Assembly: GCA_017465845.1 (NCBI GenBank)
Contig: JAFTVH010000167.1
Location: forward strand, 1-40,351
Reading direction: 5' to 3'
DNA length: 40,351 bases
Source: Lachnospiraceae bacterium
GTDB taxonomy: Bacteria; Bacillota; Clostridia; Lachnospirales; Lachnospiraceae
Position numbers and translations under genes: made by a program. Below are positions 1-40,351 of the stretch, piece by piece (within the stretch, counting starts at the first letter, position 1; each line of letters opens with the position of its first letter). The notes beneath the pieces are model-generated. The model had not been told where the DNA came from. It ran no database searches and was given only the letters and a program-made list of their open reading frames with translations.

Positions 1-47
1 CATATATAATCCAGGTTCGGATCCAAAAGCTTAATGAATTCATCCAT
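1..47 (-). CDS. N-terminal start of a transposase-like protein (partial)
   Basis: Only 15 codons are visible, beginning MDEFIKLLDPNLDYI and running off the window at base 1. GGAGAT lies about seven bases before the ATG. The opening resembles the starts of ISL3-family transposases that I know, and the ISL3-like terminus at 144 supports this, but 15 residues cannot prove it. Confidence 0.35.
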   Translation of the reverse strand, partial: MDEFIKLLDPNLDYI

Positions 48-144
48 ATGTAGTATCTCCATATCATAAATAATCAACCTCGCTATAAGTATACCACATA
101 TGGACAGAAAAATCATCTGATTTCAACTAACTTTGGAAAGAGCC
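1..144 (-). mobile_element. Right-hand end (as displayed) of an ISL3-like insertion sequence, cut by the window edge
   Basis: On the minus strand the element would begin at 144 with GGCTCTTTCC, a terminus of the kind seen at ISL3-family ends (GGCTCTTT-type inverted repeats, from family knowledge). About 95 bases inside that end is a well-placed ribosome site (GGAGAT) and an ATG at 47, opening a frame that looks like an ISL3 transposase start. The other end lies outside the window, so the matching inverted repeat and the target duplication (candidate 145-152) cannot be checked. The element sits immediately beyond the decayed end of the sugar island. Confidence 0.5.
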
Positions 145-151
145 TAAATTA

Positions 152-181
152 ATAAGGGAGCTGCACCAACAACTCCCTTAT
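152..181 (-). terminator. Hairpin closing the minus-strand sugar operon
   Basis: A perfect 9-bp stem (ATAAGGGAG at 152-160, CTCCCTTAT at 173-181) surrounds a 12-base loop. On the minus strand it follows the last reading-frame remnant by about ten bases and is followed by TAATTTAG, a weak U-tract; on the plus strand it is followed by a CTTTCTATTT stretch. It could act in either direction. It lies between the decayed genes and the ISL3-like end. Confidence 0.5.
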
Positions 182-189
182 CTTTCTAT

Positions 190-303
190 TTACCTCAGTA
201 TATCCCAATCCTTAATCATCTCCTGCACCATATAGCGGAAAGTTCCCTGCCACCCGGTACACCATTCACTGGATACAAAGCAGCGGTGTGCTCTTTTCGC
301 AGA
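190..303 (-). pseudogene. 37-codon remnant of an unknown gene's 3' end
   Basis: The minus strand is open from just after a TGA at 304-306 to a TAA at 190-192. The peptide begins SAKRAHRCFVSSEW, contains GWQGTFRYM, and ends KDWDILR. It has no start codon with a ribosome site in this frame. The clustered aromatic residues and the clean end before a hairpin make it look like the tail of a real protein whose body has been deleted. It lies 17 bases after the sialidase-like pseudogene. I do not recognise the family; chance openness remains possible at this length. Confidence 0.25.
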
Positions 304-322
304 TCATGACACCCTTCCATCT

Positions 323-1076
323 TTAATATACCAGGCTACGGAAGTCCTTTATCCTATGAAAAGTTGAAAGATTGGTGTTGTGCGCCGAGTGAGTATTCTC
401 ATCTCCCGATCGTGAAACAAGTACCAGGTCCTCCCCGTCAATTGCCATACAGGCATAGTGGCGGGACTGCTTTTCGCTGTTTCCCTTTGCCACAAGTCCT
501 GCAAAGCACCAGTCCACCATATTTTTTGAAAAAGACAGCTGCAGGCGGTCACGCTCATCGCAGGGTATATTGTATCGCTCCTTGGAAAGCAATTCCAGAC
601 GTGTCATACTGTCTGTAGCCTGAGACGAAAGCAGCCAGAACAGCTGTGTTTTCTCATCCCACAAGATGTGAATGCCAGTTCTCTCCCTGGGTCAGATAAT
701 GCCCGCTGTCCCAAGTGTTTCCTCCATCACGTGAACAATATATAACAAGGTCACCACATTGACCCAGCACATAGACTGCTCCGCCTGCCTCAAAGGAGCG
801 GGCATGGGTAAAATTCCGGTTTGCACGCAGCTGCCAAGTCTCTCCCTTGTCATCAGAGGTATAAATATGCCCTACACGAACTCTTCCTGTCGTAGGATGA
901 GGAATCAGCTCTGCGGCTTCCGGCAAATTCCCCGCATCAGCGCCTCCTATATCATTGGTAAAAACATATCGTCCATTCTCCATCACCCAAATAGCGGGGG
1001 TAAATGCATACATTTTTTCACCGGTTTTGGGTGTCTCATAAATCACTTTATAATCGTTAGCTAATATGTTCATCAT
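323..1076 (-). pseudogene. Decayed sialidase-like (BNR repeat) glycosidase
   Basis: Two overlapping minus-strand frames (654-1076 and 323-664) are the front and back of one protein. The front 140 residues carry two Asp-box motifs (SDDKGETW and SRDGGNTW) of six-bladed sialidase propellers. The back part ends STFHRIKDFRSLVY, closely matching the C-termini of the two intact sialidase-like proteins here (FHRIKDFRKL and FDRIENFREL). The join near 654-664 changes frame, and the middle of the propeller is missing when compared with those proteins, so an internal deletion with frameshift is the best reading. The start ATG at 1076 follows an AGGAT ribosome site. It is the last gene of the island before the ISL3-like end. 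A working split gene is very unlikely. Confidence 0.75.
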
Positions 1077-1170
1077 GTATCCTCACAGTATAATAATGTA
1101 GTCAATTACATCACTCTAACTTTCATTTGTATACATATACATAAGTATCTCTGCCTACTATAGCCTATTC

Positions 1171-2112
1171 CTAAGCCAGAAAATTCTTAACCTGCCGATA
1201 AACACCGTTTCCGTCCAACTCATATTTTGCTAACAATGCACCTGCAGAACCGGATTCACCAAATACATCCCTTACACCAATCCTATATACAGGTACAGGA
1301 TATACTTCTGATAAAGCTTCACATACCGCACCCCCGAGCCCGCCGATGATAGAATGTTCTTCTGCGGTAACTACCTTGCCCGTCTTCTTTGCACTCTTAA
1401 CAATCAAATCCACATCCAGAGGCTTAATTGTACAAATATTAATAACCTCTGCACAGATACCATCCGCAGCAAGCATTTCCGCTGCTTCCAGTGCGGAATT
1501 TACCATAATGCCTGTTGCTACAATAGTCACATCGGTACCTTCTCTTACGATTTCACCCTTACCAATTGCAAACTGATAATCCGGTGTGTCATTAATTACA
1601 GGCACAGCCGCACGGCCAAAACGCATGTATACGGGTCCTTCCATATCCAGCGCTGCTTTTACACAGGCTCTCGCTTCCACCGCATCCGAAGGACTTAAAA
1701 TTGTCATACCCGGAATGGATCTCATAAGTGCAATATCCTCGTTACACTGGTGGGAAGCACCATCTTCACCAACTGTAATTCCTGCATGGGTTGCACCAAT
1801 CTTTACATTTAAATTCGGATAACCAATAGAATTTCTGACCTGTTCAAAAGCCCTGCCTGCCGCAAACATTGCAAAGGTACTGGCTACCGGAATGACACCT
1901 GTCAGAGAAAGCCCCGCTGCAATCCCCATCATATTAGCCTCTGCGATACCGCAGTCAATATGTCTTTCCGGATACTTTTTCTTAAACACACCGGTCTTGG
2001 TGGCTGCTGCCAAGTCCGCATCCAGTACATATAAATCAGGATAACTTTCTCCAAACTCAGCCAGTGCATTGCCATAGGCTTCTCTGGTCGCAATCTTCTT
2101 TACTTGTGACAT
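1171..2112 (-). CDS. Transketolase, C-terminal subunit (split type)
   Basis: This 313-residue protein holds the pyrimidine-binding and C-terminal domains of transketolase. GIAEANM near residue 55-61 carries the glutamate (E58) that activates thiamine diphosphate. Further on are GEDGASHQ and the SPSDAVEA region typical of the family, and a C-terminal domain with VVTAEEHS. It pairs with the upstream gene at 2100-2939, which holds the cofactor phosphate-binding half, with a 13-base overlap that suggests coupled translation. Split transketolases are common in Firmicutes and archaea. In this operon, with a transaldolase, it probably moves two-carbon units from a ketose phosphate into the pentose phosphate pool. 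A dedicated role in an unusual ketose pathway is possible. Confident for family, not for substrate. Confidence 0.93.
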   Translation of the reverse strand: MSQVKKIATREAYGNALAEFGESYPDLYVLDADLAAATKTGVFKKKYPERHIDCGIAEANMMGIAAGLSLTGVIPVASTFAMFAAGRAFEQVRNSIGYPNLNVKIGATHAGITVGEDGASHQCNEDIALMRSIPGMTILSPSDAVEARACVKAALDMEGPVYMRFGRAAVPVINDTPDYQFAIGKGEIVREGTDVTIVATGIMVNSALEAAEMLAADGICAEVINICTIKPLDVDLIVKSAKKTGKVVTAEEHSIIGGLGGAVCEALSEVYPVPVYRIGVRDVFGESGSAGALLAKYELDGNGVYRQVKNFLA

Positions 2113-2939
2113 AATGCTTCACCAATCCTTTCCAAGTCCTTCATTGCCATTTCATACTCTGCATCATTCGGTGCTTTTCCATGCCAGTCCACACTTCCCT
2201 CCATGAAAGAAACACCTTTTCCTTTTAATGTATGAGCAATAATCGCAGTCGGCATTCCCTTTGTATTTCGTGCTTCTGTAAACGCAGCACGAATCTGCTC
2301 CATATCATTACCATCTTCCAGATTGATAACATGGAAGTTAAATGCCTCGAACTTCTTATCAATTGGATACGGAGAACATACCTCCGCAACGGGTCCATCT
2401 ATCTGCAAGCCGTTGTTGTCTACAATGACTACCAGATTATCCAACTTTCTGTGTCCTGCAAACATAGCCGCTTCCCATACCTGGCCTTCCTCAATCTCTC
2501 CGTCTCCAAGCAAGGTATACACACGGAACTCTTTATTCTTGACCTTTGCTCCCAGAGCCATGCCAACTGCTGCGGAAATTCCCTGTCCCAAGGAACCGGA
2601 GGACATATCCACACCAGGCACATGCTGTAAGCAAGGATGTCCCTGCAGGTAAGAACCCAGATGACGCAGGGTTGGTAAATCTTCTACCGGAAAATATCCC
2701 CGGTTTGCCAGTGTAGAGTAAAGTCCCGGGGCTGTATGCCCTTTAGAAAGAACAAACCGGTCTCTTTCTGCCTTTTTAGGGTCCTTTGGATCAATATTCA
2801 TTTCTTCAAAATAGAGATATGTAAAGATGTCTGCCGCTGACAACGAACCACCGGGATGACCGGCTTTCGCACCATGTACAGCTGCTATAATACCTTTACG
2901 AACCTCATTTGCCATTACAGCAAGTTCATAATTATTCAT
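2100..2939 (-). CDS. Transketolase, N-terminal subunit (split type)
   Basis: This 279-residue protein is the thiamine-diphosphate phosphate-binding half of a split transketolase. The signature runs from GDGE (145-148) to DNN (174-176), the usual GDG...NN spacing of about 30 residues for Mg and cofactor binding. SKGHTAPGLY (65-74) and GSLGQG (115-120) carry the conserved histidine and glycine loop. The start at 2939 has AGGAG eight bases upstream (GGGAGGAGAAGAATG). The stop codon lies 13 bases inside the next gene, its partner subunit. It is separated from the upstream surface-protein gene by 132 bases containing a long hairpin. Expected to act in the cytoplasm as a heteromer. Confidence 0.93.
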   Translation of the reverse strand: MNNYELAVMANEVRKGIIAAVHGAKAGHPGGSLSAADIFTYLYFEEMNIDPKDPKKAERDRFVLSKGHTAPGLYSTLANRGYFPVEDLPTLRHLGSYLQGHPCLQHVPGVDMSSGSLGQGISAAVGMALGAKVKNKEFRVYTLLGDGEIEEGQVWEAAMFAGHRKLDNLVVIVDNNGLQIDGPVAEVCSPYPIDKKFEAFNFHVINLEDGNDMEQIRAAFTEARNTKGMPTAIIAHTLKGKGVSFMEGSVDWHGKAPNDAEYEMAMKDLERIGEALCHK

Positions 2940-2974
2940 TCTTCTCCTCCCAATTAATCAAATACTCGAAAAAT

Positions 2975-3060
2975 CAGGGGCACAACTCTGCATAATGATT
3001 CTATCTCTTCCGCCATCGTTAATCCGGAAAATTATTGCCATCTGCTGAATTGTCCCCCTG
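2975..3060 (-). terminator. Long imperfect hairpin between the surface-protein gene and transketolase genes
   Basis: On the minus strand CAGGGGGACAATTCAGCA (3060 downward) can pair with TGCAGAGTTGTGCCCCTG (ending 2975): about 18 positions with two mismatches and one G-U pair. Inside, TTCCG and CGGAA can form a second short stem. ATTTTT follows the closing arm, so it resembles an intrinsic terminator or attenuator sitting 11 bases after the stop of the 1530-residue protein and 35 before the transketolase start. It may set a lower level of expression downstream; a processing site is an alternative. Confidence 0.6.
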
Positions 3061-3071
3061 TCAAGTCTCGT

Positions 3072-6000
3072 TTAGTTATCTATAGTTTTATTTTCTAAGT
3101 AATATAAATATCCAGCCTCTGTTCCGGTGACAATATCGTAATCACCGTCATTGTCCCAGTTTACCATAGTAAAGCCATGATTATGACCAGAAATATTTCC
3201 TGTTGAAAGACTAACCTTTGACTTGAGATAATAATTACCATTTTCTACTCTTGCTGTTTCGTAAAGAACAAAGGATTTATCATCCTGAATCACATCAAGC
3301 ATTCCGTCACAATTCCAATCAGTAACAACAAATTTCTTTCTTCCGCTTTGTCCACCGGTATTGTTATTCAACTGTAAAGGTGTGCTGTCCTCATTGAGGA
3401 ATATGCGTTGTCCCTGTTTCAATTTTAATTCACCGTTCTCTGAATATCTTTCAAAGAAAGCCAGATACCCCTCATGATCGAGCATTACAAGATCACACAG
3501 GCTATCACTGTTAAGGTCAATTGCATAAACGGTTGATCTGTGCTGTGTTACAAGTTCGTTCCCGTCGGGAGTCCACCACTGCCATGAAGGATAAAGATTT
3601 TCATTTTCCCATTCAACTTCTATAGCCTTATGTTGTGTAAGCTGTCCTTGTTTAGAAGTCCCAATATTCTCAAACCATACAACTCGTCCCGTAACACTGT
3701 TAACGATGATATCAATGTCGCCGTCACCATCCCAATCACAGGCAGATGGAACTAAATATCCCCATTCTTGCTCTAGATCTCCTTGCAGAGATCCTGACGG
3801 TCCTGCTTTAATTTCCAAAGGAGTTCCTTCTTCATCGGTCATCTTTACGGGTGCATCCCAAGAAGGATTTGTACCACCGGTTAAATTCTCCAAAAACCAT
3901 AAGAATCCTCCATTGTCGCCAACAATCATATCTTCGTCGCCGTCACCGTCCCAATCGCAGGAGGTCGGACGACTCAACGCATTAACAGAAAGATAACTTG
4001 CATTGTTTGAAAAGTAGACACCTTCTTCAAAAACCGGAGCACCTGTAGTATCACTGAAACTACCTGTAAACTGAAGATAAAGCATTGTACCGCTTTCACC
4101 ACCAATGAGCAAATCATCCAAACCATCACCGTCCCAATCATAGTTGATGGCATTATAACGGCAACAGTCAAGCTGCAAAATACCGCTTCTTGTTTCAATC
4201 TTAACACCTACATTATCAAATACTGGGGTCTCACTGTTACCTTTATTTTCATAATAGTCAAACTCATTGAGCCATCCGCCGGCAATCAGATCTAAATCTC
4301 CATCCTTGTCCCAGTCAAACATACAGAAACTTCTCACACTAGCATATTGGGTACTGTCATCAATGGTAAACTCAGTTCCTTTACTATTACTGATTGTTCT
4401 TTTCTCACCTGAAAAATCCGGGTTCTCCTCTGTTCCGGTATTTTTAATCCATTTAAATGTATAGGTAAACTCTTGAAGCCACTTACCCTCATTGTCATAT
4501 TCTGCGGTTCCGCTTTTCGTTCTTTCAAAAAGAACAGCATCGCTCAAATTATCACCATCCATATCATACAGCTTAAAGAGAGTATTTAGTCTATCAACTT
4601 CATTGCCTTTTTCATATCCTTGGTTATCCACAGAACCATGCATCACTCCGTTTGCATCAACAAAAACAGGGGAACCATCCTTTTTATAAGACCACCAAAC
4701 ATAGCCTGCACCATTAAACAGTAGTTCTGCTTGTCCGAATTCTGTTGTCCCTCTTGTATTATTCAAGTTTCGGAACGCAAACATTCCACCAGCGGTACCA
4801 CCATAGGTAAGACTAGTACCTGAAGCCACCAAATCCAGATCTCCGTCGCCGTCTATATCGCAAAAACCCGGAAAACTATTCCCTCCCACATCAATGGGAA
4901 CAACCTTGTCAGAATTATTATACGGAATCATTGTAATATCTACATAATCTGTCGGTACCTGATTAATTGTCAGCAATACAATTTGCCTTCTAAGATTTTG
5001 AATGGCTGTTTGCAAATCTGAAGCACTGCTCTCTGCATTCAATGACTTCGCCGTACTAAGAACACTTGTAAACTTCGCCCATTCCTCATCACTATGAATA
5101 CCTTGCGTCATGGCATCCGCAGTTGTAATCAGTTCCTGAAGTTCACTTGATAATTTAGAAGCATCCATCTCCGTTCCTACAGAGAGTTCTGCCACCTCAT
5201 CTATTGTCAGTGCTTTGTCGTACACTTGAATTGCTGAGAACTCAGAAATCAACGTACGCTGCTTCGCAAGATGACTGTATCTTTTCCCGAGATAAAGAGC
5301 ATCATTTCCTTCAAAAAGATCTCCTGATGCTGAACTTAAATCTTGAGAAACAATCAGCTGATAGTCTTCTTTACTTACAGGGTTCTCTACAAGGGATTTC
5401 CATACATTGAGCTTACCACTTTGAGTTTCATCGTTAAATTCTACTGCAATAGCATATACAATCCACTCATCAACTGCTGTATAAGATCTGGTAGCTATCG
5501 TGTTATTTACACCATCTACATTCCACATAAACTCAGAATATCGTTTGGTTACGGCATTTGAAACATTCAAGCTATAACCGCTTTTCTTTGAAAGCAATGA
5601 TGCCACATTATTCTTGAGCGTCTCATTTTCATTATTAAAAATACGTGCTTTCAATACAATGGTTTTATTAGTGAGATCATAAAGATCGGACGCTTCTTGA
5701 TTACAAGCTATAGCAGCATATCCATTTACAGTATCCTCAACTCTAAGTATACCGGAAGAAACGGACGCCCCGCCGGAAAGAGTGATAGTTTCAAGTGTCT
5801 TTCCTTCCGTTGCCTTATCTGTAAGCATTTCTGTTTCATTACTTCCCTTGAAATCCCAGCTGGAAATCAGTGCACCATCTCCACCTGTTGACTCTTCTTC
5901 CGGCTCTTCAGCAAATTCTTTTGATATTATTGCGATTTCATCCAATGCCAGTGCCTTATTATGTACCTGAATTACAGAAAACTCAGAAATTAACGTACGC

Positions 6001-7664
6001 TGTTTAGACAGATGATCATATCTCTTACCAAGGTAAAGAGCGTCAGTTCCTTCAAAAAGCGTCTCCGGCATTGAGCTTAACTCTTGAGAAACAATCTGCT
6101 GGTAGTCAGCCTCACTTGTAGGGTTCTCTACAAGTGATTTCCACACATTGAACTTGCCACTCTGGGTTTCCTCATTAAATTCTACTGAGAAAGCATATAC
6201 TCGCCACTCCTCTACAGCAGTAGTAGACTCGATAACCTCTGCAATAGTATTTTTGGTGTTATCAGGTACTTTATAAATGACCCTGGATACACGACTATTT
6301 TTAGCATTATCAAAATACAGAGTATAAGCACTTTGCTTTGAAAGTAACCCTGATACCATATTATTTCCGGCACTTTCATTATTAGAAATACGCGCTTTTA
6401 TAATAATAGTTTTGTTCGTAAGATCATAAAGATCAGACTCTTCTTGATCACAGGCAATTGCTGCATATCCATTTACTGTGTCATTAACCTTAAGTATACC
6501 AGAAGAAACAGATGCATCTCCTGAAAGAGTAATCATTTCAGTTGTTTTTCCTGCTGTCGCCTTATCTGTAAGCTTTTCAGTTGTATCACTGCCTTCGAAA
6601 TCCCAGTAAGAAATCAACGTACTTTCCTCAGGCTCGCTTGATTCAGGAGTGCTTTCCTCAGGTTCGCTGGATTCAGGGGTACTCTCCTCAGGTTCGCTGG
6701 ATTCAGGGGTACTCTCCTCAGGTTCGCTGGATTCAGGGGTACTCTCCTCAGGTTCGCTGGATTCGGGAGTGCTTTCCTCAGGCTCGCTGGATTCAGGGGT
6801 ACTTTCCTCAGGCTCGCTGGATTCAGGGGTACTTTCTTCAGGTTCGCTGGATTCAGGGGTACTTTCCTCAGGTTCGCTGGATTCCCCAGTACTTTCCTCA
6901 GGTTCGCCGGATTCCGGAGTACTCTCTTCAGGTTTGCTGGATTCCCCAGTACTTTCTTCAGGTTCGCTGAATTCCGGGGTACTCTCTACAGGTTCGCCGG
7001 ATTCCGGTACATTCTCCTCCGTCTCACTATTTTCACTGCTTGCTTCATCATCACTTCCCAGAATCGTATAGGCTACCTTACCTTCGATAATCAATTTCTC
7101 ATTTCCAATTTCTATGGTTTCTGAAGTACTTATCGTATATGTATCATCTGCAGCCTGCACCTCTAATGCACTCACTTGCAGCGAAGTAAGTATCAGAGTA
7201 ACACAAAGAAACATACTGAAGACTCTGTTACCTCTTTTCCGATATGCAACGCATACTCCTACCAAAGCTCCTGCAATGAGAATCAACAATATGCTCCAAA
7301 ACCATATATTACTGTTATCACCGGTAGCGGGTGATATGCTTGTCTTGGGCACCAAAACCACTGTCAAAGTCGCAGTGTCGCCATACCCCTTGAGCTCCGG
7401 CACTGTCAGTGACACATCTCCTTCTGCCTCGTATCCCTTGGGAATGACACATTCCACAGATACATCTTCTACTGCCCAGTTATTTGTGTTTTTTGCAGTA
7501 ACTGATACAGTAATCTCTTCGTCTGAATCATATTTCTGTTTGTCAGTATTTAATGTGATTTCCACACCATCCTGTGTTTGTGTCGCTGCACACACAGGAA
7601 TAACTGTAGTTACCCACAGTACCAAAACCAGAAACATAATCAGTTTCTTCTTGAATTTCTTCAT
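3072..7664 (-). CDS. Giant membrane-tethered surface protein with LamG-like domains and an FG-GAP/VCBS propeller
   Basis: This 1530-residue protein has a signal peptide (1-27), a beta-sandwich-like domain (about 32-107), then SPATGD (111-116), a membrane span (121-141) and the basic run YRKRGNR, the layout of a cell-wall sorting signal placed internally. A second hydrophobic stretch ending in ALEVQA (151-171) resembles a second signal peptide. Next come 13 ten-residue Glu/Pro/Ser repeats, two related LamG-like lectin domains (about 350-565 and 580-800), a short helical FIVAR-like segment (about 810-870), and a C-terminal region with at least nine calcium-binding DxDxDG-type motifs (DIDGDGDLD, DWDGDGDED and others) expected to form a beta-propeller. 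There is no C-terminal sorting motif. The start has GGGAGG nine bases upstream. The likely role is glycan binding or presentation at the cell surface; no catalytic residues are apparent. Confidence 0.8.
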   Translation of the reverse strand: MKKFKKKLIMFLVLVLWVTTVIPVCAATQTQDGVEITLNTDKQKYDSDEEITVSVTAKNTNNWAVEDVSVECVIPKGYEAEGDVSLTVPELKGYGDTATLTVVLVPKTSISPATGDNSNIWFWSILLILIAGALVGVCVAYRKRGNRVFSMFLCVTLILTSLQVSALEVQAADDTYTISTSETIEIGNEKLIIEGKVAYTILGSDDEASSENSETEENVPESGEPVESTPEFSEPEESTGESSKPEESTPESGEPEESTGESSEPEESTPESSEPEESTPESSEPEESTPESSEPEESTPESSEPEESTPESSEPEESTPESSEPEESTPESSEPEESTPESSEPEESTLISYWDFEGSDTTEKLTDKATAGKTTEMITLSGDASVSSGILKVNDTVNGYAAIACDQEESDLYDLTNKTIIIKARISNNESAGNNMVSGLLSKQSAYTLYFDNAKNSRVSRVIYKVPDNTKNTIAEVIESTTAVEEWRVYAFSVEFNEETQSGKFNVWKSLVENPTSEADYQQIVSQELSSMPETLFEGTDALYLGKRYDHLSKQRTLISEFSVIQVHNKALALDEIAIISKEFAEEPEEESTGGDGALISSWDFKGSNETEMLTDKATEGKTLETITLSGGASVSSGILRVEDTVNGYAAIACNQEASDLYDLTNKTIVLKARIFNNENETLKNNVASLLSKKSGYSLNVSNAVTKRYSEFMWNVDGVNNTIATRSYTAVDEWIVYAIAVEFNDETQSGKLNVWKSLVENPVSKEDYQLIVSQDLSSASGDLFEGNDALYLGKRYSHLAKQRTLISEFSAIQVYDKALTIDEVAELSVGTEMDASKLSSELQELITTADAMTQGIHSDEEWAKFTSVLSTAKSLNAESSASDLQTAIQNLRRQIVLLTINQVPTDYVDITMIPYNNSDKVVPIDVGGNSFPGFCDIDGDGDLDLVASGTSLTYGGTAGGMFAFRNLNNTRGTTEFGQAELLFNGAGYVWWSYKKDGSPVFVDANGVMHGSVDNQGYEKGNEVDRLNTLFKLYDMDGDNLSDAVLFERTKSGTAEYDNEGKWLQEFTYTFKWIKNTGTEENPDFSGEKRTISNSKGTEFTIDDSTQYASVRSFCMFDWDKDGDLDLIAGGWLNEFDYYENKGNSETPVFDNVGVKIETRSGILQLDCCRYNAINYDWDGDGLDDLLIGGESGTMLYLQFTGSFSDTTGAPVFEEGVYFSNNASYLSVNALSRPTSCDWDGDGDEDMIVGDNGGFLWFLENLTGGTNPSWDAPVKMTDEEGTPLEIKAGPSGSLQGDLEQEWGYLVPSACDWDGDGDIDIIVNSVTGRVVWFENIGTSKQGQLTQHKAIEVEWENENLYPSWQWWTPDGNELVTQHRSTVYAIDLNSDSLCDLVMLDHEGYLAFFERYSENGELKLKQGQRIFLNEDSTPLQLNNNTGGQSGRKKFVVTDWNCDGMLDVIQDDKSFVLYETARVENGNYYLKSKVSLSTGNISGHNHGFTMVNWDNDGDYDIVTGTEAGYLYYLENKTIDN
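6621..7010 (-). repeat. 13 tandem 30-bp units inside the surface-protein gene
   Basis: Units start every 30 bases from 6621 and encode a ten-residue repeat of the form EPEESTPESS. The 6650-6870 units are nearly identical to each other; the units toward 7010 (the N-terminal side of the repeat) are more diverged, with G, K and F replacements. The unit length is a multiple of three, so unit gain or loss would change the stalk length without breaking the frame. The unit composition suggests an extended, acidic spacer between the membrane hairpin and the first LamG-like domain. Confidence 0.95.
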
Positions 7665-7679
7665 CGTTTAACCTCCCGT

Positions 7680-8402
7680 TTAACTTCGTTCCTTCATCGC
7701 TTTCATACAGGCTTGCGCCACAAAGGCATTGCTGGAGACAAGCCTCGGGATTCCATGTCCGCCCAGTATTGCATCCGGATAACGATTGAGCAGTTTTTGC
7801 ATGCTTGAAATGTAACTTTGGGCGCAATAATCCACAGATGCAGCAGTGCCTAACACAGGCACATGTGCCCGGCTTCCTTCAGCCGACAAAGTATCCCCCG
7901 TAAAAAAGTATTTCTTATTTTTAATTGTAATGATATATACGACGCTTCCTTGCGTATGCCCTGGTGTAGTCAGCACCTCAATATCGTATTCACAGATTGA
8001 AAGATGGATATCAGATTCCACTTTGATATCAACTTCATAAGGTTCAAAAAGGCAATCTTCCTCAAAATCATGCAGCACACAAGGGAAAATTACCGGATCA
8101 TAATCCCCTAAACGCAGAATCTGATCCGCATCTTTTTGCCCGGCTACGACCGTCGCTCCCTGCTGCTGAAAATAGAAACCGTTACCGCAATGATCAGGAT
8201 GACCGTGCGTAACCAACAATGCAGTAACCGGCAATTTTTCCAGACCCCAGACACGCAGATTGCGTTCAATCATAGGAATTGCTTCGTGGGGGCGACCACA
8301 ATCTACAAGCAACAGACCATCACGGTGTACAATACCATATACATTTCCGAGCAAGCCATAACTCATGCCGGAAAGCAGGTATATCTTTTCAGCTATCTTC
8401 AT
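7680..8402 (-). CDS. Metallo-beta-lactamase-fold hydrolase
   Basis: The 240-residue protein carries the metal motif THGHPDH (65-71), then TPGHTQGS, a GDTL aspartate and a C-terminal GGHG histidine: the full set for a two-metal MBL-fold hydrolase of the glyoxalase II-like group. There is no signal peptide, so it should be cytoplasmic. GGAGGG lies six bases before the ATG. It lies between the transaldolase (40 bases upstream) and the surface-protein gene (15 bases downstream) and so is part of the sugar operon. It may hydrolyse a lactone, thioester or ester intermediate; substrate cannot be read from the sequence. Confidence 0.85.
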   Translation of the reverse strand: MKIAEKIYLLSGMSYGLLGNVYGIVHRDGLLLVDCGRPHEAIPMIERNLRVWGLEKLPVTALLVTHGHPDHCGNGFYFQQQGATVVAGQKDADQILRLGDYDPVIFPCVLHDFEEDCLFEPYEVDIKVESDIHLSICEYDIEVLTTPGHTQGSVVYIITIKNKKYFFTGDTLSAEGSRAHVPVLGTAASVDYCAQSYISSMQKLLNRYPDAILGGHGIPRLVSSNAFVAQACMKAMKERS

Positions 8403-8442
8403 TATGTGCCCTCCAGTGCTACGATCAATTTAGAATCCGTTA

Positions 8443-9093
8443 TTATCCAAATACTTTTTTATAATCCATCTGGAATTTCTCAATTCCCTGGTCAGTTAAC
8501 GGATGCTTTGTCATCTGCTCAATTACACTATACGGCACTGTTGCAATATCAGCACCCGCCAGAGCGCAGTCAGTTACATGAATCGGATTACGGATACTTG
8601 CTGCAATAATTTCTGTCTGAATATCATGGACCTCAAAGACATCTGCAATTGTTCGAACTAAATCCAGCCCGGACACACTGATATCATCCAGTCTTCCCAC
8701 GAACGGAGATACGTAAGCAGCTCCGGCTCTTGCAGCCAGTAATGCCTGATTTGCGTTAAAAATCAAAGTAACATTTGTTTTGATTCCCTCTGCACTCAAA
8801 ACCTTTACTGCCTTTAATCCTTCTACCGTCATAGGAATCTTTACAACCATATTAGGATGTATCGCACTAATCTCTCTTCCCTCCGCAATCATACCCCTTG
8901 CATCTACTGTTGTTGCCTTTACCTCACCACTGATCGGTCCATCCACAATTGCTGCAATTTCGGAAATTACTTCTTTAAAGTCTCTTCCTTCTTTCGCAAT
9001 CAGAGACGGATTAGTCGTCACTCCGCAAATCACGCCCATATCATTTGCTTTTTTGATATCTTCAATATTTGCTGTATCTATAAAAAATTTCAT
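8443..9093 (-). CDS. Small (type 4/TalC) transaldolase
   Basis: A 216-residue single-domain transaldolase of the TalC/fructose-6-phosphate aldolase family. The Schiff-base lysine is K85 in VVKIPMT, and TTNPSLIAK (26-34) and SPFVGRLDD (129-137) are family motifs. E57 and F131 occupy the places where true fructose-6-phosphate aldolases of the FsaA type carry Gln and Tyr, so transaldolase activity is the better guess (inference from family knowledge). Together with the split transketolase in the same operon it completes the non-oxidative pentose phosphate exchange. GAGGAA lies before the ATG, and a cre-like palindrome sits just upstream. Confidence 0.93.
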
Positions 9094-9104
9094 TTTTCAA
9101 TTCC

Positions 9105-9118
9105 TCAAACGCTTTCAA
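9105..9118 (-). promoter_or_regulatory. cre-like palindrome before the transaldolase gene
   Basis: On the minus strand the site reads TTGAAAGCGTTTGA, matching the TGAAAGCGTTT core of catabolite-responsive elements but with a poor last few bases. It lies 12-25 bases before the start codon, where a bound CcpA would block transcription from upstream. Weak by itself; it is plausible for a sugar operon. Confidence 0.3.
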
Positions 9119-9175
9119 TCTCTTTTTATGATTTCATGCCCCATAGTTATATCAGCTTTGATTTGGGCACGCACA

Positions 9176-10270
9176 TCAACTATTCTCCTTTAAACAGTTT
9201 CTTAAAACAGGAATAAGCGCCTCTGCCCATATCCTGCATCCTGCTTTATTCGGATGACCGCCATACTTCGCTTTTCCTTGCTCTTGCGGATCATCTGTCA
9301 GAAGAGGCTCTATATCAAATACGGCGTCCACATAAGCAGATAATGTATTTCTGATATAATGATTTATATTTATCCATTTTTTCAGATTTTCATCTTTCCA
9401 GCTAAAAGGAGGTATCGTCTGAAGCAACACTCTCGTTCCAGCCCCTTTTAGCTTTAAGACAATAGATAATAAATCTTTTTTGATTGCCTCTTCATCCCTT
9501 TGCTTTCCGATATCATTGGTACCATATCCTAATACGACCCAGTCCATATGCTTGGCCTTGAACAGCCATGCACCATCACTTGCTGCGTCTTGAGCCCGTC
9601 CGAATCCAAGTCCCAGATTCCAGTATGCGTATTGATCTCCCATGCTTTCTGCAACTAATGCGCACCAATGAGAATATGCATTATTGGGCGTACCAATCCC
9701 CTGTGTTATAGAATCACCCATAAATCCGATTTTTCCACGCACACTTCTGTCACATCCTATCATTCCGGGAAACGGCAGATTACAGGATGGCTTCCAATGC
9801 TCTCCATCCCAGACAAAAGCCGGTAAAATACTCTGTTCATGTGATGGAAGCATTGTTCCTCGAAATGTTATCTCCACACATAAATATTCATTCTTTTCTG
9901 CCGAAATCTCAATGGAATCCGAAACAAAAAATTCACCCGGCATCACATCTTTGCTTTCTTTCCCTTGAAATGTTAACACTTGAATTTCTTCAGGGGTAAT
10001 GGCAGTATGTGCATCACATTCTTTACATACTCCTACAGTAGCTTTTATCAGCTGCCACTCATCACAGATCATGTTGCAGCAGCTTTTTTCACCATCTGCA
10101 TAAGTACTGTCCAGAATATTTGAAAACAGCAAGGAATATTGGTACCTGCCGCCTGCAAAAATCTTGTAATAAACACGTCCTTTATGTACCGCATCATCTC
10201 CTGTTAAAAAAAATGATTGATTGCCGCTTCCTGCTAACGTATTGGATGAATATGTATTAAACCAGTTCAT
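9176..10270 (-). CDS. SGNH/GDSL hydrolase with N-terminal beta-sandwich domain
   Basis: The 364-residue protein has an N-terminal region of about 170 residues rich in beta-strand pattern, then a SGNH domain. Block I is FMGDSITQG with the catalytic serine, GLGFGR gives the glycine block, GYGTNDIG gives the asparagine block, and GGHPNKAG carries the catalytic histidine. The two-domain layout resembles carbohydrate esterases of the CE2-like/SGNH type. No signal peptide is visible, so action in the cytoplasm is expected. It starts 19 bases after the sialidase-like gene at 10290-11666 and follows GGGAG. Likely removes acetyl or other acyl groups from an imported glycan; the acyl group and sugar are unknown. 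Confidence 0.85.
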   Translation of the reverse strand: MNWFNTYSSNTLAGSGNQSFFLTGDDAVHKGRVYYKIFAGGRYQYSLLFSNILDSTYADGEKSCCNMICDEWQLIKATVGVCKECDAHTAITPEEIQVLTFQGKESKDVMPGEFFVSDSIEISAEKNEYLCVEITFRGTMLPSHEQSILPAFVWDGEHWKPSCNLPFPGMIGCDRSVRGKIGFMGDSITQGIGTPNNAYSHWCALVAESMGDQYAYWNLGLGFGRAQDAASDGAWLFKAKHMDWVVLGYGTNDIGKQRDEEAIKKDLLSIVLKLKGAGTRVLLQTIPPFSWKDENLKKWININHYIRNTLSAYVDAVFDIEPLLTDDPQEQGKAKYGGHPNKAGCRIWAEALIPVLRNCLKENS

Positions 10271-10289
10271 GCCTCATTCTCCCAGCTCA

Positions 10290-11666
10290 TTACAATTTCC
10301 TAAAATCCTTGATTCTGTGGAAGCTTAAATAATTATTGTCGTGAAAACTTTGTGCACCATTAAAAGCAGTTCGCGAAAGATAAATGATATCATCTCCGTC
10401 AAATGCAAAAGATACATACTGGAATCCAATTTTACGGGGATTCGATTCTTCAAAATTGACCAAATCGCACAATACATTCCAGTTCTCCAGATCTTTCGAG
10501 TAAGCCAATGCCAAAACCGTTCTTTCCTTGACCCAACCTTTTCCTGTTATACGTGACACAATGGTAAAATACAGTCCACTTTGTATATCCTTCTTAATAT
10601 CAAATTTAGAGAGATTGCCGGGAAATGGCACAAATTTGTAAAATTCCAGCGCTTTACCGGGATTACTGCTGTCTCCCATAAGGAAACCCACCAAGCCGTA
10701 TTGCGGTTCACCTAGATCGGTTGAATATCTGAGAATATTACCAATTTTGCCATCAGGGGTAACGACAGCATTTCCTTCAAGGAAGCCTCTCTCATCACCT
10801 TTAACAGCCCCTGGCCATTCCGGATCATATTTAAGAGGATCTGTTATCATCCAATTGGTTACGTCCAAAAGGTCTGCCTCCGCTTTTACTGAAGCAAGGC
10901 AGCTCATATGACCTCCCAGCTTATGACTTCCATAATCAATGCCGCACCAAAGTCTGCCATCATGTTCGATTACAGGCATACCGCTCTTATGCCACCCCGA
11001 GGCAGCTCTGTTACAGGAACCACGGGCAATGACCGTAGGTTCTCCCCAGTGTTTTCCACCATCCAAAGACTTTCCAATCAAAAGATCTCCATATTCAGTT
11101 GATGTAGCAAGCATATAGACTTCATTATTGTGTAGGAACAGAGTTCCCCAATAGCAGGGAAATAACTCCGTATAATGATACCAGCTTTTTCCATCATCAT
11201 CCGACCGGAAAATAAGCGTCAGATTTTGAGGTGCGCCACTGTCAAATATATCCATGGAAGCAAGAAGATATCCGTCAGGATGCTTCAACAATGACGGCGT
11301 ACAGAGATGCTGCCCTGAGAAAGCATATTTAGGATCTGAAGGATGCAGATAATTCACAATTGTTCCAGGCACGGATCCTGTACGCGCATATCCGATCATG
11401 CTCTTTAAACCCGCACCTTCTACATAAAATTCGTATTCCAGATATTTCACGAGATCAAATATTTCAATGCAGGTAGAATTTACGATTACCTTATTCCATT
11501 TTTCTTCACTGTCTTTCACACGGTAATATACCGTCCATTCTTCTGCCCCACCATACCATGCAAGATAAAGGCTGTTTTCCTTTGGAATAATTTGATTAAT
11601 ATATATTTTTTTTATCCGGTCCAATGGCTGATAACAGTCATAACTCCATTTTCCACTACAATTCAC
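10290..11666 (-). CDS. Sialidase-like (BNR) glycoside hydrolase, cytoplasmic
   Basis: A protein of about 458 residues with a fibronectin-III-like N-terminal domain (roughly 1-100) and a sialidase-type propeller. Asp boxes are visible as SDDDGKSW and SLDGGKHW. It is a close relative of the protein at 25608-26999: shared landmarks include NYLHPSD, FSGQHLC, STEYGDLLIGKS and the ending YLSFHRIKDFRKL. I chose the GTG at 11664-11666 because AGGAGG lies ten bases upstream and because this places the start level with the relative's start; the frame is open further up to a TTG at 11723 but that stretch overlaps no homologous sequence. No signal peptide, so it should act on imported sugar. True sialidase specificity is not shown. 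Confidence 0.82.
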   Translation of the reverse strand: MNCSGKWSYDCYQPLDRIKKIYINQIIPKENSLYLAWYGGAEEWTVYYRVKDSEEKWNKVIVNSTCIEIFDLVKYLEYEFYVEGAGLKSMIGYARTGSVPGTIVNYLHPSDPKYAFSGQHLCTPSLLKHPDGYLLASMDIFDSGAPQNLTLIFRSDDDGKSWYHYTELFPCYWGTLFLHNNEVYMLATSTEYGDLLIGKSLDGGKHWGEPTVIARGSCNRAASGWHKSGMPVIEHDGRLWCGIDYGSHKLGGHMSCLASVKAEADLLDVTNWMITDPLKYDPEWPGAVKGDERGFLEGNAVVTPDGKIGNILRYSTDLGEPQYGLVGFLMGDSSNPGKALEFYKFVPFPGNLSKFDIKKDIQSGLYFTIVSRITGKGWVKERTVLALAYSKDLENWNVLCDLVNFEESNPRKIGFQYVSFAFDGDDIIYLSRTAFNGAQSFHDNNYLSFHRIKDFRKL

Positions 11667-11729
11667 TTCTTTACTACCTCCTGAATCTTTCTCAAAACAA
11701 TCATACGCTCTCCTCTTCTCCAAAATAAT

Positions 11730-11772
11730 AAAGCAGCAGCACCACCCGTACGGAAAGTAGTGCTACTGCTTT
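11730..11772 (-). terminator. 16-bp stem hairpin after the binding-protein gene
   Basis: On the minus strand AAAGCAGTAGCACTAC pairs with GTGGTGCTGCTGCTTT across an 11-base loop, with only two G-U pairs. ATTATTTTGG follows, a broken U-tract. It stands between the solute-binding-protein gene and the sialidase-like gene. As in many ABC operons, a partial terminator or a 3'-end stabiliser here would give more binding protein than downstream enzymes (inference). Confidence 0.7.
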
Positions 11773-11854
11773 CAAATACACAATCTCAATAACTCTTCAA
11801 GACAACAGACTCTCCGGAATTTTCTTTGTGTGGAGTGAAAAACTCATACCCACA

Positions 11855-13618
11855 TTATTCACTTTCTCCATAAAGTTCTATATACTTCTCTCTTGCTTCC
11901 TCATACAGACCTTCCATCTCTTCGTGAAGCTTCTGAAGACCCAGATTATTCATCTGCTCAAGCACATCAGCCTTAACAGCCTCAAAATCTTCAGCCATAA
12001 CAAGTTCTGCATAGCGGGCTGTCACTACATTATTAGCATCCGAGCTATATTGCTTTGCTTCAGCAGACACAATACCCAGCAAGCCGTTCACGGCGCGAGA
12101 CGCATTATTTGTAGCTGTCTTAAGTTCTCCCTTTCTTACCAGATCATCATATACCTGTCCCGGATAATTGAAGTCACCATAACGTTGCGAGAAGTTCACA
12201 AACGCTGTAGTTGAAGTGTCCGCTCTGTACTCCTCAAACTCGCTGATTATTACTCCATATCCATCCTCAAACACATCTGCCCGGCTGGTCAGCATAATCT
12301 GGGGTTTAGGGAAAATTCTGGTTTCCTTATATTTCGCACCGTTACCGTTCATGTAAGCTTCTAACATGTCACCAATCATTACAGGAGTGCCATTCTCATC
12401 ATAATCCCAGTCAACGCCCTGAACACCATTCATCCATGTACGCGCACCATCAGGAGTGTCCAGCCAGTTGAGCAGTTCAATGACTCTTTCAGGATATTCA
12501 CAGTTGGACGAAATGAACCGAGTCTCATTACCAGTACCGCTTCCAAAGGGATTCATGGCGCCGTATACCGCACCAATATATTCAAATGCACCGATAGGAT
12601 GTGCCATAATAGCATTCTCACCACAGATCTCAGGATCTGGCTGACCACCCGCGTTTGCACTTAAAGCTTTACCGTTTTCTACTTTAGCTCTTAAAGCAGT
12701 GCTGTCCTGTGTGAAGCTCTCAGGATCCAGTATTCCCATCTTCCATGCTTTGTTCATGAATTCTAATACTTTCCAGCCAACACCATCTGCATCGCAGAAA
12801 TGGCACATCAGTTCACCTGTATTTACCTTGAACGTATGGAGTTGCGGCGAAATATCCGAACCGTAGAAATAAGCAAACCAGCTATAAGCCGGGCTACTCG
12901 TTGCGGAGTAAGCATAGATATCATCTTCGCCGGTAGCTTCTCTCTGCCGGTCCTGCATATCTTTTAAAACCTGAAGCAGTTCGTCTTCATTTGTCATCTG
13001 AGGGGAACCCATCTCAAAATAGAGATCCATACGTATATAATAATTATTACCACTTCCATTGGATGAAGGTGCACCTACCGTATTAACGTATAATACCGGC
13101 AGAGCATAGAGACCGTCATAGGTCTCTGTCAGGTGATTAATGGATGCTGCACCCATACGAGCTTTGATATCCTGCCCATATTCATCCAGCAAATCCGTCA
13201 ACTCCAATACCTGACCAGCCTCAATCAGGTTATCAAGATTCGCTCCAGTAATGTTATTAATATCAGGCAGATTCCCTGTAGTCGACCAAAGGGTAGTCTT
13301 GTCACCATCCATACCAACCCACTCGATTTCAATGTTAAATTTGTCTTTGATAACCTGCAGGACAGCATATTTGTCAGTGAGAACGCCTTCTCCTCCGGTT
13401 AAATAAGCGCTGTTAATCCCCCAGGTAATGGTAATTGGTTCTCTTTCTATTTCCTCAGAAGAAGATGCTTCCACAGAAGAGGAGTCTGTGTCAGATGAGG
13501 ATGGAACAGCTGAAGAGGGCTGTTCTTTGCCGTTGTCTGACTGACCACATGCCGCCAAAGAGAAAAGCATGAAAGCGCTTAACAGTATAGCTACTAAACG
13601 TGTTACTTTGTTTTTCAT
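11855..13618 (-). CDS. Extracellular sugar-binding lipoprotein of an ABC importer (LplA/YtcQ type)
   Basis: About 587 residues. The mature N-terminus is set by a lipoprotein signal peptide with lipobox LAAC (C24), followed by a Ser/Glu-rich linker of about 35 residues. Its length and its placement with two LplB/LplC-type permeases match the large CUT1-family binding proteins of Firmicutes that capture oligosaccharides. I chose the ATG at 13618 because it opens the lipoprotein signal (MKNKVTRLV) and has AGGAGG eight bases upstream; the frame extends 22 codons further with no sense. The long hairpin downstream may protect its message. It should bind the island's substrate outside the cell; the ligand cannot be read from the sequence. 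Confidence 0.9.
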   Translation of the reverse strand: MKNKVTRLVAILLSAFMLFSLAACGQSDNGKEQPSSAVPSSSDTDSSSVEASSSEEIEREPITITWGINSAYLTGGEGVLTDKYAVLQVIKDKFNIEIEWVGMDGDKTTLWSTTGNLPDINNITGANLDNLIEAGQVLELTDLLDEYGQDIKARMGAASINHLTETYDGLYALPVLYVNTVGAPSSNGSGNNYYIRMDLYFEMGSPQMTNEDELLQVLKDMQDRQREATGEDDIYAYSATSSPAYSWFAYFYGSDISPQLHTFKVNTGELMCHFCDADGVGWKVLEFMNKAWKMGILDPESFTQDSTALRAKVENGKALSANAGGQPDPEICGENAIMAHPIGAFEYIGAVYGAMNPFGSGTGNETRFISSNCEYPERVIELLNWLDTPDGARTWMNGVQGVDWDYDENGTPVMIGDMLEAYMNGNGAKYKETRIFPKPQIMLTSRADVFEDGYGVIISEFEEYRADTSTTAFVNFSQRYGDFNYPGQVYDDLVRKGELKTATNNASRAVNGLLGIVSAEAKQYSSDANNVVTARYAELVMAEDFEAVKADVLEQMNNLGLQKLHEEMEGLYEEAREKYIELYGESE

Positions 13619-13722
13619 TTCATTTGCCTCCTTTAAAGTTTTAAAATATCTTTCATACGGCACAGAGAGTGTAGCCGTACCCACTCTATAACCGCATAAA
13701 ATTCTATTACTGACCGGGGCAG

Positions 13723-14637
13723 CTACCCCTTCACAGCCCCCATCATAATACCCTTTGTGAAGTATTTCTGTGCAAAAGGGTACACAAGCATGATAGGTAA
13801 CATAGTCACTACCACAGCGGTCATACGAACCGATTCCGGTGTGACGGTTGACTGCAATAACAGGTCTTCTGCCATTATATTGTTTTCATCCGCCATCATA
13901 TTTGCTAATTTCTGGGCTTGAGTCAAATAATTACGAAGAACCAGCTGCATAGTCATCAGACTCTTCTTACTGTTCAGAAAATAATTATCCTTCCAGGAGT
14001 TCCACTGTGATACCATACGGTATACCGCAATAGTGGCGATAATAGGTTTGGACAGTGGGATAATAATCTTAAAAAAGGTGGTATAAAATCCAGCTCCCTC
14101 AATAGCTGCAGATTCTTCCAGGCTGGCAGGAAGCTGCTCTATAAAGGTCTTGACCAAAATCATATTGCCTGCGGCAACAGCCCCGGGAACGATATATGCC
14201 AAAAAGCTATTGGTAAAGCCATAGGCAGTCATCACCAAGTACCAGGGTATCAGACCGCCGCCAGTATACATGGTAATGATAATAAAGCGGTAACACACCT
14301 TCCGTCCCCAGAAATCCTTTGTGACCTGATAAGCCAGCAGCGTTGTACACAGTACAGTAACCAGAGTTCCCAGTACGGTTCTGGTCACAGAGACAAGGAA
14401 TGCATGCCCCAAATCACCCAGACCCAACACTTCCTTAAAATTCTGCAGTGTAAATCCTCGTGGCCAGAAGTATACACCTCTGCTTGCCAATTGCGGATCA
14501 GAAAGGGAATAAATAATTACATAATAAAAGGGATATACACAAATAAATACAAATAAAACCAAAAGAACATCCTTTACGATTTCCCATAACACATCGCTGA
14601 TATCTTTACCAAACACTTTCAATTCCTTGTTGTTCAT
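13723..14637 (-). CDS. ABC sugar permease (LplC/YtcP type)
   Basis: A protein of about 304 residues with six predicted membrane spans. The cytoplasmic EAA loop reads EESAAIEGAGFYTTFFKIIIP, shortened here to the key residues E, A, G and the closing IIP, which contacts the ATPase. The C-terminal FTKGIMMGAVKG ending is typical of the LplC family. The chosen start (MNNKELK, 14637) has GGAGAG six bases upstream; an in-frame ATG seven codons earlier is less well placed. It lies 27 bases after the first permease gene. No ATPase gene is present in the window, so it presumably uses a shared MsmX-type ATPase encoded elsewhere, as is common in this family. Confidence 0.92.
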   Translation of the reverse strand: MNNKELKVFGKDISDVLWEIVKDVLLVLFVFICVYPFYYVIIYSLSDPQLASRGVYFWPRGFTLQNFKEVLGLGDLGHAFLVSVTRTVLGTLVTVLCTTLLAYQVTKDFWGRKVCYRFIIITMYTGGGLIPWYLVMTAYGFTNSFLAYIVPGAVAAGNMILVKTFIEQLPASLEESAAIEGAGFYTTFFKIIIPLSKPIIATIAVYRMVSQWNSWKDNYFLNSKKSLMTMQLVLRNYLTQAQKLANMMADENNIMAEDLLLQSTVTPESVRMTAVVVTMLPIMLVYPFAQKYFTKGIMMGAVKG

Positions 14638-14664
14638 GAGATTCTCTCCTTTCCTCATCTGTTC

Positions 14665-15639
14665 TTATACAATTGAGCTTCCGCGAATCTTTCTCGCAAT
14701 AGCATTGGTAATAAACAACAATATGATTGCAACCAGAGACTGCAGAATGCCTACCGCAATACCAAAGGAATATTGCTGTCCACTAAAGCTTAGGCGATAG
14801 ACATAATACTCCAGAACCTCAATCTTGTCCGCAACAAGGGAGTTGTAGAACTGGTAATACTGGTCAAAGCCAGAACTCAACAGCCTACTTACTTTCATAA
14901 TCAAAAGCACAAGGTATGTAGGTGCAATGCCGGGAATTGTAATATAGCGTATGGTTTGAACCTTATTGGCTCCATCCACCTTAGCCGCATCATAAAGCTC
15001 CTGATCAAGACCGGTAATAGCTGCCATGTAAACGATTGTACTCCAGCCCAGGCCCTTCCACAATCCCAATAGAACTTGAAATATCCATACGTGATCACCA
15101 TCCCCCATTAATCCGAAAGGAGACGGTGTTCCTCCAAATAACTTGATTACCTGATTTAGCAGACCATTTGCATCAAAGATTGCCTGTGACAGACCGAATA
15201 CAATAATCCAGCTGATGAAGTGAGGCATTGTAGTAATCGTCTGCACAACCTTCTTAACCTTTTTACTTCTGATATCATTAAAAAAGATAGCAAACAGTAC
15301 CGGCACCGGTGTGATCAAAAGTTCCATCAAATTCATTACCAGCGTATTTCGTAATACTCTGAATACATCTCCATCTGTAAAGAACCTCTGGAAATGTTTA
15401 AGTCCAACCCAGTTAAGTGTATTCCAGCTTTGTCCGGGCTTGAAATCACAGAATGCATATAGCCAGCCCAGAAGTGGAACATATTCAAATGCAAAGATGA
15501 AAATCAGAAACGGAATTATCCTCAGAAAACCTTTGATGCTCCTCCACTTTTTTATTCCGATACTGCTTCTGATCATGTCATCAAAACGCTCCCGAACATT
15601 CAATCCTGCTTGCTTGACTTGATTTACTTGCTTTGTCAT
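14665..15639 (-). CDS. ABC sugar permease (LplB/YtrP type)
   Basis: A protein of about 324 residues with six predicted membrane spans. The EAA loop is visible around ELYDAAKVDGANKVQTI near the middle-to-late part, and the C-terminus ends with a positively charged ARKIRGSSIV tail. The start at 15639 (MTKQVNQV) has AGGA and GAAGG upstream; the frame is open 16 codons further to a TTG without a convincing ribosome site. It is the first gene of the transport operon and lies about 100 bases after the promoter box at 15749-15817. With the second permease it forms the membrane channel of the importer. Confidence 0.92.
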   Translation of the reverse strand: MTKQVNQVKQAGLNVRERFDDMIRSSIGIKKWRSIKGFLRIIPFLIFIFAFEYVPLLGWLYAFCDFKPGQSWNTLNWVGLKHFQRFFTDGDVFRVLRNTLVMNLMELLITPVPVLFAIFFNDIRSKKVKKVVQTITTMPHFISWIIVFGLSQAIFDANGLLNQVIKLFGGTPSPFGLMGDGDHVWIFQVLLGLWKGLGWSTIVYMAAITGLDQELYDAAKVDGANKVQTIRYITIPGIAPTYLVLLIMKVSRLLSSGFDQYYQFYNSLVADKIEVLEYYVYRLSFSGQQYSFGIAVGILQSLVAIILLFITNAIARKIRGSSIV

Positions 15640-15748
15640 ATCGTCCTGTAACCTTCTTTCTTTTTTAATAGACCCTAGAAACTCCAAGCCTTATTCCCGG
15701 CTTCTGTGAGACCATTTTATTGTATCTTTATACCAAATTTACAAATTA

Positions 15749-15817
15749 ATAATAATATTTATGAAGCTTTTTTGCCATCCCCACATCAAACCGAATAGTT
15801 CTCTTCTTCAAACTTGT
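15749..15817 (-). promoter_or_regulatory. Copy A of the duplicated 54-bp control box, with -10 hexamer, before the transport operon
   Basis: Bases 15764-15817 match 17772-17825 at 49 of 54 positions, including a 30-base block without mismatch (15764-15793). On the minus strand the box starts with ACAAGTTTGAAGAAGAGAAC, continues through GGTTTGATGTGGGGATGGC and ends AAAAAAGCTT. Ten bases further on, TATTAT (15749-15754) lines up exactly with TACTAT in copy B and is a likely -10. No good -35 lies at normal spacing, which fits an activator-dependent promoter. It would drive the permease genes. Confidence 0.7.
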
Positions 15818-15860
15818 CGGTTTCCTCAGGTCAGCCGTAATCTCAACTGTTTTCCTTCAC

Positions 15861-16514
15861 CTACATCTCCCTGAACGCTTTCATCCACTCATTCTTGATA
15901 ATCCAATGACCCATGGGTGTGGGATGAACGCCGTCACGCAGCCAATAAGAAGCCGGTGCCTGTTTGCACGCTTCATCTAATTTGTCCTGCAATGTAACAA
16001 AAGGGAGATTGTACTTCTCTGCAATGCGTTTTGCAGCAGCTGCTCGTAAAGATACCTCGCTTCTGAAATAGTTCCAGCGCTCCGGCTCTGTCTCTGTAGC
16101 AGTAGTTTTTTCTGCCTCCAGAACAAATGGTTCCATAATCATGATCTTTATATCCGGAAGTGCCTCTATAATTTCACCAATCAGCATATCATAAATTTTC
16201 TCAAATTTCTCAGCAGCCACACCATTGTGTTTGCCCCCCAATTCGTGCCATACATCATTGACGCCTATGAGCAGGCTCATATAATCCGGTTTGAGATTGA
16301 TGATATCCATTTTGATTCTTGCATAAACGTCAATAATCCGGTTACCGCTAATACCTTTGTTGATAAATTCATACTCTCCGGGATACTCACAGCCCAGTTG
16401 GCCCTTCACCATATGTGCATAGCCCACACCCGTAGATGTGATATCCTCCCGGTTACGTCCACAGTCTGTAATGGAATCTCCCTGAAATAAAATCAATTTT
16501 GCACCACACTTCAT
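15861..16514 (-). CDS. SGNH/GDSL hydrolase (classical motif set)
   Basis: About 217 residues making a single SGNH domain. Blocks are FQGDSITDCG (catalytic Ser), ISGNRI (Gly/Asn), LIGVNDVW (Asn) and DGVHPTPMG (Asp-His). These match the acyl-esterase group that includes rhamnogalacturonan acetylesterase and related sugar deacetylases. No signal peptide. It is the last of three SGNH genes in a row; the previous gene ends 18 bases upstream. I start it at MKCGAKL (16514), behind GGGAG, though the frame is open six codons more. Likely to deacylate the imported sugar. Confidence 0.85.
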   Translation of the reverse strand: MKCGAKLILFQGDSITDCGRNREDITSTGVGYAHMVKGQLGCEYPGEYEFINKGISGNRIIDVYARIKMDIINLKPDYMSLLIGVNDVWHELGGKHNGVAAEKFEKIYDMLIGEIIEALPDIKIMIMEPFVLEAEKTTATETEPERWNYFRSEVSLRAAAAKRIAEKYNLPFVTLQDKLDEACKQAPASYWLRDGVHPTPMGHWIIKNEWMKAFREM

Positions 16515-16532
16515 ATCTGCATCATCTCCCAA

Positions 16533-17117
16533 TTAAATATTTAAACTCTGGCTAATTGCCGAAAACACTTGATTTCCCAATACCTCTGTTGCCTTATCTG
16601 TAGAATAATGCGTTGCATCTGAGTGGTATTCAATTGGTGCTTCCTTCAATAACCCATATAAATCGTTAATTTCACCGCCATGCTTTTTGACAATTTCAAC
16701 TGCAGCAGCATTATATGCCTCAATGTTACTATTATGTCTGCAAAATACATACGGTTTTTCATACTGTAATTCAGCTACTGGTGTCGAAGTCGCAAAAATC
16801 ATCTTGGCATTCGGAAACAATAGCTTGATTCTTCTACAGATTCTGTCAACATTATCTTTATAGAATTCAAGTGGGACAAGACATCCATCATGATACCGCT
16901 CTGACACATCCCACAAACCAGCATTCCAGTGAACACAATCAACATCATCTCCACATCCCATGCTTTCTTTCCAATAATCTAAATTGAGCAATACATATGT
17001 GGTGAAACGACAATTTTCATTCGGATAAAATACTTCTGCAATTTCTTCATATTTTTCTTTAACATATTCGCAATATCCGATTCTTATAGAATCACCTATT
17101 AAAACCACTTTTTTCAT
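16533..17117 (-). CDS. SGNH-like hydrolase, diverged subtype
   Basis: A 194-residue protein starting MKKVVLIGDSIRIGY, so the nucleophile block GDSI is present. A second block, HWNAGLWD, holds the likely oxyanion asparagine, and DATHYS near residue 165-170 carries the catalytic Asp-His pair. It is a paralogue of the next upstream gene (shared PNENCRF, HWNxGLWD and FATxTPVA). Both lack the classical glycine block of the third gene, so they form their own subgroup. No signal peptide. GAGGAG lies upstream of the ATG. Probably a cytoplasmic esterase; the substrate is unknown. Confidence 0.78.
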   Translation of the reverse strand: MKKVVLIGDSIRIGYCEYVKEKYEEIAEVFYPNENCRFTTYVLLNLDYWKESMGCGDDVDCVHWNAGLWDVSERYHDGCLVPLEFYKDNVDRICRRIKLLFPNAKMIFATSTPVAELQYEKPYVFCRHNSNIEAYNAAAVEIVKKHGGEINDLYGLLKEAPIEYHSDATHYSTDKATEVLGNQVFSAISQSLNI

Positions 17118-17137
17118 CTAATTTTATTCTCCTCCTC

Positions 17138-17692
17138 TTACAGATTTTCCAGAATGACCTCTTTCACACGTTTGGCACAAGCCCAAATACCTTCCTCAGT
17201 CAAATGAATATGGTCGTCTTTTCTGATATATGTATCAATATTAGGTTGAACAAAGCTGTACATATCATTAATAATAATTCCTCGTTTTTCTAATTCTGGA
17301 ACTAAAATCGCATTATATCTTTCGATACGTTCTATATTGGAATATTGGTAATCAGGAGCAACTGGTGTAGTAGTTGCAAAAATAACTTTCTTTGCACGCT
17401 TTTTTAGTATATCTGCTATTCGAATCATATTAGCAACATACTCGTCCTCAGACGTAAGCACTCCTTCGCCATGATCCATGGTATCCCATAATCCGTTATT
17501 CCAATGAATGATATCACTGTCTGCTATATCAGCTGCCCAATTAACCATCACACCTCGAAGCGTATACTTACTAAAACGGCAGTTTTCATTGGGTTGAAAA
17601 ACCGTAAATTCCTCACCCAACAGTTCAGGTAATTTTTTACCATAACCTATAAATCTTATGGAATCTCCAAGTAAAGTAATTTTGCCATTCAT
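17138..17692 (-). CDS. SGNH-like hydrolase, diverged subtype, first gene of the triple
   Basis: About 184 residues. GDSIRFIGYG near the start holds the nucleophile, HWNNGLWD the likely oxyanion asparagine, and DDHIHLTEEG the Asp-His pair. It is the closest relative of the gene at 16533-17117, from which it is separated by 20 bases, pointing to tandem duplication. I prefer the start at MNGKITLLG (17692) because GGAAGGAAGAG lies right before it; an ATG five codons earlier is also in frame. It is led by the second control box and by a possible seven-codon leader. Confidence 0.8.
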   Translation of the reverse strand: MNGKITLLGDSIRFIGYGKKLPELLGEEFTVFQPNENCRFSKYTLRGVMVNWAADIADSDIIHWNNGLWDTMDHGEGVLTSEDEYVANMIRIADILKKRAKKVIFATTTPVAPDYQYSNIERIERYNAILVPELEKRGIIINDMYSFVQPNIDTYIRKDDHIHLTEEGIWACAKRVKEVILENL

Positions 17693-17710
17693 TTCTCTTC
17701 CTTCCATTCT

Positions 17711-17734
17711 TTACCACAACTTTTTTAACCACAT
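17711..17734 (-). CDS. Possible seven-residue leader peptide before the SGNH triple
   Basis: The minus strand has AGAGGAGAT then, nine bases later, ATG followed by six codons and TAA (MWLKKLW). It lies between the putative -10 at 17757 and the first SGNH gene. The ribosome site is stronger than chance would usually give, and two of seven residues are Trp. No attenuator stems are evident, and such short frames are common by chance. Confidence 0.2.
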   Translation of the reverse strand: MWLKKLW

Positions 17735-17756
17735 TTGGAATATCTCCTCTTTACTT

Positions 17757-17825
17757 ATAGTAATGCTTATAAAGCTTTTTTGCCATCCCCACATCAAACC
17801 GGTGGGTTCTCTTCTTTAAACTTGT
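17757..17825 (-). promoter_or_regulatory. Copy B of the duplicated 54-bp control box, with -10 hexamer, before the SGNH triple
   Basis: Bases 17772-17825 match copy A (15764-15817) at 49 of 54 positions; the 30-base block 17772-17801 is identical. TACTAT at 17757-17762 occupies the same place as TATTAT in copy A and is a likely -10. The box starts 37 bases after the terminator that ends the two-component operon, so the SGNH genes have their own promoter. The most likely binder is the YesN-type regulator encoded next door (inference). Confidence 0.7.
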
Positions 17826-17861
17826 TGTTTTTCTAAGTTTAAAAAGATCTTCCTATTTCAC

Positions 17862-17903
17862 AAAAAAGCCTCACAATCTAAGTTATTTCAAAGATTGTGA
17901 GGC
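17862..17903 (-). terminator. Intrinsic terminator of the two-component operon
   Basis: A perfect 12-bp stem (GCCTCACAATCT and AGATTGTGAGGC on the minus strand) with a 12-base loop is followed directly by six T. It begins about 40 bases after the stop of the response regulator and separates that operon from the SGNH genes. Confidence 0.93.
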
Positions 17904-17944
17904 TTCCTTTTAAATTCTGCTATTAAATATTTTCGATTTGCCGC

Positions 17945-18760
17945 TTATTGTTCAGTTTGATGCACTTCCTTCTTCAGATGCATCTCCCTGTACTGAACCG
18001 GAGTAACACCGTAATATTGCTTAAACACATTAAAAAAATTGTTGTATCGCTGATATCCCACCTTCTGGGCAATCTCAAAAGCACTGTACTCTCCCTGCTC
18101 CATAATGGCTGCCGCCATCTTCATCCTCTCATCGATGATAAACCTGCTGATGGTGATACCTCTTTCCTCCTTAAAGATACGATTCAGATACACTGGGTGG
18201 AAGTGAAATTTTTCACTGATTTCTTCCACACTCAGTTTGCCATCCAATATGTTTGCCTGGATGAAGGCTGTTACATTTTCTACGATTTCCTTTTTGGAAG
18301 CTTTTTCAACCGGTGGGTCTTCTTTGCCTCGAAGCTGCTCCTTCAGCACAGATTTTCCGTATTCCACGTAATAGTTTTCTTCCCTGCGGCACTTGATTCT
18401 GTTCACTACCTTCTGCACTGTCTTGCCGATCTCCTCATTTCTGGCAGGAATCAGCACATAATCCTGACAGTCCAGACTGATAGCCGCCTGTGCATAGTCA
18501 AAGTTAGCATGGCAGGTCAGGAAAATACATTCCACGTCTTTCTTCTGCCCTCTGACCCAGCAAAGCAGCTCGATTCCATTCTCACCCGGCATTTCAATAT
18601 CACAGAGTAAAATATCGATATATGATTCCTCCATACAGATTCTGGCGCTTTCTGCATCATATGCTACATAAACCTTCTCAATCTCATACTGTTCCCAGTT
18701 AATCTTCTCTTTCAGGTTGTCCGCAGTCATTTTCTCATCATTCACTATCAAAAGATTCAT
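17945..18760 (-). CDS. YesN-type response regulator with AraC DNA-binding domain
   Basis: About 271 residues. The receiver domain (1-120) has the phospho-acceptor D54 in LLCDIEMPG and acidic residues near the start (NDEK). The C-terminal 100 residues form an AraC-type double helix-turn-helix, with EISEKFHFHPVYLNRIFKEE and the closing motif YNNFFNVFKQYYGVTPVQYR, given here only as landmarks. I start it at MNLLIVND (18760), behind GGAGGAAAAGG; this overlaps the kinase gene by 23 bases. It is the partner of that kinase. YesN-type regulators usually activate the adjacent lpl-type importer, so the duplicated boxes at 15.8 and 17.8 kb are candidate targets. It is shorter than many YesN proteins, as the linker region is compact. 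Confidence 0.92.
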   Translation of the reverse strand: MNLLIVNDEKMTADNLKEKINWEQYEIEKVYVAYDAESARICMEESYIDILLCDIEMPGENGIELLCWVRGQKKDVECIFLTCHANFDYAQAAISLDCQDYVLIPARNEEIGKTVQKVVNRIKCRREENYYVEYGKSVLKEQLRGKEDPPVEKASKKEIVENVTAFIQANILDGKLSVEEISEKFHFHPVYLNRIFKEERGITISRFIIDERMKMAAAIMEQGEYSAFEIAQKVGYQRYNNFFNVFKQYYGVTPVQYREMHLKKEVHQTEQ

Positions 18761-20399
18761 ATCCCTTTTCCTCCAGATCATATGGGAAACTAACGATCAC
18801 ACAGGTTCCTTCACCCAACTCGGATGCAATAGTAATATCCGCTTTTTCCCCATAGAAATGCTTCAACCGCCTCATAGAATTATAGTATCCCACATGAGAA
18901 CCATCTGATTCCTTCCGACGCATACTTTCGTTCAATTCCTGCAGCTTTTGGGGAGGCATTCCCGGACCGTCATCCATAATCCGAAAGGTAACCATTCCAT
19001 CTTCATACATCCCGTTGATTGTAATATGGGTTATGATATCCTGCTTTACCACATGCTTTATAATATTCTCCACAAAATTGTGCAAAAGCAGAGGCGGTAC
19101 ACGCACAAAACCGATCTCCGGATCATACTCATATGCTATCTCAACACTTCCCGGATAACGCACTTCCACCACCTGCATATATCCCTCTATCAAATGTTGT
19201 TCTTTACCAAACAGCTCAAGCTCCTTCTCTCTGCGAAACATATACCGAAAATAATCAGATAAATACAGAATGGTATTACAAATAGCTTCTTCCTCATGCC
19301 TCTCCGCCAGATTATAGATCATATTAAAAATATTTAACAGGAAATGAGGTCTGATCTGCAGCTGCAGACGGCTTAGCTCCATTTTCTGATAGTCCAGTTC
19401 TTTCTCGTAATTTTCAATTTTCAAAAAGGCAATCTGCTCTGACATCTTGTTAAAGGATTCGTAGACATATTCGAATTCTGCAGAGTTGGCCTTTTCTGTG
19501 ATTCGATATGTCATGTCTCCTCCCTGCAGCTTTTTCTGGGCGTGGTTCAACACTTTCAGAGGTGATAGCAACAGATAATGGACAATGAAATAGATGCCCG
19601 GCACCAACGCCACAGCAGCCAGCATTCCAACCCACACAAGCAGATAATAGTTCATGATCTTTGCCAAAATGTCACTGCGGCGGATGACAGCATTCAGGTA
19701 AATATTTTTGTCTACCTGTACCGATACTATAATCAGATCCTTATCATCGGCATACATCATTTCCTCTGTGACGGAAATATCAGTACTTTCATATCCGATC
19801 ATTTCCTGTGTTTCATCAAAAATAGTCTCCAGTTCAATCCACCCGCCATATTTACTAAGATGCGTCTGCAAATAACTACTGTATTTGACACTATACAATA
19901 ATACCTGGGTTTCATCGATTTGTTCCAGAGACCAGCCTGTTTTCATCTCAGTGCGAATCTTCTCTTCTGCTGCCTTTGTCTCCACCGGATGCTCTACATA
20001 TCTATTCGTACTTTTCCATATAAAAACATCATCGACTCCTCCTACATAAGCGAAATATCCGTCCGCTCCATTTATTAAAGACAGATTTTCCTTTGCAATC
20101 TTGCTGAAGGCGCTCTTTTCTATCAAATAGGGATTCTCCGCTGACTCTGCTGTCAGAAAAGCCTCCCCCTCCTCCTGATAGCAGACATCAAACAGATATG
20201 AGGCGGACACATTCATACGATTATCCAGATTAATGGCCTGATTTTCCAATATACCGTTTACGGACAGATGCGCCTGTTCCAGCATTGCATCTATCGCCAC
20301 ATTGCCTATAACAATTGCCAAAATAGTAAAAGGAAGTACTACCATCATTATGATAATCAGTAATTTCGTAGAAACAGACCTTAAAATTCGCTTTTTCAT
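18738..20399 (-). CDS. YesM-type sensor histidine kinase
   Basis: A 553-residue membrane kinase: first span about 13-36, an extracellular sensor region about 37-250, second span about 251-277, HAMP domain to about 330, then the His_kinase domain with H352 in QIRPHFLLN and an ATPase domain with HNFVENIIKH and DDGPGMPP. The long external loop is where a sugar or binding-protein signal would be read. The ATG overlaps the stop of the upstream hydrolase as ATGA and lacks a clear ribosome site, so translation is probably coupled. It forms a pair with the regulator downstream. Confidence 0.93.
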   Translation of the reverse strand: MKKRILRSVSTKLLIIIMMVVLPFTILAIVIGNVAIDAMLEQAHLSVNGILENQAINLDNRMNVSASYLFDVCYQEEGEAFLTAESAENPYLIEKSAFSKIAKENLSLINGADGYFAYVGGVDDVFIWKSTNRYVEHPVETKAAEEKIRTEMKTGWSLEQIDETQVLLYSVKYSSYLQTHLSKYGGWIELETIFDETQEMIGYESTDISVTEEMMYADDKDLIIVSVQVDKNIYLNAVIRRSDILAKIMNYYLLVWVGMLAAVALVPGIYFIVHYLLLSPLKVLNHAQKKLQGGDMTYRITEKANSAEFEYVYESFNKMSEQIAFLKIENYEKELDYQKMELSRLQLQIRPHFLLNIFNMIYNLAERHEEEAICNTILYLSDYFRYMFRREKELELFGKEQHLIEGYMQVVEVRYPGSVEIAYEYDPEIGFVRVPPLLLHNFVENIIKHVVKQDIITHITINGMYEDGMVTFRIMDDGPGMPPQKLQELNESMRRKESDGSHVGYYNSMRRLKHFYGEKADITIASELGEGTCVIVSFPYDLEEKGYESFDSE

Positions 20400-21577
20400 G
20401 AGTTTAAACAGGAATACACCACATTCCGCAATCTCGGCTGATAATATTCCTCCCTCGGATTCAGTGTATGCTGTGCATAGAATACGCCCAATCCGATTTC
20501 AGGGTCAATGATAGCAGTAGCACCGGCCGCACCGCCCCAGCCGAACTCGCCCAGACTGCTGATCACTCCGGACTTTGCAGGATTGATGTGGGTACGTACA
20601 CCCAGTCCATAACCACAGCCTGCCAGCTGCCTCCAGTTAAAATCCTTGAGCACCTCTTCACTCAACCGGTTGGTCCGCATCAGATTCACCGAATACGGCG
20701 ATAAAATGCGCTCTCCCGTTAAGCCCAGTCCAAAACCGGCCAATGCAGCCATCAGCTTTGCATAATCGAAAACCGTAGTAATGATGCCTGCTCCGCCGCT
20801 GTCATATTCCTCACCAAGTATATGGCTTACACCTTTACCCACATTCTTAAAATATCCTTCTTTGGAATTGCCGTGCTTCTGGGCTTCTACGATGTCCATG
20901 TTCTCATTGCCCGCCGCAACAAAAGAATACTGCTCTGCTGTTCTCTTCAAAGTTTCAGGTGTATGGTGATATACGCTTTCCGTCATATCAAGCGGGTCAA
21001 AAATATTTTCCTTCACATAATCCCTGAACTTCTGTCCGGACACCACGCTGATCAGCGCTGCCAGCACATCATGACAAATGCTGTACTGCCAATGAGTTCC
21101 CGGTTCAAAGCAGAGCGGATCTGCTGCTACGCACCGAATGGTCTCAACTGTGTCCATCTTACCACCGGTCACTTCTGCTGCCTTCTTAAAACCTTCCGAC
21201 TTTAAATTGTAGCTGAATCCGGCTGTCATGGAAAACAAATCGCCCACTTTTATCGGCGTCTCAGCCTTCTTCAGATCTCCCTCAGGCGTCTTGACGTACA
21301 TCTCTTTAAATTCCGGTATGTAATCATACAGCGGATCTGACAATAATATCTTTCCACGCTCCAGAAGCTGTGTTCCTGCGGTTACCGTTGTTACTTTGGA
21401 ACAGGAATAAATATTGTACATTTCCTCGCCGTTTAAAGGAATTTTATTTTCCAGATCTGAATAGCCTGTATGATATTCAAATACTTTTTTACCTTTCAGA
21501 TATACTTCTATGGCATTGCCGGGTGTTCTCTCTGCTGCCATATGGTCCATGAAAAGCTTTAAATTTGTAAAGTCCAT
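20396..21577 (-). CDS. EstB-like serine hydrolase (class C beta-lactamase fold)
   Basis: A 393-residue beta-lactamase-fold protein. The nucleophile motif is S58-C-S-K61. Instead of the usual YxN, it has WQYSICHDVL, like the Y-S motif of family VIII esterases such as EstB; the third block is EFGWGGAAGA. This favours an esterase over a beta-lactamase or DD-peptidase. There is no signal peptide. The start at 21577 (MDFTNLK) sits behind AGGAGGGAG; the frame is open 11 codons further. It follows the alpha/beta hydrolase by 25 bases and overlaps the kinase gene by four, an odd placement of an enzyme in a sensor operon. Probably removes an ester group from the island's substrate. Confidence 0.85.
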   Translation of the reverse strand: MDFTNLKLFMDHMAAERTPGNAIEVYLKGKKVFEYHTGYSDLENKIPLNGEEMYNIYSCSKVTTVTAGTQLLERGKILLSDPLYDYIPEFKEMYVKTPEGDLKKAETPIKVGDLFSMTAGFSYNLKSEGFKKAAEVTGGKMDTVETIRCVAADPLCFEPGTHWQYSICHDVLAALISVVSGQKFRDYVKENIFDPLDMTESVYHHTPETLKRTAEQYSFVAAGNENMDIVEAQKHGNSKEGYFKNVGKGVSHILGEEYDSGGAGIITTVFDYAKLMAALAGFGLGLTGERILSPYSVNLMRTNRLSEEVLKDFNWRQLAGCGYGLGVRTHINPAKSGVISSLGEFGWGGAAGATAIIDPEIGLGVFYAQHTLNPREEYYQPRLRNVVYSCLNS

Positions 21578-21602
21578 TATTCTCCCTCCTATGCTGCCTA
21601 CC

Positions 21603-22346
21603 TTAATCACAGTGACACAAGATGAAATCTACAACCGGTGCAGGGTCCTGCAATCCATGAGGGTGGTGATCACATCCGGGCTTAATATACACTTCAATCT
21701 CCACTCCGGCATCTTTATATGCCCTTTGAAGAAAGATACCATTCTCACAATAAGGAACCACACTGTCACTATCTCCTGCTACCATCACAACAGGAATCCG
21801 GTGGCTTACCAGGGTTCCCAGCTTGTCAAGAGGCATATCCCTGTATGCCAGTAATTCTGAAATACTCTTTAAACCAAGTGCGTTCAGAATCTCAGAATTG
21901 TCTGCCGAAAGAGGATTGCCGATTCCAAATCCACACGGGCAGCTCATAAAGTTGACCACCGGTGCATCAAGATACAGGCATTTGATCAGTTCCGGATATC
22001 TTGCAGCCAGCTTAATGGCAATCAGGCCGCCGCAGCTCATACCAACCGGCACACATTGTGAATTCAGTTTGTATTCATTCTGTACAAAACGGATGAATCT
22101 TGCCTTTCTGTCCAGGTCGGGATTGGTTGCCCAACGATTGTCGTTTTTGATGTAGCAGAGATGAAAACCTTTCTCCAGAAGTGTTGTTTCAACAGCCTCA
22201 GGGAATGCGCCCCAATATTCCGTTTTGACAGCCAGATAGCCATTGGCCGTTCCTTCCTGCGGAAATACTATGATTGCTTCGTGCTCTTCAAATAAGATTT
22301 GCTTACATGTATATCCCATCCAGTTTGTTTCTTTGGTGTCCGCCAT
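21603..22346 (-). CDS. Alpha/beta hydrolase
   Basis: A 247-residue single-domain alpha/beta hydrolase. The nucleophile elbow is GMSCGGL, followed by a strand and helix; the acid is likely the aspartate in VAGDSDSVVP, and the histidine lies in KPGCDHHPHG. No signal peptide is visible. CGGAGG lies before the ATG. It is the first gene of the operon driven by the promoter at 22386-22414 and is followed by another serine hydrolase, then the sensor pair. Likely a cytoplasmic carbohydrate esterase or a related acyl hydrolase. Confidence 0.85.
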   Translation of the reverse strand: MADTKETNWMGYTCKQILFEEHEAIIVFPQEGTANGYLAVKTEYWGAFPEAVETTLLEKGFHLCYIKNDNRWATNPDLDRKARFIRFVQNEYKLNSQCVPVGMSCGGLIAIKLAARYPELIKCLYLDAPVVNFMSCPCGFGIGNPLSADNSEILNALGLKSISELLAYRDMPLDKLGTLVSHRIPVVMVAGDSDSVVPYCENGIFLQRAYKDAGVEIEVYIKPGCDHHPHGLQDPAPVVDFILCHCD

Positions 22347-22385
22347 CTTTGTGTCCTCCGTTTTAACCGCAAAGCTTTTTTTGTT

Positions 22386-22414
22386 ATCTTATCACTGTTT
22401 TGTATGACATTCAA
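22386..22414 (-). promoter_or_regulatory. Sigma-A-type promoter of the hydrolase and two-component operon
   Basis: On the minus strand TTGAAT (22414-22409) and TAAGAT (22391-22386) are 17 bases apart. It lies about 40 bases before the alpha/beta hydrolase start. Confidence 0.75.
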
Positions 22415-22469
22415 GCGGTATTATCTCTTATAATGGTAAAAAAGTTACTTTTGTAGCCGGCAAAACTGA

Positions 22470-22510
22470 AAGGGCAATCGTAAGCATTTAAAGCTTTAGC
22501 GATTGCCCTT
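22470..22510 (-). terminator. Terminator after the yhcH-like gene
   Basis: An 11-bp perfect stem (AAGGGCAATCG with CGATTGCCCTT) holds a 19-base apex that can extend with AAGC/GCTT. On the minus strand it lies 28 bases after the YhcH-like stop and is followed by TCAGTTTTG, a weak U-tract. It separates the lyase/kinase operon from the hydrolase operon. Confidence 0.8.
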
Positions 22511-22538
22511 CTTCATGTTAACTTAACTTGCAAAGAAA

Positions 22539-22991
22539 TTACTGTACCTTAACTTTTAACACCATTTTCCTTACCTGCGCTGCAGTCCCGGCCTTCTGCG
22601 AAGGCTTATGTGCATCATCCGGGAAGAAAATCGCAAACTCTCCCGATGTCAGCAAAAAATCCACACAATCCTCTCCGTCTTCAAAAAACAGGACATCCGC
22701 TTCCACATTATGCCGTACTGCCGCCCCAAGCTTTTTACGATTTACATACTCTACTTTTTCAACACCATCCACCATAAACTGTATATCTATGTAACGATCA
22801 TGCGCCTCAAACGCACCTTCTTCGCGTGTCTCATAGTCCTGTACTTTGGCATACAGATCCGTACCGCAGATTTCATAAGTGCCCGGTCCTGCAGGATTCT
22901 TCAAGTATTCTTCTATAAATGCAAATGCCTCTCTAAACAAAGGATGAGCCGCCACATAGCAGTCCTTATTTTCTATTCTGTCTAATATCAT
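22539..22991 (-). CDS. YhcH/YjgK/YiaL-family protein (NanQ-like)
   Basis: A 150-residue cupin-fold protein of the DUF386 family. The metal-site motifs are EAHDRYIDIQ and FFPDDAHKP. Members include YhcH/NanQ, linked to sialic acid use as an anomerase, and the beta-subunit of some beta-galactosidases. It begins 19 bases after the NanA-family lyase, a pairing also found in sialic acid loci, so a mutarotase-like role on the sugar acid or keto sugar before the lyase acts is reasonable. It is the last gene before the 22470-22510 terminator. No signal peptide. Confidence 0.9.
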   Translation of the reverse strand: MILDRIENKDCYVAAHPLFREAFAFIEEYLKNPAGPGTYEICGTDLYAKVQDYETREEGAFEAHDRYIDIQFMVDGVEKVEYVNRKKLGAAVRHNVEADVLFFEDGEDCVDFLLTSGEFAIFFPDDAHKPSQKAGTAAQVRKMVLKVKVQ

Positions 22992-23010
22992 AAATCAATC
23001 TCCGCCTTCC

Positions 23011-23940
23011 TTATCCGGTATAATGTTTTGAAAAAACAGATGCCAGCTCAGCAAGCATAGCAACCTCTTTCTTGAAAGTTTCATTCATTCCCTTATTATC
23101 CATCTTTCTGCAGAAAGTGTCAATAGGCAGTCCCTCAAACTGCTGCAGGTGATATTTTGCATTCACCGGATAGTACTGGCGCTCAATCAGTGCTGCCATG
23201 GAAAGGAAGTCCTGAAGCAAACCTGCTCGTTCCTCTTTGCTATGCTCACACAACCAGGCATAAAGTGCCGGATGGAAATTTGCCATGACGCCGCTGAAGC
23301 CTGCTGCCCCGCTGCGCAGTGAATCCAGAAGAGTAGCGGTATTGGCATTATATAATTTAAACTCGCTTCCTTTAAGCACCTCAAGCCGCTTCTCGATCAA
23401 CTCCATATCGCAGCAGGTATCTTTTAAGAAAAAGAATCGTCCCGTTTCTTTACATTCTTTCAGATTCTCCAGAGACATCAGTCTTTTATACGGATAGGGA
23501 CATTCATAAAAGCCAAGCGGAATATCAGCCGGAATTTCTTTTAAAAATCCCCTGCAGCGTTCCATCCAGATCTCATCATCTTCGTCTTCTGCCGCAAACT
23601 GGTTGGTAATGAGAACCACAGCATCCACTCCGGTCTCTGCCATCCGGCTGACTTCCTTAACCTGATCCTCCATCCTGTCAGACAGATTACCACAAGCAAT
23701 GACCGGTACACGTCCTGCTGCAGTTTTTACTACAGTATCTGCTACCTGAAGTCTTTCTTCCAACGACAGGTGAAACATTTCACTGGACTGACACACAGCA
23801 AATAGGCCGCTGCTGCCATTATCAATATACCAATCTGTTAATTTTTCCAAGCCTGCAAAATCCACCTCTCCGTCAGGGCAAAAAGGCGTCAACATTACCG
23901 GCCATACTCCTCCCGGAAACTTTCTTACTTCCTGATTCAT
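23011..23940 (-). CDS. DapA/NanA-family lyase (dihydrodipicolinate synthase superfamily)
   Basis: About 309 residues forming the TIM barrel of the family. The Schiff-base lysine is K173 in FFLKDTC and the catalytic tyrosine is likely Y145 in GFYECPYP. The substrate-carboxylate loop, usually GTTGE or GSSGE, reads NGSSGLFAVCQSSE, so the binding site is altered. The start at 23940 (MNQEVRK) has GGAGGAG ten bases upstream. It lies 29 bases after the sugar kinase and 19 before the YhcH-like gene. It probably cleaves a 2-keto-3-deoxy sugar acid to pyruvate and an aldehyde. N-acetylneuraminate lyase activity is possible but nanE and nanK are missing nearby. Confidence 0.88.
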   Translation of the reverse strand: MNQEVRKFPGGVWPVMLTPFCPDGEVDFAGLEKLTDWYIDNGSSGLFAVCQSSEMFHLSLEERLQVADTVVKTAAGRVPVIACGNLSDRMEDQVKEVSRMAETGVDAVVLITNQFAAEDEDDEIWMERCRGFLKEIPADIPLGFYECPYPYKRLMSLENLKECKETGRFFFLKDTCCDMELIEKRLEVLKGSEFKLYNANTATLLDSLRSGAAGFSGVMANFHPALYAWLCEHSKEERAGLLQDFLSMAALIERQYYPVNAKYHLQQFEGLPIDTFCRKMDNKGMNETFKKEVAMLAELASVFSKHYTG

Positions 23941-23969
23941 CTTCGTATTCTCCTCCATATGTATCAATA

Positions 23970-25568
23970 CTATTTTTTGAAATGTACAATTGCTGAACGC
24001 TCTATCTCCAATCCCGCCTGATAATGTTTCATAAATGCTTCATAATCTTCCACATCTGCCGGATCCGGTAACATAGTTTCCTTAGTCTGACTATCAAAAA
24101 TCTTTGTTTTCAGATAATCACCGAGACTTTCATCCGGTCCCTTGTCCATCATATAAGAAGCCAGCAGCGCAATACCCCAGGCTCCGCCTTCCCCGGCAGT
24201 CTCCATAACAGTGACCGGCGCGTTGATTGCTGCTGCCAAGATACGCTGGCCTACGCCTTTTGTCTTAAAGAAACCGCCATGGCCTGTAATACTGTCGATA
24301 GCCACCTTTTCTTCTTTTATCAAAATATCAAATCCGGTTTTTAGCGCTCCCAGGGAAGTAAATAAATGGGTACGCATAAAATTGGCAAGCGTCATCCTGG
24401 AATCCGGCATCCGTACAAAGAGCGGCCTGCCCTCTTCCATACCCGTCACATGTTCTCCGGACAAATAGTTATATGCCAGCAAATTACCGCAGTCCCGATC
24501 TCCCTGCAATGCCTGCCGATACAATGTAGAAAACAGCTCATTCTTCCCCATTTTCACTCCAAAGCAGGTAAGACATTCCTCAAATAATGCCACCCATGCA
24601 TTGAGATCCGAAGTACAGTTATTGCAATGGGCCATTGCAACCGGGCTTCCGTCCGGCGTTGTCACCATGTCGATTTCCGGATATACTTTGGAAAGCTCAT
24701 GATCCATTACGATCATGCCGAATACTGAAGTTCCGGCAGAGACATTTCCCGTTCTTTTGTCCACGCTGTTGGTGGCCACCATGCCTGTTCCGGCATCTCC
24801 CTCAGGAGGGCAAAGAGGGATGCCGGCCTTTAACATCCCGGAGGGATCCAACAGTCCTGCACCTTCTTTCGTTAGCACACCGGCTTTTTCTCCTGCTGCA
24901 AGCACTCCGGGCAAGATTTCATGCAGCTTCCACGGGAAATTCTTTACCTCAGCCAGCTGTTCAAACTGTTGCATCATATATCGGTTGTAGTCGTTTGTTT
25001 CACTATCAATCGGGAACATTCCGGAGGCATCTCCGATTCCCAGTACCTTTTCACCGGTCAGTTTCCAGTGCACATAGCCGGAAAGTGTGGTCATAAAGGC
25101 AATATCTTTTACATGTGCTTCTTTCTTTAAGATTGACTGGTATAAATGGGCAATACTCCAACGCTGCGGAATATTGAACTGAAAAAGCTCTGTTAAGCTT
25201 CCGGCAGCCTCTGCTGTCATAGTATTTCTCCAGGTCCGAAATGGAACCAGCAGCTTATCCGCCCCGTCAAATGCCAGATACCCGTGCATCATGGCACTGA
25301 TTCCTATGGAGCCCACTGTGGTAAGGACTGTATCATATTTTTTCTCTACATCCAGCGCCAATTCCCTGTAGCTTTCCTGCAGGCCTTTCCAAACCAGATC
25401 AAGATCATAGGTCCATATTCCATCTATCAACTGATTTTCCCATTCATAGCCACCGGATGCTAATGGCTTTCCATCATTATCAATTAATACTGCCTTAATT
25501 CTGGTAGAGCCAAGTTCAATTCCCAGGGAAGTTCTCCCTGATTGAATACTATTCTTTATCGCTTGCAT
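23970..25568 (-). CDS. FGGY-family carbohydrate kinase
   Basis: A 532-residue kinase of the FGGY family. [12 protein letters not shown] (16-27) is the first phosphate loop. MMHGYL and RTWRNT follow. [10 protein letters not shown] holds the catalytic base D258, and [19 protein letters not shown] together with [15 protein letters not shown] forms the C-terminal ATP-binding part (landmarks only). It resembles xylulokinases and ribulokinases, so a ketose or polyol substrate is likely. AAGGAG lies before the ATG. It sits between a sialidase-like gene and the lyase, so it could phosphorylate the aldehyde or ketose released, making it ready for transaldolase or transketolase encoded in the other operon. 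Confidence 0.92.
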
Positions 25569-25607
25569 AAATCTTTTCTCCTTGATGAATTACACTTCCC
25601 TGATAAG

Positions 25608-26999
25608 TTACAGCTCCCTGAAATTCTCAATTCTGTCAAACACCGAGTAATTTGCATCATGATAATTATGCGCTCCATTGATTGCTGTTCGACAGAGGAA
25701 TACAATATCATCACCTTCAAATTCAAAGTCTACGTATTGAAATCCCTCCTGCATCGGGTCACGATCACGACGGTCTATTACATCCAGTTCCACCTCCCAC
25801 TTACAAAGGTCCTTAGAACTCATAAGTGAAAGCAGATTTCGACTGCCGACCTTTTCTTTATCAAGGATGCGGCTGGCAAGCGTATAATAGCGTTTAGATT
25901 TTTCGTCATATTTTATTTCAAACTTGGAATGGTTGGCAGGAAACTCCATGGCTCTGCTGAATTTGAGAGGCGCTTCCGGATTTTCTGCATCTACTTCGTA
26001 GATTAATGCCAGTCCATAATTGGGGGTCATATTTTGCATCTGATACCGCATAATGTTATATAATTTCCCTTCCGGAGCAGCAACCAGACAGCCTTCCAAC
26101 GGCCCGGCAGTCTTTCCCTTCGGAGCCCCCTCCCATGCATGGTCATACATTACAGGCTCGCTGAACAGCCAGCTTTCTTTCTTCATGATATCACTTCCGA
26201 TTTCAGCAGAAGCCACCATCGGTGCATGATATCCTCTGCCCCAGCTTCCCCATTCCAACGTATTCCAGATTCTTCCGTTGTACTCTACAACAGGCTGTGG
26301 ATTCTTGTGCACTCCTGCTTCGCCGTTTTTGCCATTTCCTCCGCGAAGAAGGACTGTAGGTTCGCAAAAGCTTTTTCCGCCATCCACAGACTTTCCAATC
26401 AGAAGATCCCCATATTCTGTGGAACATGCCAGCATATATAACTCATCCCGGTACAAAAACAATTTGCCCCAGAAGCATGGGAAAAGTTCACAGGCATAGT
26501 GCCAGCTCTTGCCATTATCCTCAGAGCGAAAAATCAGAGAGAGATTTTGTGGATATCCTCCACTAAATACATCCATAGAAGCAACAATCACGCCATCCGG
26601 CAATCTCACAAAGGAAGGACTGCAGAGGTATTTTCCTGAAAAGCTATATGCTTCATCATCTGGATGAAGGTAATTTACAACAGAACCAAAGAAACAGATG
26701 CCTGTTCTGGCTAACCGCACACGGCTTTTCAGAAGTCCGCTCGTGACGTAAAACTCATAGTCCGTTTCTGCTTCAAGTCCTGTAATCTCAAAAGAATTTT
26801 TATCAGTCTGCCCGGTCAGGATAAACACGTCCTGCCCTCTCTTTCTGCAAAAAATCTGATAGCCCTCTGCACCCTCTGTCTCTAACCACTCAAAATGTAT
26901 ACTTGTCTCAAAAGGTACAATACGACAGATGTATATGTCTCCGCAACATACAAACGGCGGCCTATAAGGTGCACTACTCCATGTTGAAACTGCTTTCAT
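25608..26999 (-). CDS. Sialidase-like (BNR) glycoside hydrolase, cytoplasmic
   Basis: The 463-residue protein has a fibronectin-III-like N-terminal domain (to about 95) and a propeller with Asp boxes SEDNGKSW and SVDGGKSF. It is a paralogue of 10290-11666; both share NYLHPxD, STEYGDLLIGKS and a C-terminal H(N/D)xNY(L)S motif. There is no signal peptide, unlike most secreted sialidases. AAGGAG precedes the ATG. It is the first gene of the operon with the sugar kinase, lyase and YhcH-like gene, controlled by the strong promoter at 27079-27107. Likely cleaves a glycosidic bond of an imported oligosaccharide; the arginine triad for a carboxylate cannot be confirmed by eye. Confidence 0.83.
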   Translation of the reverse strand: MKAVSTWSSAPYRPPFVCCGDIYICRIVPFETSIHFEWLETEGAEGYQIFCRKRGQDVFILTGQTDKNSFEITGLEAETDYEFYVTSGLLKSRVRLARTGICFFGSVVNYLHPDDEAYSFSGKYLCSPSFVRLPDGVIVASMDVFSGGYPQNLSLIFRSEDNGKSWHYACELFPCFWGKLFLYRDELYMLACSTEYGDLLIGKSVDGGKSFCEPTVLLRGGNGKNGEAGVHKNPQPVVEYNGRIWNTLEWGSWGRGYHAPMVASAEIGSDIMKKESWLFSEPVMYDHAWEGAPKGKTAGPLEGCLVAAPEGKLYNIMRYQMQNMTPNYGLALIYEVDAENPEAPLKFSRAMEFPANHSKFEIKYDEKSKRYYTLASRILDKEKVGSRNLLSLMSSKDLCKWEVELDVIDRRDRDPMQEGFQYVDFEFEGDDIVFLCRTAINGAHNYHDANYSVFDRIENFREL

Positions 27000-27078
27000 A
27001 TGACTTTCTCCTTTTTATTCCTATGTTTTCATTATTGGTAAGCTCTCTTTGACAAGGTTTCTGCTTCATCTATATTTC

Positions 27079-27107
27079 ATTATAAAGATGGTGCTTTTTC
27101 CATTCAA
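27079..27107 (-). promoter_or_regulatory. Near-consensus sigma-A promoter for the sialidase-like/kinase/lyase operon
   Basis: On the minus strand TTGAAT (27107-27102) and TATAAT (27084-27079) are 17 bases apart, about 80 bases before the start at 26999. The strength suggests that the operon is held down or modulated by a regulator, possibly the divergent AraC protein. Confidence 0.8.
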
Positions 27108-27149
27108 TGCACTATAGAGACCCGTTTTTATACATTTGGGACATTCTTC

Positions 27150-27177
27150 TTGACTTTATGACTGCTTTTTGTAAAAT
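27150..27177 (+). promoter_or_regulatory. Promoter of the AraC regulator gene
   Basis: TTGACT (27150-27155) and TAAAAT (27172-27177) are separated by 16 bases, 31 bases before the start at 27209. It is divergent from the promoter at 27079-27107, with about 45 bases between the two -35 boxes, so one regulator bound there could affect both. Confidence 0.65.
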
Positions 27178-27208
27178 AGTAATAACGAATAAAGGAGAAT
27201 CATGACAA

Positions 27209-28081
27209 ATGCTGATACCCTATTACACTCATGCTCATGCTAATATTTTAAACAAGCTTTTTATTCCGGAAATCGCAGAGCCTTTCCCTATCAAGATTCA
27301 CTGGTTTCGAGCACTTTCTTTTGATGAGAAGAACTCCGTAATCAGCCAAGAGATGCATCTTCATACTTTTTTTGAGGTACATCTGGTGGTCAGCGGCAGA
27401 ATGGAGTACTCTTCCAACGACGGCAAGCATTTCGTGCTCGATGCAGGAAAAGGTATCTTGATTTCTCCCTGCATGGAGCATATGGTAAATTCTTACAGCA
27501 GCAATTTTGTCAAATTTTCTCTTGCATTTGTATTAGACGAAACTTCCAGTCTTTATCATAATTTAGCAGAAAATGGGATTTATACTTTTGACCTGTCAAA
27601 TGTGATGTTAAACAGTATTGATTCCGTACTGAGGGAAGTAGATCTGAGCACTTCCTTTTCCCTGACTCTAATTAAAAACAGAATGTTGGATATTATCTGT
27701 GCAATTTCGCGCGCTGTCGGTATCTATGAATATTGTACACCCACAGACCTGACCGTAGAAGACAAACGTGTCACTGCAGCCAAATTATATATTAAGGACA
27801 ATAATAGCCGCTTTCTCACCTGCAATGAGGTGGCCAGTCAATGCGGTCTGAGTCCCAAGCAGATGAACCGTATCTTCTATGCAGCTACCGGCAAGAACCT
27901 GCACGAGTATATTAATATTGTAAAAATAAAAGAGGCAGAGCGGCTGTTGGCCGATACCTCTTTACCTATTAAAGAAATCAGTGAATCTCTGGGCTTCTCC
28001 AGTGTGTATTATTTTAACCGGTTCTTTTCTAAAAATGCGGGGTTTCCGCCGGCGCATTTCAGGAGGATCAGTGCGAAATAA
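27209..28081 (+). CDS. AraC-family transcription regulator with N-terminal cupin
   Basis: The only plus-strand gene in the island, 290 residues. The N-terminal half has the cupin ligand-binding pattern (MHLHTFFEVHLVV, then SPCMEHM). The C-terminal 100 residues have two helix-turn-helix units, with TCNEVASQCGLSPKQMNRIF and SLGFSSVYYFNRFFSKNAGFPP as landmarks. It lacks a receiver domain, so it senses a small molecule directly. GGAG lies 11 bases before the chosen ATG. It is divergent from the kinase/lyase operon and is the most likely local regulator of it. It ends nine bases from the convergent phosphatase gene. Confidence 0.92.
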   Translation: MLIPYYTHAHANILNKLFIPEIAEPFPIKIHWFRALSFDEKNSVISQEMHLHTFFEVHLVVSGRMEYSSNDGKHFVLDAGKGILISPCMEHMVNSYSSNFVKFSLAFVLDETSSLYHNLAENGIYTFDLSNVMLNSIDSVLREVDLSTSFSLTLIKNRMLDIICAISRAVGIYEYCTPTDLTVEDKRVTAAKLYIKDNNSRFLTCNEVASQCGLSPKQMNRIFYAATGKNLHEYINIVKIKEAERLLADTSLPIKEISESLGFSSVYYFNRFFSKNAGFPPAHFRRISAK

Positions 28082-28090
28082 ATGCTTTGC

Positions 28091-28840
28091 CTAAAGCAGC
28101 TCTGCCCTTGCTCCTCTTGCCACCACAGCCTGCTTCCTGTCAAAAGTAAGGGGCTGTCCCTCAGGTCCGCTGACGATTCCGCCCGCTTCCTCTACAATCA
28201 ATGCCCCAGCCGCATAATCCCAGGGACTCAAAATGAGTTCAAAGTAAAGCTCCGCTCTGCCGCAGGCAATGGTGCACAGATCAATAGCTGCCGAGCCGCT
28301 TCTGCGGATATCCTGCGTCCGTTGGAAATAGCGGTATGCCATATCAATAGACTTCTTAGCAAGTTCCTCATTGTATGGCGCTGTCCCAAAGAACACCATC
28401 CCTTCCTCCAACGTCTTGTCAGACACATGTATAGGCTCCCCGTTCAGATAAGCACCCTTGCCTTTTTCCGCATAAAAGGTTTCCTGCCTGTACGGATTGT
28501 ATATGACGCCCTTTACCGGGTATCCGTCTTTCGCCAGGGCAACACTGATGCAGCTGCATCCAAGGCCTCTGGAAAAATTGGCCGTGCCGTCTATGGGATC
28601 CACAATAAAGGCGTAGCCTTTAGAAATATCTGCTTTGTCTGCATCATCCTCTTCCCCGTAGAATACTGCCTCGGGGAGCAGCGCCAGAAGTTTTTCTTTC
28701 AATGCCGCCTGTATTCTGGAATCGTAGTCCGTGACAAAGTTGCCTTTGCCTTCCTTCTGATGGATTTTACGCTGAATGTCGGTGGCGCTTAACATGATCT
28801 CACCGCATTCATGGACGATATCTATTATTTTATTTATCAT
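28091..28840 (-). CDS. Inositol monophosphatase family phosphatase
   Basis: The 249-residue protein has the full metal set: GEED near 62-65, DPIDGTANF near 80-88 and SPWDYAAGALIVEEAGG near the C-terminus (quoted as key residues). The family removes phosphate from inositol phosphates, some sugar phosphates or PAP. GAGGAAA lies before the ATG. It is convergent with the AraC gene and lies on the border between the sugar island and housekeeping genes. A small palindrome lies upstream. The exact substrate is unknown. Confidence 0.92.
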   Translation of the reverse strand: MINKIIDIVHECGEIMLSATDIQRKIHQKEGKGNFVTDYDSRIQAALKEKLLALLPEAVFYGEEDDADKADISKGYAFIVDPIDGTANFSRGLGCSCISVALAKDGYPVKGVIYNPYRQETFYAEKGKGAYLNGEPIHVSDKTLEEGMVFFGTAPYNEELAKKSIDMAYRYFQRTQDIRRSGSAAIDLCTIACGRAELYFELILSPWDYAAGALIVEEAGGIVSGPEGQPLTFDRKQAVVARGARAELL

Positions 28841-28862
28841 AATCGTTTCCTCATGGTCCGCG

Positions 28863-28881
28863 AATTCAACTTTGTTGAATT
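28863..28881. promoter_or_regulatory. Short palindrome upstream of the phosphatase gene
   Basis: AATTCAAC and GTTGAATT, eight bases each, are separated by TTT. It lies 23-41 bases before the phosphatase start on the minus strand. It may be an operator or a minor hairpin; no U-tract follows, so a terminator is unlikely. Confidence 0.3.
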
Positions 28882-28927
28882 TATCTGCTTACTCTAAACC
28901 TTATCACCGCCGTAGCAGTTAAGTCGG

Positions 28928-29620
28928 TTAAATAAAATTCGCAAACACCGACACCGCAATCACCGTCATAACGCCTGCCACAACAATGGACAAGCTGCTC
29001 ATTGCACCTTCGATTTCCCCCATTTCTATGGCCTTGGTGGTACCCATAGCGTGGGAAGCCGTTCCGATAGCCAGTCCTCTGGCGATAGGCTCCTCAATCT
29101 TACATACTTTGCAGATAAATTCCGCAATCATATTTCCCAGAATACCGGTAACAGCAATGGACACTACCGTAATCGTTGCGATACCGCCCATTTTCTCTGA
29201 TACGCCCATACCGATAGCCGTGGTGATGGACTTGGGGAGAAGGGTCACATACTGCTCGTGGTTCAGTCCGAATGCAAGGCTCAACAGGAAGATGCTCACC
29301 ATAGTGGTCAGAACACCGGCAGTAATTCCACCGAAGATGGCCTTAGGATACTTCTTTAAAAGAGTCAGCTGGCGGTAAAGGGGAATGGCCAGACTCACCG
29401 TCGCCGGAGTCAGGAAGAAGCTGATGTATTTAGCACCGTTATAATAAGTGTCATAGTCAATTCCGAAAGCAAGCAGGATGGCTATGATGATAATAACAGA
29501 TACAAGCAGCGGATTGGCAATGGCAGACTTTACCTTACTCTTGATCCAAAGTGCCAGCTGAAAGCACAGCAGACTCAAGGCGATACCAAAATATATAGAT
29601 TGGGTCAAAGCTTCCATCAT
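28928..29620 (-). CDS. lrgB: LrgB/CidB-family membrane protein
   Basis: The 230-residue protein is mostly hydrophobic, with about seven membrane spans, and has the family's landmarks: LLPKSITTAIGMGVSEKMGG and ATASHAMGT-like GTASHAMGTTKAIEMGE (key parts only). LrgB works with LrgA in holin-like control of murein hydrolases or as an export pair for small acids such as pyruvate. The start overlaps the lrgA stop by four bases (ATGA), behind GGAGG. Confidence 0.93.
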   Translation of the reverse strand: MMEALTQSIYFGIALSLLCFQLALWIKSKVKSAIANPLLVSVIIIIAILLAFGIDYDTYYNGAKYISFFLTPATVSLAIPLYRQLTLLKKYPKAIFGGITAGVLTTMVSIFLLSLAFGLNHEQYVTLLPKSITTAIGMGVSEKMGGIATITVVSIAVTGILGNMIAEFICKVCKIEEPIARGLAIGTASHAMGTTKAIEMGEIEGAMSSLSIVVAGVMTVIAVSVFANFI

Positions 29621-30021
29621 GATTTCTGTACCTCCGTATCTTTCTTTTCTCCGTCAGAAGCCTCTTTCTTGCCGCTTCCTTCTTTGCGAAGAATAAACTG
29701 GGCAGTCCGGCCTGTTACAATCATGATCAGGAATGTAGTGGACACACAGATTACCACTAACGGCACCAGCATCTGTTTCAAAGCATCTACACTTGTCATA
29801 ATGCCTACAGTAGACGGAATGAATAACATGGGCATGATTTCTACCAGGAAATCAGCGGCCCCTTCTACTTTTTCCAAAGGAATGATGTGGGTCACCAGGC
29901 AAATCACCATAAGCACCAGCCCATACATGCTGGCCGCAATAGGAAGCGGTATCAGATGCTCCATCATTTCTGCAATAAATGATATGGTCAATATAATGGC
30001 CAACTGTTTGATAAATTTCAT
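29617..30021 (-). CDS. lrgA: LrgA/CidA-family holin-like protein
   Basis: A 134-residue protein with four membrane spans and the family motif around LPIAASMYGLVLM, then MLFIPSTVGIM. The C-terminal tail of about 25 residues is charged (GSGKKEASDGEKKD). AAAGGAAC precedes the ATG. It begins 24 bases after the small cysteine-rich gene and may thus be read from the rsmI operon. It forms the partner of LrgB. Confidence 0.93.
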   Translation of the reverse strand: MKFIKQLAIILTISFIAEMMEHLIPLPIAASMYGLVLMVICLVTHIIPLEKVEGAADFLVEIMPMLFIPSTVGIMTSVDALKQMLVPLVVICVSTTFLIMIVTGRTAQFILRKEGSGKKEASDGEKKDTEVQKS

Positions 30022-30045
30022 TTTTGTTCCTTTCCCGCTGCAGTT

Positions 30046-30216
30046 CTATATCTGCTTGCGCACCACGCCGTACTCATCATCCAGTCTGAAATACGGGCAT
30101 GCCTCTTTACTGCCGGAGAGAAAACGAAACATCTCGTCCTCATCCAGATTCACCAGACAACTGTAGCATTCATAATCTTCATCGTACATATAATTCACAC
30201 AGGCTTCACAGTTCAT
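30046..30216 (-). CDS. 56-residue DUF6472-like cysteine protein
   Basis: Found by reading the gap between rsmI and lrgA. The protein begins MNCEACVNYMYDEDYECYSC and ends DDEYGVVRKQI. CxxC at 3-6 and CxxC at 17-20, with a fifth Cys near residue 40 in EACPYF, suggest a small zinc ribbon. It has the look of the DUF6472 family of Clostridia. The ATG overlaps the rsmI stop as ATGA, and GGAGGAAC lies just inside rsmI, so the two are co-translated. Function is unknown. Confidence 0.85.
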   Translation of the reverse strand: MNCEACVNYMYDEDYECYSCLVNLDEDEMFRFLSGSKEACPYFRLDDEYGVVRKQI

Positions 30217-31064
30217 TCCTCTGTTCCTCCATGGAGATATTGATAAATCTCTCTTTTTCCCACACCACGGTCCTTAGCCACTGTTTTCATAGCACTCTTG
30301 GAATCCATTCCCTGATTTTCGTAGTATGCCATATGCTCCTCAATGCTCATGCTCTGCCAGGAAGCGATTGCTTCCTGCCTCTTTTCCTGTAGGCTCTTGC
30401 CTTCCACTACCAGAACATACTCTCCCCGTGGCTCTTCCTCCTGATAATAAGCAAGGGCTCCACTGATTGTCGTAGGTATCACCGTTTCAAAACGCTTGGT
30501 CAGTTCTCTGCAAAGGGTAATTTTCCTGTCTCCCAGTGCTCCCTGTAATTCTTCCAGCGTTCGCACCAGATGATGTGGCGCTTCGTAAAGGATCATAGTC
30601 CGGCTTTCCCGGGAAAGCTCCTCCAAAACTTCACGCTTTTCCTTTTTATCAGAGGGGAGGAACCCTTCAAAACAGAAACGTCTGGTACTTAAGCCCGATA
30701 GCGTAAGTGCTGTAATGCAGGCTGCCGGTCCCGGCAGGGAAGTCACTGTAATTCCGTTTTGCTGGCACATCTGTACCAGCACCTCGCCCGGATCTGAAAT
30801 GGCCGGGGTACCGGCATCGGTAATCAAAGCAATGTTCTGACCATTCTGCATCTGACCTACCAGCTGCCTGGCTTTTTCTACCTTGTTATATTCATGGTAA
30901 CTTGTCATAGGCGTATGTATATCAAAGTGATTCAACAGCTTGATACTGTTGCGGGTATCCTCTGCTGCAATCACATCCACCTGTTTCAATGTCTCTATGA
31001 CTCTGGGTGTCATATCCTCCAGATTGCCAATAGGTGTGGCACATAAATAAAGCTTTCCTGCCAT
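30213..31064 (-). CDS. rsmI: 16S rRNA (cytidine1402-2'-O)-methyltransferase
   Basis: About 283 residues of the tetrapyrrole-methylase fold. The signatures are LCATPIGNLEDMTPR at the start, AAEDTRNS and ITDAGTPAISDPG. RsmI methylates the ribose of C1402 in the ribosomal P site. I chose the ATG at 31064 (MAGKLYL) because AGGAGG lies five bases upstream; an ATG six codons earlier is in frame. It follows trmN6, as in many Clostridia. Confidence 0.96.
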   Translation of the reverse strand: MAGKLYLCATPIGNLEDMTPRVIETLKQVDVIAAEDTRNSIKLLNHFDIHTPMTSYHEYNKVEKARQLVGQMQNGQNIALITDAGTPAISDPGEVLVQMCQQNGITVTSLPGPAACITALTLSGLSTRRFCFEGFLPSDKKEKREVLEELSRESRTMILYEAPHHLVRTLEELQGALGDRKITLCRELTKRFETVIPTTISGALAYYQEEEPRGEYVLVVEGKSLQEKRQEAIASWQSMSIEEHMAYYENQGMDSKSAMKTVAKDRGVGKREIYQYLHGGTEE

Positions 31065-31102
31065 ATAATCCTCCTGTTGCATTTCTGCACTTTCCTTCAG
31101 TC

Positions 31103-31150
31103 AGTAGTCGCAAATATCAGTAGCCGCAAATATCAATAGCCATAAATATC
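31103..31150 (-). repeat. Three tandem 16-bp units over the trmN6 stop codon
   Basis: On the minus strand GATATTTATGGCTATT, GATATTTGCGGCTACT and GATATTTGCGACTACT follow each other, then GA. The first unit holds the last codons of trmN6 (DIYGY) and its stop; the other two repeat this unit outside the gene. A local duplication is the simplest origin. Confidence 0.85.
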
Positions 31151-31870
31151 GTAAATTTCCGGCATATATACACCCGGCTCTTTATAGACGATCAACGGCT
31201 TCTCCACTGTCATCCTGGGCCGTCCGCCTCTGACGCCTTCTATCAACACCATGTTGGGCTCCTTGTCCACGTAAGGGTACACAAGCTGCATCCGTTTGGG
31301 CTCCAGCTTATACTTTGTCATGGTAGTCATGATTTCAGCCAGCCGGAACGGTCGGTGCACCATGTAAAAATGACCGCCTGTCTTCAAAAGCAGTGCAGCC
31401 TGACTGATCACATCCTCCAGCGTACACAGCAGTTCATGCCTTGCGATGGCCTTAGGTGCATCGGGATTGGTCAGCCCGTGTTGTCCTATCATATAAGGCG
31501 GATTGCAGGTAATTACATCAAAAGAAGCAGACTTAAAAATCTTGCCTGCTTCCCTGATGTCTCCGGTTACAATGGTAATCTTCTCCGTCAGGTCATTCAG
31601 TGCCACACTTCTTCTTGCCATGTCGGCACTTTCCTCCTGTATCTCCAGTCCGATGAGATGGGCTGCCGGAGTTTTGGCCTCCATCAAAATGGGAATGATG
31701 CCGGTGCCGGTTCCCATATCCAGCACCTCATCTCCTTTTCTGGCAGAGGCAAAACCTGACAGCAGCACCGCATCCATGCCGAAGCAGAATTTTTCAGGAT
31801 TCTGGATAATCCGGTAGCCGTTTCGCTGCAATTCGTCCAGTCGCTCGTTATCCTTCAGTTCAATTGTCAT
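31133..31870 (-). CDS. trmN6: tRNA1(Val) (adenine37-N6)-methyltransferase family
   Basis: The 245-residue class I methyltransferase has the SAM loop LDMGTGTGIIP (50-60) and the N6-adenine motif NPPY (123-126), plus the family N-terminus with KFCFGMDAVLLSGF (27-40). The start at 31870 (MTIELKDN) overlaps the ricT stop by 11 bases. The same frame stays open far upstream to 32365, but that part only mirrors ricT's low-complexity tail. The ribosome site is weak, fitting coupled translation. Confidence 0.93.
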   Translation of the reverse strand: MTIELKDNERLDELQRNGYRIIQNPEKFCFGMDAVLLSGFASARKGDEVLDMGTGTGIIPILMEAKTPAAHLIGLEIQEESADMARRSVALNDLTEKITIVTGDIREAGKIFKSASFDVITCNPPYMIGQHGLTNPDAPKAIARHELLCTLEDVISQAALLLKTGGHFYMVHRPFRLAEIMTTMTKYKLEPKRMQLVYPYVDKEPNMVLIEGVRGGRPRMTVEKPLIVYKEPGVYMPEIYDIYGY

Positions 31871-33374
31871 TGCGCTCTGAGGTTCCTTCCTGTTTTGGTG
31901 CATGGAACTGCTTGTCTGGCTGCGATGTTTTCTCTGCATGGGACTGCCTGTCCGGACGTTCTCCACGTTCCGCTCTATCCTGGCGATTGTGACGATTGCC
32001 CCGGTATCCTTTTGTCCCGCGTTCCCTGCTTTCCTGACGGTCACGATTGTCCTGGTGTTCCCGATTATCCTGGCGTTCCTGCCTTTCCTGACGGTCCTGC
32101 CTTTCCTGACGGTCACGATTGTTCTGACGATCCTGTTTCTCCTGGCGACTGCGATTATCCTGACGGTCACCGTTATCTCCTCTTTCCGCACGATCGCTGC
32201 GCTCCTGCTTTTCAAAACGATTCTTGTCAGATTTTTCAAATCTCTCCTGGCGCCCCGGGCGGTTGCCGCGGTTCTGTCGATTATTACGTTCCGGACGTTC
32301 TCCATGTTCCTGATCTTCTGCTCGTTCGGCTCGCTCCTGACGCTTACCCCGGTTATTACGCTCACTGCGTTCTTGACGGTCCATCTTGTCTGAGCGGTCT
32401 GAACGCTCCTGACGACTGCTGTGTTCTGACTGTCCTTCCGCTTCCTGTTTCTCCATAGCTTCCTGCTTTTCCAACATCTCCAGTTCCTTCAACTCTTCTC
32501 TGGACAAATCTTCTGCTGAGAGCTCATCTTTGGAAATATCCTGCTTGTCCTTCTTACCGTGCTTCTTCTTAAAGCGCAGTTTATCAGGCTCGTAATCACG
32601 GATTTCTTTCTCGTCACCTACCTCTACAACCACCTTTACAATCTGGCGCAATACGTTAACGCTCTGCACTTCACCTCTCAGACCGTCATCTGTTGTAACA
32701 TAATCTCCAACGGAAGGCAGCTTACGGTTTAATTCCTCGTACGTATCCTCCTCATGCTTTAAACAACACATCAGACGTCCGCACACACCGGATATCTTAG
32801 TCGGATTCAGGGACAGATTCTGTTCCTTAGCCATCTTAATCGATACCGGAATAAAATCAGACAGATAACTGTGGCAGCACAATACTCTTCCGCAGATTCC
32901 GATTCCTCCCACTGTCTTGGTCTCGTCCCTGACACCGATCTGGCGCAGTTCGATTCTGGTCTTAAAGACACTGGCAAGGTCCTTTACCAGTTCTCTGAAG
33001 TCAATACGACCGTCTGCCGTAAAATAAAACAGTACTTTATTGTTATCAAATGTATATTCCGCATCAATCAGCTTCATCTCCAGACCGTGCTTTCTAATCT
33101 TTTCTAGACAGATCTGGTAAGCTTCCTTTTCTTTCAGTTTATTAGCAGCCTCCTGCTCCTTGTCGCGCTCGTTAGCAATGCGAAGGACAGGCTTTAAGGG
33201 CTGAATGACTTTGTCATCTTCTACTTCTCTGATATCACCTACTACGGTACCGAATTCGATGCCGCGGGCTGTCTCTACTATGACATTATCGCCTTTTTTA
33301 ATTTCAAAACGGACGGGGTCAAAAAAATAAATTTTGCCTGCTGTCCTAAATCTTACTCCTACAACTCTAATCAT
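31860..33374 (-). CDS. ricT: RicT/YaaT (PSP1 domain) with a very long charged tail
   Basis: 504 residues. The first 275 are the PSP1 domain protein known in Bacillus as YaaT/RicT, part of the Y-complex that directs RNase Y and supports sporulation. Its iron-sulfur cysteines are present: C161, C166, C167, C198, C203 and C204 (GICGRVLCC and GVCGRLMCC). From about residue 275 to the end there is a low-complexity tail of Glu, Arg, Gln, Asp and Asn with repeats such as RQERQDRQ and DNRDRQ, ending ERNDN. Bacillus RicT has no such tail (family length about 275). GGAGGTAGATAG precedes the ATG. The tail may bind RNA or condense. Confidence 0.93.
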   Translation of the reverse strand: MIRVVGVRFRTAGKIYFFDPVRFEIKKGDNVIVETARGIEFGTVVGDIREVEDDKVIQPLKPVLRIANERDKEQEAANKLKEKEAYQICLEKIRKHGLEMKLIDAEYTFDNNKVLFYFTADGRIDFRELVKDLASVFKTRIELRQIGVRDETKTVGGIGICGRVLCCHSYLSDFIPVSIKMAKEQNLSLNPTKISGVCGRLMCCLKHEEDTYEELNRKLPSVGDYVTTDDGLRGEVQSVNVLRQIVKVVVEVGDEKEIRDYEPDKLRFKKKHGKKDKQDISKDELSAEDLSREELKELEMLEKQEAMEKQEAEGQSEHSSRQERSDRSDKMDRQERSERNNRGKRQERAERAEDQEHGERPERNNRQNRGNRPGRQERFEKSDKNRFEKQERSDRAERGDNGDRQDNRSRQEKQDRQNNRDRQERQDRQERQERQDNREHQDNRDRQESRERGTKGYRGNRHNRQDRAERGERPDRQSHAEKTSQPDKQFHAPKQEGTSERNDN

Positions 33375-33403
33375 CTATCTACCTCCGGGTGGGGCTAAAA
33401 CGT

Positions 33404-33600
33404 TATAAGCATTTTGAGTCGCCGGCAAGGGGTCGCCCCCGGATGACAGGTATCCCGATTCGGACACGCTCTCGCTCCGTGAAAAACGCAGCGGTACTAG
33501 GGCTCGAAAGTACCGAGCCCAAGGACCGGCGTTTTTCAAGGGTCCTCATTCGGGACACCTGTCATCCGGGGGCTACTCTTGCGACAATTCAAAATTTTAT
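33404..33600. repeat. About 200-bp GC-rich nested palindrome between holB and ricT
   Basis: A 17-base arm (GCCCCCGGATGACAGGT, 33435-33451) is repeated as its exact reverse complement at 33557-33573. Pairing extends outward, with bulges, through GTCG and TTTTGA on both sides. Inside, TGAAAAACGC (33480-33489) pairs with GCGTTTTTCA (33529-33538). At the centre two stems exclude each other: GGGCTCG/CGAGCCC (33500-33506 and 33514-33520) and CGGTACT/AGTACCG (33492-33498 and 33509-33515). It starts right after the holB stop and ends just before the ricT ribosome site. No open frame, no poly-U end, higher GC than the flanks. It may be a mobile palindromic repeat or a structured RNA. Confidence 0.85.
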
Positions 33601-33605
33601 GACTT

Positions 33606-34598
33606 TTAGCCGTTTTCTTTAATTTCTAATAGTAATAGTTCCATTGTTAAGTCAAAGTTTACGTTGGCGTTTAGGCGAGCTTTGGCTTTGTCTAGCGCCT
33701 TAATGATGTTTTCTATGCCCTCGTAGCTGCTGCGGGTGGCGGCTTGGCGGAGGGAGGGGAGTTCCTCACGGAAAATGAGGTGGTTGGCATCCTTGGTGGC
33801 TTTGAAAAGGAGGATGTCGCGGTACCAGATGGCCATGATGTCAAGGTAATCGTTGATCTCGAGTTTGTACTCGGTGATCTTTTTGATGGCGGTTATGATT
33901 TCGTGAAGCTCCATGTCCCGAATGTATTTCAGGAGAGAGAGGGCCTCGTTCTTGACATTTTCGAAGTCTTCGCTGGTGGCTAAGGATTTGGCTTTGCCGA
34001 CGTTACCACGGGCGAAGGCTACACAGACCTCGGCTTTGTAGTCGGGAATCTGTAGCTGTTCCATGAGGTATTTTTTTACCTGGGTGTCGGATACAGGCTT
34101 CATGTTCAGGACTACGCAGCGGCTCAGGATGGTGGGAAGCAGAGAGTTCACATTGGCGGTGAGCAGCAGGATCACGGCATATTCAGGGGGCTCTTCCAAG
34201 GTCTTTAGAAGGGCGTTCTGAGCCTGCTGGGTCATCTTCTCTGCTTCGTTCAGGATGTAAACCTTGTAGCGGCTGCTGTAGGGCTTGATGGCTACATCGT
34301 TGTTGATCTGGACACGGATATCATCTACGCTGATAGTATTTGGCTTTTCATGGGTCACGCGAATGATATCCGGCTGGTTGGCTGACAATGCCTGCTTACA
34401 GGAATGGCATTCCTGACATGGCTCTGTACCGCCTGCCTCACACTGAAGCGCCATGGCAAATACCTTTGCTATGAACTCTTTGCCGGAAGATTTCTCGCCG
34501 TTAATAATGTATGCATGGGAAATTTTACCACTTTCCAGTGCATTCTGCAAATGTTCTTTTATCTGTTCCTGACCTACGATATCTCGAAATCCTGCCAT
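33606..34598 (-). CDS. holB: DNA polymerase III subunit delta'
   Basis: About 330 residues, an AAA+ clamp-loader subunit. The modified P-loop is NGEKSSGKEF, followed by a zinc-binding cluster CEAGGTEPCQECHSC and the sensor region NALLKTLEEPPEY. It helps load the sliding clamp. The start at 34598 (MAGFRDIVGQ) has AGGTGA upstream; a GTG three codons earlier overlaps the previous stop and is less likely. The base composition of this gene (GAG-, CTC- and GTC-rich on the plus strand) seems higher in GC than its neighbours. Confidence 0.95.
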   Translation of the reverse strand: MAGFRDIVGQEQIKEHLQNALESGKISHAYIINGEKSSGKEFIAKVFAMALQCEAGGTEPCQECHSCKQALSANQPDIIRVTHEKPNTISVDDIRVQINNDVAIKPYSSRYKVYILNEAEKMTQQAQNALLKTLEEPPEYAVILLLTANVNSLLPTILSRCVVLNMKPVSDTQVKKYLMEQLQIPDYKAEVCVAFARGNVGKAKSLATSEDFENVKNEALSLLKYIRDMELHEIITAIKKITEYKLEINDYLDIMAIWYRDILLFKATKDANHLIFREELPSLRQAATRSSYEGIENIIKALDKAKARLNANVNFDLTMELLLLEIKENG

Positions 34599-34603
34599 AT
34601 GTA

Positions 34604-35191
34604 TCACCTACCCTCAATATAATGTTCTATGTCCTCCAGACAGGTCTGCAGATTCTCATTGTAAAACCGTCTGGTAATACCTGCTTCCGCAATTTTTTCT
34701 TCACTGAAATCCTGGCTGTCTGCCAGAAATCTTCGGCACATTTCTTCATATTTAGGCTTTTCCTGCTGTCGTTCCCTGTCCAGGGCACGCTGCAGGCGCA
34801 CACCGTCATCCAGATCGATGAGCACCGGCAGAAGTACGCCTTGCCCGAAATATGCTTTCATTTTCTGATAACCCTCCAGCGTGCCGATAACAATGTAGTC
34901 CGCTTCCGCTGCCAGGTCTATCTGTCCGTCATCTACGGTAAAATACCGCCAAAGGCCATGAACGGTGTGGTACTCTCTGTGTTCAATGATTTTCCCCTGA
35001 TGCAGAAGCTTCTGAAAGCCTTCTTCATCAGTGAAAAAATATTCTGTCCCGTTCTGTTCTCCGTCCCTCATGGGGCGGGTGGTATAGGGCACGATGGTCT
35101 TCAGGCCAAGCGTCCCTCTTTTCAGAAGCTCTTTAAAAATGGTGTCTTTCCCACTTGAACTTCTGCCACACAGATATACAATCCTGCCCAT
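34604..35191 (-). CDS. Guanylate kinase-like protein
   Basis: The 195-residue protein begins MGRIVYLCGRSSSGKDT, with a P-loop at 9-16, then TTRPMRDGE and GTEYFF, the GMP-binding landmarks of guanylate kinases. It differs from the usual Gmk in its C-terminal half, so it may be an accessory nucleotide kinase. It lies five bases after pyk and five before holB. In many Firmicutes thymidylate kinase takes the place next to holB, which makes the swap of note. AGAGGT lies upstream. Confidence 0.85.
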   Translation of the reverse strand: MGRIVYLCGRSSSGKDTIFKELLKRGTLGLKTIVPYTTRPMRDGEQNGTEYFFTDEEGFQKLLHQGKIIEHREYHTVHGLWRYFTVDDGQIDLAAEADYIVIGTLEGYQKMKAYFGQGVLLPVLIDLDDGVRLQRALDRERQQEKPKYEEMCRRFLADSQDFSEEKIAEAGITRRFYNENLQTCLEDIEHYIEGR

Positions 35192-35196
35192 TTTCT

Positions 35197-36612
35197 TTAT
35201 TCTACCTCTACCACTCTTATCATATTGGTCTTACCTGCAACTGCAAGCGGCAAACCGGCTGTAATCACTACTATATCCCCTGATTTTATCAGGCCTGACT
35301 TCTTACTCTCTTCCACAGCATCTGTAAAAAGCTCATCCACATCGGTTTCCTGTTTCATAAGGAGCGGCTTTACTCCCCACAACAGATTCAGCTGTCTGCT
35401 TACCTTAGTATCCATGGTACATCCGATAATATTACAGGAAGGCTTATATCTGGAAATGGCCTCAGCCGTGAAACCGGATAAGGTTACCGTAATGATAGCT
35501 GCCGCACCCAAATCCATGGCTGTGGCACAAGTTGCATAGGCAATTGCTGTGGTAATATCTTTTTTTGCCTCAATGCCAATGTTGTTCATCCTGCCTCTGT
35601 AGTCAATATTGCGCTCCGTACTTTCTGCAATTCTTGCCATGGTCTTTACAGCCTCAACCGGATACAGACCGGCAGCACTTTCTCCGGAAAGCATGATAGC
35701 AGTTGTACCGTCATAAATAGCATTTGCAATATCAGTAGCCTCAGCTCTGGTCGGTCTGGGATTCTTGATCATGGATTCCAACATCTGGGTAGCCGTGATA
35801 ACGTGCTTTCCCTGAGCAACTGCCATCTTGATCATCTTCTTCTGCATCACCGGCACTTCTTCCATAGGAATCTCAACCCCCATGTCACCACGGGCTACCA
35901 TGACACCGTCTGATACACTTAAAATCTCTTCCAGATTCTCAATCCCCTGCATATTCTCAATCTTTGCAATAATCTTCATCTTGCTTCCATGTTCATTTAG
36001 GATTTGGCGAACCTCCAGAATGTCTTCTTTGGTCCTTGCAAAAGAAGCTGCCAGGAATTCAAATCCCATCTCAATACCAAACAGGATATCTGCTCTGTCC
36101 ACATCACTGATATAAGGCATAGACAAAACAGCCCCCGGAACATTCACTCCTTTGTGGTTAGATACAAAACCACTGTTGATGACACGGCAGGTAATCTCCT
36201 CTCCTTCAATTGCCTCTACTTTCATCTCAATCAAGCCGTCATCAATCAGAATCGTGGTGCCCACTGAAATGTCGTTTTTCAGGTTTTTATAGGAAATAGA
36301 TGCTCTCTCAGCCGTTCCGAGAATCTCTTCCGTGGTCAGTACAAATGCCTGTCCTTCCTTCAGCTCAACTTTACCCCCTTCAAAGTCCCTCAGGCGGATT
36401 TCAGGTCCTTTGGTATCTAAAAGTGTAGCCACCGGAAGTCCAAGTTCCTTTCTGACACGGTCTACACGTTCAAATTTTATCTTTTGCTCCTCGTGGGTTC
36501 CATGGGAAAAATTAAATCTTGCTACGTTCATGCCCGCCAGCATCAGCTGTTTCAGTTTCTCTTCACTTTCGCTGGCCGGTCCTATTGTACAGATAATTTT
36601 TGTTTTTCTCAT
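35197..36612 (-). CDS. pyk: Pyruvate kinase
   Basis: A 471-residue pyruvate kinase, the usual length without the extra C-terminal PEP-utiliser-like domain found in Bacillus. Landmarks are KIICTIGPAS, RFNFSHGT, DTKGPEIR, the catalytic lysine region KIENMQGIEN and ITATQMLESMI. The start at 36612 (MRKTKII) is behind AAAGGA; the frame is open 17 codons more. It converts PEP to pyruvate with ATP gain in glycolysis. The next gene starts five bases after its stop. Confidence 0.97.
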   Translation of the reverse strand: MRKTKIICTIGPASESEEKLKQLMLAGMNVARFNFSHGTHEEQKIKFERVDRVRKELGLPVATLLDTKGPEIRLRDFEGGKVELKEGQAFVLTTEEILGTAERASISYKNLKNDISVGTTILIDDGLIEMKVEAIEGEEITCRVINSGFVSNHKGVNVPGAVLSMPYISDVDRADILFGIEMGFEFLAASFARTKEDILEVRQILNEHGSKMKIIAKIENMQGIENLEEILSVSDGVMVARGDMGVEIPMEEVPVMQKKMIKMAVAQGKHVITATQMLESMIKNPRPTRAEATDIANAIYDGTTAIMLSGESAAGLYPVEAVKTMARIAESTERNIDYRGRMNNIGIEAKKDITTAIAYATCATAMDLGAAAIITVTLSGFTAEAISRYKPSCNIIGCTMDTKVSRQLNLLWGVKPLLMKQETDVDELFTDAVEESKKSGLIKSGDIVVITAGLPLAVAGKTNMIRVVEVE

Positions 36613-36652
36613 ATTTATGTCCTTTCTGATTAGCTTTACCGATAGGTTTACT

Positions 36653-38149
36653 CTAACTTTCAAGAGTGATTACCGACAGATAAATTCCCCCACTGACTTG
36701 CCTGATTCCCTGTACAGTCAGCCCCTTTCTCAAATAATCCGCAATACGTGTAATAAGACCACTGTCAATCCGCTCTCCCGGCACTACCATAGGTGTTCCC
36801 GGAGGATACAGATTGATAAATTCTCCGGCATACCTTCCACAGCACTCTGAAAGCTCACACCACTGTGTCTCCTTGTCCCAGGCTTTGAAAAAAGGAATAC
36901 TAACCGGCTTTAAATCTGCCGCAGGCTGACCTGCCACATCAGGCTGGTCGACATTCACAGACTGCCGAATATGAACAGGCTGCTGTGCATATTTGTCAGA
37001 AGCAATCTCACAACTGCCCTTTTCCAACCTTGCATCTATCTCAAGAAGAGCCTCTGTCATTCTGACATAACCGTCCTCGTCATCCCCTACAGTAAACATA
37101 GCCAGCACATAACTTGGTGCTGCCATTTCCAACTGTATATGAAACTCCTCTAATAGCATACCATATAATTGCTGTCCAGACAAACCTGTTTTTTTCACAG
37201 AGACCAATAATTTTCCGATATCCTGTTTTTCCCCGGTCGGGAGAATGGAAAGATTCCGCATTGTGGATAACATATCACACATTTTCTCCCATCTGTGGAT
37301 AAACTTATCGAACATTTCCCGCCCCTGAATCTGTACCTGCCACAAAGCATTCTCAATACTTGCCATCAATACATAGGATGGACTGCTGCTTTGATAAATA
37401 TGCAGAAAACGTCTCAACTTATTTCTGTCAATCAAGTCCCCGTTCACATGCAAAAGCGCAGTCTGGGTCATTGCCGGAAGAGTTTTATGAACACTGTGAA
37501 TTACCAGATCAGCCCCTAAACGGCAGCTATTCTGTGCAAACCCTTCGGCAAATCCAAGATGTGCCCCATGCGCCTCGTCCACAATGAGAGGTATCCCTTT
37601 TGCATGGACCACACCGGCTATTTTTTCAATGTCGGCAATTCTTCCCTCATAAGTAGGTGACACCACAAGAACTGCGTCAATATCAGGTTCTCTTTCCAAA
37701 GCTTCCTGTACCTGTCTGCAAGTAATAGGTTCGCAAATATCATAAGCCTCCAGAAGTTCAGGATACAGATAAGATATTACTAAATTTCTCAAATAACATG
37801 CATGATAGACAGATTTATGGCAATTACGGGCAATCAGAATATGACCGCCTTCCGGTACCGCCGCGCTGATAGCGCTCAATATGCCGCAGGTACTTCCGTT
37901 AACCAGATAAAATGTCTCCTCCGCACCGTAAAGCGCTGCTGCATGCTCCTGCAGCTCCTGCAAGATTCCCTCCGGCTGATGCAAGTTGTCAAAACCATCT
38001 ATCTCCGTAATGTCCATCTGAAGGACTTCCTCCGGCATCTGCCCAAAAACTCTTCTTTTATGTCCCGGCATGTGCAGGGGATAAAAATCGGATTGACCGT
38101 AACTTCGCAGCTTTTTAGTCAAAATAGGTGTATTTACATCTTTTCTCAT
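36653..38149 (-). CDS. Orn/Lys/Arg decarboxylase family PLP enzyme
   Basis: About 498 residues, fold-type I PLP enzyme. The cofactor lysine is K222 in HSVHKTLPAMTQ; the aspartate DEAHGAH precedes it by about 25 residues. The N-terminal HMPGHKR motif and the C-terminal PPGTPMVVPGE motif are typical of short Gram-positive arginine/lysine decarboxylases such as SpeA of Bacillus. It makes agmatine, cadaverine or putrescine. AAAGGG lies six bases before the ATG at 38149. It often neighbours tmk/gmk and holB in Clostridia, as here. Confidence 0.93.
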   Translation of the reverse strand: MRKDVNTPILTKKLRSYGQSDFYPLHMPGHKRRVFGQMPEEVLQMDITEIDGFDNLHQPEGILQELQEHAAALYGAEETFYLVNGSTCGILSAISAAVPEGGHILIARNCHKSVYHACYLRNLVISYLYPELLEAYDICEPITCRQVQEALEREPDIDAVLVVSPTYEGRIADIEKIAGVVHAKGIPLIVDEAHGAHLGFAEGFAQNSCRLGADLVIHSVHKTLPAMTQTALLHVNGDLIDRNKLRRFLHIYQSSSPSYVLMASIENALWQVQIQGREMFDKFIHRWEKMCDMLSTMRNLSILPTGEKQDIGKLLVSVKKTGLSGQQLYGMLLEEFHIQLEMAAPSYVLAMFTVGDDEDGYVRMTEALLEIDARLEKGSCEIASDKYAQQPVHIRQSVNVDQPDVAGQPAADLKPVSIPFFKAWDKETQWCELSECCGRYAGEFINLYPPGTPMVVPGERIDSGLITRIADYLRKGLTVQGIRQVSGGIYLSVITLES

Positions 38150-38173
38150 GTAATGCCCTTTCAAACCTGCATG

Positions 38174-39712
38174 TTAGTAATAGTAACAGATAATCGGAAA
38201 CCCCGTGGACACATAACCATAAATGGCTTGTGCTTTATCCAAGGGCAGATTGATACATCCATGAGAACCGTTGGTCAGATAAATCTCACCGCCAAACTGA
38301 TTTCTCCATGTAGCATCATGCATTCCGATATTTCCGTTAAAGGGCATCCAATATTTTACAGGTGTCTCATAAGTAGCTCCCCGAAGCACCGCATCTGTGG
38401 TCTTATAGGTCAGCCGATATAAACCGCCGGGCGTCGTATTCCCGTCAGCCACGTCACCGGATACAAAATCGGTCTCCAATACCAATTCACCTTTCCAATA
38501 CAGATAAAGATGCTGATGGGTCAGATCGATCTCCACGTAGGAATTACCGATATCGTCCTCTCCTTTTTTGGCCGCTTTTACCTTATAGACCGGCTCCCGC
38601 TTGGTTACAGCACCTTCCAGGATCAGTTGGATAAGTTCTTCTGCCTCCTGCTCCCTGTCGGTCTTCCATCCATAACCACCGTTCAGGACTTTAATGGTCT
38701 CGCCTAATGTGGTAGTAAATTGGCGATGCTTGCCGTAAGTATCGTACTTTTTCGCCTGAACAGCTACAAAATCAGCCACAGCTTCCTTATCCAGGGTATA
38801 TCCGCCGGCAAGTTCAACCATCACACTATCTTCTGAGCTTTCTTGGGCTTTTTCTTTTGCATCCGCAGCCTCATTCTCCCCGGGAGCCAGTATCCATTCA
38901 TGAATCGTCTCTGCATCCAGTATTACCTTTGAGCCATTCCAGTCATAAGTAATCTGCACACTCAATACCTTATTCAACTCATCAACGGTCTCATTTAACA
39001 TCTTATCCTGAGCCGTCACTTCAGCCTGAATATAGCAGTCATATGCCCCTAAATCAAGCATCGTGTCACCACTTCCCACTGCCGCCAACACAAGATGTTC
39101 CACTTTATCCACATCCAGCATATCACCTTCTGTCTCAGGGATGATTTCATATACTTTCTTCTCCGGCAAGTACTCACTGATATAGGCATCCTCAGGCATA
39201 TCCATCTGTTCCACATTCATTGCTTCCCACTCAGCCAGTTTCGATAACGTCTTCTCTTCATCAAATTCCATAGTACACACTATCGTATGGCTGTAATCTT
39301 TTTTACCAATGTAAGCCGTCAACCAGCTCATATGATCCTGGCTTGCCAGTACATCTTCCACAACGCCAAGCACACCCACTGTCTCCAGTCCCACATCTTC
39401 CGCGGACAAAGTACCGATTATCTCACCATTTCGGTCCAACACCGTCAGACTGTAGATTTGGTTCTGAGCCTCCAGTTGCTCTGCAATGTGTGCTGCCTCC
39501 AGATTATCGCAAACGATACCGTTTAACGTGGTTCCCGGCAGGAAATGAGTCTCATAATAATTGGCCACCCAAAAGTAACCTGCACCGGCAAGAATCAGCA
39601 GTACTCCAATAATCGTAAGAATGACATACAAAACAGTATGTCTCTTTTTTGGCTCTTGCACATCTGCTGCTTCCTGTGACTGGTTTGGTTCTATTTTATG
39701 TTTATCACTCAT
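38174..39712 (-). CDS. L,D-transpeptidase (YkuD) with membrane anchor
   Basis: The 512-residue protein has a cytoplasmic start, one membrane span (about 25-50), a long external region of the peptidoglycan-binding PG_binding_4 kind (repeated twice, about 60-370), and a C-terminal YkuD domain. The catalytic cysteine is about C486 in SHGCINLP, with an upstream histidine in NIGMHDATW. It makes 3-3 cross-links or attaches proteins to peptidoglycan. TAGGAG lies before the ATG, and a promoter -10 lies 31 bases upstream. Confidence 0.94.
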   Translation of the reverse strand: MSDKHKIEPNQSQEAADVQEPKKRHTVLYVILTIIGVLLILAGAGYFWVANYYETHFLPGTTLNGIVCDNLEAAHIAEQLEAQNQIYSLTVLDRNGEIIGTLSAEDVGLETVGVLGVVEDVLASQDHMSWLTAYIGKKDYSHTIVCTMEFDEEKTLSKLAEWEAMNVEQMDMPEDAYISEYLPEKKVYEIIPETEGDMLDVDKVEHLVLAAVGSGDTMLDLGAYDCYIQAEVTAQDKMLNETVDELNKVLSVQITYDWNGSKVILDAETIHEWILAPGENEAADAKEKAQESSEDSVMVELAGGYTLDKEAVADFVAVQAKKYDTYGKHRQFTTTLGETIKVLNGGYGWKTDREQEAEELIQLILEGAVTKREPVYKVKAAKKGEDDIGNSYVEIDLTHQHLYLYWKGELVLETDFVSGDVADGNTTPGGLYRLTYKTTDAVLRGATYETPVKYWMPFNGNIGMHDATWRNQFGGEIYLTNGSHGCINLPLDKAQAIYGYVSTGFPIICYYY

Positions 39713-39742
39713 AGTTTTCTCCTATCTATTCCAGTTTACGTC

Positions 39743-39748
39743 ATTATA
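39743..39748 (-). promoter_or_regulatory. -10 hexamer of the L,D-transpeptidase promoter
   Basis: TATAAT is perfect on the minus strand, 31 bases before the start codon. No convincing -35 is present 16-18 bases upstream; a T-rich stretch from the preceding terminator lies there. Confidence 0.5.
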
Positions 39749-39763
39749 GCATTTTATAAGCAG

Positions 39764-39805
39764 AAAAAACAGCACAAAAAGCTTTAAATTTGACTTTTTG
39801 TGCTG
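39764..39805 (-). terminator. Intrinsic terminator between the DUF6273-like fragment and the transpeptidase
   Basis: A 12-bp perfect stem (CAGCACAAAAAG with CTTTTTGTGCTG) and a 12-base loop are followed on the minus strand by six T. It ends any transcript that covers 39873-40148. Confidence 0.92.
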
Positions 39806-39872
39806 TGAAATCCTGGTAATTCTTTTCTTAACTCAAATACCGCTGATAATAATTCTACGCTTCTTCACTTTT

Positions 39873-40148
39873 TTACTTATCTGCGCCCATAGCTACAACA
39901 ATCATCGGACGAACTCCCATGTTCTTTGTTACATTTGCACCATATTTATTAACCCCGGTAATCAGGTCTTCGGATTGCGTCTTCGCACCATCGTTCACTA
40001 TTCCATAAGGGTTCATAAACGGAGCATGTGCACCCAGGAACTTGTCATCATAAGGACCCTGCAGCCACCAGGAACAAAACTCATATTTTTTCTCTCTGCA
40101 GCCATATTCCCCTCCAATTTCATCTGTAAAAAAGCCCAAAACCACCAT
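39873..40148 (-). pseudogene. DUF6273-like C-terminal fragment
   Basis: 91 residues with CREKKYEFCSWWLQGPYDD in the middle part and GVRPMIVVAMGADK at the end. The WWL...GVRP pattern is that of the C-terminal half of DUF6273-type domains in Lachnospiraceae surface proteins, whose normal length is much greater. The ribosome site before the ATG is poor. The preceding 75 bases are the tRNA-Lys terminator and gap, so the rest of the gene is absent. It has a good terminator of its own. A remnant left by insertion or deletion beside the tRNA genes is likely; a small working protein is not excluded. Confidence 0.5.
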
Positions 40149-40188
40149 TTCTCAAAACTTCACAACTTGCATGCAGGTCTCATAAACT

Positions 40189-40214
40189 AAAAAGGAGTCC
40201 TTAATGGGCTCCTT
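40189..40214 (-). terminator. Terminator of the tRNA operon
   Basis: A short stem (AAGGAG/CTCCTT) with an 11-base loop is followed by TTTAG on the minus strand, starting 12 bases after the tRNA-Lys 3' end. Confidence 0.65.
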
Positions 40215-40225
40215 GCATGTTCTAG

Positions 40226-40299
40226 TGAAGCATCGGGGATTCGAACCCCGGACAACTTGATTAAAAGTCACGTGCTCTACCAACTGAGCTAATGCTCCA
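40226..40299 (-). tRNA. tRNA-Lys (TTT anticodon)
   Basis: The 74-base minus-strand cloverleaf has acceptor arms TGGAGCA/TGCTTCA (one G-U pair), D-arm AGCTCAGTTGGTAGAGC, anticodon loop CTTTTAA with anticodon TTT, and T-arm CGGGGTTCGAATCCCCG. The terminal CCA is not encoded. Confidence 0.96.
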
Positions 40300-40330
40300 T
40301 ATTTTATTTAGTAAAAAAGTGCATTGAAAA

Positions 40331-40351
40331 TGCCCAGAACCGGAATCGAAC
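40331..40351 (-). tRNA. 3' end of a second tRNA, probably tRNA-Leu (partial)
   Basis: The minus strand entering the window reads GTTCGATTCCGG then TTCTGGGCA: a T-loop, the 3' strand of the T-stem, and an acceptor strand. The implied 5' acceptor GCCCAGA fits tRNA-Leu of Firmicutes, whose known T-arm is alike. The rest is beyond the window, so the identity is tentative. It lies 31 bases from tRNA-Lys, so the two are probably one unit. Confidence 0.55.

Follow-up and report, generated by a model that had tools for sequence, protein, structure and literature searches.

Which substrate is served by a bacterial gene set that combines sialidase-like proteins, a lyase of the DapA/NanA fold, and a sugar kinase? 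The question is raised by a 40,351-nucleotide contig of a Lachnospiraceae bacterium (JAFTVH010000167.1, assembly GCA_017465845.1), the whole of which constitutes the window analyzed here; the assembly holding it is approximately 85% complete. Between positions 323 and 26999, 23 open reading frames (ORFs) follow one another on the minus strand, no gap exceeding 237 bp; two of them are fragments of a single dead BNR gene. All of the gene families listed in an initial annotation of this set were recovered in place, some of them with profile scores below the cut-off. From the sequences, we propose that the locus may serve the use of an acylated oligosaccharide carrying a 3-deoxy-2-ulosonic acid, most likely 3-deoxy-D-manno-oct-2-ulosonate (Kdo), which would be split into pyruvate and D-arabinose, with D-arabinose then converted to D-ribulose. 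We assign this reading a probability of roughly 0.4.

Just outside the set, a gene for an AraC-family regulator (27209 to 28081, plus strand; Pfam HTH_18 and cupin) diverges from the core unit and forms part of it. On the minus strand follow BNR-FN3 protein 1 (25608 to 26999), in which an FN3 domain precedes a sialidase-type propeller; an FGGY kinase of the AraB clade (23970 to 25568; FGGY_N and FGGY_C), a proposed D-ribulokinase; DapL (23011 to 23967), the class I lyase; and a YhcH-family protein (22539 to 22991; DUF386), which may act as an anomerase on the sugar acid once it is released. The last scores 104 bits with TIGR00022 (cut-off, 45.5), which places it in the YhcH/YjgK/YiaL family, and 90 bits with the acetylneuraminate anomerase model, short of the cut-off of 160. 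Next come an alpha/beta hydrolase (21603 to 22346; Abhydrolase_1, 32.5 bits), which is a candidate deacylase, a beta-lactamase-fold serine hydrolase of the esterase type (20396 to 21610; PF00144, 179 bits), a histidine kinase (18738 to 20399; PF06580 and PF02518), and an AraC-type response regulator (17945 to 18781; PF00072 and PF12833). The four SGNH hydrolases claimed earlier are present: those at 15861 to 16532 and 9176 to 10270 score 79.7 and 70.8 bits with PF13472, and those at 17138 to 17707 and 16533 to 17117, at 26.8 and 24.3 bits, lie below the gathering score of 32.9 and were recognized by eye from a GDS motif and, at the C terminus, an Asp/His motif. An importer is represented by permeases of the LplB (14665 to 15687; PF00528, 56.3 bits) and LplC (13723 to 14658; PF00528, 33.2 bits) types, the Lpl type being assigned by eye, and by a solute-binding lipoprotein with a weak match (11855 to 13684; PF01547, 21.8 bits; cut-off, 26).

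A terminator-like hairpin of 18 pairs (11730 to 11772, minus strand) separates the solute-binding protein from BNR-FN3 protein 2 (10290 to 11723); across the region, terminator-like sites are not in excess (12 versus 13.2 in shuffles), and promoter-like sites exceed the shuffles by about 1 standard deviation. Further downstream are a TalC/FSA-type transaldolase (8443 to 9093; TIGR00875, 314 bits, over the cut-off), a metallo-beta-lactamase-fold hydrolase (7680 to 8402; PF00753, 78.6 bits), a large, probably exported protein with an N-terminal hydrophobic segment and FG-GAP repeats (3072 to 7664; PF13517), whose C-terminal 842 residues matched no PDB sequence at an E value of 0.01, and the N-terminal (2100 to 2939; PF00456) and C-terminal (1171 to 2112; PF02779 and PF02780) subunits of a split transketolase. 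The set ends with the dead BNR gene, whose N-terminal (654 to 1076) and C-terminal (323 to 664) fragments are 38% and 73% identical to residues 43 to 157 and 346 to 458, respectively, of a 458-residue homologue on contig C119, so that the middle is missing. Of the three sialidase-like genes described earlier, two are intact BNR-FN3 genes and one is indeed dead, but the sialidase likeness is weak and the dead copy comes from a BNR group other than BNR-FN3.

We searched 74 BNR-FN3 loci of other species with tblastn, from which the counts were taken because longest-ORF calling overlooks genes masked by antisense ORFs. DapL was found in 35 of the 74 loci, always on the same strand as BNR-FN3 and in 31 cases within 150 bp of it. 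Three of the four wider pairs contain a single intervening gene, encoding a ribokinase (L078), a ribulokinase (L097), or a YhcH protein (L127); in the fourth (L090), DapL and BNR-FN3 are 8.6 kb apart. In the window, it is the AraB-clade kinase that lies between BNR-FN3 protein 1 and DapL. Another ribulokinase gene directly follows the pair in L093, and a third is located approximately 360 bp upstream of BNR-FN3 in a locus without DapL (L081); these three ribulokinases and the ribokinase all score above curated cut-offs. Of 72 DapL loci, no more than 3 include a C5 kinase in the unit, which counts against the Kdo reading; PfkB genes lie 2.9 kb away in L088 and on the opposite strand in L120. 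The joining of different C5 kinases to the unit fits a C5 product, which is what a C8 acid leaves upon loss of pyruvate. In 21 of the 35 paired loci, a divergent AraC gene lay no farther than 400 bp from DapL. The conserved core, BNR-FN3 beside DapL and in many loci an AraC gene in divergent orientation, is smaller than the 27-kb set. The initial annotation had taken the whole set for one pathway, to be checked by co-occurrence in relatives; the pair recurs across species, whereas SGNH hydrolases, TalC, Lpl permeases, and transketolase were found by tblastn, which distant SGNH-like genes escape, in 0 to 3 of the 74 loci, and we dropped the single-pathway view on these counts. In L076, L136, and L142, more distant SGNH-like genes were seen by eye to adjoin BNR-FN3.

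DapL was also followed in 37 loci of relatives, with 20 araB loci as controls. BNR-FN3 itself was in none of the 37; the partner there is the other BNR group (BNR_2, 14 loci), together with GH106 (11 loci), YhcH (8 loci), and FucI (2 loci, operonic with DapL). DapL, both BNR groups, GH106, YhcH, and FucI were each found in 0 of the 20 controls. The difference from the controls favors the Kdo reading, and the lack of BNR-FN3 in the 37 loci speaks against it.

The lyase matches PF00701 (DHDPS) with 100.5 bits (cut-off, 22.1), which assigns it to the class I DapA/NAL fold; with 40 bits, it does not reach the cut-off of the curated nanA model (382). We aligned 23 DapL sequences, namely, 22 of the 28 DapL ORFs from BNR-FN3 loci and that of the window, and none from the 37 loci of relatives. 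K182 and Y154, which align with the DapA residues that we take to be the Schiff-base lysine and the catalytic tyrosine, were conserved in 23 of 23 sequences, as were K161 and R162. The altered carboxylate loop reported earlier for this protein holds throughout the alignment, CQSSE replacing GxxGE in all 23; across 70 loci, retrieved with a pattern that itself required the cysteine, 66 loops read CQSSE and 4 read CQSTE. We propose that DapL is a 3-deoxy-2-ulosonate (Kdo) aldolase. NAL-family enzymes form Kdo from pyruvate and D-arabinose, according to a passage in PMC4016182, and cleave it, according to one in PMC13220900.

The two BNR-FN3 proteins are 46% identical, and no signal peptide was recognized by eye in protein 1, a putative cytoplasmic glycosidase. 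In Pfam, protein 1 matched fn3 only and protein 2 reached 28.1 bits with BNR_2 (cut-off, 31.4). When a profile of 41 BNR-FN3 sequences (39 of the 74 loci plus the two of the window) was compared with the PDB, titin FN3 domains ranked first and the exo-alpha-sialidase 2bf6 and its kin next, with an E value of 4e-5 built from two stretches that are each nonsignificant alone (0.25 and 4). GH93 structures matched as well (3a71, 1.4e-4; 2ydp, 2e-3), over about 40 aligned residues rather than the full length of the family. E302, R318, R387, and R437 are conserved in 41 of 41 sequences; E302 and R318 lie inside the stretch aligned to sialidases, and we take them to be the GH33 catalytic glutamate and second arginine. 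At the site of the first triad arginine, presumably the FRIP motif of GH33, there is a cysteine (C126 in 38 of 41), and the position assumed for the acid/base aspartate falls in an alignment gap, with Q151 present in 41 of 41. R387 and Y422 (40 of 41) are candidates for the third arginine and the nucleophilic tyrosine by spacing only. The check for an arginine triad and for acid and nucleophile residues, carried out here by alignment, thus returned the glutamate and the second arginine but no counterpart of the first arginine or the acid/base aspartate, and "sialidase" is for this reason best understood as a statement on fold. In the second BNR group, the catalytic glutamate is apparently replaced by glutamine (by eye).

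Kdo is present in Gram-negative lipopolysaccharide; in plants, it is known only from rhamnogalacturonan-II (RG-II), the degradation of which has reportedly been studied in Bacteroides. We infer a route in which the Lpl-type importer would take up the oligosaccharide, the SGNH and other serine hydrolases would take off its acyl groups, BNR-FN3 would free the sugar acid in the cytoplasm, and YhcH would assist its ring opening. Cleavage of Kdo by DapL would give pyruvate and D-arabinose, D-arabinose would become D-ribulose through a FucI-type isomerase from another part of the genome, and the FGGY kinase would yield D-ribulose-5-phosphate, which the split transketolase and TalC may carry onward through pentose phosphate reactions. 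The wider proposition, that Clostridia, many of them from herbivore guts, possess a dedicated Kdo catabolism with BNR-FN3 of rebuilt active site, DapL as EC 4.1.2.23, and passage of D-arabinose to D-ribulose-5-phosphate, is possible but more tentative. The GH33 listing includes a Kdo hydrolase (passage in PMC9120202); a GH33-type Kdo hydrolase should retain the first arginine and the acid/base aspartate, and the lack of both in BNR-FN3 weakens the Kdo reading.

In the window genome, FucI (L-fucose/D-arabinose isomerase) adjoins FucU at C155, and one FGGY gene only is matched at 1e-60; together with the AraA and araD results given below, this favors the Kdo route. Among 397 genomes of the same family, DapL was present in 23, and FucI was found in 23 of these 23 versus 87 of the 374 genomes without DapL (Fisher, 2.4e-14); the corresponding numbers for AraA were 18 of 23 and 143 of 374. 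FucI lay away from DapL in 22 of the 23 genomes. In its surroundings, covered for 20 of those 22, a rhamnulokinase-family kinase was matched in 8 and inspection by eye showed FucU in no fewer than 7, and shared fucose use may therefore explain part of the link. Within the BNR-FN3 set, the comparison covered every one of the 35 DapL-positive loci and, among the 39 loci lacking DapL, 15 that fall in 14 genomes; FucI was not enriched (26 of 35 versus 14 of 14 genomes), and FucI as a universal partner of DapL was not upheld.

The kinase bears on a different reading, in which the locus would serve L-arabinose oligosaccharides, with BNR-FN3 as a GH93-like exo-arabinanase, the FGGY kinase as an L-ribulokinase, transketolase and transaldolase downstream, and DapL in a side role. 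The window kinase is 52 to 67% identical to 34 distinct kinases of relatives (about 60% or more to 32 of them), and 20 FGGY loci of relatives contain araD in 19 cases, split transketolase in 11, and araA in 7; kinase and split transketolase are thus L-arabinose linked in relatives. An apulose pathway, which consists of an FGGY kinase and a split transketolase, was dropped on account of this araD linkage. The GH93 matches also speak for L-arabinose, as does a clade with support of 0.978 that unites the window kinase with araA/araD-linked kinases, from other families of the order and from two members of the same genus (L041 and L042); closer grouping within it has a support of only 0.33. The terminal branch of the window kinase (0.357) is the longest but one in the tree of the 34, the median of the others being 0.096, and with this branch and a grouping mostly with other families, we do not favor the genus's ordinary AraB as its identity. 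In place of AraA, a distantly similar protein at C47 (PF11762, 30 bits; 69 bits with the L-arabinose isomerase model, whose cut-off is 622) might serve. Nevertheless, in the 85%-complete genome AraA is not matched at 1e-80 and araD survives only as a C-terminal remnant; none of the 74 BNR-FN3 loci has AraD and one has AraA; and the tight pairing with DapL would be left unexplained. We consider this reading improbable. A sialic acid route (Neu5Ac or Kdn) with nonstandard genes appears still more improbable, even though the BNR, DapL, and YhcH families would suit it, half of the genomes with DapL in the window's order (17 of 34) carry NanE, and the FucI co-occurrence would also fit mucin users. 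The best NanE match in the window genome has 20 bits (cut-off, 27) and no match reaches the nanA cut-off, at 85% completeness; NanE occurs in 23 of 69 DapL-positive genomes, leaving 46 without a match over the cut-off; and both the GH106 neighbors and the lost sialidase residues argue against it. NanE, noted earlier as not seen in the window, has no match over the cut-off in the 85%-complete genome either. The suggestion that the locus handles a sugar acid by a route distinct from the standard nan pathway is supported by the unreached nanA and NanE cut-offs, the changed DapL loop, and the recurrent pair.

The gene neighborhoods of relatives bring in other acids. DapL might act as an aldolase or as a dehydratase on an acid of the 2-keto-3-deoxygluconate (KDG) or 2-keto-3-deoxypentonate type, derived from a hexuronate or a pentonate, with the BNR proteins as uronidases or lyases, a reading that we regard as unlikely. 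Genes of the mannitol dehydrogenase and altronate/galactarate dehydratase families (UxaB/UxaA type) lie near DapL in L153; these genes, and the 2-hydroxyacid dehydrogenases found in 9 of 37 DapL loci versus 1 of 20 controls, fit other sugar acids. Of the 37 loci, 10 encode an IclR regulator (a single one was scored and came closest to BhcR and KdgR, below their cut-offs) and 5 encode a transporter of the TRAP or tripartite carboxylate type; the contig of the BNR-FN3 paralogue carries a GH88 gene and genes for two dehydratases of the enolase superfamily. KDX is a further substrate of both E. coli NanA and human NPL, according to a passage in PMC13220900. However, glyceraldehyde or glycolaldehyde as the product would leave the ribulokinase, ribokinase, and FucI in the units unexplained, and the UxaB/UxaA-type genes were seen, by eye, in L153 only. 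Another ulosonic acid of RG-II is Dha (3-deoxy-D-lyxo-2-heptulosarate), whose second carboxylate would be held by the invariant K161 and R162 of DapL, with the 2-hydroxyacid dehydrogenase acting on the C4 product. The C5 kinases and FucI would again be unexplained, and Dha seems to us very improbable.

If the Kdo reading is correct, the locus would provide genes for the use of Kdo, from plant pectin and Gram-negative envelopes, by gut Clostridia. It would also offer a sequence for Kdo aldolase (EC 4.1.2.23), an activity long recorded as orphan, whose reaction is the one proposed for DapL. A 2007 survey has it among the sampled orphan activities, in the class "difficult" (passage in PMC1940265), and searches of the open-licence PMC literature listed no article describing a locus for Kdo catabolism. 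Two propeller groups would be defined for which annotation as sialidase would mislead. In a weaker form, a recurrent BNR and DapL unit acting on some ulosonic acid would still be a compact two-gene module that is directly assayable.

The araBAD loci with split transketolase of relatives have the kinase clade and the split transketolase in common with the window, which lacks araA and araD and has its long-branch kinase beside DapL, BNR-FN3, and YhcH. GH33 sialidases, which include Kdo hydrolases and KDNases, share with BNR-FN3 a weak profile match and the aligned glutamate and second arginine, whereas BNR-FN3 has the cysteine for the first arginine, no aligned acid/base aspartate, an N-terminal FN3 domain, and no export signal by eye. 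The nan loci comprise a sialidase, NanA, NanE, NanK, and YhcH; common to them and the window are a sialidase-like protein, an NAL-fold lyase, a YhcH-type protein, and a dedicated importer. In the window, a C5 kinase replaces NanE and NanK, the BNR protein departs from the sialidase active site as described above, and the lyase carries the CQSSE loop. A DapL paralogue elsewhere in the window genome (L162), which was omitted from the 37-locus set, has the loop CYSSE.

The window is one entire contig of a 4.19-Mb genome (201 contigs, 85% complete) and carries 23 consecutive minus-strand open reading frames, from 26999 down to 323, with intergenic gaps of no more than 237 bp; a divergent AraC gene (27209-28081) completes the unit. 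Two of the 23 frames are fragments of a single dead BNR gene, which belongs to another BNR group and has a longer copy on contig C119 of the same genome. The gene order is BNR-FN3 (an FN3 domain and a sialidase-type propeller, 25608-26999), an FGGY kinase, the DapA/NanA-fold lyase DapL (23011-23967), and YhcH. Contigs of GTDB genomes were scanned with a BNR-FN3 alignment, yielding 74 loci, all assigned by their database records to metagenome-assembled or uncultured Clostridia or Bacillota, many from herbivore guts, including those of ruminants. DapL was present in 35 of the 74, on the same strand as BNR-FN3 in 35/35 and within 150 bp of it in 31/35, and a divergent AraC gene lay within 400 bp in 21/35. 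A single gene separates the pair in L078 (ribokinase), L097 (ribulokinase), and L127 (YhcH), and the distance reaches 8.6 kb in L090. A ribulokinase also immediately follows the pair in L093 and lies about 360 bp upstream of BNR-FN3 in L081, a locus without DapL; the scores of these three ribulokinases and of the L078 ribokinase exceed the curated cutoffs. The families named in the initial annotation are present, with Pfam and NCBIfam matches that are in some cases weak. A single conserved pathway made of the whole gene set was not supported: the esterases, importer, TalC, and transketolase, each found by tblastn in 0 to 3 of the 74 loci, fall outside the shared core. By eye, distant SGNH-like genes adjoin BNR-FN3 in L076, L136, and L142.

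In DapL, the class I lyase lysine and tyrosine are retained, the loop CQSSE takes the position of GTTGE in DapA, and the tyrosine motif is followed by an invariant YKR. The BNR-FN3 profile matched sialidases (2bf6 and its kin) with an E value of 4e-5, built from individually nonsignificant stretches, and matched GH93 arabinanases over about 40 residues. Read against the residue roles and positions of sialidases, E302 and R318 align with the catalytic Glu and second Arg (41/41), Cys126 occupies the first-Arg position, and the acid/base Asp has no counterpart in the profile alignment. The spacing of R387 and Y422 resembles that of the third Arg and the Tyr.

A sialidase-like protein, YhcH, and a pyruvate-type lyase beside C5 kinases suggest a 3-deoxy-2-ulosonate that would be split to pyruvate and a pentose. 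To our knowledge, Kdo is the natural sugar that gives these products in such a lyase reaction, so that the putative substrate would be Kdo and the products pyruvate and D-arabinose. We infer this chain of enzyme steps from colocalization, co-occurrence, and conserved residues, which are themselves observed. NAL-family enzymes interconvert Kdo with pyruvate and D-arabinose in both directions in vitro (PMC4016182, PMC13220900), and EC 4.1.2.23, the Kdo aldolase activity, was listed by a survey of orphan enzymes from 2007 (PMC1940265). In plants, Kdo is described in one account as reported from RG-II alone, in side chain C (PMC12168206). We found no described Kdo catabolic locus in the open-licence literature searched. 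Although it seems to function in the manner of a nan locus, the module lacks the features of membership that were tested.

DapL was detected in 12/146 genomes of a first sample of relatives (threshold, 1e-40) and in 23/397 genomes of the same family (threshold, 1e-50), its own genome being included in both. Around DapL in the 37 loci fetched from relatives (11 plus 26) were a second BNR group, Pfam BNR_2 (14/37), an LplB-type permease (14/37), GH106 (11/37), IclR (10/37), a 2-hydroxyacid dehydrogenase (9/37), YhcH (8/37), a tripartite carboxylate transporter (3/37), TRAP (2/37), and FucI (2/37), with BNR-FN3 in 0/37. In araB control loci of relatives, DapL, both BNR groups, GH106, YhcH, and FucI were each found in 0/20, the dehydrogenase and LplB each in 1/20, and LplC in 3/20. 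These counts indicate that, the window excepted, the partner of DapL in this family is a different BNR group, and that the BNR-FN3 and DapL pairing is the arrangement of other Clostridia, which the window shares. Rhamnose is the partner of Kdo in RG-II side chain C, which the GH106 neighbors of DapL would suit. A PGDH-like 2-hydroxyacid dehydrogenase directly adjoins DapL in six loci (L172, L174, L175, L176, L177, and L180). On contig C119, the window's genome encodes a second, distant DapL (L162:11966-12979; 39%; loop CYSSE), with ROK kinase-like and mannose-6-phosphate isomerase-like neighbors by eye and a GH106-cluster gene a few kilobases away.

In the family sample, FucI (threshold, 1e-80) occurred in 23/23 DapL-positive versus 87/374 other genomes (Fisher 2.4e-14), and AraA, the control for sugar generalists, in 18/23 versus 143/374. 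The FucI link persisted when stratified by AraA (18/18 versus 38/143 with it; 5/5 versus 49/231 without). No FucI link appeared in the BNR-FN3 set, where FucI was found in 26/35 DapL-positive and 14/14 other genomes examined. In 22/23 DapL-positive family genomes, FucI was either encoded on a different contig or separated from DapL by more than 70 kb. A rhamnulokinase-family kinase near FucI is expected for L-fucose use; because one was matched in 8/20 FucI loci lying away from DapL, shared fucose use may partly explain the association. It is direct in two operonic cases, L152 (GH106, FucI, DapL, and BNR_2) and L182 (BNR_2, DapL, TctC/B/A, YhcH, and FucI).

Loci of relatives in the clade of the window's FGGY kinase contained araD (19/20), split transketolase (11/20), and araA (7/20). 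Placed in a tree with 34 distinct relatives, the window kinase sits on a long terminal branch and groups with kinases of the order's other families and two of the same genus. Within the 85% of the genome assembled, neither a second kinase copy (1e-60) nor AraA (1e-80) was detected, and FucI occurs together with FucU on contig C155. Given this incomplete assembly, a kinase retained while the L-arabinose route appears broken would fit D-ribulose formed from D-arabinose via FucI. The same genome holds an araD remnant on contig C175 (L163:4598-4903; the C-terminal end of the Aldolase_II domain only) and, on contig C47, a distant AraA/FucI-family isomerase (L165:4586-6256) accompanied by an AraC-like gene in divergent orientation and by a neighboring acetyl-xylan-esterase-like gene.

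Elsewhere in the window, 3072-7664 encodes a large protein that combines a Ser/Pro/Glu repeat linker (eight copies of SSEPEESTPE) with FG-GAP repeats and whose C-terminal 842 residues had no sequence match in the PDB. An 18-pair hairpin with a T-rich tail (11730-11772), between the genes for a solute-binding protein and the second BNR-FN3 (10290-11723), possibly sets unequal expression. The neighbors of a BNR-FN3 paralogue (57%) on contig C104 (L006, L195, and L196) are a pair of enolase-superfamily dehydratases, an RraA-like aldolase, SDR-like genes, and a GH10 enzyme; a GH88, a gene resembling heparinase II/III, and importers of the Lpl type lie at a greater distance. This is probably a locus for a uronate-containing glycan. 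The window and L006 share a 1,248-bp block (window 9184-10431; L006:10137-11384) with 94% DNA identity, in each case covering an SGNH gene and, next to it, the 3' end of a BNR-FN3 gene; it is a recent duplication or conversion.
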